45,224 nucleotides of DNA, taken from Methylobacter sp. Its GTDB lineage: Bacteria; Pseudomonadota; Gammaproteobacteria; Methylococcales; Methylomonadaceae. The translations under genes were made by a program, and so were the position numbers. The notes under the pieces are model-generated. The model saw nothing but the letters and a program-made list of their open reading frames with translations. It had not been told where the DNA came from and ran no database searches. This document shows, piece by piece, positions 1 to 45,224 of the stretch. Location: positions 1 to 45,224 of the forward strand of contig NZ_JAUXVR010000028.1 in NCBI RefSeq assembly GCF_030680395.1. The letters run 5' to 3'. Each line of letters starts with the position of its first letter. The first letter of the stretch is position 1.

Positions 1-141
1 CGGCCGACAGTTCCAGCCCGACATGCCGCCCAAAGGTGGGCGAACTGCGCCGTATGTCCACGGCCACGTCAAAGACCGCGCCTTGCACCACGCGCACCAG
101 CTTGCCTTGCGGCTGCCGGATTTGGTAATGCAGGCCGCGCA
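1..141. repeat. Left copy of the 141-bp direct terminal repeat
   Basis: Bases 1-141 are identical to bases 45084-45224 when read side by side; both begin cggccgacag and end ggccgcgca. The repeat lies inside rfbC. Joining the two copies gives one uninterrupted rfbC frame. An exact overlap of this size at both contig ends is what a closed circle produces, and 141 equals a k-mer length commonly used by short-read assemblers. A real molecule with direct terminal repeats would look the same. Confidence 0.97.
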
Positions 142-313
142 ATACATTTTTGGCCGATCGGCTGTGGTTGTCCTGCACGAAATCGACATCGCGCCCAGTG
201 AGCTCGGCGAACCGGCGGCGGTTAAAGCTTTCAAAAAAGAAGCCGCGCTCGTCGCCGAACACCTTGGGTTCGAGGATCAGGACCTCGGGAAGGGCGGTGG
301 TGGTGACTTTCAT
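1..313 (-). CDS. rfbC: dTDP-4-dehydrorhamnose 3,5-epimerase, N-terminal part (continues at the right end)
   Basis: This is the 5' portion of rfbC (rmlC), starting with ATG at 313 and running off the left edge after residue 104 (...ELSA). The enzyme epimerises C3 and C5 of dTDP-4-keto-6-deoxyglucose in the cytoplasm, the third step to dTDP-L-rhamnose. The cupin N-terminus is clear: [16 protein letters not shown], then QDNHS and LRGLHYQ with the catalytic His at position 62. The start overlaps the rfbA stop as ATGA (310-313), so translation is coupled. Joined through the terminal repeat to 44851-45083, the protein is 181 residues, the normal length for this family, with the conserved Tyr of EFLYKTTDYW near 131. 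Identity is firm; only the join across the ends is inferred. Confidence 0.96.
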
Positions 314-1197
314 GAGGGCTCTCCTTCTTTCAACAAGCGCTGCAGGTATTGCCCATAGCCGTTTTTGGCGAGCGGCTGCACCAGCTTTTCCAGTTGTCCG
401 GCATCGATGAAGCCTTTGCGATAGGCGATTTCTTCCGGGCAAGCCACTTTCAAGCCCTGCCGGTGTTCGATGGTCTCGATGAAATTGCTGGCTTCGATCA
501 GGCTCTCGTGGGTGCCGGTATCCAGCCAGGCATAGCCTCGGCCCATGATTTCCACATTGAGCTGGTTGCGCTCCAGGTAAATGCGGTTCAGGTCGGTAAT
601 CTCCAGCTCGCCGCGAGCCGATGGCTTAAGGTCGGCGGCCATATCGACCACCTGGTTGTCGTAGAAATACAGGCCGGTGACCGCATAATTGCTCTTCGGC
701 TGTGCCGGCTTTTCTTCGAGGCTGGTGGCGCGGCCCTGCTTGTCGAACGCGACTACGCCGTAGCGCTCGGGGTCTTGCACGTGGTAGGCGAAAACGGTTG
801 CGCCTTGAGTGCGCACCATGGCTTGCTCAAGCTGGGTTTGCAGGTCATGGCCGTAGAAGATGTTGTCGCCCAGCACCAGCGCGCTTGGGGCGTTGCCGAT
901 AAAGTCTTTGCCGATGATGAAGGCCTGGGCAAGGCCGTCCGGGCTGGGTTGCACGGCGTACTGCAGGTTCAGGCCCCATTCGCTGCCGTCGCCGAGCAGT
1001 TGCTCGAAGCGCGGTGTATCTTGCGGGGTGGAGATGATCAGGATATCGCGCATGCCCGACAGCATCAGGGTGCTGAGCGGGTAATAAATCATCGGTTTGT
1101 CGTAAATGGGCAGCAGTTGCTTGGAAACCACTTTGGTCACCGGGTAGAGCCGGGTGCCGGAGCCGCCGGCCAGAATAATGCCTTTGCGTTGGGTCAT
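310..1197 (-). CDS. rfbA: glucose-1-phosphate thymidylyltransferase
   Basis: RmlA/RfbA makes dTDP-glucose from dTTP and glucose-1-phosphate, the first step to dTDP-L-rhamnose and also the entry to dTDP-Fuc4N made with the RffA-like enzyme at 6913-8058. The 295-residue protein has the nucleotidyltransferase signature [16 protein letters not shown] near residues 6-21, followed by [20 protein letters not shown] and the [11 protein letters not shown] motif. Length is usual for the family. It starts with ATG overlapping the rfbD stop (ATGA, 1194-1197) and ends overlapping the rfbC start in the same way, so rfbD-rfbA-rfbC are one translationally coupled unit. No defect is seen. Confidence 0.97.
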
Positions 1198-2096
1198 AAT
1201 GGCCTCTCAAGAGTTTCGGTCAGCATGCGCGTGATACCGCTGTGCCAGTGGGGCAGATTCAAGCCGAAGGTGTTTTGCAATTTGCGGGTATCCAGGCGCG
1301 AGTTTTTAGGCCGCGGGGCTGGCAATGGGAATGCGCTGGTAGGTACGGGCTCGATCGCATCCGGCGCAACCTTGATATCGAGACCGGCTTGACGAGCGAA
1401 ATCAATGACGAAACTGGCGTAGCCGTGCCAGGAAGCCTCGCCCCCTGCCACCAAGTGGTAGAGGCCGCTTACATCCGGACGCTGCAAAGCCGAGCGAATA
1501 CTGTGGGCGGTTACGTCAGCCAGCAGGTCGGCGCCGGTAGGTGCACCGATCTGGTCGTCAATCACTGAGAGACGATCCCGCTCTTGGGCCAGACGTAGCA
1601 TGGTTTTGGCAAAATTGCCGCCGCGTGCGGCATAAACCCAGCTGGTACGGAAGATAAGATGTTTGCAGTCCATAGCGCGAATGGCCTCTTCACCTTCCAG
1701 TTTGGTTTTACCATAGATACTCAGCGGACCGGTAGGGCCGGTTTCCAGCCATGGCTTGTCACCACTGCCGTCGAATACATAATCGGTAGAGTAATGAATG
1801 AGCCATGCCCCGCTACGCTTGGCTTCTTGGGCCAGAACACCGGGAGCCATTGTATTGATGACTCGGGAAAGTTCTAACTCGTTCTCGGCTTTATCGACCG
1901 CAGTATGCGCAGCGGCATTGACGATGATATCCGGTGCGACGATGCGGATGGTTTGAGCGATGCCTTCCAGGTTAGTGAAATCTCCGCACAGTTCCTGACT
2001 ACCGGTCCCCAGAGCCACCAGCTCACCCAACGGCGCCAGACTGCGTTGCAATTCCCAGCCGACTTGACCGCCTTTACCGAACAGGAGAATTTTCAT
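1194..2096 (-). CDS. rfbD: dTDP-4-dehydrorhamnose reductase
   Basis: RmlD/RfbD is the NAD(P)H-dependent reductase of the last step to dTDP-L-rhamnose. The 300-residue protein opens with the Rossmann motif [16 protein letters not shown] and carries the SDR catalytic elements [10 protein letters not shown] and YGKTK (Tyr and Lys of YxxxK). The start ATG at 2096 lies immediately after the hairpin-forming tandem repeat that separates it from rfbB. The stop overlaps the rfbA start. Length and motifs are those of an intact RmlD. Confidence 0.97.
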
Positions 2097-2234
2097 GTCG
2101 AGCTATCCCTGCCCGACACCCTGCGGGCGGCGATGCCGTACAAATACGTTCCTGACGTATTTGTCATGTCAAGCTACCCTTGCCCGACACACTGTGGGCG
2201 GCGATGCCGTGCGAATGGGCTCCCTGCGCACTTG
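2093..2234. repeat. Two-copy 71-bp imperfect tandem repeat with hairpins between rfbB and rfbD
   Basis: Unit 1 is 2093-2163 and unit 2 is 2164-2234; a third tcat begins at 2235. Both units start with tcatgtc and share a central block near cgacac-ctg-ggcggcgatgccg. The variable end of each unit folds on itself differently. Unit 1 has a perfect 10-bp inverted repeat, acaaatacgt at 2140-2149 and acgtatttgt at 2155-2164, with a 5-base loop. Unit 2 has gtgcg/cgcac arms enclosing ggg/ccc. The array fills the gap between the rfbB stop and the rfbD start, so it is transcribed and could tune mRNA stability or translation of rfbDAC. Confidence 0.85.
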
Positions 2235-3302
2235 TCATACGGCACGCCCTGTATAGTTTTTTTCAACCCATTCGCGGTAGGCACCGGATTGGACATTGGC
2301 GACCCAGCTCTGGTTTTCCAGATACCACTGCACGGTTTTGCGGATGCCTGTGTCGAACGTTTCCGCCGGCTTCCAGCCGAGCTCACGCTCTATCTTGCTC
2401 GCATCAATGGCATAACGGCGGTCATGGCCGGGACGATCGGTAACGTAGGTAATTTGTTCGCGATAGCTCTTGCCGTCGTCTCGAACCCGCAGTTCGTCGA
2501 GCAGCGCGCACACAGTGTGCACGATGCCGATGTTGGGTTTTTCGTTCCAGCCGCCGATGTTGTAGACCTCGCCGACGTTGCCGGCGTCCAGTACGCGGCG
2601 GATGGCGCTGCAATGGTCTTTGACATAGAGCCAGTCACGGATTTGCCGGCCATCGCCGTATACGGGCAGGGACTTGCCTGCCAGCGCATTGACGATCATC
2701 AGCGGGATGAGCTTTTCCGGGAAGTGGTAAGGGCCGTAGTTGTTGGAACAGTTAGTGGTGAGCACCGGCAAGCCATAGGTGTGATGGTAAGCCCGCACCA
2801 GGTGATCGCTGGCGGCTTTGCTCGCCGAGTAAGGACTGTTGGGCTCATAGCGGTAGGTTTCGGTAAAGGCCGGATCGTCTTTAGCCAGAGAACCGTAGAC
2901 TTCATCGGTGGAAACGTGCAGGAAGCGAAAGCTTTGCCCGGCTTCGTCCGGCAGGTTGCTCCAGTAGGCGCGCACCGCTTCCAGCATCCGGAAGGTACCG
3001 ACGATGTTGGTTTGAATGAAGTCTTCCGGACCGTGAATGGAGCGGTCTACATGGCTCTCTGCGGCGAAATTGATGATGGCGCGGGGCTGGTGCCTGGAGA
3101 GCAGACTGGCTACCAGATCAGAATCGCCGATGTCGCCCTGCACGAAAAGATGGCGCTCATCGTCAGCCAGTGAAGCCAGGTTCTCATGATTACCTGCGTA
3201 GGTGAGCACATCGAGATTAATGACCGTTTCGTCGAATTGTGCCAGCCATTCCAATACAAAATTCGCACCGATAAACCCGGCACCGCCCGTTACTAAAATC
3301 AT
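2235..3302 (-). CDS. rfbB: dTDP-glucose 4,6-dehydratase
   Basis: RmlB/RfbB converts dTDP-glucose to dTDP-4-keto-6-deoxyglucose, the branch point for both L-rhamnose and Fuc4N. The 355-residue extended SDR has [16 protein letters not shown] at the N-terminus, the family-specific VSTDEVYG motif (Thr-Asp-Glu catalytic triad) and [12 protein letters not shown] with the YxxxK pair. It is the first gene of the rfbBDAC unit. The gap to rfbD is occupied by the 71-bp repeat array rather than the ATGA overlaps seen further down. Upstream is a 414-bp gene-free region with a plausible promoter. Confidence 0.97.
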
Positions 3303-3422
3303 TCAATATACCTGAAATATCCGTTCTCTCCGCAAGGATGTTTGCCGAGACGCTTTTGCGCTTTTTTATGACCTACCGAGAAGTCTGCTGCCAATCAGTC
3401 GTGCTTTGCTTATCCTTTATTC

Positions 3423-3452
3423 ATTCTAACTTACAGAGATAAGATGGGGCAA
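3423..3452 (-). promoter_or_regulatory. Candidate sigma70 promoter for rfbBDAC
   Basis: On the minus strand a -35-like TTGCCC (3447-3452) and a -10-like TAGAAT (3423-3428) are separated by 18 bp. Transcription would start about 110 bases upstream of the rfbB ATG at 3302. This is motif matching only; the -35 is imperfect. Confidence 0.35.
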
Positions 3453-3589
3453 ATTTCTTATGTCAATTGAGAATAAAGTGACTGTATTGACGTTCATTCT
3501 GACAGTCCTTTTCCTCGAAACGCTCGCGCATCCACTCAATAACCGTCAAAAATCGTACTTAAATACTAGTTTTATTTTGACGGATAAAG

Positions 3590-3647
3590 GTAAATCCGTT
3601 CGTCCTGAGCCTGTCCTGAGCTTGTCGAATGAGATGAGCGGATTTAC
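3590..3647. repeat. REP-like palindromic element
   Basis: Perfect 9-bp inverted arms gtaaatccg (3590-3598) and cggatttac (3639-3647) enclose ttcgtcctgagc...gagcttgtcgaat. The core resembles the gttcgtcctgagc-ttgtcgaa repeat scattered between genes in many proteobacterial genomes; that resemblance is from memory. It is probably a mobilised non-coding repeat (REP or MITE class) and a stable stem-loop if transcribed. Confidence 0.6.
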
Positions 3648-3716
3648 GCGCTGAGCTAAACAATTTTTACACGACATAACAAGACTGAGTACTAGCCTCG
3701 CCCAGTGCTCGCCTGA

Positions 3717-4670
3717 TTAGACAATGCTGAGAATCTTAACCACATCCCTCATCCGCTTGCTAGCCTGCCAGCCAAGTATCTTCCGGGCTTTTTCCGGGTC
3801 TCCCTGACTCCAGGAAATCTCATTCGGCCGCATGAGCTTATCGTCGCGCACCACGTGCTCAGTCCAGTCCAGTCCGAAACACGCAAAAGACTGATCGACA
3901 AAATCCTCAAGCGAATTGGTTTCCCCTGTGGCAATAACGAAGTCGTCTGCGTAGTCGAGCTGGAGGATCCGCCACATTGCCTCAACGTATTCAGGCGCCC
4001 ACCCCCAGTCACGTGAAATGCTCAAATCGCCCAACATCAGCTTTTCTGTCGATCCGCATGAAATTCGATATGCGGCTTGCACAATTTTCTGCGTTACAAA
4101 GCGCGCCGGGCGAAGCTCGGATTCGTGATTAAATAAAATACCGTTCGCCGCGAACATTTTATGCGCTTCGCGGTAATTGCGAACCAGCCAGTGCGATGCA
4201 GCTTTTGCAACCGCGTAAGGACTTACCGGATTAAAGGGCGTATGCTCATCCGCCGGCACGCCCCCGGTATCACCAAAACATTCGCTGGAACTTGCGTGGT
4301 AAAATCTCACAGGCATATCCAGGAAGCGCAAAGCCTCCAAAATATTAAGCGTACCAATAGTAATACTCTCAATCGTCTCTGAGGGCTGCTCAAAAGACAA
4401 ACCAACAGAAGTCTGACCGGCAAGATGGTAAATCTCATCCGGACGCACTTTCGAGATCACCGTAAGCGTACTCTTGAAATCATGCGGCGCCATCGATAAC
4501 AGACTGACCTGCTGGGCAACACCAATACGTGCGAGCGAATCAAATCTCGAAGCGCTTGCATCCCGTGATGTACCAAACACCTTATAACCCTTGCTCACCA
4601 GCAGTTGTGCGAGGTAAGCGCCGTCCTGGCCGCCAATACCTGTAATAAGCGCACTTTTTCTCGCCGGCAT
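3717..4670 (-). CDS. GDP-mannose 4,6-dehydratase-like SDR (second, diverged copy)
   Basis: This is an extended SDR of the GMD family: [19 protein letters not shown] near the N-terminus, HASSSECFG, SPYAVAKAASHW with the YxxxK pair, and the GMD-like NHES segment. I place the start at ATG 4670 (317 residues) because AAGGA precedes it by about eight bases, overlapping the stop of the upstream gmd; longer frames reach back to 4730. It is shorter than the upstream gmd (361) and reads NHESELRPARFVTQK where a standard GMD has [15 protein letters not shown], so two substrate-loop positions differ. It could be a second dehydratase, a 4-reductase making GDP-D-rhamnose, or a GMD with altered specificity. 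Family firm, reaction not. Confidence 0.8.
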   Translation of the reverse strand: MPARKSALITGIGGQDGAYLAQLLVSKGYKVFGTSRDASASRFDSLARIGVAQQVSLLSMAPHDFKSTLTVISKVRPDEIYHLAGQTSVGLSFEQPSETIESITIGTLNILEALRFLDMPVRFYHASSSECFGDTGGVPADEHTPFNPVSPYAVAKAASHWLVRNYREAHKMFAANGILFNHESELRPARFVTQKIVQAAYRISCGSTEKLMLGDLSISRDWGWAPEYVEAMWRILQLDYADDFVIATGETNSLEDFVDQSFACFGLDWTEHVVRDDKLMRPNEISWSQGDPEKARKILGWQASKRMRDVVKILSIV

Positions 4671-4680
4671 GGCGGCATCC

Positions 4681-5766
4681 TTATTCATGGTAATCGAAAG
4701 CGGCGTAGCCATGCTTTTTGACGAGCTCATCGCGCTCTGCGCTCTTCAGGTCTTCGCGTACCATTTCTGCCACCAGCTCACCAAAGCTGGTCTGGGGCGT
4801 CCAGCCAAGCTTCTCCTTGGCTTTAGTCGGGTCGCCAAGCAAGGTTTCGACTTCAGTAGGACGGAAGTAGCGGGGATCGACCTTCACAATGACTTTGCCA
4901 TTCTGGTCTGTGCCGGTTTCTTCTACCCCGTGACCTTGCCAATCAACCTGAATGCCGAGCTCCTTCGCAGCGGCATTGACAAAATCACGCACGCTAAACT
5001 GCACCCCAGTGGCAATGACGAAGTCTTCAGGCTTCTCTTGCTGAAGCATGAGCCACTGCATTTCGACATAATCTTTAGCATGCCCCCAGTCGCGCAAAGA
5101 GTCCATATTGCCCAGATAGAGACTGTCTTGCAGCCCCAGCTTGATGCGCGCCAGGGCTCGGGTAATCTTGCGGGTAACAAAAGTTTCGCCGCGAAGCGGT
5201 GATTCGTGATTAAAGAGAATGCCGTTACAGGCATACATCCCATAAGCTTCCCGATAATTGACGGTGATCCAGTAAGCGTAAAGTTTTGCCACTGCATAAG
5301 GGCTGCGCGGATAGAAGGGAGTGGTCTCTTTCTGCGGAGTTTCCTGGACCAGGCCGTAAAGTTCGGAGGTGCTAGCCTGATAGAATCGGGTTTTATTTTC
5401 GAGACCAAGGATACGGATAGCTTCGAGGATGCGCAGAGTGCCTATGCCGTCGGCGTTGGCTGTATATTCGGGCGTTTCAAAACTCACCGCCACGTGACTC
5501 ATGGCGGCGAGATTATAGATTTCGTCGGGCTGTACCTGCTGGATGATGCGGATCAGGTTGGTGGAATCGGTGAGATCACCGTAATGCAGGATGAAGTTTT
5601 TGTTCTCGACGTGCGGATCCTGATAAAGGTGGTCGATGCGGTCAGTGTTGAAGAGCGAGGCACGACGCTTGATGCCGTGCACTTCGTAGCCCTTTTTGAG
5701 CAAAAATTCGGCAAGGTAGGCGCCATCTTGACCAGTGATGCCTGTAATAAGTGCTTTTTTTGTCAT
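4681..5766 (-). CDS. gmd: GDP-mannose 4,6-dehydratase
   Basis: GMD forms GDP-4-keto-6-deoxy-D-mannose, the precursor of GDP-D-rhamnose, GDP-L-fucose, GDP-perosamine and others. The 361-residue protein has [20 protein letters not shown], the [16 protein letters not shown] segment typical of [18 protein letters not shown] (YxxxK) and [15 protein letters not shown]. The start ATG at 5766 has AGGGA about eight bases upstream. The stop is 10 bp before the diverged paralogue. No GDP-fucose synthase or perosamine synthase is recognisable, so the end product depends on what the paralogue does. Confidence 0.95.
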
Positions 5767-6310
5767 TTTCTTGTTCCCTATAAATTTAAATTAACACCGT
5801 CGAGGTCAATAGTGTTCGATAAAATGTTGTCATGAAGGGAGCAAAGCCATTCTATTCCTTTTCAACCGGCAGCACCACACATCCGACATCCCGTTCTGCC
5901 GCGCTGAGCTTAGCATCACAATCAGGTGATGCCTGTAACACAGTGTCCGCGCCTGATATACTCTCACGCAACATATCCTGCCATGAGAGCTTTCAGTAGA
6001 TGCGAAATGCCACTTTGCAAGCGCCCGACAATGAGGCGCTTTATCTATTCCGAGAATAGACTGTAATCCCCAAGCCTTCAAAGTCATTAAGATCTAATTT
6101 AGCCGCATGATATCGGGATCGATACCTAGCCCTATCTCGAACACCTTCATTACCTAATCAAGTAAGTAACTGTGCGCGCAGTACCCGGCACACACCATTC
6201 AATGCCGGTTCTCGATTGAAAGCAAGAATGATAGAGGCCGTTTTTATAGCTTCTGGCTACGTCCCAACAACGTAGATATCTTACGATTCATAATTACCCG
6301 TCTACATCAC
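5767..6310. other. Gene-free region upstream of gmd
   Basis: This is 544 bp between cysC and gmd. It contains two perfect short stem-loops: aagcgcc/ggcgctt (6019-6025 and 6035-6041) and tctattc/gaataga (6044-6050 and 6054-6060). Neither is followed by a long T-run. An 85-codon minus-strand frame at 5830-6087 has no recognisable domain and an odd composition, so I do not call it. A promoter for gmd must lie here or further upstream; TTGACC (5805-5810, minus) followed by AT-rich sequence is one weak candidate. Confidence 0.5.
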
Positions 6311-6916
6311 CTATGAACCAAGGTTAATCCCACGATTATCCAGCAAAGCAAGAACCTGTGCTACGCATTCCTTTAGTGGCAGACTACTGGTATCAAGCGA
6401 CAGCTCTGGGGTTTCCGGAGCCTCGTACACAGACGAAATGCCAGTAAAGTCTTTGATCAATCCTTGCCGCGCCTTGGCATAAAGACCCTTCACATCGCGC
6501 TGTTCACACACTTCCAGCGGACAATGACAGTAAATCTCAATGAAGTCTTCCGGAGCAACAAGCGAGCGGACCCGAGCGCGGTCAGCACGATAAGGTGAAA
6601 TAAAGGCCGTCAGAGCGATAACGCCAGCCTCAGTGAAAAGCTTGGCCATTTCGCCTATGCGTCGGATGTTCTCCACGCGATCCTCTGACGAGAAGCCAAG
6701 ATCAGAGCACAAACCATGCCGCACGTTATCGCCATCGAACACAAAGGTTCGGCAACCACGTTCATATAACGCCTCCTCAACTGCGTGAGCCAACGTGGAT
6801 TTGCCAGATCCGGATAGCCCGGTAAACCAGAGAATGAAACTTTTGTGGCCATTCATCCGCTCCCGCAGCAATCTGCTCACAACGGCTTCGTGCCAGTGAA
6901 TATTTGAGGTATTCAT
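6311..6916 (-). CDS. cysC: adenylylsulfate (APS) kinase
   Basis: CysC phosphorylates APS to PAPS, the universal sulfate donor. The 201-residue protein has [11 protein letters not shown] (Walker A, residues 31-41), [29 protein letters not shown] and FISPYRADR, all classic APS-kinase motifs, and is full length. Its ATG overlaps the stop of the upstream aminotransferase gene (ATGA, 6913-6916). In a glycan locus its job is almost certainly to feed the sulfotransferase at 11172-11930. No CysD/CysN ATP sulfurylase is present, so APS must come from central sulfur metabolism. Confidence 0.95.
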
Positions 6917-8058
6917 AAGCCCCTCCCATCCCCAAAAAACTCTTCGATAGTCGCACAGATATATGCAATTTCGTCTTCGGTCAAAGCGGGATAGAGGGGC
7001 AGTCGAACGAGCCGATCAGAAAGATCTTCGGTAACCGACATCGCGGAACCGGCACGACCGAACTTTCGTCCTGCGTCTGTCGCATGTAAGGGGACATAGT
7101 GAAACACTGCATTAACCCCCTTCGCTTTTAGTGCCGCCAACAAGGCGACCTGCTCATCGTGAGTTCTTGTTAATAGATAAAACATATGGGCATTGTGGGC
7201 ACATTCGCATGGGATCATGGGAAGGGAAACAAAACCGTTCTTTTCCAAGCTCCGCAATGCCGATTCGTATCGCTTCCAAATTGCCATTCGCCTGCCGTTG
7301 ATTTCATCGATATGTTGCAATTGTGCAAAAAGGAAGGCCGCCACAAGCTCGCTTGGTAGGTAGGATGACCCCACATCCACCCAGGTATATTTATCCACCT
7401 CGCCCCTGAAAAACCGAGAACGGTTGGTGCCTTTTTCGCGAATTATCTCTGCCCTCTCGAAAAACCGCAGGTCGTTAACGACCAGAGCCCCGCCCTCGCC
7501 GGAAACGATATTTTTGGTTTCGTGAAAACTGAAGGCAGCCAAGTCACCAATGGTACCGAGCTTTCGGTTTTTGTAGGTACTGCCGAGTGCCTGCGCTGCA
7601 TCTTCGATAACAAGCAGGCCATGTTGGCGGGCCATCTCCATGATGGTGTCCATCTCACAGGCCACCCCTGCATAGTGAACAGGAACAATAGCCTTGGTAC
7701 GAGAACTTATTGCCGCCTTGATCAGACTCTCGTCCATGTTCAGCGTGTCTGGCCTGATGTCCACAAAAACGGGAATGGCTCCGCGTAATACAAAAGCATT
7801 TGCTGTGGAGACGAAAGTATAGGAAGGCATGATAACTTCGTCACCCGGCTGAATGTCCGCCAAGATGGCCGCCATTTCAAGCGCCGCTGTACACGAATGG
7901 GTGAGAAGCACATCCTTGGCGCCCAAATAAGCCCCTAGAAGTTCCGAGCATTTCTTGGTGTAAGGTCCATCACCTGCGAGCCGCCCGCATTCAAGCGCCT
8001 CACGAATGTATTCAATTTCAGTACCTACCTGGTGGGGAAAATTGAAACGTATTGTCAT
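6913..8058 (-). CDS. rffA: dTDP-4-amino-4,6-dideoxygalactose transaminase
   Basis: This is a PLP-dependent DegT/DnrJ-type aminotransferase of the WecE/RffA group, which converts dTDP-4-keto-6-deoxyglucose (the RfbB product) to dTDP-Fuc4N. The 381-residue protein matches that group in [50 protein letters not shown] (PLP lysine in ETKN) and [13 protein letters not shown]. It is translationally coupled to cysC. A candidate promoter lies in the divergent gap at 8059-8198. It is an alternative consumer of the rhamnose-pathway intermediate, so rfbA and rfbB serve two sugars. Confidence 0.92.
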
Positions 8059-8104
8059 TATTTGAATTTGATATGTTTAATATGCTGGAGCTTATGGCGG
8101 AACT

Positions 8105-8132
8105 TTGTCATTAGAGGCTCGTGTAGTACAAT
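8105..8132 (+). promoter_or_regulatory. Candidate sigma70 promoter for the plus-strand block
   Basis: TTGTCA (8105-8110) and TACAAT (8127-8132) are spaced by 16 bp on the plus strand, in the 140-bp gap between divergent genes. The predicted start lies about 60 bases upstream of the ATG at 8199, which has AAGGA at 8183-8187. This is the cleanest promoter-like match seen on the plus strand. Confidence 0.5.
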
Positions 8133-8198
8133 TCTATCCATGAACTGTAGTCAGCTACCGAATAAATTTAAAAAAGATTATCAAGGATAGGACCCATA

Positions 8199-9953
8199 AT
8201 GTCAAAGCTAGAAAAAATTTGCGCGGCGTTTTTTGTTGCGCTTATCTTGTGCTGGATGACGTTTGACAATCTCATAGGCATAAGATTTACAAACTATGAT
8301 GACATGTGGTTCTCAGTTGTTTCGTTCAAGGATTACTTTGCAGTTGCCGGTGAAGATGCCACAAATACAGGCCGCTTCGGTATGTATTACGCGACAGTAT
8401 ATTTGATGATTTCAAATGCGTTATGGAATACCCCAATATTGGACATTGCCTTGTATGGGGCCGTAGCCGCAGTCATGGTTGGCATATTGGCTCTTGCGCA
8501 CTATCTTGGGCATGTCCGCTTAGGCTTGCTTTTCGTGACATTATATCTGTCATTCATCCCGGTAACATATCATTTCAACCTGTTGGTATCTTATCCATTT
8601 CGGTACACATCCGGCATTCTTCTGTGGTTAGCGGCGCTCTTTTCAATAGAGACTTATCTTCGTAACAAAAAATCCGGTTATCTATGGTTTGCGTGTGCGC
8701 TTTCTTTCGTGGCTTACACCCATCATGAAACACTTTTTGCGATCTTCGCTTCGACAAATATTATTTTCGCTGTACTTCGTCAAAACGGAGGCACGCTAAA
8801 GCAGCGACTGTCCAATCCAGCCACTCTAGCTCTTCTTGCTACCAGCCTTGTTTATGCTGGAGTTTTTGTTGCTTGGTATATGGCGCACCCTACGACTTAC
8901 GCGGGCAATACCATTAAAATTGATGCAGTAGGCTTCCTATCTGGCTATGCAAATGCCGTAGCTTATTATGTCTGCGCCTCACTTCCACTTTTTCATTTTT
9001 TTAACGGTTACGTTTTGCCATTTATTGTAGGCGGCACTGATCTGTATTCGGCCATCGCTGTGGCGCACGATTTTGTCTCCATGATAGGTAATATTGAGGC
9101 TGGACAAATTGCTCGATCTTGCCTTGTTGCTGTAATATTCTTTATCACCATAGATAGACTTCCGCCACTCATCAATTCAGCAGCACTGAAAGGAATTGTC
9201 GCTATCGGACTGGTCATCTTGATCCTACCGCCCGCAATCATCAGCTTTAGTCAAGCATACCAATTATACGTCCGGGGGGGCTATGCCCCTCTCCATATTA
9301 CTTTCTTCAGTTATTTCGGATCGATTCTGCTGATTTGCGCAGCAATTATTTTTGTATTGAAATATCTATCATCTAACCTACAAAAATTAGCGTCGTACGG
9401 TCTTGCACTAATCATCGGCATCGGCGCACTTACCACTGATGTTTTCAATGCCCAAGTCTCTGAAGCCATGCACCTTAACAGCGCGCGCTGGAATGTGGCC
9501 GCCACGCTAATGCGTCACTTACAGGTGCGTAACAATGACAGCTCATTACCCAAACTTGTCATCGCGCCGCAGCTGTGGGATGTCGCCGGGTCTCCCGGTG
9601 CCCTGCCAGAGAAATATTGGCAACGGCTATTTAAGCTAAAAACAGGACTCGATATCCAGTTCTCCCCGTTACAATTATCGGATATGCCTGAACTATCAAC
9701 AACGTTATATTATGACTGCCCAAAACTGAAAAACTGTCTGATTATGCTTCAGCACCAACAGAATCGCATGATCGAGGTCATTTCAACTTCCCCTAGACCG
9801 CGCTTCTTAACCTATTCCGAAAATAATGCAACAAAGACAATTAATGTTGTACCGACCCTGCAACAAGCGCCAACGCTGTTTTATCCGGGAATTTATGTGA
9901 CCACATTACCCAACAACTTCACTGAGCTATCGAAGTGGCGCATTGAAATGTAA
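8199..9953 (+). CDS. polytopic membrane protein, probable GT-C-type glycosyltransferase
   Basis: This 584-residue protein has one N-terminal membrane segment, a first extracytoplasmic loop with TNYDDMWFS (acidic pair near residues 35-36), about ten further hydrophobic segments and a C-terminal soluble tail of roughly 130 residues. That topology and the early acidic pair are typical of GT-C enzymes, which take sugars from polyprenyl-phosphate carriers on the periplasmic side. The neighbouring gene encodes a GtrB-like enzyme that would make such a carrier-linked sugar. The start is ATG 8199 with a good Shine-Dalgarno. No specific family is recognised; sugar and acceptor are unknown. Confidence 0.65.
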   Translation: MSKLEKICAAFFVALILCWMTFDNLIGIRFTNYDDMWFSVVSFKDYFAVAGEDATNTGRFGMYYATVYLMISNALWNTPILDIALYGAVAAVMVGILALAHYLGHVRLGLLFVTLYLSFIPVTYHFNLLVSYPFRYTSGILLWLAALFSIETYLRNKKSGYLWFACALSFVAYTHHETLFAIFASTNIIFAVLRQNGGTLKQRLSNPATLALLATSLVYAGVFVAWYMAHPTTYAGNTIKIDAVGFLSGYANAVAYYVCASLPLFHFFNGYVLPFIVGGTDLYSAIAVAHDFVSMIGNIEAGQIARSCLVAVIFFITIDRLPPLINSAALKGIVAIGLVILILPPAIISFSQAYQLYVRGGYAPLHITFFSYFGSILLICAAIIFVLKYLSSNLQKLASYGLALIIGIGALTTDVFNAQVSEAMHLNSARWNVAATLMRHLQVRNNDSSLPKLVIAPQLWDVAGSPGALPEKYWQRLFKLKTGLDIQFSPLQLSDMPELSTTLYYDCPKLKNCLIMLQHQQNRMIEVISTSPRPRFLTYSENNATKTINVVPTLQQAPTLFYPGIYVTTLPNNFTELSKWRIEM

Positions 9954-10221
9954 GTGTGGGATATACGTGACTGACTACTTACGGCACCAGCAGCACGATA
10001 CTAAAGTTTCATAATTCTTGTTTAGGACCTTGCCAAACTGAATTCGGTGAGTAAGCCGACTTCCTACAGACGCTAATTCCATGCGTATTCAAAGCACGGG
10101 TTATAAGACAATACAAATGATTTCAATACTGATGCTGTCCGACAAAAAGATTGGCTTAGTAATTATTAATATGGCAGCTGTTCATGTTGCGATTTCAAAT
10201 TGATTGGAGACCGGGCAAGTG

Positions 10222-11172
10222 ATGAGTGAAACAATGGCAAAAAACGATTACTTATACAGCGTTGTAATTCCTGTTTATAACAGTGAGGCTGTCGTAGCGG
10301 AAACAGTCGCGTTGGTGCGCAATTTTTTTCTGTCACAAACACTGCGGTTTGAGATCATTCTGGTAAATGACGGTAGTCGAGATAGTAGCTGGAGAGTAAT
10401 TTCAGATCTGGCGAGAGACTTCCCTGAAGTCGTTGCAATTGACTTGCTGAAAAACTATGGCCAGCACCATGCTAATATATGCGGCTTCCGGGAAGCGAAG
10501 GGAGATTACCTGATCACCATGGATGATGACCTGCAGAATCCCCCAGAAGAAATTGGTAAATTGATCGAGACTGTTATGAACGGCTACGATCTAGTTATTG
10601 GCCGCTTCAAAAGCAAAAAACATTCACTCGTTCGTCGCGTAGGAAGTCGCCTTGTCGGCTGGTTGAACAGGAAGGTATTCGATGTGAAAGATGACCTCAT
10701 ACTGACCAACTTTCGAATCATACACAGGGATGTCGTTGACCGGGTGTGCCGAGATCGTTCATTTTCGCCTTATATACCCGGACTGGTGCTTAAATATTCC
10801 GCTCGCCGCTGTAATGTCCTGGTTCGCCATCTCCCCCGGCTAGTGGGCACATCGAACTACACATGGCGTAAGATTATGCGCCTGATGACGACTATCCTCT
10901 TCAACCACTCGTCAATTCCCCTGCACTACGGTTCTGCCTTTGGTTTCGTGGTCGCAAGCATTAGCTTTTTACTAGGCGCTTTCTATTTATTGGATGCCCT
11001 GTTTAACAAAACCGTAGCACCGGGCTGGGCTACTTTGGTAGTTTTGTTATCTTTCTTCAACGGCGTATTGATTCTGATGTTGAGTGTAATCGGTGAATAC
11101 CTGATCCGTGTACTGCGAGAGGTCGGCTCCCAAACTCAAAATTGTTACGAGATCAACGAGATCGTCCGCTAA
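10222..11172 (+). CDS. GtrB/ArnC-like polyprenyl-phosphate glycosyltransferase (GT2)
   Basis: This family transfers a sugar from its nucleotide to undecaprenyl phosphate on the inner face of the membrane. The ~316-residue protein starts YSVVIPVYNSEAVV, has ILVNDGSRDSSW, the acidic TMDDDLQNPPEE motif and two C-terminal membrane segments, as in GtrB and dolichol-phosphate-mannose synthases. I choose ATG 10222, with GGAG at 10206-10209; GTG 10219 is equally possible. The 250-bp gap before it contains only a doubtful 28-codon frame. Its stop overlaps the sulfotransferase start (TAATG). It probably supplies carrier-linked sugar to the GT-C-like protein upstream. Confidence 0.88.
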   Translation: MSETMAKNDYLYSVVIPVYNSEAVVAETVALVRNFFLSQTLRFEIILVNDGSRDSSWRVISDLARDFPEVVAIDLLKNYGQHHANICGFREAKGDYLITMDDDLQNPPEEIGKLIETVMNGYDLVIGRFKSKKHSLVRRVGSRLVGWLNRKVFDVKDDLILTNFRIIHRDVVDRVCRDRSFSPYIPGLVLKYSARRCNVLVRHLPRLVGTSNYTWRKIMRLMTTILFNHSSIPLHYGSAFGFVVASISFLLGAFYLLDALFNKTVAPGWATLVVLLSFFNGVLILMLSVIGEYLIRVLREVGSQTQNCYEINEIVR

Positions 11173-11930
11173 TGAATCATTTGTTCATCACCGGCGCTCA
11201 ACGTTCAGGATCGACTTACCTCTATCACATACTTGACGAGCACCCGAAAATTAGTATGTCGCGGCCGGTTCGCCCTGAGCCGAAATTCTTCCTGGACGAC
11301 CAACTTTATGCAAAAGGGCACGCATATTACGAAAACGCCTACTTTAGCGGTCATAGTAAAGAAACCCGATATCTTGGCGAAAAAAGCACGTCCTATATTG
11401 AAAGTGTAGTAGCTGCAAACAGGATTCATCAGTTCTATCCGAACGCACGAATATTGATGATTCTGCGCGACCCTGTGATTCGGGCCTATTCAAATTACCG
11501 CTTCAGCGCAGCACACCAACTTGAGGACCTGACATTTGAAGATGCGTTGAAAGCCGAGCCGATTCGTTTAGCCGATGCTTCATTCTCGACATCGGTCAAT
11601 CCCTACGCCTACTGCAAACGCGGACACTACATCGATTATATCGAGACTTACCTCACTATTTTCGACCGCAGCCAACTTGAGATTCTGATTTTCGAAGAGC
11701 TCGTTTGTAAACCGGAAAGTGTGCAGCGCCTTTATCGCTGGCTGGGTGTTGATGACGACTTTAAGCCGGACTCTTTTGGTAAAATCTATAATCCTACCGT
11801 CCAAAAAGAGCAAGATCATTCCAAGACCTTTCGTTCTCTTGCGTTAGGATACCGGGAATCCTTGGAGCAGCTAGAAAACCTGCTTGGACACAGAATCGAA
11901 ACGTGGCGTCGGCACTGGGATAAACTGTGA
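11172..11930 (+). CDS. PAPS-dependent sulfotransferase
   Basis: Cytoplasmic sulfotransferases move sulfate from PAPS to a hydroxyl, here presumably of a lipid-linked or nucleotide-activated sugar. The 252-residue protein has the 5'-phosphosulfate-binding loop FITGAQRSGSTYLYHIL (residues 5-21) and the 3'-phosphate-binding motif LRDPVIRAYSNYRF (98-111), plus a late KRGHYIDYIETY segment usual in the family. ATG 11172 shares bases with the GtrB stop. It ends 3 bp from the convergent flavoprotein gene, with no terminator visible. With cysC at 6311 it makes a PAPS-supply-and-use pair. Confidence 0.92.
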   Translation: MNHLFITGAQRSGSTYLYHILDEHPKISMSRPVRPEPKFFLDDQLYAKGHAYYENAYFSGHSKETRYLGEKSTSYIESVVAANRIHQFYPNARILMILRDPVIRAYSNYRFSAAHQLEDLTFEDALKAEPIRLADASFSTSVNPYAYCKRGHYIDYIETYLTIFDRSQLEILIFEELVCKPESVQRLYRWLGVDDDFKPDSFGKIYNPTVQKEQDHSKTFRSLALGYRESLEQLENLLGHRIETWRRHWDKL

Positions 11931-11933
11931 TTT

Positions 11934-13517
11934 TCACCAGCGTATTTTCTCTACAACTCGCATCGCATTAGCCATCGCCAAAAGCCCAACAGTAGTTCCG
12001 GGCAAAGAAGGGAATGTGCTCGTATCCACAATATGCACACGCTGCCAAGCGCTGAGCCTACCCAGATCGTCAGTTTCAAGATTATCGCCACCCCCGGCTC
12101 TCATCGGTAACGAGCCCCCCACATGGTACGAACCACTGTTATTTTTTGCGAACGGGATGATGGGCAAACACCCGATTTTCCAGCATATTTTCAACAGTCT
12201 TAAAGCCGACAATGCAAAGACCAACAAATGAGAGCCTGATTTGTGGTGACGTGAATGAAGATGATTGGTGTTCGATTTTTCAGCGGACTGAGTGAGCCAG
12301 AGCTCGTAATATCCGGCATAATCAGAGTGGAAATTGACGAATGCCAGCATCACATGCTCGACCATAAACTGCTTCACGCGCGCCGCCAAACCGCTAGCAC
12401 CCGGCTGAATTTTGAGCTTCTGAAATAGCAGCTCATTAGCTGTTGATATTTGCACATGCGTCCAATGCTTGAGCCATCCCCCTTTAAACTCTAAAAAAAT
12501 TCCGGGCTGTGTATTGCAGTTTGGCCAGTCTATCGGCAATTTTCTAAAACTGAATACAGGCATCACATAACCGCCTCTAGTCTTGAGCTTTACTTTTTCA
12601 TCAAATATTTTTAATGAATTTAAAACTATCCGGGTGCTATTGACAGCACCCGCCGCAATAAATACTCTATCGAATTCACCGATATTTTCGCACCCCTTCG
12701 CATCAAGGTATTTAACCTTGACTCGATCATCTGCTTCCGACACGTCCAGAACAAGGCACCCCGATTTGTAATCAATAACCCCTTGATTACTTAAAAGTAA
12801 AATATCGTCGCTAGCTTTATAAATGGATTTGTAAACACAGCCTGACATACACTGACCGCAGTACTTGCAACCCACAAACTTATCCGTAGTTTCTGGGCTT
12901 ACAAGCAATCTCGACTGACCAAAAACAAGCGTATCTTTTTCAAGAATCGATGCATTATTCAGCCGATCAAGAACCATCCTTTCGGCTTCATTGAGGTGAA
13001 GCGCCTTTGGATCGCTTTGTAAAATTTCAAAATTTAAACTTAATCCATCCTCCTTTGCCGAATAAGGAAGGTCCGCGACCGCTATTTCGCAATATTTATT
13101 TATTTCATCGATACTAACAGGCCAATCGTTTACATCACACGCTTGAGGAGGCAATGATGCAGCCCCCCAACCCACGCTAAAGCCCCCTAAAGCGTAGCTG
13201 AATGGCGGTAGATTTCCTTCGCTCTCAACGGGTGCATCGCTTCTAGATTTTCCGTAGAAATAATCAGAGCCAAAAAGCAGCTTTTTTGGTATCGCATCAC
13301 CTTTATCAACTGTAAAGTTTTGACTAAGCGCCTTTCTTTCTTGCTCCGACCACTCGCTTGGATTTTTACCTGCCAGGGTATTTGCCAGATTGGATCGCTC
13401 CAAATCTAAAGTTTCTCCACAATCCAGCACAGTCGGTTTAAAACCAAGCTTCTGAAGCGCCTTTACCGCACCGATTGCAGACAACCCACTTCCTATCACC
13501 GCCACTTCAATGGTCAT
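11934..13517 (-). CDS. GMC-type FAD-dependent oxidoreductase with CX2CX2CX3C motif
   Basis: This 527-residue flavoprotein has an N-terminal dinucleotide-binding motif (VIGSGLSAIGAVKAL, residues 7-21), the GGFSVGWGAAS segment near 111-121, AAGAVNSTRIVL, and a GMC-type C-terminus with SYHVGGSLPM and TTVGLLAMANAMRV, including the conserved catalytic-type His. Unusual are four cysteines, C217, C220, C223 and C227, in CKYCGQCMSGC, the spacing of ferredoxin-type 4Fe-4S ligands. Substrate is unknown; a hydroxyl oxidation feeding the adjacent aminotransferase is plausible. It is the last minus-strand gene of its block and a paralogue of 18767-20350. Confidence 0.8.
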   Translation of the reverse strand: MTIEVAVIGSGLSAIGAVKALQKLGFKPTVLDCGETLDLERSNLANTLAGKNPSEWSEQERKALSQNFTVDKGDAIPKKLLFGSDYFYGKSRSDAPVESEGNLPPFSYALGGFSVGWGAASLPPQACDVNDWPVSIDEINKYCEIAVADLPYSAKEDGLSLNFEILQSDPKALHLNEAERMVLDRLNNASILEKDTLVFGQSRLLVSPETTDKFVGCKYCGQCMSGCVYKSIYKASDDILLLSNQGVIDYKSGCLVLDVSEADDRVKVKYLDAKGCENIGEFDRVFIAAGAVNSTRIVLNSLKIFDEKVKLKTRGGYVMPVFSFRKLPIDWPNCNTQPGIFLEFKGGWLKHWTHVQISTANELLFQKLKIQPGASGLAARVKQFMVEHVMLAFVNFHSDYAGYYELWLTQSAEKSNTNHLHSRHHKSGSHLLVFALSALRLLKICWKIGCLPIIPFAKNNSGSYHVGGSLPMRAGGGDNLETDDLGRLSAWQRVHIVDTSTFPSLPGTTVGLLAMANAMRVVEKIRW

Positions 13518-13529
13518 AACCAGTCGCTA

Positions 13530-14762
13530 TTAAATTAATTGATTTGTCGCATTTACAATCCGTTCCAGGTCGGCGTTACTTAGACCGGGAAAGCACGGAA
13601 GAAAGATGCCATTATGATAAATTTTCTCGGCCACAGGCGTCATCGTCTTATTGGGGTATTTCTCCAGAGCAGCAACCAATTCCAAACTGGTTGTTGCGGT
13701 ATCGATCCCATGCCTTGCAAAAACTTCTTGCGCCTTTTTGGGATCTTGCACCATCACCAACTGCCAATAAACATTGGCGGAGCTTTTAGTTGTTTTTGGA
13801 AATTTATCCAGATCACATCTGGCCTTCAAAAAATTCGCGTTATCAATGCGTATCTGGTCGCTCGCAGAGACTCCATCAATATGAGCAAGGCCAATATTTG
13901 CCTGGAAGGAACTGTAGCTGGAAAACCACACCTTTGGCAGCGTTGGCAACCTGTCTTTATTGCGAGAACCCGTCTGCTTAAGTGTCGCTTCTGGATTAAA
14001 TCTTCGCATGATTTGCAATAACGGGAACACGGCAAGGGAAAAAATCAACCGGGTTGTAGCAACATTTCTAACCAAATTCACCCAGGCTTTTTTGATCAGG
14101 AATTTTCGGTCTGCCAGTGAAAGACCCGCCTGTGATTTTTTTAGCGCCTCATACGTTGCGGTGTCGCTTGTTATCGCAAGACCTCCGCCAAGGGTATCCA
14201 GCGTCTTTATTGAGGAACAGCTATATATCCCGACATCCCCAAATGTACCGACACGTTTGCCATCGAAACTGCCGTTCAAACACTGGGAAAAGTCCTCAAT
14301 AATGAATATTCCCTTGTCTCTGAAGAAATCAACCAACACCTTCATATCAGGTACCAACCCAAACAAGGTCGTAATGACCACAGCCTTTGTTTTGGGGCTT
14401 GTCTTGCGATGAAGATCATCCAACTGAAAGTTTAACGTATCGATGTCCCAATCAACATAAACAGGAACAAGGTCTAACGCTAAAATTACATCAACTATCC
14501 CTTTAATTGTAATGGGCGGCAAAATAACCTCGCTACCCTTTGAGAGATTGAGATTTTTCAGCGCGAAATAAATTGCAGTTCTTGCAAATGGAAATGCCAC
14601 ACAATATTCACGGTCGCAATACTCGGCAAACTTACTCTCAAATTTTTTGATTGTAGAATGATCATCTAACGGCATAAAAAACGAAGTCATAAAATACCCA
14701 ACGCTTTCAATAATCTTGTGGTAAATCATTCCTCTAGGAATTTTATCAAGCGTAAATTTCAT
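13530..14762 (-). CDS. DegT/DnrJ/EryC1-type PLP aminotransferase of unknown substrate
   Basis: The fold-type-I aminotransferase signature is present: CVAFPFARTAIYFAL, FIIEDFSQ (PLP ring Asp 157) and GIYSCSSIKTLDTLGGG with the Schiff-base lysine at about 186. I place the start at ATG 14762 (410 residues); the frame extends to a TTG at 14849 but would overlap the upstream gene. It carries an extra hydrophobic stretch (about 230-245: RLIFSLAVFPLLQIM) and an extended N-terminus not usual in sugar aminotransferases, suggesting membrane association or a lipid-linked substrate. The flavoprotein gene follows after 12 bp, so an oxidise-then-aminate pair is possible. Family firm, function inferred. Confidence 0.78.
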   Translation of the reverse strand: MKFTLDKIPRGMIYHKIIESVGYFMTSFFMPLDDHSTIKKFESKFAEYCDREYCVAFPFARTAIYFALKNLNLSKGSEVILPPITIKGIVDVILALDLVPVYVDWDIDTLNFQLDDLHRKTSPKTKAVVITTLFGLVPDMKVLVDFFRDKGIFIIEDFSQCLNGSFDGKRVGTFGDVGIYSCSSIKTLDTLGGGLAITSDTATYEALKKSQAGLSLADRKFLIKKAWVNLVRNVATTRLIFSLAVFPLLQIMRRFNPEATLKQTGSRNKDRLPTLPKVWFSSYSSFQANIGLAHIDGVSASDQIRIDNANFLKARCDLDKFPKTTKSSANVYWQLVMVQDPKKAQEVFARHGIDTATTSLELVAALEKYPNKTMTPVAEKIYHNGIFLPCFPGLSNADLERIVNATNQLI

Positions 14763-14820
14763 ATTATCCAATTTTCCCAACAGCTTAACTCTATATGTGG
14801 ACCAAACACCTTCTCGTCTA

Positions 14821-16482
14821 TCATGGTGTATTCTTTTTTTGTTCGACAATCGGCAACCGTTTTAAGACCGCAAAGGTAGATATTAAAACCGGATTCTTAA
14901 CATCATACCCTGCCGCTTCAAGTCGCTTGTTCAAACACAAATTTATCATCAGTTGTTTTTCTGCGCCTCGTGGCGAAATTGCACCACTATAATAGTCGCG
15001 CTTTGTGGCAGGATCCTGCATAACCGAAAGAACCGCCACATCGGCAATATCAAGCCCGATTGGGTAATTAAAAACCGTTCTGTCCCGAATCAAAGTCGCA
15101 AAATAACCTTCCTCGGTTGTTACTTTTACCCCTTTTGGAACCACAGCATCAAGTTCCCGACGTTTCTCAAGCACATAGCGGTATGGGTCCGTGGTTTGAT
15201 CTCCAATAACAAATTTGACTGCTTTTACAAAAACATGGTCTTCGATCCTGGACAATGAAAACAACTTTCCGGGCAGACCGTAAAGGTTGAAGCTAAGCAG
15301 CAGCAGCGTCACAATAACCATGCCGGAGAAAAAGTAACGCAGTTTTTTCTGTGGTAAGCCTGACGACAGAACTCGAGCATAACCTACTGCCGCAGCAAAG
15401 ATTATGAACGGTACATAAGTAGTATGGTAATGAGTTGTCCAGCCGGAAAGCTCCGCTCCACCAGCGTCAAACACAATATTCGGCATCATTGCACCCAAAG
15501 CAATAATCATTAAACGGGGTGCTGAGCGTACGAACAGGAATGCGAAGCAAAAATTAACAAAAAGAAATCTAATGAGACTTGCATGGACTGCTGGTTGCGC
15601 AAATCGGTTCGTTATCTTTATAAGGTCAAACAGTGACAAATAATTGCTCTGATTGCTACTTATAGAAGAATCTGTCGACTCAAAAGTAAACGTTATGCCG
15701 ACAGCATAGACTGCAAGACATGCCCCTATAAAAATCAAGATAAAGAATGTGTTACGTGCAAGCCCCTGAGTTCTGAACAGCATAGAAAAAGCTATTAAGA
15801 ACCCGCCTGCGAATAGCGCACTTCGCTCGTGAATGGATGCGGTCACAATCGCAACAACCACCACGCCAGCCAGCAACCAGGGTGAATCGGGCTGCCTAAG
15901 CAAATGATAGCAAAGAGCACATAGCAACAATCCTGCAAAGAGAAACAGCCTGTCGAAGTAGTATTGGCCATCCAGTGCTTGTGACCAATTGGGGTATGCA
16001 ACTACCAGCAGACAAAATAAAATAGCGTGTAATGGCGCAACACGGATAGATCTTAGAAAGAAAAATACGACTGCAAGCAATCCGAAAAAAGAAAAAATAT
16101 GCGATGCTGGAGCAAGCAGTTCTGCCGGAACAATACGAGCCATTGCCCCTAGAAAATAAACTATATAATAGGCATGGTTATGTAATATGTTGCTAGCCCA
16201 AGGTTCCGTTGGACTCAAGTCCATTGCGCATACATCTTCCGGAACAGCAAAAAAAGAGCGCATAAAATCCTGGGAGCTATGATTCGCAACTGACAACGGT
16301 TTACCAATGTTAGCAACATTGTTGATAGCCTCAACATAAAAAGTAGCATCAACCTGCCTCAGATACATGTAATTCTTTTCGTAAACAAAAAGAATTAGAT
16401 AAGACCCCAGCAAAAGAAGAACAAAAATTGCGTCCCAGGACAGACATCGCTCCAAATACTGCTTGGAAAATATTTTTTGCAT
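14821..16482 (-). CDS. polytopic membrane protein, GT-C-like (paralogue of 27760-29337)
   Basis: This 553-residue protein has about 11 hydrophobic segments and a soluble C-terminal domain of roughly 120 residues. Diagnostic segments shared with the protein at 27760-29337 are DGQYYFDRLF versus GGQFYTDRFF, and GGAELSGWTTHYHTTY versus GGAEKNGWLTHYHSHY. A first loop with QVDATFYVEAINNVANIG matches YSYGDTAFLIEVVSNLAKG there. This resembles the DUF2079 type of bacterial membrane proteins, thought to be GT-C-related. It probably moves a carrier-linked sugar in the periplasm. Start is ATG 16482, next to the IS4 remnant. Confidence 0.65.
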   Translation of the reverse strand: MQKIFSKQYLERCLSWDAIFVLLLLGSYLILFVYEKNYMYLRQVDATFYVEAINNVANIGKPLSVANHSSQDFMRSFFAVPEDVCAMDLSPTEPWASNILHNHAYYIVYFLGAMARIVPAELLAPASHIFSFFGLLAVVFFFLRSIRVAPLHAILFCLLVVAYPNWSQALDGQYYFDRLFLFAGLLLCALCYHLLRQPDSPWLLAGVVVVAIVTASIHERSALFAGGFLIAFSMLFRTQGLARNTFFILIFIGACLAVYAVGITFTFESTDSSISSNQSNYLSLFDLIKITNRFAQPAVHASLIRFLFVNFCFAFLFVRSAPRLMIIALGAMMPNIVFDAGGAELSGWTTHYHTTYVPFIIFAAAVGYARVLSSGLPQKKLRYFFSGMVIVTLLLLSFNLYGLPGKLFSLSRIEDHVFVKAVKFVIGDQTTDPYRYVLEKRRELDAVVPKGVKVTTEEGYFATLIRDRTVFNYPIGLDIADVAVLSVMQDPATKRDYYSGAISPRGAEKQLMINLCLNKRLEAAGYDVKNPVLISTFAVLKRLPIVEQKKNTP

Positions 16483-16561
16483 ACTACCTTCTACATTTTT
16501 AACATTTCATATCATTGACATCCCAACCTTTGCCGCTGGGTCGTGAGGAAACGAAGCTATT

Positions 16562-16800
16562 TTATAGTTATGGCTTCTGACTCAGTTTTGAATGGCGTGC
16601 GCCGAATATTGCCAACCTTTGCGCCATCGTTGGCAAATCGAGTTATTTTTTAAATGGATAAAACGACATCTGCGTATCAAGTCCTTCTTGGATGCTTCGG
16701 AAAACACGGCCAAGTCTCAAATCTGGATCGCTGTATTGGTTATATCCTGTTTGCTATCCTCAAGAAGCCGCTCGACATGACAGCTTTGCTCTAAGAAGAT
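16562..16800 (+). pseudogene. IS4-family transposase remnant, C-terminal fragment
   Basis: The plus-strand frame from 16592 reads LRHRWQIELFFKWIKRHLRI, the C-terminal part of an IS4-type DDE transposase with the R-x3-E-x6-K signature around the last catalytic Glu. After SQIWIAVL the homology shifts frame: the next frame reads YILFAILKKPLDMTALL, equivalent to the usual continuation. N-terminal two-thirds and clear terminal inverted repeats are missing. It is an old insertion scar in the 384-bp gap between the methyltransferase and the GT-C-like gene; I see nothing else in that gap. Confidence 0.75.
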
Positions 16801-16866
16801 GCCTGGAAACTTCGAATGCAGACCAGAGAGCCAACCAGGTGTTTCTATTCAATTAACATTGGAACT

Positions 16867-17382
16867 CTAGGATTTAAAAGATAAATCAAAAACATTCGCT
16901 AAAAATAAGACATTCTTTTTGCGTTTGATTTCACAATATCTAAGTAATATCTCTAATTCTTCTTTGTGCATTAATTTAGTGGAAGCGTGAGCATCAGGCC
17001 TGCCAAGCAGAAATTTACCAATATTGTTTAATAGACCATGACGACTGATACCCACAACCAACTCAAGCTTACTGTTTTTCTCCCTTAGTTCGGCAAGGAG
17101 TGTATCTAATTGTTCTTCTTCAAAAGTACAAAATACTTCGTTAGCAACGAGAACATCAAAATCAACTAATCTCCAATCATCCACATCAGTTAATGCAGGT
17201 ATGATGTCATAACCGATAATGTTTGAGTTAGGAAGGAGTCGTTTTAGTTCACCGTTACCACATCCAAAGTCCAGCACTACAAGCCCTGGCCTCTCCAAGA
17301 CACCAACCTCGATAATGCAACGTAGAAGCTGTCTAAAGTAAAATTTCGCCAATCCCGCATAATCAGTCACGCCTTTAATCAT
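16867..17382 (-). CDS. class I SAM-dependent methyltransferase-like protein
   Basis: A 171-residue protein with the SAM-binding motif LVVLDFGCGNGELKRLL (residues 34-50) and a second strand ending NIIGYDI. The start is ATG 17382 because a perfect AGGAGG lies about eight bases upstream; a frame reaching 17442 exists but lacks such a site. Its short length, with no obvious substrate-binding cap, fits a small sugar or lipid methyltransferase. It follows the flippase-like gene by 89 bp. AT-rich like its neighbours. Confidence 0.72.
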   Translation of the reverse strand: MIKGVTDYAGLAKFYFRQLLRCIIEVGVLERPGLVVLDFGCGNGELKRLLPNSNIIGYDIIPALTDVDDWRLVDFDVLVANEVFCTFEEEQLDTLLAELREKNSKLELVVGISRHGLLNNIGKFLLGRPDAHASTKLMHKEELEILLRYCEIKRKKNVLFLANVFDLSFKS

Positions 17383-17471
17383 AATTGTTTCCTCCTTATA
17401 TTTTCTACCATTGACATAATAAGTGCTCCATAATTGACTCATTGGAACTCATTTCCATAGTGACTTGCATT

Positions 17472-18425
17472 TTACGTCACCTTTGAAAGCCCTGATTTCG
17501 GGAGAAGCCCGATCCCAGTTTGTTTTAACACCGCACCAACAACCCCCATTAGCAAAATTGCTACCGTCAGTGCCAGATATCCAACCGCAGCCAAAGCAAA
17601 TCCAGCTTCACCAGAATACCCAAGGAGCGTAAAAACATAGGCATAGGCACCTTCTCTCATGCCTATTCCTTGAACAGAAACAGGGAGCAGCCTTATCAAC
17701 TCAGCCAATATCACCACAATACCGAGAGCTGCCGGTGCAATCTTGATATCCATGGTGTAGGCTAAATACAGTATTGCGACATACCAAATGCCTAAGGCTA
17801 CCATCGACAGAAAGAAAAGTTTCACAAACTCTCCCACAGATTTAAACCGGGAAGCTCTCCAGCATGCATCTATAACAATCTTGATGTTGCGCCGCCCTGC
17901 AAACCACCCAAGTCGCCTGATGCGCCCCATTAGAACCGGCAGCCCCCATAATCCCATCAGTGCAACAATTATTGCACCTGCCAGCAGATCAAGTACCAGA
18001 GAACGTTGCCCACCAGTCAGTAGATAACAGAACCAAAAAATTAAATATCCTAATAAGTAGGAATACAACCCCAACAGTCGCTCGCGGAAAAGTGCCAGTA
18101 GAACAAAATAACGCCGGCCATTCTGCCGCAACATTATAAACCGGTAAACGTCCCCACCAATATTCGCCGGTGTAAACGTATTCAAAAAAGTCCCCATGCA
18201 AAAATATTGTAGATGCCACCGAAATACCCCAGGTCGTGCGGCACGCACGAGCATAAACCAACGGTATGCCATCGGAAGATATAGACAGGCTGCAATCAGC
18301 ACCGCCACACAAAATACCACTGGATTCAAAGTGACAAGTATGCGGGACAGCGACTGCCAATCCAAAAGGTAAACCGCGATCCCCAGTAAAACAACTGAGG
18401 CTATCAACCGTAGCACTGTCTTCAT
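17472..18425 (-). CDS. flippase-like integral membrane protein (LPG synthetase TM-region / AglD-type)
   Basis: A 317-residue protein with about eight membrane segments and FLNTFTPANIGGDVYRFIMLRQ, the signature of the UPF0104 group that includes the membrane part of lysylphosphatidylglycerol synthase, plus PVSVQGIGMREGAYAYVF near 245-262. Members beside glycan genes are thought to move or modify lipid-linked substrates. No soluble aminoacyl-transferase domain is attached. The start overlaps the stop of a small upstream ORF (ATGA, 18422-18425). Confidence 0.8.
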   Translation of the reverse strand: MKTVLRLIASVVLLGIAVYLLDWQSLSRILVTLNPVVFCVAVLIAACLYLPMAYRWFMLVRAARPGVFRWHLQYFCMGTFLNTFTPANIGGDVYRFIMLRQNGRRYFVLLALFRERLLGLYSYLLGYLIFWFCYLLTGGQRSLVLDLLAGAIIVALMGLWGLPVLMGRIRRLGWFAGRRNIKIVIDACWRASRFKSVGEFVKLFFLSMVALGIWYVAILYLAYTMDIKIAPAALGIVVILAELIRLLPVSVQGIGMREGAYAYVFTLLGYSGEAGFALAAVGYLALTVAILLMGVVGAVLKQTGIGLLPKSGLSKVT

Positions 18426-18754
18426 CTATATTTAAAACCTATAGGAAGAGATAGATATAGGATTCGTTTGTCCCAATAGCTAAAGGAATCGGAGAGCAAG
18501 ATATGAAATAGGGGTCGGAGTTCATATATCTGTAAAATAATGAGCTTAAGCTTAATGTAATCCAGCACGTTTTTAAAAAATTGATAGTCCAGCACCCGAG
18601 TGAACTCACTAAAACAATTCTGGTATCCCACTTCCGTATATTGAGGCTTAAAAGAGTTTCCAAACATGATTGGGGGTAACAAAAAGTACTGAATAGAAAA
18701 GCTTAAGCGCAATAGGTAGAAATATAAAAACAAATAATAACGATCTAATGCCAT
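18422..18754 (-). CDS. small hypothetical protein, coupled to the flippase-like gene
   Basis: A 110-codon frame starting at ATG 18754 with GAGG about six bases upstream, 12 bp after the flavoprotein stop, and ending in an ATGA overlap with the next gene. That spacing and coupling argue it is translated. The sequence is very AT-rich, aromatic and hydrophobic (MALDRYYLFLYFYLLRL, then KLKLIILQIYEL) and resembles nothing I recognise. It could be a genuine small membrane-associated protein or a decayed gene that kept its ends. Confidence 0.45.
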   Translation of the reverse strand: MALDRYYLFLYFYLLRLSFSIQYFLLPPIMFGNSFKPQYTEVGYQNCFSEFTRVLDYQFFKNVLDYIKLKLIILQIYELRPLFHILLSDSFSYWDKRILYLSLPIGFKYR

Positions 18755-18766
18755 ACAAACCTCAAT

Positions 18767-20350
18767 TTAGATTTTCAATACAACCAGTTGTCGTCCAATT
18801 CTATCGGCATTCGCCATGATTGTCAGAGTATGCGATTTTTCCGGCAGAACCGGTAAACATGCACCATCGACAACATAAACGCCATCCATACCCTTAACCT
18901 CACCCAGCGGAGAAGTTTCGCCAACAACCGATGACTCGCGCATGGGCAATGTGCCTGCATAATGAATATCGCCACCGGGACGGCCAACCGTGAAGCTTCC
19001 CGGCAGCAACATGCCCCCGAGACGCCAATAGGCTTTACGTACTTTCTTGGCTGCCTCATTCATTAACGGCATAACCTTATCGTCGTATTTTCCCGATATG
19101 ACCAGCGACTCATCCCTGCCCAATTTTGCTCCTGCGACAGTCAGATGGCCCGGCAAAAAAATGTTACCGACCACACAGGAACTTAATAACCCCCGCAATA
19201 AATCTATGCTATATCGTCTTCGCAAAGGCACATGGCGCGCGAATTCAGAAAGAGGAATACCTGTCGTTGCAAAAGTGGAGCCGAACGCCGTGATATTGTC
19301 ATAGAGCGCCAAAGCAAAAGACAACTGTCCCAAACCAAATCCCGGCAGCCTTGGCGCTCCCAACAGCCTTGGCAACCATAGCAAAAATGCAGCAGTTGGA
19401 CACGACAGCACAGGCACAGTATCCCTATAGTCCAGAGCTTTCAGTACTATTCGGGTAGTCGCTAAGGTGCCGGCTGCCAGAACGACCTTGTTTGCGGTTA
19501 TTGTTTTTCGCTCGTTACTCAAGGTGTTTTGTCCGCTGACGCTCCAATAGCGGTCGCAACGGGTCAAATCATCCACCACAAAACCGGAGATCTTAGTAAA
19601 ATTCTCATACTTATAAAGTTCCGGCAGATCATCAACCGCAGAGTATAACGAATGCCGCTGGCACCCCCAAAGACAGTTCCCCGAAAGATTACATGCTTGC
19701 CGCCCTGACATATCTTCACTCAATACGGCCACTCTGGATCGACCCAGCCTGAATCCCTGTGAATTCAGTTTTTTTCTATGGTTTAAATAATGCTGAGACA
19801 AATGGGTATGCAACATATCCATCGGTATCGCAGGCTGCGCGTCTTCATCCAGACCGAAGTAGTCGGATAAATCGTCATTAGCTCTACCGCTAATGCCCAT
19901 TCGTTGACTGACTCTTCTATAAGAAAGTTCCAGTTCGGACGCTGAAAATGGAAACTTGGCGATTTCGGTAGCTGAGAAACGCGCCACTCCGCACCCCCAT
20001 GAATTTGACAAACCACCTGTCGCCAACGATCCGACCGAGATAAAGTCTTTTCCTTCTATTTTGTTACTGCGCTCAAATCCATCGAAAGCAAAAGCATGTG
20101 AAGGCACCCGCAATTTAGGAGAAACCGCATCACGCATCTTAAGCGCGTGAAAATCTTTGCCGACCATCCACTTCCATTGTTCGGCATCATTAATACGCGC
20201 CGAAAGAAAGTCCATCTCTGGCGGCTGTATGTCTGGTCGCTTGCCTCCGTCTACCATTAGCACTTTCAATCCGGCCTCAACCAGTGGAAAAGCTGCCGAA
20301 ACCCCTGCCGGACCGCTGCCAACAATAATAACGTCGAAATCAGGGATCAT
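18767..20350 (-). CDS. GMC-type FAD-dependent oxidoreductase (second paralogue)
   Basis: A 527-residue flavoprotein: FDVIIVGSGPAGVSAAFPL (residues 5-23), GGLSNSWGCGVARFS (112-125), AAGTLATTRIVLKAL and a GMC-like C-terminus with IHYAGTLPM and TLTIMANADRIGRQL. ATG 20350 overlaps the SDR stop (ATGA), so I prefer it to the longer frame that begins at 20422 inside the SDR gene. The cysteine cluster is C220, C226, C230 (CNLSGNCLWGC), one cysteine fewer than the paralogue at 11934-13517. Coupling to the SDR suggests the two enzymes act in sequence on one sugar. Substrate unknown. Confidence 0.8.
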   Translation of the reverse strand: MIPDFDVIIVGSGPAGVSAAFPLVEAGLKVLMVDGGKRPDIQPPEMDFLSARINDAEQWKWMVGKDFHALKMRDAVSPKLRVPSHAFAFDGFERSNKIEGKDFISVGSLATGGLSNSWGCGVARFSATEIAKFPFSASELELSYRRVSQRMGISGRANDDLSDYFGLDEDAQPAIPMDMLHTHLSQHYLNHRKKLNSQGFRLGRSRVAVLSEDMSGRQACNLSGNCLWGCQRHSLYSAVDDLPELYKYENFTKISGFVVDDLTRCDRYWSVSGQNTLSNERKTITANKVVLAAGTLATTRIVLKALDYRDTVPVLSCPTAAFLLWLPRLLGAPRLPGFGLGQLSFALALYDNITAFGSTFATTGIPLSEFARHVPLRRRYSIDLLRGLLSSCVVGNIFLPGHLTVAGAKLGRDESLVISGKYDDKVMPLMNEAAKKVRKAYWRLGGMLLPGSFTVGRPGGDIHYAGTLPMRESSVVGETSPLGEVKGMDGVYVVDGACLPVLPEKSHTLTIMANADRIGRQLVVLKI

Positions 20351-21624
20351 AATATTCCCTTTTCTTGGCTCAAGGTAAGCCGGACCAAGGGTGAAAATAA
20401 CATTCGCGATATTCGCCAACACACTTCACATAAAACAGCATGAGTCATCGAAAACAAACTATACAACACCCCGTGTCCACGCCCAAGAAAGCGATAAGCC
20501 CCGACTGGGGTTGCCTCAGCCAGCACGGTCGCGGCATCCAGTCGCCATAAATACTCTGCGCTCGTAATTTTGTTAGTCCACGAGGACTCGTCAAGCAAAG
20601 ACAAAAAAATGGGGTAGCCCAAAAATAATTTTGGTAAATCCAAGGCCTGTCCGCCGCGCAGCTGTTCTATTACACGGATGTAACGACGCAATACAGCACT
20701 GCCCGGCCTCTCTTTCAATATATAACCAAGCATTGCCTGTCCTTCCCGCAGCAAGCGCCTTCTTCGATCATTACCTGATGGGTGCATTCCCGAACGTAGG
20801 GGGCGTAACTCAAGGCCAAGCTGGTTAAGATCGGGCCGCGTTTCCATGACAGGTAAATTGAAAAGAGACTGCAAACGCTCCAGACCTAACCGGGTTCGAA
20901 ATTTTTCCCCAAGGATGAAAGTTAACGCGTTGATAACTAAGACAGGCACGGGCAAAAATCCTCGCCAGCAACGAAGTCGCGATTTTGCAATCGTATCAAG
21001 CAATATTGAGAAGGAAACCGGAGCAACTGCGGCGAGACAATACACGTCAGGAGGAACATCACCCCGTTCAGCAATGCGCAATAGCCCCTCTGCAAGATCA
21101 TCCACATGAATCGGCTGAACCTTGGGTGCAGGTATAAACGCGGGAAGCAGCGGCAAGCGCCTGACGGTACTGACCAACGTTCCGAACAATCCGCGTAACT
21201 CGCCGCCATAAACCTGACCCGGCCGAACCACCCAGCCTCCTGCAGACAGCACCTCCTGTTCAATGCGCCATTTGGTTCTTCCGTATGCAGTCGGCGCATC
21301 TGATCGAGCTGTTTGGCTGGATACAAAAATAAATTTCGCACCGACTTCCTTGGCAGCCTTAATCAAATTTACTGCGGCGTTTATTTCAGACTTCTTATCT
21401 GTGTTATTCGCCAACAAGGTATTTGCGGCCAAATGAACAATTGCGTCTGTGCCAGAAGGCAGTTCTATAAGATTAGCCTTATAAATATCGAACGGAATCC
21501 AAAGATTTTCTTGTATTATCGGTGGTTGGCGAGATGCGACGACGATAACATGACCATGTTTATCTCCAATAGTAATTAATCGAGTACCCACATACCCATT
21601 GGCACCTGTAACTACAATTTTCAT
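20347..21624 (-). CDS. NAD-dependent epimerase/dehydratase-like SDR with long C-terminal extension
   Basis: Residues 1-260 form an extended SDR: VVTGANGYVGTRL (4-16), HLAANT (64-69), FVSSQ (100-104) and AYGRTK with Tyr 114 and Lys 118. VQPIHVDDLAEGLLRI marks the usual substrate-domain helix. Residues about 270-425 are not typical SDR and include a basic stretch and a hydrophobic LFSMTHAVLCEVCW region. Start and stop both overlap neighbours (ATGA at 21621-21624 and 20347-20350). It could be a keto-sugar reductase or epimerase working with the adjacent flavoprotein. Confidence 0.75.
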   Translation of the reverse strand: MKIVVTGANGYVGTRLITIGDKHGHVIVVASRQPPIIQENLWIPFDIYKANLIELPSGTDAIVHLAANTLLANNTDKKSEINAAVNLIKAAKEVGAKFIFVSSQTARSDAPTAYGRTKWRIEQEVLSAGGWVVRPGQVYGGELRGLFGTLVSTVRRLPLLPAFIPAPKVQPIHVDDLAEGLLRIAERGDVPPDVYCLAAVAPVSFSILLDTIAKSRLRCWRGFLPVPVLVINALTFILGEKFRTRLGLERLQSLFNLPVMETRPDLNQLGLELRPLRSGMHPSGNDRRRRLLREGQAMLGYILKERPGSAVLRRYIRVIEQLRGGQALDLPKLFLGYPIFLSLLDESSWTNKITSAEYLWRLDAATVLAEATPVGAYRFLGRGHGVLYSLFSMTHAVLCEVCWRISRMLFSPLVRLTLSQEKGIL

Positions 21625-22538
21625 TTTTTATTATTATCTAATTGCCCGAGCTTTAACCGGTCTACTTCTTGTTTAACAACTTCCCTAATTCCGGCATTGA
21701 TGTCATATCGACAATGCCACCCCAACGCTAGCAGACCGGAAATGTCAGGCTCTGAATGCATCACCTCCCCGTCGCGATAAGGCAGTGCACCGAAGACCAG
21801 ATGTGCGTTGGAATTGGTAAGGCAATGCACTGTTTCTACAAACTCCCTTATCGAAACAGATTGCCCAGTACCAACATCGAATTCGACGAAGTAATTACTA
21901 AAGCTGTCTATCTTTTCTAATAAAACCATGTAGGCTGATATTACATCATCAATATAAATAAAATCTCGTTTCTGCTCGCCTTTTGTTAGTCTAAGCTCTG
22001 GGACATTACCAAGGCAACTATTGATAACGTAGGTTGAAAATTTCGTTGGCTCATCGTCTGAACCGTAAAAATGCTCTAACCTGACATTTCCAAATAAAAT
22101 CTCTTCATGCTTCGAAAAATATTTCCCCCATTGAAGGAACTGATTTTTTGAAAGTGAATATAGATTCAGGTATTTATCCAAACTCGTGTCAGTATTGAGG
22201 AACGCCTCGACTCCAGCACGTTTCCCTGCATCAAGCAATCGCAAAGGAAATTCAGTATTGGCTGAAAAAATCTCGCTAACCGACTCATTGTTCCTTCCAT
22301 AACAAGTGGCTGTATGAATGATAACGTCTATTTTTCCAAATTTACTAAAAAGCCTAGCGAAATCGAGATCTTCTTCTATATCAATAAAAACTATATCTGT
22401 GACAATTGACTCTACTCTGCGTAGTGAGGAGGACTTTCTTTTTAAAGCGACCACCTCATAACCATCAGACAATAGTGCCTTAGCCAAATGACTCCCCAGA
22501 AATCCTGTCGCACCAGTAAGCAATATTTTTTTCTTCAT
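21621..22538 (-). CDS. CDP-abequose/CDP-paratose synthase-like SDR
   Basis: This 305-residue SDR sits directly after rfbH, where the final 4-keto reductase of CDP-3,6-dideoxyhexose synthesis is expected. It has LLTGATGFLGSHLAKAL (6-22), TATCYGRNNES (76-86), NTDTS (115-119), YSLSK (127-131), RLEHFYG and KGEQKRDFIYIDDVISAYM. From memory, CYGRxNES and LEHFYG also occur in the Salmonella paratose synthase RfbS, and NTD plus GEQxRDFIxxDDV in the abequose synthase RfbJ. I therefore cannot decide the C4 configuration. The stop overlaps the next SDR start, and 40 bp separate it from rfbH. Confidence 0.82.
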   Translation of the reverse strand: MKKKILLTGATGFLGSHLAKALLSDGYEVVALKRKSSSLRRVESIVTDIVFIDIEEDLDFARLFSKFGKIDVIIHTATCYGRNNESVSEIFSANTEFPLRLLDAGKRAGVEAFLNTDTSLDKYLNLYSLSKNQFLQWGKYFSKHEEILFGNVRLEHFYGSDDEPTKFSTYVINSCLGNVPELRLTKGEQKRDFIYIDDVISAYMVLLEKIDSFSNYFVEFDVGTGQSVSIREFVETVHCLTNSNAHLVFGALPYRDGEVMHSEPDISGLLALGWHCRYDINAGIREVVKQEVDRLKLGQLDNNKK

Positions 22539-22578
22539 GGGATTTATGGATTATAACGAACGCGTTTAAATCCGATAA

Positions 22579-23895
22579 TCAAGAATTCACACCAAAAAAT
22601 ACTTCGATCTTTTCAACCACGAAACTCAGCATCTCTTCGTTCAGTCCTGGATAGACGCCGATCCAGAGGGTGTCATTCATAACCTTGTCTGTATTGGTCA
22701 ATTCACCGCTGATGCGATAGGTGAGACTTTCAAAATATGGCTGGCGCGCAAGATTTCCGGCAAACAGTAAGCGCGTACCGATCTTGTATTGATCCAGATA
22801 TTTCAACAGTTCGACGCGATTCACTCTCGCCGTTTCGCGAATGGTAATGGGAAACCCGAACCAAGAAGGCTCACTGCCTAAAGTGGCTTCCGGCAAAACC
22901 AGGAATTCTTCGCAGGTTTTCAAGCGCTCTTTGAGAAAAGTGAAATTGCGCTTGCGGTCTTCGATGAATGCCGGCAATCGATCCATCTGCGCCAATGCAC
23001 AGGCCGCCTGCATGTCGGTAATCTTTAGGTTGTAACCCAAATGAGAGTATGTGTACTTGTGGTCATAACCCTCCGGCAATGAGCCCAGTTGCTGACAAAA
23101 GCGTTTGCCGCAGGTGTTGTCGCGACCCGGTGCACAGAAGCAGTCACGCCCCCAGTCACGGAAGGATTCAATGATGCCGCGCAGGCCGCGGTCTTTGGTG
23201 AATATCATGCCACCCTCACCCATAGTGATATGGTGCGCGGGATAGAAACTGCAGGTAGCGATGTGGCCGAAGGTACCGACGTGCTGCCCTTTGTAACGCG
23301 AACCCAGTGCGTCGCAACAATCTTCGATGACCCATAGGTCATGTTTCTTGGCTATTGCCATGACAGCATCCAGATCAAAGGGATTACCCAGTGTGTGGGC
23401 GATCATAACGGCTTTGGTTTTTGAGCTCATCGCCGCTTCAATTTTGTTGGGGTCAATGTTGTAGGTGGGGATATCCACATCAACGAACACCGGCACCATG
23501 CCGTTATGTAATATAGGGTTCACGGTGGTGGGGAAACCTGCAGCCACGGTAATAACTTCATCCCCCGGCTTCAATGCTCGCGCACCCAGTTTGTGCGAAG
23601 TGAGTGCGGTGAGTGCCAGCAGATTCGCCGACGAACCAGAGGTCGTTGTCAATGCATAGGGTACGCCCACGAATGCTGCAAAGCGTTTTTCAAACGCCTT
23701 ATTAAAGCGTCCAGTAGTCAGCCATCCATCCAGAGATGCCTCGACCATGTTCTTCAATTCACTCGCACCGAGCACTTTGCCAGAAGGCGGAATGACAGAT
23801 ACGCCTGCAGTGAAGGGCTTGGACTCTAATGCGATTGCCGCGTATTCCTCTACGAGGACGGCTATTTTTTGACGGAGGAGATCTTTTTGTTCCAT
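22579..23895 (-). CDS. rfbH: CDP-4-keto-6-deoxyglucose 3-dehydrase (E1)
   Basis: RfbH (AscC/DdhC) is the unusual PMP-dependent, iron-sulfur enzyme that removes the C3 hydroxyl. The 438-residue protein shows the diagnostic replacement of the PLP lysine by histidine in [14 protein letters not shown] (residues 216-229), and the cysteine cluster C252, C254, C262, C267 in [17 protein letters not shown] for the [2Fe-2S] centre. [16 protein letters not shown] is also characteristic. Its reductase partner (E3, RfbI/AscD type) is not in the window and must be supplied elsewhere. Confidence 0.96.
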
Positions 23896-24083
23896 GTCTT
23901 TTTTAGTTTGGTTAAATAAAAGTGGTGTTGGAGCTCATTGGTATCTTAGATAGGTTACTGCTCAGTCAGACTTATGAACTCCTTTATGCAATGCTGCCAA
24001 AGTTCAAACTGCAACCTTATTTCATCACCAATAATTGATACATCTTCGCCAAACTCAAAATGGTTCCGCTATTCTTCAACGTT

Positions 24084-25178
24084 TCATGAATTCATGTCGT
24101 GAGCTTGGTAATCGGCAATCTGCTCCAAGGAAACTGTTTTCATATTTTTACCGGCAAGCCATTGTTTGTTCCATCGTACAATACTGTTCAGTGTGGCGGG
24201 CAGAGTCCATCTCGGATGCCAGTCCAGTCGGGCCTTAGCCTTGGAGCAATCCAGCTTCAGGTAATGCGCTTCGTGTGGATGATCTCCGCCATCCAACATC
24301 CAGCGTGCATCCTCACCCCATGACGTGGTTAATTTCTCAACGATCCATTGCACAGGCTTGGCATCTTCATCACTCGGCCCAAAATTCCAACTTTCCGCAT
24401 AGGCCGCACCTTCTTCATAGAGCTTTTGAGCCAGCAACAGATAACCGGACAACGGCTCCAGCACATGCTGCCATGGGCGGATGGAATGAGGACTACGGAT
24501 ATTAACCAGGTTACCTTGAGTGATTGCGCGCATGATGTCCGGAATGAGCCGATCTTCCGCCCAGTCACCACCACCAATAACATTGCCAGCTCTGCCCGAA
24601 GCGATTGCGACACCATGCGTGTTATATTTCTCGGGATGGAAGTATGAATTACGGTAGGCCGCAGTGACTAGCTCTGCGCAGCCCTTACTGCTGGAGTAGG
24701 GATCGTAACCGCCCATGGGCTCATTTTCACGGTAGCCCCACGCCCACTCGCGATTTTCATAGCACTTATCGGTAGTGACATTCACCACTGCTTTCACGCT
24801 CTTCGTGGCGCGCACAGCTTCAAACAAATTCACTGTGCCCATCACGTTTGTAGAGTAAGTCTCGACCGGCTCAATATAGGAGTATCGCACCAGCGGCTGC
24901 GCCGCCATATGAAAAACAATCTCCGGCTTATATTCGGTAAACACTGTGTTCAGATGCTTCAAATCACGGATGTCGCCGATGATGCTAGTCATGCCTTTAC
25001 CGACTTCAGCGATCTCGAACAGACTGGGTTTCGTTGGCGGAGCAAGTGCATAGCCCACCACCTGCGCACCCATGGATTGCAACCATAGCGACAGCCAGCT
25101 CCCTTTGAAGCCAGTGTGCCCGGTCAATATGACACGCTTATTCTTCCAAAAGGTTGGATTCACGACCACACTTTCCAT
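24084..25178 (-). CDS. rfbG: CDP-glucose 4,6-dehydratase
   Basis: RfbG forms CDP-4-keto-6-deoxyglucose. The 364-residue SDR has [44 protein letters not shown] (YxxxK) and the family segment [19 protein letters not shown]. It overlaps the end of rfbF by 19 bp. After its TGA and a second stop (24069-24071) the same frame stays open for 37 codons with no start (23955-24068), possibly a small remnant. Confidence 0.96.
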
Positions 25179-25933
25179 GGCGCTTTACCGGATTGCCATA
25201 ACTCTTCGAGATGCGTCTTGTCGCGCAATGTGTCCATCGGTTGCCAGAACCCCTGGTGATGAAACGCAGCGAGTTCGCCCTCTTCCGCCAGTCGCTCCAT
25301 CGGTTCGCGCTCCCAAGTGGTTTTATCATCAACAATGTAATCGATGACCTGCGGGGACAATACAAAGAAACCACCATTGATAATGGCTCCATCACCCTGA
25401 GGTTTTTCACGAAAGCTATTAACTTTATTGTCCTGTATATCGAGCGCACCATAACGACCGGGAGGCAAGGTGGCCGTTAGCGTGGCTTTAACTTTCTGCG
25501 CTTTGTGGAAGGCAATTAACTCGGTAATGTTGACGTTACTTACGCCATCACCATAGGTCATGCAAAAAACTTCTTCATCTTTGACATATTGGGCCACTCT
25601 CTTCAGGCGGCCACCAGTCAGAGTGTCTTCGCCAGTGTCCACCAAAGTCACTTTCCACGGCTCAGCATAACGCTGATGCACTTCCATTTTATTGTGCTCC
25701 ATGTCGAACGTCACATCCGACATATGTAGAAAATAATTTGCAAAATATTCCTTGATGACATATCCCTTATAGCCGCAGCACACAACAAACTCATTAACCC
25801 CGTGAGCGGAATAAATTTTCATGATGTGCCACAAGATAGGCTTGCCGCCAATCTCAACCATGGGCTTCGGACGGACCGAGGTCTCTTCACTGATTCGCGT
25901 TCCCAAACCACCCGCAAGAATTACGGCTTTCAT
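25160..25933 (-). CDS. rfbF: glucose-1-phosphate cytidylyltransferase
   Basis: RfbF makes CDP-glucose from CTP and glucose-1-phosphate, the first committed step to CDP-3,6-dideoxyhexoses. The 257-residue protein has [39 protein letters not shown], the [13 protein letters not shown] segment and [10 protein letters not shown]. Full length with no defect. Its end overlaps rfbG by 19 bp, in the usual rfbF-rfbG-rfbH order. Confidence 0.96.
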
Positions 25934-25965
25934 TGCTTCTTCCTGTCTAAAAACCTTTCTAACAT

Positions 25966-26928
25966 TTAATTCAAACCATGAGAGTTTTTAGAACCGGGGT
26001 ATGATTCCTCGATAATAGCCGTCTGCGATGATTCTTTTTGCATATAAATTCGACCAAGATACTCGCCGACAACCCCAAGAAGAAGGAAATTCAATCCAAA
26101 TCCAAATAAGAGAATTACAATTGCTGCCGCCACGCCTTCAGGGAATGGAATTCCAAGAAACAGTTTTGCAACAACAAAATACGTTCCTAAAACAAATGAC
26201 AATAGAGAAAAAACAATCCCACAAAAAACAGATATTCTCAGAGGTACAATCGTTCCACTCACTAATCCATCGGCTGCATAGGAAAAATACTTCATCAATC
26301 CAAATTTTGACTGTCCCAGCAAACGCGCCCGACGATCATATGGAACCCCAGCAGTTTTAAATCCTAATCTCGCAATCAATCCTGCGAGATATGGTTCAAA
26401 AGGAATCATTCGTAACTCTCTAATCACCCTCTCATCCAAAAACCAAGCCCCACTTTCAATGGTGACTGCGTATCCTTTTATGTATCTCTCGATCTCTCTA
26501 TATATATTTCTGAGAAATCCTATAACGAAACCCTCATCTCGTTTCCTGCGCACACCATAGACAACTTTGGCTCCACTCGCCCATTGTTTAATAAATTCAA
26601 TAAGCAACTCTGGCGGATCTTGAAGATCACAATCAAACACTGCACATGCACTGGAATTGGAGTTCACAATTCCAGTGAATATTGACTTCATAACCCCGAA
26701 ATTTCTTGAGTATTTAATTATACTTATATTCGGATACTGCTTTTGTAGAAGAAGTAAACAGTCAAGTGTACCATCAGTACTACAATTGTCTACAAAAAGA
26801 AATTCGAACGAATAGCGCTGCTTAAGAGGTTGTATCACATTAGTAAACTCGGAAACAAAACGAGCCACATTCTCAGCTTCATTAAAGACTGGACATAGAA
26901 TCGTAATAGACGATTGCTTGCTATTCAT
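25966..26928 (-). CDS. GtrB-like polyprenyl-phosphate glycosyltransferase (GT2)
   Basis: A 320-residue GT2 with [30 protein letters not shown], the acidic [14 protein letters not shown] motif, [10 protein letters not shown] and two C-terminal membrane segments. It loads a sugar on undecaprenyl phosphate. The frame extends upstream to a TTG at 26967; I choose ATG 26928, preceded by GGAA. It follows a gtrA gene, the standard GtrA-GtrB order, and the GT-C-like protein at 27760-29337 could be the third partner. Confidence 0.9.
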
Positions 26929-26963
26929 AAATTTGATTTCCAATTGTGTGTGGTTGACTGATT

Positions 26964-27389
26964 TCAATTTTTAATTTTAATTTGGAGCTGTTGTCTCTTG
27001 AAAAAAACAATATATTTACTTATAAGGAACGTAAAAACTGCCGTGACCAATAATGACATGATGCCAGCAAAATAATCTGAAAGCCCAGTCCGTGAAATCA
27101 TGCTTAATATATTAATATTTATTAAATATCCTATTCCCTGCATTACAACAAATGCCATAGAGCGCCTTAAAGTCAGTGTACATCCAAACACAAATCTGGC
27201 CATCACAACAAAACCTACACATATAGTAATAGCCGTTGCAATTGTCATCGCTAGCCACGGTGCCAAACCAGCAAGCAGTCCCATGATAAATATCAGGTAA
27301 CAGCATAATGTATTGAAAGAACCTGCGACAATGAATCTAATTGATTCCCTCTTAAGTAATTTTTTGCTTAAATTCTTTATACTGCTCAT
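26964..27389 (-). CDS. GtrA family membrane protein (lipid-linked sugar flippase)
   Basis: A 141-residue protein with four membrane segments and the GtrA pattern: RFIVAGSFNTLCCYLIF at the start and a C-terminal FLISKYIVF. GtrA proteins are thought to flip undecaprenyl-phosphate-linked sugars to the periplasm. It lies directly upstream of the GtrB-like gene. A candidate promoter and a coding remnant lie in the AT-rich gap before it. Confidence 0.88.
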   Translation of the reverse strand: MSSIKNLSKKLLKRESIRFIVAGSFNTLCCYLIFIMGLLAGLAPWLAMTIATAITICVGFVVMARFVFGCTLTLRRSMAFVVMQGIGYLININILSMISRTGLSDYFAGIMSLLVTAVFTFLISKYIVFFKRQQLQIKIKN

Positions 27390-27413
27390 AACATCGATGT
27401 GGCATTGAGTTGT

Positions 27414-27551
27414 TTAATTTTCGGAGAGCTTATGCACATAGACATGGCCCGCACAATGTGCAAATGAAATATTGAGAACTCTTCTCAGTAATCCCCAATT
27501 CACCATTAACGGTCTATCGTCGAATCCGTTATAGATCCACCTGAAAAATCG
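27414..27551 (-). pseudogene. C-terminal remnant of an unidentified coding sequence
   Basis: A 45-codon open stretch with no start, bounded upstream by TGA (27552-27554) and ending in TAA (27414-27416), reads FFRWIYNGFDDRPLM, then NWGLLRRVLNISFAHCAG and HVYVHKLSEN. Composition and the WGxLRR...VYVHKL ending look like the C-terminus of a GT-C-like membrane protein, but I recognise no specific family. Likely the tail of a gene deleted when the adjoining cassette was inserted. Confidence 0.4.
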
Positions 27552-27555
27552 TCAA
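27528..27555 (-). promoter_or_regulatory. Candidate sigma70 promoter for gtrA-gtrB
   Basis: TTGACG (27550-27555) and TATAAC (27528-27533) are spaced by 16 bp on the minus strand, about 130 bases upstream of gtrA. The match is strong, but it overlaps the start of the coding remnant, so it may have arisen by decay or by chance. Confidence 0.35.
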
Positions 27556-27759
27556 GTTTTTTAACATTGCTGGCAATTAACAGAACTAGTCTCCGCGGTG
27601 ACTAGACCTTGGATCACGCATCCAGTTTGCTAGTGTTTAATTGCAAAAATTAGCTATTCTATTTTTTCAATTAATATATTGTTTTTCAATATTAATTTTA
27701 TTAAAAAGTACGATTTTAATTAATGCAATTAAGCACTAGTATTTTCAAAATAACCCATG

Positions 27760-29337
27760 TTATAGTTTTTTGAGCAAAGCCCAGCCTCCCACACGCGAGA
27801 CTTCTTTATAGTTTGCTGATATGACAGGGGCTATACACTCATTTGCCAATACTGCATCATCACCGTACCTAATTGCAGACAATATTTTAATGCCTGGAAT
27901 CGCTCCCTCTGCCTGCACCATAATGAAGTCACTATGCCCAACACCTAGAGGAAAATAATTCACCTTATTCCCATGCAGATACCATGCTGCCATGCCCCAT
28001 TCTGACGTTGTTACCGTTGCACCTATGGGTACATTTTTAGCTATCTCGTCAAACTGTGATTTTTGTCCCCGAGTAAACGATGCCACTTCGGCTCGACCGA
28101 AATAATCCCAAAGTGAAATAAAGACCGACTGACCCTTATAGAAATGTGGCACTAATATCAATAACGTTACTGCGATACCTGCAGTAATAGGGAGAACCAA
28201 TCTATGAATTGCAACATCAATTCTTTCGGCATAAGTATCTTGCGTATTAGCAATCGCTATCAGAAATGCCCCCATTAAAAATCCGTAATAATGGCTATGG
28301 TAGTGCGTAAGCCAGCCATTCTTTTCTGCACCGCCCATCGTCACCAAACAATTTATTGCGACAATGGGCAGCACTGCGACAAACACTCTAGGCGCAAACA
28401 ATGCGGGCAACACCAGCAGCACCAAGTTAAACAACAAATATTCGCCTACCCCAGCTATTTTTGCAGCATAAACAAAACTTTGCCAATGAAGCAACCCAGC
28501 CTGCACCCCCCCATTATCTGTAGACCCGCCCCAAAAATATAAGTAACTAAATGTATAGACAGAACATAACATCGCGAAACCAATTATTACAGCTCGTCTT
28601 TTAATTGAAGTTCGGGCGAACAGCGAGTAACCCACCGAAAAAATAACGATAGTGACCATATTTCTTTCTGATGTTAGCCCACCCAACACCCCAAATAGAA
28701 ATGCCAAAAGAAGATAGCGACGCGATTCACTAACAAGGTTAGTATCAACCTTAAAATACTGATGCACATGCAGTACATACAACAATGCAAAGGGGATAAA
28801 AAATCTATCTGTGTAAAACTGTCCGCCACTTGAAATTTGCCATGCGGGGTGAATCATACATATTGCTGCCGCTAAAATAGAAACCGCAACAGAGACGCCG
28901 GATTTTCTGAGAAAAAAATAGGCCACGCAGGGAATAATTGCAAAAGTTAGGGCCATAAATGCCGAGAGCGCTTTTAATGCACCTATCTTCGCTGCAAAGG
29001 GGGCAATCAGATACAGAATGATGTATGCATGCAGAGATGACAGCCAATTGTATGGGTCTGAGGTAAACATTCCCGCCACCAAATCGTGTTGGCAGTAAAC
29101 CGTAAGCGGCGCAGTACCTAATTTTATCACTGCCCAGTTTTGAGCCAATATCTCACTTGTTGGCGGCAGACCCTTAGCCAAATTGGAAACCACTTCGATT
29201 AAAAATGCCGTGTCACCGTAACTGTAAGGCATCATCGACTTGTAATAAGCAAACAACAACCCAAACAGCAACGTCGTTAGCAGATAGACAACGACAGATT
29301 CCGTTATCTTAATCTTGCTTGCGAGAATATTTCTCAT
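27760..29337 (-). CDS. polytopic membrane protein, GT-C-like (paralogue of 14821-16482)
   Basis: A 525-residue protein with about ten membrane segments. An early loop carries MPYSYGDTAFLIEVVSNLAK, the middle has GGQFYTDRFFIPFALL and GGLTSERNMVT, and GGAEKNGWLTHYHSHYYGF precedes the last membrane segments; a soluble tail of about 110 residues follows. These segments match the protein at 14821-16482 and resemble DUF2079-type proteins. It lies between two gtrA genes and is a good candidate for the GtrC-like periplasmic transferase of one of them. Confidence 0.68.
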   Translation of the reverse strand: MRNILASKIKITESVVVYLLTTLLFGLLFAYYKSMMPYSYGDTAFLIEVVSNLAKGLPPTSEILAQNWAVIKLGTAPLTVYCQHDLVAGMFTSDPYNWLSSLHAYIILYLIAPFAAKIGALKALSAFMALTFAIIPCVAYFFLRKSGVSVAVSILAAAICMIHPAWQISSGGQFYTDRFFIPFALLYVLHVHQYFKVDTNLVSESRRYLLLAFLFGVLGGLTSERNMVTIVIFSVGYSLFARTSIKRRAVIIGFAMLCSVYTFSYLYFWGGSTDNGGVQAGLLHWQSFVYAAKIAGVGEYLLFNLVLLVLPALFAPRVFVAVLPIVAINCLVTMGGAEKNGWLTHYHSHYYGFLMGAFLIAIANTQDTYAERIDVAIHRLVLPITAGIAVTLLILVPHFYKGQSVFISLWDYFGRAEVASFTRGQKSQFDEIAKNVPIGATVTTSEWGMAAWYLHGNKVNYFPLGVGHSDFIMVQAEGAIPGIKILSAIRYGDDAVLANECIAPVISANYKEVSRVGGWALLKKL

Positions 29338-29349
29338 TAGATGAACCTA

Positions 29350-29721
29350 TTATTTAAAAGAGAATTTTGAAGTGATCCAGTACATCAGCAAGAATAATGA
29401 AATGTCTGAGGCCGCCTTCGCGTAAATTGGATTGGGCAATATGAACATGATGCCATACAAGGCGGCGGAAGACATTGGTGTATAGAACAGCGCTAAACCG
29501 AAATATTTAATAGCATGCTTTCCAATATCTTTCCTCTCTTTGATCGAATAGGTGAAATGCCGGTGCGCAAAGAAACCAAAGATTGCGGCGACGATTTTGA
29601 TCAGGCCATTGGCCACTACGGGTTTGTAAGCCAAACTCATCAGAAGAATATAGCCCCCAAAGTCTATACCGTACGCAACTCCCGCCACTATTCCATATCT
29701 TAAAAAAACGATTCTGTTCAT
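29350..29721 (-). CDS. GtrA family membrane protein (second copy)
   Basis: A 123-residue, four-segment membrane protein: FLRYGIVAGVAYGIDFGGYI at the N-terminus, the FGFFAHRHFTYS motif near 48-59, and YWITSKFSFK at the end, all typical of GtrA. It lies 12 bp before the GT-C-like gene and 16 bp after the acetyltransferase gene. Probable flippase for the sugar loaded by the GT2 at 30325-31371. Confidence 0.85.
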   Translation of the reverse strand: MNRIVFLRYGIVAGVAYGIDFGGYILLMSLAYKPVVANGLIKIVAAIFGFFAHRHFTYSIKERKDIGKHAIKYFGLALFYTPMSSAALYGIMFILPNPIYAKAASDISLFLLMYWITSKFSFK

Positions 29722-29737
29722 TTTTTGTTGAATTCCG

Positions 29738-30322
29738 TTACGCCAAATCCTGTTTGCATGCCATGTCTCGTCGATCTTTTATTTTTCTAGCCGGCACTCC
29801 CACATAAACAGAGTATTCTTCTGTATCTTTGGTAACTATCGCATTAGCACCGATTACTGTCCCCTTGGCCAAGGTAATACCAGGCATGATAACTGCACCT
29901 GCGCCTATCCATACATCATCATTTATTACAATTTTCTTCGGTCTTACTAATCGTGAAAATATTGGCGGCTGAGCACCATTAATTGGATGTTCGCCTGATG
30001 AAATCGTGACGTTGTTGCCTATCAATACATGATTTCCAAATTGAATGCCTCCTACGCCATTAATATAAGTGCCGCTATTGATGCCAAGGTGCGTCCCCGA
30101 AACTATTCGTTCAGCATGAATAATTGTAACTCGTGGCTGTATCCAGGCAAATCCGTCTATTTGCTTAAAAAATAGCTTGCTGGCGCTGGCGCGTAAAGCG
30201 ACGCCCAAAATGGTTGGCACCACCGACAACAATCCCATAACCAGGGATTCCAGTTCCAATCTAACTATGGTTGACAGCGAATAACAACGCGCTTTCTCAA
30301 TTAAAAATTTTATGTATTCCAT
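29738..30322 (-). CDS. hexapeptide-repeat (left-handed beta-helix) acyltransferase
   Basis: A 194-residue WbbJ/maltose-acetyltransferase-type protein. The hexapeptide series runs from about residue 60 to 170 (IVSGTHLGINSGTYIN, HVLIGNNVTISSGEHPI, VWIGAGAVIMPGITL, GTVIGANAIVTKD) and ends YVGVPARKI. The His in SSGEHPI is the probable catalytic base. It would O- or N-acetylate a sugar from acetyl-CoA; the Fuc4N amine made by the RffA-like enzyme is one candidate acceptor. It starts 2 bp after the GT2 stop. Confidence 0.88.
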   Translation of the reverse strand: MEYIKFLIEKARCYSLSTIVRLELESLVMGLLSVVPTILGVALRASASKLFFKQIDGFAWIQPRVTIIHAERIVSGTHLGINSGTYINGVGGIQFGNHVLIGNNVTISSGEHPINGAQPPIFSRLVRPKKIVINDDVWIGAGAVIMPGITLAKGTVIGANAIVTKDTEEYSVYVGVPARKIKDRRDMACKQDLA

Positions 30323-30324
30323 GT

Positions 30325-31371
30325 CTAACCCAATCGATTTCGGTCATGATCGTTAATAGATATTTTGCTCGATCGTATACGCAAGTGAAGTGCATATCTT
30401 GGAATGTTGGCAATATCATAGCCAAGAAACGCCAACACCAGCTGCATCCCCATAAGAATGGGTAAAGCCGCCAACATAACAGTGCCTGCCGGGGTAACAG
30501 CGCCTTCCTGCGCTGACTCAAACCAGTGGTACCCTCCAAATCCAGTGCCTAACAAGAGCAGAAGCAGTCCTACCGGCAGCTCTATCGAAGCCAATGATAA
30601 ATCGCGTAAATAATAATTATAAAAAATCCGCTTCATGAAGTTCCGTGAATGTTTGAACAGAAATTCGCCGATGATTTTCGATATTTTTAAGTTGCTGACT
30701 TCATCGCCATACTTTGCATCTATCGGCACATCGATCACTACGGCGCGTAGCGTGTTGAGTCTAAACAGCATATCGGTCTCAAAAAAATAGCGGCGACTAA
30801 TTTTTCCAAATGGTAAATGTTTTGCAACACTAGCGTGGATCGCAGTATAACCATTAGTAGGATCAAACAAATCCCAATACCCTGAAGACAGTTTTGTCAT
30901 CAATGACAACATGGCATTGCCGAACAGTCGCACCTTGGGCATAGCATGAATTTCTTCGAGATCAAAGAACCGGTTGCCCTTGGTATAGTCGGCTTCCCCC
31001 GCAAGAATGGGGCCTACAAAACTTAAAATCAGAGAAGGATCCATCTGACCATCGCCATCGATTTTAACGATGACATCTGCTCCATCTGCAATCGCGGAAC
31101 GGTAACCTGTCATCACGGCACCGCCTACACCTTGGTTGCATTCGTGATAAATGACCCGAACACGCTGATCCAAGCAATGCGCCTCAACGTGTTTCCCTGA
31201 GCCATCCGGACAGGCGTCATCTATTGCGTAGATTCGGCACACCTCATTCCCGATGCTGGCGATTACGTCCAGAATGTGTCGTGTGACTTTGTAGCAAGGA
31301 ATAACGACAGCGATACGACTGTTGCTAATCGAGGTTTGAACTGCTTCTTGGCTTGATGTCGTAATATTCAT
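30325..31371 (-). CDS. polyprenyl-phosphate GT2 glycosyltransferase
   Basis: A 348-residue dolichol-phosphate-mannose-synthase-like enzyme: IAVVIPCYKVTRHI, IYAIDDACPDGSG, IVKIDGDGQMDPSLI (acidic metal-binding motif), DPTNGYTAIH and two C-terminal membrane segments. It loads a sugar on a polyprenyl phosphate. ATG 31371 overlaps the stop of the 830-residue gene (ATGA). With the second GtrA and a GT-C-like protein it forms a three-component glycosylation module. Confidence 0.9.
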   Translation of the reverse strand: MNITTSSQEAVQTSISNSRIAVVIPCYKVTRHILDVIASIGNEVCRIYAIDDACPDGSGKHVEAHCLDQRVRVIYHECNQGVGGAVMTGYRSAIADGADVIVKIDGDGQMDPSLILSFVGPILAGEADYTKGNRFFDLEEIHAMPKVRLFGNAMLSLMTKLSSGYWDLFDPTNGYTAIHASVAKHLPFGKISRRYFFETDMLFRLNTLRAVVIDVPIDAKYGDEVSNLKISKIIGEFLFKHSRNFMKRIFYNYYLRDLSLASIELPVGLLLLLLGTGFGGYHWFESAQEGAVTPAGTVMLAALPILMGMQLVLAFLGYDIANIPRYALHLRIRSSKISINDHDRNRLG

Positions 31372-33860
31372 TGTCGTAGTGAATTACTTTTAAATTCTAA
31401 AGGGATTGACGAATGCCCAGTGACATATACCTCTGCATTAACGGTACTTAAAGGAGCTGCAACTTCCATTGCATGTTCAGACCAGGCTGGCGTGCACTCA
31501 AAAGTCTTAATGTCCGTACTGATAAACTGTCCGTTACTATCGAACCAGTTAATCTGAACACGGCCCAATGCCGCCTCTTTAGCGCAGCGGGCGCTAACCG
31601 TATTAAGATAACGTCGGCCAGCAGTAACTGCCACTTTTTGGCTTACAGGGGAGTCAACACTTGTCAGGATAACGCCTGTGTTTGCATCATATTTTGTGTT
31701 GGCCGCCAAAACCCAACCGTTAATAGATGTAAAATCAGGATTGGTTAGCAACTCGGTCTTAAAATCGGAATTGATTTTAATTTTTCGAACACTAAATGTG
31801 CCATATTCTGCAATCTTCTCAGTTGCCTTTTCAATAAGAGCTTGTTTTTTTAGGCCATCCTCACCTGGGCAACAATTAACGCCATTCCAATTCGCATCCA
31901 GGATGACATAATTGACGCCCCGCTTCAGTAAAATATCTGAGACATCCTGCTCTGCATGGATTGAAATAACTTCTCTCTGAAACACAAAATTATACCAACA
32001 CGGGTACAGCGCATCCGCCGAAATCCCTGCCGCTAATGGCTCGGCAAAGACCGCAACCGGGGTTTGTTCGACATTAAGCTGATTGACTAATTTAACCGCA
32101 CTTTTAATTGGCACTCGAGCCTGCAAATACCTTTCCCTGCTGGATTGATCCGGAATCGATTTGAGAGCAAAATCCGGATAAAATGCGCCCGCATTAAAAA
32201 AAAGAAGATTTAAAACCACGGTAATTACTGCCGCAACACTCCATAAATGACTGATCAGCGACCTCGCCGAAAGTGCTGAGCCTAACGCCACACCCATGGC
32301 AGCTATCAATATTATCAATGAAGGGAAAGCATATCGTAAATAGCTTTGCGAGCTGAAAACCATTGCAAAAGAAAATATTCCAATCAGAAGTACGGCGATA
32401 GCCCTAAACCGCTTAAAGGCAATTAGTGTGATAACAGCAGGAACAAATAACAATAACCATTGAAATCCAGAAGCCCCGGCATTGGCCTCCAGGTATTTTC
32501 CTGATTCAAATGTCACTCTATAAATAACGTCCCATGTAATGCCTAAGGTATATAAAGGATTATAAAAATTTTCGGAAGTGATGTAATAAGGCGATTGAAA
32601 TATCTTATTATACAAAGGAAAAACCGGGTTCCCTGCTAGCCACCAAGCTGTCGCATAAGGGATGACGCCAATCGCCAGGAATAGGCTCAAGCCAAGCACC
32701 AAATAGGGTAGACTGGCGGCCTTGTACCACGTCTTGTATCGCCAAGCCAGCAGCAGCAGCAGCCCTGGCAATGTTGTAAAAGTCACCGCTTTTGCAGCCA
32801 GCGCGCATCCGAGCAAAAAACCGGCAACAGGCAATTCAAATCTTGGCTTGCCTGAAGTTGAGCAAGAACTGAGAATTGCCAACACCCCCCCAATAACAAA
32901 CGAGGCCCAAACCGACTCAATATATAAGCTGGAACCTTCAGTAAAAGTTAGTGGCATCGATAAGAAAATAAGAACAGCCCACCTTGCACCAGCGGCCGAT
33001 CCACCTGCCCATATTACGATGCAGCGTACCAGCCATCCGAGAACAAAAATAAATCCAACATTGATTAACCGAGCCGCCGGTTCGTCGGCCAACATGTAAC
33101 CAATAGAGAAAATCCAGTCGCCCAGCATAGGCATCACTGCCCATACATAGGTACCGGCATCGAAACCCCATTGGTGACGTAGCGACAGATGCCCGGGGAT
33201 AAACAGGTGCATTGCCAGAGAGTCGAACCCAACTTCCGGCATCAAAGCGACAACGAAATAAACCAATGCGACAACCGCAATCGCCACATCAAGCGCATTT
33301 AAGCCAAACCCAACAGGATTATTTTTGTTAACGCATGCGAGAAAACTTTTGCTTTCTGCTACAACCATGCGCCATCCAAGCGCTAGCGGTAATGCAAGAG
33401 CGACTCCATATACCCCCGGATAATTCAAGGGAAAATGAGCAAGCAGCCCGACAGCCGTGCCATAAACGCCAGCCCCAATCAGAAAACAATTAAGCCAAGT
33501 TGCGCCGTTGATCTTTAGTTTACCCAGCAGCCAGTAGCCCAATATCGAGGACGCGCCGACAAACCAGAGGGTTACTAGCAAAGGCCAAAGAGCACCGGCA
33601 CCTATAGCCAAAAATACAGCAACCGCCATCGCTGCCAGACTGGCGTTCAGGTGCAGCATCCTCACTATCAGACTGACGATAATAGCCGCAACCACTAAAA
33701 AGCCAAAAAATCTAAACTGTGCGCCTGTATCTGACAAGGGGATTGACTGCGGCCACGATAAATTGAAAAGTCCTATTGCCGTTAGAATAAAGCCTGAAAC
33801 CAGGGCGATTGTAATTAATATTTTTGAATACGGTTTGTAAAAACTATCCGGCTTTATCAT
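31368..33860 (-). CDS. large GT-C-like membrane glycosyltransferase with C-terminal carbohydrate-binding-like domain
   Basis: An 830-residue protein. Residues 1-580 hold about 14 membrane segments, with an extracytoplasmic MPEVGFDSLAMHLFIPGHLSL resembling the acidic first loop of GT-C enzymes. Residues about 580-700 are soluble and cysteine-containing (NGVNCCPGEDG). Residues about 704-830 look like a beta-sandwich of the CBM4/9 kind: LLTNPDFTSINGW, SQKVAVTAGRRYLNTV, RVQINWFDSNGQ. Such a domain could hold the growing glycan in the periplasm. Both ends overlap neighbours as ATGA. The fold of the last domain is inferred from pattern only. Confidence 0.7.
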   Translation of the reverse strand: MIKPDSFYKPYSKILITIALVSGFILTAIGLFNLSWPQSIPLSDTGAQFRFFGFLVVAAIIVSLIVRMLHLNASLAAMAVAVFLAIGAGALWPLLVTLWFVGASSILGYWLLGKLKINGATWLNCFLIGAGVYGTAVGLLAHFPLNYPGVYGVALALPLALGWRMVVAESKSFLACVNKNNPVGFGLNALDVAIAVVALVYFVVALMPEVGFDSLAMHLFIPGHLSLRHQWGFDAGTYVWAVMPMLGDWIFSIGYMLADEPAARLINVGFIFVLGWLVRCIVIWAGGSAAGARWAVLIFLSMPLTFTEGSSLYIESVWASFVIGGVLAILSSCSTSGKPRFELPVAGFLLGCALAAKAVTFTTLPGLLLLLAWRYKTWYKAASLPYLVLGLSLFLAIGVIPYATAWWLAGNPVFPLYNKIFQSPYYITSENFYNPLYTLGITWDVIYRVTFESGKYLEANAGASGFQWLLLFVPAVITLIAFKRFRAIAVLLIGIFSFAMVFSSQSYLRYAFPSLIILIAAMGVALGSALSARSLISHLWSVAAVITVVLNLLFFNAGAFYPDFALKSIPDQSSRERYLQARVPIKSAVKLVNQLNVEQTPVAVFAEPLAAGISADALYPCWYNFVFQREVISIHAEQDVSDILLKRGVNYVILDANWNGVNCCPGEDGLKKQALIEKATEKIAEYGTFSVRKIKINSDFKTELLTNPDFTSINGWVLAANTKYDANTGVILTSVDSPVSQKVAVTAGRRYLNTVSARCAKEAALGRVQINWFDSNGQFISTDIKTFECTPAWSEHAMEVAAPLSTVNAEVYVTGHSSIPLEFKSNSLRQ

Positions 33861-34969
33861 TTTGCTTCCCTTTCTGCTGCCAATCCCGCATAGACGCCGC
33901 TATCAACTTCAATGAACTCAACCAAAAGATAACGGGTATCTGGCGGCAGGTTGCTGACTACTTCCTTCAGATTAATTTCATTGGTGCGGGCGCGGTATAT
34001 CTTTTTAAAATAAACCCATATTCCTGAACGGAGCATCCCATCAAAAAAACTGTCGCCAAAAACAACGATCGGTTGCAATTCACTGCCGGTCGGCTCTTTG
34101 GCTTCGTAAATCCATTCAAAAGGCGGTTTATGATCGACATAGTTGTAAGGAGGCTGAACCCAGTTCGGTTTTACGAACAAAGCATTCTCGGTGGGCGGAA
34201 AAAAAATCGGCATGAACATAGCCTCTCCGCCGCTTAATGGCTTTTCTTCGATTTCAAGCTTATGTGTCCATACGGGATTGGTTTTCCCTTCCAATTTGCC
34301 AATCTCGTTTACGAGCGTACGGGTAACCTCAAACGCTGCCGGATCATTCCAGTGAAAGTCGGTCTTATGAAAAACATTCCGCTTGCTTGCTATCTCCTTC
34401 AAGATCGTAGCGCTATCGATGAAAGTGATTTCCTTCATCGATCTCAACCGATCCTGAAGCAGATCTACTTGGCGCGGCTTGGGCAATTGTTTGGCTATGC
34501 TTGGCAAATGCTCTGAATAATAGACATCCTTCATCGGGGTGATCATCATGATGAGTTTGATACCCCGTGCTTCAAGTGCCAAAGCAAGCTGGCGGGTTCC
34601 TTCTATGACCGCGTCAGCTTCTGTTCGCAGATTAAGCTCAACCTTGGGTTGTTGATCATCCACCACGCTTCGATAGAAAAGCCAGCCGTCACTGCCGACA
34701 TGTACTCGGGTCGACATACCGAATACCGAGTAATCAAGCTGCGTTTTAGAGCGAATCAGGAAATCGCGGAAACCATAATGATCGTTGAACCACTTAACGG
34801 CGTCTCCAGCATATTGACCGATCTCGCTCCAGGACTTCAGGACAGGAACAGGGGCTAACTTCCTGTTTTCTTCCAGCGCCGGCTGACGAGGAAAACCAGT
34901 AACCATCTGCACCATCGGCATCCAAATTAAAAGCATGAAACCGATTAAGAAAACCAATCTAAACATCAT
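33857..34969 (-). CDS. AlgJ/AlgX-like SGNH-type acetyltransferase/hydrolase
   Basis: A 370-residue protein with an N-terminal signal-anchor (MMFRLVFLIGFMLLIWMPM) and a periplasmic domain. The AlgJ/AlgX signature is present: WFNDHYGFRDFLI, a WLFYR segment, TDFHWND with Asp 204 and His 206, and VVFGDSFFDGM with the catalytic Ser 307. Such proteins take acetyl groups handed over by an AlgI-type MBOAT and O-acetylate the polysaccharide. The MBOAT gene is immediately upstream (9-bp gap, AGGA before the ATG), and the 830-residue gene overlaps the stop. Confidence 0.9.
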   Translation of the reverse strand: MMFRLVFLIGFMLLIWMPMVQMVTGFPRQPALEENRKLAPVPVLKSWSEIGQYAGDAVKWFNDHYGFRDFLIRSKTQLDYSVFGMSTRVHVGSDGWLFYRSVVDDQQPKVELNLRTEADAVIEGTRQLALALEARGIKLIMMITPMKDVYYSEHLPSIAKQLPKPRQVDLLQDRLRSMKEITFIDSATILKEIASKRNVFHKTDFHWNDPAAFEVTRTLVNEIGKLEGKTNPVWTHKLEIEEKPLSGGEAMFMPIFFPPTENALFVKPNWVQPPYNYVDHKPPFEWIYEAKEPTGSELQPIVVFGDSFFDGMLRSGIWVYFKKIYRARTNEINLKEVVSNLPPDTRYLLVEFIEVDSGVYAGLAAEREAK

Positions 34970-34978
34970 TGCGTTTCC

Positions 34979-36391
34979 TTAAAATCGAAAGTAAATAAAG
35001 GGGTTGAAACCGTTCGCTGCAATCAGTATGCAGGAGTAAGCCATCAGAGTCATCGCAGTGGCCCCCTGTATGCCTGTCACCATCCACCCGGACACACCCA
35101 TGAAACGGAGGCGCTCCATCGGAAATATCGCACAAACCGAGGCGACCAGCAGGAATGTAATTTTGTCCGGCCCCAAGAGAATTGGAATCGTCTGCATAGT
35201 TGTCTGGTGAGAGCCGATATTTGACATAACAGTCAAATAGTCGATCGCCACAGGTACGCTGGACGCCCTGAAAAAGACCCAGCCTATCATCACCAAAAAG
35301 AACGTTAATGCTTGACCTGCCCAGCCCGATGTCGCAAACCCATGGCGAGCAAGAAGCTCCCGCTCAATAATGAGTAAAACGCCATGATAAATACCCCAAA
35401 TAATAAAACCATAGGAGGCACCGTGCCATAAACCGCAGAGAAAGAAAATAATGAACAGGTTGACGAGAGTCCGAACTCGCCCGGCCCGATTACCGCCAAG
35501 AGGGATATAGAGATAATCCCGGAACCAGCGTGATAACGTCATGTGCCAACGGCGCCAGAATTCGGTAATGTTTCGTGACCGATAGGGCTGATTGAAGTTC
35601 TGAGGAAACTCGAAACCCATCATCCGACCCAGACCGATCGCCATATCGGAATAACCGGAAAAATCAAAATATATTTGCAGGGAATATGCAAACGCGCCGA
35701 GCCAGGCAATCCCGGTGGTCAATTCACTGTGCGGCAAAGCAAATATGCTATCGGCGACGTTCCCTACGCTATCAGCCAAAATGATCTTCTTGCTAAGCCC
35801 GATTACAAAGCTGATGAAACCCGAGTAGATCTGGTCGAGCCGCACCTTTCTATCGCGAACCACATCAACGATCTCGGAGTAGCGCACGATAGGTCCGGCA
35901 ATAAGCTGCGGAAAATTTGCCATATACATGCCGAAGTCCACCAACGACGACGCAGGTTTGACCTTGTGATTATAAACGTCAAGAAGATAAGAAATAGCAT
36001 GGAACGTAAAGAACGAAACCCCGGCCGGGAGCAGAATTTGCGAGACCTCAAAATGCGCGTTGCTGCTGATCAATGAGGCCGCATCGTTTACCGATTGAAC
36101 GAAAAACATCCAATATTTGTAGTACAACAACGGCATCAGATTTACGACTATGCCTATAGTGAGAGCCGATTTTCTTGCAATACCGGATGACTTGCAAAAG
36201 TACAGTGCCATCAAATAATTAAAAACGATGGATCCGCACAAAATGCTTGTGAGGATGCCGCCATCGGTAAAGTAGAAAAGCAGACTTGCAACCAGAATTA
36301 CCCCATTCCTGAAGCGTGACGGAGTAGCAAAATACACTGCCATAAATATTGGCAGAAAACCGAAAATGAACGCTGAAGAACTGAATGCCAT
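34979..36391 (-). CDS. AlgI-like MBOAT O-acyltransferase
   Basis: A 470-residue polytopic MBOAT protein. The AlgI core is clear: FPQLIAGPIVRYSEI (160-174), YFDFSGYSDMAIGLG (241-255), RNITEFWRRWHMTLSRWFRDYLY split around His 283, and FLCGLWHGASYGF with the invariant catalytic-type His 323. It moves acetyl groups from cytoplasmic acetyl-CoA across the inner membrane to the AlgJ-like partner. First gene of a tightly packed series running down to 27760. Confidence 0.94.
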   Translation of the reverse strand: MAFSSSAFIFGFLPIFMAVYFATPSRFRNGVILVASLLFYFTDGGILTSILCGSIVFNYLMALYFCKSSGIARKSALTIGIVVNLMPLLYYKYWMFFVQSVNDAASLISSNAHFEVSQILLPAGVSFFTFHAISYLLDVYNHKVKPASSLVDFGMYMANFPQLIAGPIVRYSEIVDVVRDRKVRLDQIYSGFISFVIGLSKKIILADSVGNVADSIFALPHSELTTGIAWLGAFAYSLQIYFDFSGYSDMAIGLGRMMGFEFPQNFNQPYRSRNITEFWRRWHMTLSRWFRDYLYIPLGGNRAGRVRTLVNLFIIFFLCGLWHGASYGFIIWGIYHGVLLIIERELLARHGFATSGWAGQALTFFLVMIGWVFFRASSVPVAIDYLTVMSNIGSHQTTMQTIPILLGPDKITFLLVASVCAIFPMERLRFMGVSGWMVTGIQGATAMTLMAYSCILIAANGFNPFIYFRF

Positions 36392-36436
36392 ACTGATAAT
36401 ACCTTGATTTTTAGCTGCTTTGACAGCATCATTTTG

Positions 36437-39400
36437 TTACTTGGTCAATCTAAACACTAACTGTCCACCGCCCAAATGACCGAACTCGACAGATGCGTAA
36501 ACTTCGATGCTAACATCTGAAAAACCAGCCTCTTGCATTTCTTCGAGCACATCCCAGCCAAAATCCGTAAACACCAGCGAGCCATCAGCAGAGACGGGAT
36601 TTCCATGGTATGACGGCGGCAAAATATGCTCTAAAGCACCGGCAACCAATTTTGCGCGAGCAATCGACAAGTCGTTATTGCTGTGAAATGGGATGGTGGC
36701 AAGCAGCACTCCCCCCGTCTTAAGCACACGCACACATTCAGCAAAGGCTCTAGCTGGATTCGGGACATGTTCGAACACATCGTTGCTCACTATCAGGTCT
36801 AGTGCGCCATCCGGGAAACTGAGATTTTCGACATCTTCATGACGAATGCCTTTGATGATTGCACCACCCTCATATTCATGCCCAAGATATTCGCTGCCGA
36901 CGATATTATGTTTTTTGAAAGCGGCTGTTGCCCAATTATAAATAGGCGTAACCTGTTCCATAAAGTAAACGCTCTTTTTGTCGTCTACATCCAGCTCCTG
37001 CTCGATAAGCGTAGCTATCAGCCGTTGGCGGTTGTTCATCCTGCACACAGGACACTCCAGCCTTTCGCGCCAATTCGGCAGCCAACCATCATCTTGACGT
37101 TGCCCCCCTGATTGCATATCCACCAAAAAAGAAACTTTTTTGCGGCACGGCACACAATATCCATCCACTGCAAAAGCTTCGTTTGTTGACGACTCAAGCA
37201 GCGTCTTTTCAATCTCTCTAATTTGCTTTAGCAGCTCATTATCCAAAGCGAGAATAAAATTTTCCCGACTTTTAACTGATGTAATTGCCGTTAATTCATC
37301 CGCTCGTTTTTTAATTTCTTTCTGTGCCGGCTCCGACCCTGAACAAAGTGAGAGCGGATATGCGCCACGGGTCGTGGATATTGACATTTCACTAAGAATC
37401 TCATTCAAAATCTTCCAGGCTGCTTCCGCCCCCCAAGCATTTTCTGTAAACTCCAGGCCGTTATGGCTGATACGATTCCAGAGCGCTTCATCTTTGTATA
37501 GCTTCGCAATTGTATCAGCAAACGCTTCCGCGCCATCCGCAACCAGAATGTTTTCATCAGTCGTTAGCGACATGCCTTCTGCTGCCAGCGGCGTGGCCAC
37601 TACGGGTAAACCGACGGACATCGCCGACCCGATCTTGCCTTTTATACCCGCTCCGAAACGTAGCGGGGCGACGGAAATACGCATTTTGTCGAGTAACGGA
37701 TTCAGGTCGTCAACAAAACCAAGGACAATAACATCTTCGCAAGCCAAAGCCAGAATCTCGACAGGTGGATTGCTTCCCACAACATAAAAACACACTCCGG
37801 GTAAGCGTGTGCGCAGTAGCGGCATTATTTCCGCAACAAAATATTGCACCGCATCCACATTGGGCGTGTGCTGATAACCGCCGACAAAGATAATGTTTCT
37901 GCGATCAAAAAAGGTTTTCCTCGTTCCCTCTACATTCATAATTAATGGAAGGACGTGGATTTGTCCGTTAGGCAATTCCGGCCGCAACAGCTCCAGCTCA
38001 GCCATGCTAACAACGATAGAGGCGTCAGCCAGGCAAATTGCCGCAAGCTCACGTTGCTTCATTTGCTTTGCTTCCAACATTTTTACTGAATCACTGAGCA
38101 ATGCAGCTTCGCGCGTCATTCTTAAGAAATGAAGATCCACGGTATGGAAAAGCACTTTGGCATGCGGACAGTATCTTCGAACAAGTTTTACATTATTCTC
38201 AAGCACTTCTCCACGAAACAGCAAGGCAAGATCGTAACGCTTTCCCAATTCATTCAAATGTTGCTCTACAGACGTAAGGTATGGCGCATACAAAACCTCT
38301 ATTCCTGCGCGCTGAAGTGCCGGAGTATAGTCCGGCAGGTACAATAAATTATGTTCAGGAATAAATGTCACCTGAAAACCCATTTCCCGTAACAGCAATA
38401 ACATATTAAACGTTACTATCGAGCCGGCATCCTGATTGGGCGTAGGAGTACAGTAATCCAACACCAGCACACGTCGCTTGGCCATACGGTCTTTCGCTTG
38501 ATCGACCTCAACGCCCGGCGCTTGATGAGCACGAAATCTTTCCTGCCAGCGCACAAATAGCTTTGCAGTATTTTCTACCTGATATGCTTTTACGCCTTTT
38601 GTAAGATCAGTACCCGAAGTAACGCCCTCGTAGTGAATGACCTCTGAAAGCGGCTGGTAGATAACACGGTAATTAAGATCCCGGATTTTGAGTGCGAGGT
38701 CGCAATCTTCACAATAGGCCGGCAGGTAATGCTCGTCAAAGCCGCCGAGTTCATCAAATAACAGCTTGGGAACCATGATGGATGCACCCGAGCAGTAATC
38801 CACCTCTCTGGCATAGTTATAAAGCGGTAACTGTGGATCTTGGAATCGCCCAAAATTCCATGCACTACCGTCTTGCCAAATGATACCTCCGGCTTCTTGT
38901 AACGAGCCGTCTGGATAAACCAGTTTTGAGCCTACAAAACCTGTGCCGGGGAATTCATGGAAAGTTCTGACGAGTTCATCTAACCATCCCGCTGTCACTT
39001 CGGTATCGTTATTGAGGAAATGCAGATATTCGCCTCGCGCTGCCTTGGCGCCGATATTACAAGAACGGACGAAACCCTGGTTTGTTTCGTTTGAAACAAC
39101 CTTTACACCCTCAATGCTGCTGAGCCTTTTTGTTGTATCATCCGATGAGCAGTCATCGACAACAATTATTTCAAAGGAGCTTAAGGGCAGGTATCTGCAA
39201 ATCGACTCCAGGCATTGGATCGTATAGTGGACTTGATTGTAAACAGGAATGATGATACTTACCTTTGGCGTATCGAATGACTCAAACCCTAGCAGCCCAA
39301 ATTGCTTTCTGTTTATCCTTAATAGATGTTCGCATAAGATCTTCATATCGCGGAAAGGTTGTGGCTTCGGTTGCCTGCCTTCCTCGGCGCCACTAAGTAT

Positions 39401-41305
39401 AAAATGCACCAGAGGGTTGGTTCCCGCTACGGCGACATCCGGATTCTGCTCCAAGTACCAGCGGCTGTCGAACCAGGAGTTGGGATTCCTCCCTTCGGCT
39501 GCACCTTTTCTCAAGTAATGAGCTAGCGGGTTGAGGCCTGCTTCGGCGACATCCGGGTTCTGTTCCAAGTACCAGCGGCTGTCGAACAAAGGATTAGGAT
39601 TTAGACCTTCGACTGCTCCCTTGCTCAGGTAATGCGCTAGCGGATTGAGGCCTGCTTCGGCAACATCCGGGTTCTGTTCCAAGTACCAGCGACCGTCGAA
39701 TAAAGGGTTCGGATTTCGACCTTCGACTGCACCATTGTTCCAATAATGAACTAGCGGGTTGATGCCTGCTTCGGCAATATCCGGGTTCTGTTCCAAGTAC
39801 CAGCGGCTGTCAAATAATGGACCAGGATCCCGTACTTCGGCTGCACCATTGCTCAGGTAATGAACTAGCGGGTTGATGCCTGCTTCGGCGACATCCGGGT
39901 TCTGCTCCAAGTACCAGCAGTTGTCGAACAAAGGATTAGGATTTCGACATTCGACAGCACCATTACTCAAATAATGAGCTAGTGGATTAATTTCCGCTTC
40001 GGCGACATCCGGGTTTTGCTCCAAATACCACGCGGAATTAAATAGATTGCTGCTATCTATTAATTCAGTTTGCTCAGCAATAATCCTTTTTTTCCGGTTA
40101 CTCGGAGCCAATCGTTCAGTGAGTGAACGATAGAAAATACGGCCTCGCCGAATCAAGTTGGCATTGGGGATAATCTTGTCATCCTGTGTACTCACTGTAT
40201 CGTTAAGGCCGCCGATTTCCCCGTCAAGTTCAGTTACGGATTGATTGAGGCTGGCAATCCGTCTATCGCGCTCGGCTGCTCTCTGGTCGAGGCTGGCGAT
40301 CCGTCGATCGCGCTCAGCTACTCCCTGGTCGAGAGTGGCAATCCGCCTATCGCGCTCGGCCACTCTCTGGTCGAGGCTGGCGATCCGCCTATCCCATTTC
40401 GTTACGACTTGGTTGAGATCCGCGATCTGTGCTTGAAGTTCAGTGATGGATTGATTCTGGCTGGCAATTCGCTCATCGCGCTCCGTGACGGCTTGGCTGA
40501 GATTGGCAACCAGCCCGTCACGTTCAGCTACAATTCGATCCTGTGTCTGCGCCCACTTCGCAAAACCCACGTAATGTTTAAGCAAATCCAGCTTATCCGG
40601 ATAAAGAACCGACATATCCAAACCAGGCAAGTCGACACTGCTTGCGCCACAGACCGCCACAAAATACACCGGCTCTGCCAAATGTCCTGCGATGGGCTTC
40701 AGGCCATTGCCGTCATCATGCCAGGCACGGAATGAACCTTGTCCGCCTTCAAGAGGCTGAATAACGGAACCCATCAATATACGCTGACCGAAATATTGAA
40801 TGGACTGAAATTGCGTTTTCAGCAATTCATCGAATTCTTTGAAATCAAGCTCTTTGACATGAAATTCGTTATGTTCGCCACTCTCTTCAGAATAGATAGG
40901 ACGATTAGGAGAAGAAATAACAAGTAATCCATCCGGACGCAATACCCGCCTGATCTCTGCCAGCATTTGTTCTTGCTCGGCCAAATGTTCGATTGTTTCA
41001 AAGGAAACCACAACGTCAAACGAGGCATCAGCAAAATCAAGAGCAGTCGCGCTGCCTTGGCAGAACGTCAGATTAGGCTTTGCATAAGTAGCCGTAGCAT
41101 GTCGCACTGCATCGACTGAAATATCTACCCCTACAACTGAACGCGCGACATCGGCCATAAAAGATGAGCCATAACCTTCGCCGCATGCTACATCCAGAAT
41201 TTCCTTTTCTTTAACTACATCCAGCGCCATCGCATAACGATGGTAATGTTCTAATCGAATTTTGCCTTGTTCGGCAGGAATATAACGCTCACCGGTAAAT
41301 TTCAT
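36437..41305 (-). CDS. giant fusion: methyltransferase, coiled coil, 38-residue repeats, GT2, GT4, methyltransferase
   Basis: This 1622-residue protein has at least six regions. Residues 20-220: SAM methyltransferase (ILDVACGEGYGSSFM, SFETIEHL). Residues 269-366: seven 14-residue units of the LDQRVAERDRRIAS type, a predicted coiled coil. Residues 420-648: six 38-residue units (WYLEQNPDVAEAGxNPLxHYL), with Trp at 426, 464, 502, 540, 578 and 616. Residues 680-900: GT2 (VSIIIPVYNQ, VVDDCSSDDT, FLNNDTEV). Residues 944-1305: GT4/GT1-type with FVGGYQHTPNVDAV and RFGAGIKGKIGSAMSVGLPVVAT. Residues 1384-1620: zinc-ribbon-like C1384/C1387 and C1418/C1421 followed by a second methyltransferase (SNDVFEHVPNP). 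It probably builds and caps the chain exported by Wzt. Confidence 0.9.
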   Translation of the reverse strand: MKFTGERYIPAEQGKIRLEHYHRYAMALDVVKEKEILDVACGEGYGSSFMADVARSVVGVDISVDAVRHATATYAKPNLTFCQGSATALDFADASFDVVVSFETIEHLAEQEQMLAEIRRVLRPDGLLVISSPNRPIYSEESGEHNEFHVKELDFKEFDELLKTQFQSIQYFGQRILMGSVIQPLEGGQGSFRAWHDDGNGLKPIAGHLAEPVYFVAVCGASSVDLPGLDMSVLYPDKLDLLKHYVGFAKWAQTQDRIVAERDGLVANLSQAVTERDERIASQNQSITELQAQIADLNQVVTKWDRRIASLDQRVAERDRRIATLDQGVAERDRRIASLDQRAAERDRRIASLNQSVTELDGEIGGLNDTVSTQDDKIIPNANLIRRGRIFYRSLTERLAPSNRKKRIIAEQTELIDSSNLFNSAWYLEQNPDVAEAEINPLAHYLSNGAVECRNPNPLFDNCWYLEQNPDVAEAGINPLVHYLSNGAAEVRDPGPLFDSRWYLEQNPDIAEAGINPLVHYWNNGAVEGRNPNPLFDGRWYLEQNPDVAEAGLNPLAHYLSKGAVEGLNPNPLFDSRWYLEQNPDVAEAGLNPLAHYLRKGAAEGRNPNSWFDSRWYLEQNPDVAVAGTNPLVHFILSGAEEGRQPKPQPFRDMKILCEHLLRINRKQFGLLGFESFDTPKVSIIIPVYNQVHYTIQCLESICRYLPLSSFEIIVVDDCSSDDTTKRLSSIEGVKVVSNETNQGFVRSCNIGAKAARGEYLHFLNNDTEVTAGWLDELVRTFHEFPGTGFVGSKLVYPDGSLQEAGGIIWQDGSAWNFGRFQDPQLPLYNYAREVDYCSGASIMVPKLLFDELGGFDEHYLPAYCEDCDLALKIRDLNYRVIYQPLSEVIHYEGVTSGTDLTKGVKAYQVENTAKLFVRWQERFRAHQAPGVEVDQAKDRMAKRRVLVLDYCTPTPNQDAGSIVTFNMLLLLREMGFQVTFIPEHNLLYLPDYTPALQRAGIEVLYAPYLTSVEQHLNELGKRYDLALLFRGEVLENNVKLVRRYCPHAKVLFHTVDLHFLRMTREAALLSDSVKMLEAKQMKQRELAAICLADASIVVSMAELELLRPELPNGQIHVLPLIMNVEGTRKTFFDRRNIIFVGGYQHTPNVDAVQYFVAEIMPLLRTRLPGVCFYVVGSNPPVEILALACEDVIVLGFVDDLNPLLDKMRISVAPLRFGAGIKGKIGSAMSVGLPVVATPLAAEGMSLTTDENILVADGAEAFADTIAKLYKDEALWNRISHNGLEFTENAWGAEAAWKILNEILSEMSISTTRGAYPLSLCSGSEPAQKEIKKRADELTAITSVKSRENFILALDNELLKQIREIEKTLLESSTNEAFAVDGYCVPCRKKVSFLVDMQSGGQRQDDGWLPNWRERLECPVCRMNNRQRLIATLIEQELDVDDKKSVYFMEQVTPIYNWATAAFKKHNIVGSEYLGHEYEGGAIIKGIRHEDVENLSFPDGALDLIVSNDVFEHVPNPARAFAECVRVLKTGGVLLATIPFHSNNDLSIARAKLVAGALEHILPPSYHGNPVSADGSLVFTDFGWDVLEEMQEAGFSDVSIEVYASVEFGHLGGGQLVFRLTK
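39362..40045 (-). repeat. Six 114-bp tandem coding repeats in the giant fusion gene
   Basis: These bases encode six in-frame 38-residue units (residues about 421-648) with the pattern W-Y-L-E-Q-N-P-D-V-A at constant spacing. Units are near-identical in protein and partly diverged in DNA, so the copy number is old but still prone to slippage or recombination. Similar repeats occur in other large bacterial glycosyltransferases; their function is not established as far as I know. Confidence 0.92.
40208..40501 (-). repeat. Seven 42-bp tandem coding repeats (coiled coil)
   Basis: These bases encode seven 14-residue units (residues 269-366), each two heptads long, the best conserved being LDQRVAERDRRIAS. 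The period equals two heptads, so gain or loss of a unit keeps both the reading frame and the coiled-coil register. Confidence 0.9.
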
Positions 41306-41312
41306 AAAAAAC

Positions 41313-42002
41313 CTATTTTCTTGCGATTAATACCAGCGCAGCCGGATATTCGAATGAAAAAACTTCGCAGGAACAAAAGCCTGCTTTCAAAACAGTTTGC
41401 CAAACGTCCGCTCCAAACTCCGTGCAAACTACTTGATCGTCCGCAGGAACGCCTGACTGACCGTGGTAGCTTGGAGCCAAGCCTGTGCGCGAACGTGTCA
41501 TACGACCGACAATAATTGGCACAGTAAAAATACAGAGTCCGCTAGGACGAAGAACACGCCGACATTCTGATAACGCTCTTTCTGGGAATGGCACGTGTTC
41601 CAAGGTATCAGAATGGATTACCAAATCGAATTTTTCCGATTCGATATCAAGATTTGTCATGTCAAACTGTGGGTATTCGATTAACTTGTGATTCGGTAGC
41701 TTTTGTAGAAATTGGGTCAAATTTCCTGCTTTATTGATTTCTAGTACATGTAATTCAGCGGATGAGTTACAGAATTCAACCAAAGTCCGATGAGCTGAAT
41801 AGCTGCAGAGTATCGCTTTTGCCAGCCCCATCGCACGCAAATTATTGCCACACTTTTGACAAAAAATGCCTTGTTGTCGGTTTATGTAATTTATTTCTTC
41901 GTGCGACAATTGCCACGCATCAATTAAATCGCGCCACAATACATCTACAGCTCCGAAGTGACCTGAGCCACAGGCAACACAGTATTGCAGAGCTATCTCC
42001 AT
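41313..42002 (-). CDS. class I SAM methyltransferase with zinc-ribbon-like N-terminus
   Basis: A methyltransferase of about 229 residues. The N-terminus has two CxxC pairs (YCVACGSG and IFCQKCGNN) as in a zinc ribbon. The catalytic part shows HVLEINKAG, VIHSDTLEHVPFPERALSECRRVLRP and the late LAPSYHGQSG. The same order of features is in the C-terminal domain of the giant fusion (VSNDVFEHVPNPARAFAECVRVLK, LPPSYHGNP), so the two are paralogues. Start is uncertain: ATG 42002 or TTG 42026, neither with a strong Shine-Dalgarno. Seven bases separate it from the fusion gene. Confidence 0.82.
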   Translation of the reverse strand: MEIALQYCVACGSGHFGAVDVLWRDLIDAWQLSHEEINYINRQQGIFCQKCGNNLRAMGLAKAILCSYSAHRTLVEFCNSSAELHVLEINKAGNLTQFLQKLPNHKLIEYPQFDMTNLDIESEKFDLVIHSDTLEHVPFPERALSECRRVLRPSGLCIFTVPIIVGRMTRSRTGLAPSYHGQSGVPADDQVVCTEFGADVWQTVLKAGFCSCEVFSFEYPAALVLIARK

Positions 42003-42157
42003 TTCTTTAGCTAAAATTTCTTCCAATTTTCACTCACAATTTTTTATCATAGTAGATTATTATTAGCTAATACGAGCTTGGGGCTTCAATGTATTAACCT
42101 TTATGGGGGGCATTTATATTCCAGATTAACACCGAGCATCTAAGGTCACATCAAGCT

Positions 42158-42910
42158 TTACGACCTAATTATCAATCCTTGTCCCGTCGGTAGAGATACT
42201 ACTGATGATCCTAACTCTCGCATTAACGCATCCATAGCAGTTTTCTGCTGACGATAACCCCAGTATGCATAGTCATCTAATAACACGATGGCACCCGGAA
42301 CCATTTTTTCCCAGAAATACCCAACTGCCGCCACTTCTGGAGGCGCGCAATTTAGGTCCACATGCAAAAAAGCAATCTTGTTTGAATTCACATGCTTTAA
42401 TGTCTCAGGGATGCTCCCTTTGATGATCTGCACACCATTCCATTCAGAGAAATTCTTAATAACGTTATCGACATCGGTTACATAAAATCCCATGTCAATC
42501 AATTTGCTGTTTTTCTCGATTGCACCTTCGGCAATCTCCACATCGGAAACGTAGCGCTCATCTAATCCACTGAAAGTGTCTAATAAATAAAAAGACTTGT
42601 TAAGTGAGTTCCAATTCAGATAGTGCATGATACTGCTACTCATGAATCCTGCGTTAACGCCGCATTCGACAAAATCTCCATCTAATTTTTTTGCCACCGA
42701 TGCTGCCCACAGCCCTATATGTACACGCCAGTGCCAGCCGTAATCTTTCCCAGAGGCCTGGACTCCACGAGCATATGCAGCGGCGAACGCATTATCGCTC
42801 ATAAATTCACTGTTATGAATAGATGCCAAACCATCCTGAATATATGACGATGGTTCAACAAGAATTTCCGTCACTCTTCGACTTCTTTGCTCATTATCAT
42901 AATTTGTCAT
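42158..42910 (-). CDS. TylF/MycF-type sugar O-methyltransferase
   Basis: A 250-residue protein of the macrocin O-methyltransferase (TylF) family: DFVECGVNAGFMSSSIM for SAM binding, FYLLDTFSGLDERY, and FLHVDLNCAPPEVAAVGYFWEKM followed by VLLDDYAYWGY, which carry the Mg-binding acidic residues. These enzymes methylate sugar hydroxyls. In a Wzt-dependent system a terminal O-methyl group often marks chain completion, so this gene is one candidate capping enzyme. Confidence 0.92.
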   Translation of the reverse strand: MTNYDNEQRSRRVTEILVEPSSYIQDGLASIHNSEFMSDNAFAAAYARGVQASGKDYGWHWRVHIGLWAASVAKKLDGDFVECGVNAGFMSSSIMHYLNWNSLNKSFYLLDTFSGLDERYVSDVEIAEGAIEKNSKLIDMGFYVTDVDNVIKNFSEWNGVQIIKGSIPETLKHVNSNKIAFLHVDLNCAPPEVAAVGYFWEKMVPGAIVLLDDYAYWGYRQQKTAMDALMRELGSSVVSLPTGQGLIIRS

Positions 42911-42923
42911 TATTTATCTAGTC

Positions 42924-43043
42924 TCAACTATATTGATGGCGTGAAATATCTAGGTCGGTCGAATAGCTTTCGGTTTTCGTTCCATCTGGAAGGGTAAACT
43001 CATAAAACCACTTTTGTTGCTTAACTCTATCTAATTTATCCAT
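42924..43043 (-). pseudogene. 39-codon remnant resembling a methyltransferase N-terminus
   Basis: ATG 43043 overlaps the wzt stop (ATGGATAA) and has a near-perfect GGAGG five to six bases upstream, so it should be translated efficiently. The peptide reads KQQKWFYEFTLPDGTKTESY and ends at TGA 42924 after SRHQYS. That segment resembles the start of sugar-locus SAM methyltransferases that have a W[FY]xxxxLPDG motif before the SAM domain. The rest of such a gene is absent: TylF starts 13 bp further on. It is either a truncated gene with intact translation signals or a genuine micro-ORF. Confidence 0.5.
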
Positions 43044-44412
43044 TACTACCTCCATTTGGGATGTACAAGCAGATTGCTTTCATCGGAATGCCTACCAGCC
43101 CTTGGCAAACTGAACTCGCATGAACCCTTACAATTAGAGCCTCGTGCATCCAATGATGCTGAACATGGTTTTCTTGTGTTCCTTCAGCCAAAGCCACCGT
43201 TACACTATAATCACCGGTAGGCAATATGGGTAAGCGAAACTCAAACTTTGCAATTAATTCGTTCCCCGCATCAACTGTAGGAGAGTTGAACTGATAGCTA
43301 AGATAAGTGTTATCGGTGAAAACAACTTGTCCCAACCTATCCTTGAATTGAAAACCCACAATAGGTCTGAGTATCTGCTCATGAGCTTTGCATCGAATCT
43401 CCAGAATAACGTCCTCGCCACCGACCGCCCAAGATAACGGTGCGCCGTCACTACTGCGTAATACTACAGAAGAAATAACGGCAATATCAGTGCCAAAACC
43501 GGATTTTTCTGGCTCAAACTTGAATACTTCGATATCGTTGCGCAATGTAGATCCATTAATTAATGCTTCGCGCGCATCTTTGTATTCGAGATCGGTATGA
43601 TATTCATTGGATGCGGAAAGATCAGTTTTGTCTATTTGAATATCACCTTGGCTAGATTCATAAAGGGTCTCAAGATAGAGTTCAGTGACTTGCTTTGGGG
43701 TGCCTGAAGCTTTTATTTGACCATGATCCAATAGAACTGCCTTGTTACACAAATTGACCACCGCCCCCGTATCGTGACTCACAAACAGAACGGTTCCGGT
43801 TTTCATAAAGTTGCGCAAATAGCGCATGCATTTTTGAGTAAAAAAAGCATCCCCTACCGCTAACGCTTCATCAATCACCAAAATATCCGCATCCACATGC
43901 GCAATGACGGCAAACGCCAGCCGCACCATCATCCCGCTGGAATATGTTTTTACCGGCTGCCCGATAAAATCACTGATGTCGGCAAAGGCAACAATGTCAT
44001 CAAATCGCTTATCGATTTCTTCGTTGCTCAAGCCGAGCACAGCGGCATTCATATATACGTTCTCCCGCCCGGTGAACTCTGGATTGAAGCCTGAACCAAG
44101 TTCGAGCAGCGCAGCGATGCGGCCATAGGTTTGAACACTGCCACTGGTAGGATTAAGTGTGCCGCAGATCATTTGCAGCAGTGTAGATTTACCGCTGCCA
44201 TTGCGTCCGATGATACCTACCGTTTCGCCTTTCTTGATTTCAAATGAAATATCTTTGAGCGCCCAGAATTCGCGGAAATATTGCTTTGGCGGCAGCCCTG
44301 CGAGACGTTGCAGTCGAGGTAACACGAACTGCTTGAGCCGATCGCGCGGAGCATCGTAAATGTGATAACACTTGCTGAGGTTTTGTACGTGAATGGCGAT
44401 GTCGGTGGTCAT
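43036..44412 (-). CDS. wzt: ABC-type polysaccharide exporter, ATP-binding subunit with C-terminal glycan-recognition domain
   Basis: Wzt energises export of finished, undecaprenyl-linked glycan across the inner membrane. The 458-residue protein has Walker A GIIGRNGSGKSTLL (67-79), the Wzt-typical signature TYSSGMMVRLAFA (156-168), Walker B ADILVIDEALAVGDAFF (175-191) and the H-loop LFVSHDT (209-215). Residues about 300-458 form the extra beta-sandwich (GFGTDIAVISSVVL...HHWMHEALIVRVH) that in characterised Wzt proteins binds a modified chain end. Its ATG overlaps the stop of a 97-codon ORF. The permease gene wzm, normally directly upstream, is not in the window. Confidence 0.94.
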   Translation of the reverse strand: MTTDIAIHVQNLSKCYHIYDAPRDRLKQFVLPRLQRLAGLPPKQYFREFWALKDISFEIKKGETVGIIGRNGSGKSTLLQMICGTLNPTSGSVQTYGRIAALLELGSGFNPEFTGRENVYMNAAVLGLSNEEIDKRFDDIVAFADISDFIGQPVKTYSSGMMVRLAFAVIAHVDADILVIDEALAVGDAFFTQKCMRYLRNFMKTGTVLFVSHDTGAVVNLCNKAVLLDHGQIKASGTPKQVTELYLETLYESSQGDIQIDKTDLSASNEYHTDLEYKDAREALINGSTLRNDIEVFKFEPEKSGFGTDIAVISSVVLRSSDGAPLSWAVGGEDVILEIRCKAHEQILRPIVGFQFKDRLGQVVFTDNTYLSYQFNSPTVDAGNELIAKFEFRLPILPTGDYSVTVALAEGTQENHVQHHWMHEALIVRVHASSVCQGLVGIPMKAICLYIPNGGSNG

Positions 44413-44702
44413 ACTGGGTATCGTCGAGTTATGTTGCCGGCATAGGCGATGACATTGGGAACGACTGCTAATAGCGCCGAAGACATATTAGCAACTACGA
44501 TATATATCTTCGATATTTTCTTATTAGCAATCAGGTTTCTCAACTTGAGACTATTAATCATGCCGGAGGGGGCCGCGCGGCAAATACCATCAAGTATTGT
44601 GCCGCCGCTCATCAGCTCAACCCCATCAATCAAGCGAAAAATGCGTCGAATTAGTAGGTCAGTCAGCGCGTCTTTAAGCAGCTCGGCTTTTTCCAGTGTC
44701 AT
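44409..44702 (-). CDS. small hypothetical protein upstream of wzt (where wzm is expected)
   Basis: ATG 44702 has GGAG about seven bases upstream and gives 97 residues; a longer frame reaches 44744. Both ends overlap neighbours as ATGA (44699-44702 and 44409-44412). The N-terminal half is charged (EKAELLKDALTDLLIRRIF) and the C-terminal half has one hydrophobic stretch (YIVVANMSSALLAVVPNVIA). I recognise no family, and it does not look like a Wzm permease, which has about six membrane segments. It may be a new small protein or what remains after loss of wzm. Confidence 0.45.
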   Translation of the reverse strand: MTLEKAELLKDALTDLLIRRIFRLIDGVELMSGGTILDGICRAAPSGMINSLKLRNLIANKKISKIYIVVANMSSALLAVVPNVIAYAGNITRRYPV

Positions 44703-44854
44703 AGCAAAACTCCGGTCTGCACGGGCATTCTGGAGAAGAAACAACTGGCAGCGGAGTATACAGTAATGTCAATCTTGCGCACGCTTAGTTTCCTGACCGC
44801 AAGGGATATGGACTGGGCGGCGTGAGGGTTGACCGCGGTTGCCGGGTGGGTCAT
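44699..44854 (-). CDS. micro-ORF between rfbC and the 97-codon ORF
   Basis: A 51-codon frame starting at ATG 44854, which overlaps the rfbC stop (GCATGA), and ending at TGA 44699-44701, which overlaps the next ATG. It begins MTHPATAVNPHAAQ and contains VRKIDITVYSAAS; no family is recognised. Coupling at both ends is the only evidence for translation. Confidence 0.35.
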   Translation of the reverse strand: MTHPATAVNPHAAQSISLAVRKLSVRKIDITVYSAASCFFSRMPVQTGVLL

Positions 44855-45224
44855 GCGAAATGCTCCGCGTCAGCCAACGACTTGCCCAGTTGGTCTTTTG
44901 CGGACAACGCGGGCTCGCCTTGAATCGGCCAGTGGATGCCGATGGCCGGATCGTTCCAGGCAATGCTGCGCTCGAATTCGGGAGCCCAGTAGTCGGTGGT
45001 TTTGTACAGAAACTCTGCGGTATCCGACAGCACTACAAAGCCATGTGCGAAGCCTTCGGGTATCCACAACATGCGTTTGTTTTCGGCCGACAGTTCCAGC
45101 CCGACATGCCGCCCAAAGGTGGGCGAACTGCGCCGTATGTCCACGGCCACGTCAAAGACCGCGCCTTGCACCACGCGCACCAGCTTGCCTTGCGGCTGCC
45201 GGATTTGGTAATGCAGGCCGCGCA
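44851..45224 (-). CDS. rfbC: dTDP-4-dehydrorhamnose 3,5-epimerase, C-terminal part (continues at the left end)
   Basis: The 3' portion of rfbC, entering from the right edge and ending at TGA 44851-44853. It contains [18 protein letters not shown], then after the repeat RMLWIPEGFAHGFVV, EFLYKTTDYW with the probable catalytic Tyr (131 in the joined protein) and IAWNDPAIGIHWP. Bases 45084-45224 duplicate 1-141. Joined to 1-313 it gives 181 residues with no gap or frameshift. Its stop overlaps the 51-codon ORF start. Confidence 0.96.
   Translation of the reverse strand, partial: RGLHYQIRQPQGKLVRVVQGAVFDVAVDIRRSSPTFGRHVGLELSAENKRMLWIPEGFAHGFVVLSDTAEFLYKTTDYWAPEFERSIAWNDPAIGIHWPIQGEPALSAKDQLGKSLADAEHFA
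45084..45224. repeat. Right copy of the 141-bp direct terminal repeat
   Basis: Exact duplicate of bases 1-141, lying inside rfbC. The residue immediately before it in the left copy (Ala 104) continues in frame into ENKRMLW here, which is how the circular join was deduced. Confidence 0.97.

Follow-up and report, generated by a model that had tools for sequence, protein, structure and literature searches.

The window, which is the whole 45,224-base stretch of DNA analysed here and constitutes contig C24 of its genome (G000; 4,355,590 bases in 49 contigs, completeness given as 100% and contamination as 0.71%), very probably belongs to a linear chromosome that carries a second polysaccharide cluster and was looped by the assembler through a duplicated rfbBDAC block. 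On this account, a unique 41 kb would be bounded on each side by a copy of rfbBDAC (~3.7 kb, 97% alike where both are visible). A short-read assembler would have merged the two copies, unable to tell which leads where, and would then have looped the unique 41 kb through the 141-base overlap that it usually makes. The simplest chromosomal order would be C29 - rfbCADB - unique 41 kb - rfbCADB - C30. C29 closes with a second rfbC and C30 opens with a second rfbB, both oriented as they are in the window; a relative has C29 and C30 sequence joined by one rfbCADB block, and a tuf-rpoBC-fusA-tuf loop of the same type is present in the same assembly. From these observations we infer the placement of the 41 kb between C29 and C30, and the merging of the copies at a smaller k as the cause of the loop. 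A preliminary description of the window had the locus closing into a circle and offered three possible origins; its observations are confirmed in part, and its interpretation is partly supported. The features of the window are listed in Table 1.

Table 1. Features of the window and the comparisons that define them
Feature	Position	Strand	Basis
Left copy of the 141-bp terminal redundancy (assembly overlap), inside rfbC	1..141	.	Exact end comparison; overlap length common to 14 other contig-end pairs
Right copy of the 141-bp terminal redundancy	45084..45224	.	Exact end comparison
Repeat block, first part: 5' rfbC, rfbA, rfbD, rfbB and ~95 bp upstream of rfbB	1..3397	-	2584-3397 vs C30:1-813, 96.9%
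Repeat block, second part: 3' rfbC and start of truncated wzm	44796..45224	-	44796-45216 vs C29:45538-45958, 96.7%
rfbC, 5' part at left end	1..313	-	181-aa ORF over the seam; dTDP_sugar_isom
rfbC, 3' part at right end, continuing at 142-313 once joined	44851..45224	-	181-aa ORF over the seam; dTDP_sugar_isom
rfbA, nucleotidyl transferase	310..1197	-	Pfam PF00483
rfbD	1194..2096	-	Pfam PF04321
rfbB	2235..3302	-	Pfam PF16363; partial second copy at C30:1-719
Unique part between the repeat-block boundaries, second glycan cluster	3398..44795	.	No C29/C30 homology beyond gmd-type genes and the dispersed repeat
Dispersed intergenic repeat, just inside the unique part	3570..3696	.	17 further matching places in the genome, some partial
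wzt, intact; ABC transporter ATPase with Wzt_C domain	43036..44412	-	Pfam PF00005 and PF14524; sole close match in its own genome
wzm, first ~20 codons, remainder absent	44795..44854	-	90% over 20 aa to the intact Wzm of C29; 22 aa in another comparison

Terminal redundancy and self-closing contigs

The first and last 141 bases of the window are identical, joining them gives 45,083 bp, and the join restores an intact 181-aa RfbC (44851..313) with a 4-bp overlap with rfbA, all as first described. No longer terminal overlap was found in tests up to 2,000 bases. The identity of the termini is far beyond chance, and its length is that of the contig overlaps of this assembly. When both ends of the 48 other contigs and the ends of the window were compared for exact overlaps of at least 21 bases (C5 and C31, which are N throughout, were set aside), exactly 141 bases proved common to 14 end pairs from different contigs, while 16 further pairs share 49 to 138 bases. 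The figure of 141 is therefore an overlap length of this assembly, and its recurrence between other contig ends speaks against a biological terminal repeat of that length. The largest default k of MEGAHIT is 141, and names with k141_ are present in record titles of other genomes. The CheckV authors state that terminal repeats often have the length of a k-mer and that calls of closed genomes include false positives (PMC8116208).

Four of the 49 contigs overlap themselves by 141 bases: the window, C15, C20 and C35. The last three (L066, L036 and L048, respectively) would be labelled circular by the same test. C35 carries the genes for EF-Tu, the RNA polymerase beta and beta' subunits and EF-G, and the 141 bases that recur at its ends correspond to codons 1-47 of tuf. 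Once joined it measures 16,434 bp, which fits the spacing of same-orientation tuf pairs in two relatives (16,430 bp within one contig of G019, a genome assembled in three contigs, and 16,383 bp in G018); C35 is thus a chromosomal tuf-rpoBC-fusA-tuf block falsely closed into a circle. C20 contains peptide synthetase (NRPS) modules and C15 a MASE1-PAS-GGDEF-EAL gene; the contigs linked to these loops, C11 and C14, go on with 92.8% and 93.6% copies of the respective loop start. All three of the other self-closing contigs therefore carry chromosomal, repeated genes.

Each of these three control loops keeps a 141-base link to one chromosomal contig (C28 in the case of C35). The window, in contrast, has no exact overlap of at least 21 bases with any other contig end, and its relation to C29 and C30 is one of 92-97% homology only. 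This difference is the main point against a loop made by the assembler. The missing links could reflect paths lost at 3% divergence or a truly circular form present at greater depth. The second flank of C35 was likewise not found: the sole other EF-Tu gene of the genome, on C26, is not preceded by fusA. The C26 gene lies beside rpsJ, and its DNA identity with the C35 copy is only 81.5%; C26 (L078) could be of foreign origin or chimeric.

A contig whose termini repeat over the length of a k-mer is commonly taken for a circular plasmid or phage. In this assembly that test of circularity is passed both by a glycan cluster and by an rpoBC block, so a search of the bin for a second copy of the seam should be added to it.

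Gene content and the duplicated rfbBDAC block

The Pfam families found in the window comprise nucleotide-sugar, glycosyltransferase, methyltransferase, aminotransferase, acyltransferase, sulfotransferase and transporter genes. As the preliminary description had stated, genes for replication, partition, mobilisation, integration or phage functions were not found: Pfam, run on 38 stretches of the window (two of them the halves of rfbC), gave no replication, partition, relaxase, integrase or phage family, and PHROGs gave no match for eight unannotated or weakly annotated ORFs. The window holds no tRNA genes, and no Rfam match reached the gathering score. The dispersed repeat at 3570-3696 is ~120 bases long and contains an imperfect inverted repeat (3590-3604 / 3633-3647). 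Positions 36437-41305 encode a 1,622-aa fusion of a methyltransferase with two glycosyltransferases. Its best segment is 62-71% identical in 16 of 19 loci from species genomes, including Nitrospirota and Desulfobulbaceae; as 22 genomes of the same genus give domain-level matches only, this distribution is a sign of lateral transfer.

The preliminary description held that no chromosomal flank of the locus remained, and suggested a search of the same bin. That search identified the ends of a second rfb block, with rfbC closing C29 and rfbB opening C30. Over its last 48 bases C29 departs from the window; these bases were not accepted as a real rfbC variant since G019 matches the window there, and look like a read-error tail. 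The start of C30 is not relied on as an exact break point at k=89, the identical stretch being 88 bases. In G019, C29 sequence (91%), one rfbCADB and C30 sequence (89%) follow one another on a single contig of 2,936,421 bases, and C29 and C30 should therefore each meet an rfb block; the rfb block of G019 (C1:1884290-1887621) is 87.6% identical to window positions 1-3335. Among the candidates scored (40 of 54), rfbA and rfbD were listed for the window alone, so the likeliest explanation is that the chromosomal copy of these genes was merged into that of the window.

The window is homologous to C30 as far as 3397, a point 95 bp upstream of rfbB, and to C29 as far as 44796, which is ~20 codons into wzm. 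These boundaries give a block of ~3,685 bp and a unique part of ~41.4 kb. Two gene-free regions had been suspected of holding an unnatural junction; the first (3303-3716) does contain one boundary, nothing was found for the second (5767-6310), and the boundary inside the truncated wzm was not among the places suspected. The seam had also been taken as a true continuation. It is no proof of a circle: the seam lies inside the repeat, where the copy that continues is indistinguishable, and flanks are present in the same genome. A path through a merged block does not show from which side it came. Among the three origins offered (an excised or amplified island, a tandem duplication and an assembly loop through a repeat), the last is favoured, the repeat being the duplicated rfbBDAC; the suggestion of a circularising glycan locus has no positive evidence. 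The proposed operon rfbA-rfbC-ORF-ORF-wzt stands as regards the 4-bp overlap of rfbC and rfbA, and is amended for the two ORFs: 44699-44854 opens with ~20 wzm codons before it diverges, and 44409-44744 has no family match in Pfam, NCBIfam or PHROGs.

Where both are visible, the two rfb copies are ~97% alike. Over 420 sites, the window and C29 group against G019 at 35, the window and G019 at 6, and C29 and G019 at 7; over 813 sites, the window and C30 group against G019 at 72, and the other groupings account for 7 and 15. By this measure the rfb copies of the window and of C29/C30 are sisters relative to G019. No second close rfbB was found in the 16 relatives searched, each having one match of at least 59% and a next one of at most 38%, a result to be read knowing that short-read assemblies could hide a copy. 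Contig C8 of G009 (L172, 6357-7361) ends inside rfbB, two bases past the match; a second rfb copy may be breaking that assembly too.

A glycan transporter apparently divided between two clusters

The remaining biological interest lies in the apparent split of one glycan transporter, whose wzm is kept next to one cluster and whose wzt belongs to the other. On C29, wzm is intact and the adjoining wzt has decayed (L006, which is C29:40001-46006; wzm at 4742-5596). G019 (L136) shows the same arrangement, with a stop codon in wzt at the same place, and a search of G019 found no other Wzt of the window type. The two wzm genes are both open, and their dN/dS of 0.056 (Nei-Gojobori) indicates that wzm is under purifying selection despite the decay of the neighbouring wzt. 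A degraded wzm in 44412-44795 of the window was considered and rejected, as only the first 20 codons match convincingly and other matches are at chance level.

In this genome the Wzm of C29 and the Wzt of the window are the only ones of their type; the other pair, on C42, is unlike them (Wzt 37%, Wzm 25%). Adjacency of related genes was surveyed in 17 of the 19 loci from species genomes (identity of 76% or more to the Wzm of C29 and of 70% or more to the Wzt of the window, at most 100 bases apart). An adjacent wzm/wzt pair was found in five of the 17 (L122, L123, L124, L130 and L131), the closest being that of Methylobacter psychrophilus (L131; Wzm 85%, Wzt 75%). In some loci, such as L116 and L119, the two genes are kilobases apart, in L121 and L126 neither was seen, and others have more distant pairs. 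The Wzt of the window and the Wzm of C29 look like parts of one transporter; similar pairs stand adjacent in these five loci. An intact wzt lacking its wzm in the window, and an intact wzm with a dead wzt on C29, favour the presence of both in one cell, and the arrangement suits two glycan clusters that share a transporter. Against such sharing, the wzm of G019 stays open although no such Wzt was found in that genome.

A simple history in which the pair was duplicated and then lost opposite halves would need a further step, as the wzt lesion of C29 is common to G019 and the rfb copies of the window and of C29/C30 are closer to each other than to G019. The lesion predates the split from G019, and the visible rfb divergence postdates it. 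Either gene conversion would have homogenised the rfb copies, or the 41 kb would have come in later with a working wzt.

Alternative readings and comparison with known systems

The assembly loop is favoured by the 14 other end pairs of 141 bases, the chromosomal nature of all three other loops, the second rfb ends, the order in G019 and the fitting Wzm on C29; its redundancy has an overlap length of the assembly, and the genome contains more than one copy of the sequence at its seam. Against it, besides the lack of an exact link to chromosomal contigs, count the existence of the G019 locus without the 41 kb, the single close rfbB in relatives and the missing second flank of C35. Some of these facts would also suit a real extrachromosomal circle, in which the 41 kb and one rfb block were excised from, or recombine into, the chromosome at rfbBDAC and reached some copy number. 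Recombination between two direct rfb copies would yield exactly this circle together with the C29-rfbCADB-C30 form of G019, and would agree with the absence of a graph link from the window to C29 or C30. However, the window lacks replicon, mobility and recombinase genes in the Pfam and PHROGs searches, so that an autonomous circle would possibly be a replicon of an undescribed kind. The same assembly falsely circularises the rpoBC block, chromosomal rfbA and rfbD are missing elsewhere, so that the closure runs through a merged repeat, and the Wzt of the loop and the Wzm of C29 look like parts of one transporter. We regard a real circle as very unlikely. The chance that the 41-kb block truly leaves and re-enters the chromosome through recombination of the two rfbBDAC copies is likewise slim. 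If it did, every excision would deprive Wzm of its motor and turn the exported glycan off in one step, since the block carries the only fitting Wzt found and does not include the fitting Wzm; G019, with its intact wzm and decayed wzt and no other such Wzt found, would then represent a natural 'off' state.

A mixture of strains would account for the same contigs if some cells had C29-rfbCADB-C30 and others the 41 kb with a second rfb block, or if a contig of a sister strain had been binned with this genome. The rfb copies are ~97% alike, a distance seen between strains of one species, and G019 lacks the 41 kb. The contamination estimate of 0.71% argues against a mixture, however, and the complementary damage to wzm and wzt on two contigs fits a single genome better; a mixture is very improbable.

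Glycan clusters are found on plasmids, and relatives of this Wzt occur there, for example in Azospirillum and Citrobacter. The best 12 Wzt records listed are, however, only 53-55% identical, one of the 5,000 records counted falls in the 60-80% identity band, and no plasmid place covering 80% of the 1,622-aa protein was found. With relatives so remote and no replicon gene in the window, a plasmid was set aside as the leading reading. The window also resembles O-antigen clusters that depend on a Wzm/Wzt ABC transporter. The window has rfbB, rfbD, rfbA and rfbC followed by wzt and glycosyltransferases, its Wzt has both the ABC (PF00005) and Wzt_C (PF14524) domains, and two of the loci surveyed (L123 and L130) have the order rfbB-rfbD-rfbA-rfbC-wzm-wzt. 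It differs from them in that its own wzm is cut to 20-22 codons, the intact gene standing on C29 beside a decayed wzt. A narrow literature search for recombination between duplicated rml genes of O-antigen loci found nothing. A parallel to an assembly loop through rfbBDAC is the false circle of C35 within the same genome. The C35 loop keeps its 141-base link to C28 whereas the window has none, and the rfb copies differ by ~3% where visible. In both, however, an exact 141-base redundancy lies inside a duplicated gene, tuf in C35 and rfbC in the window, and a unique chromosomal block lies between direct repeats.
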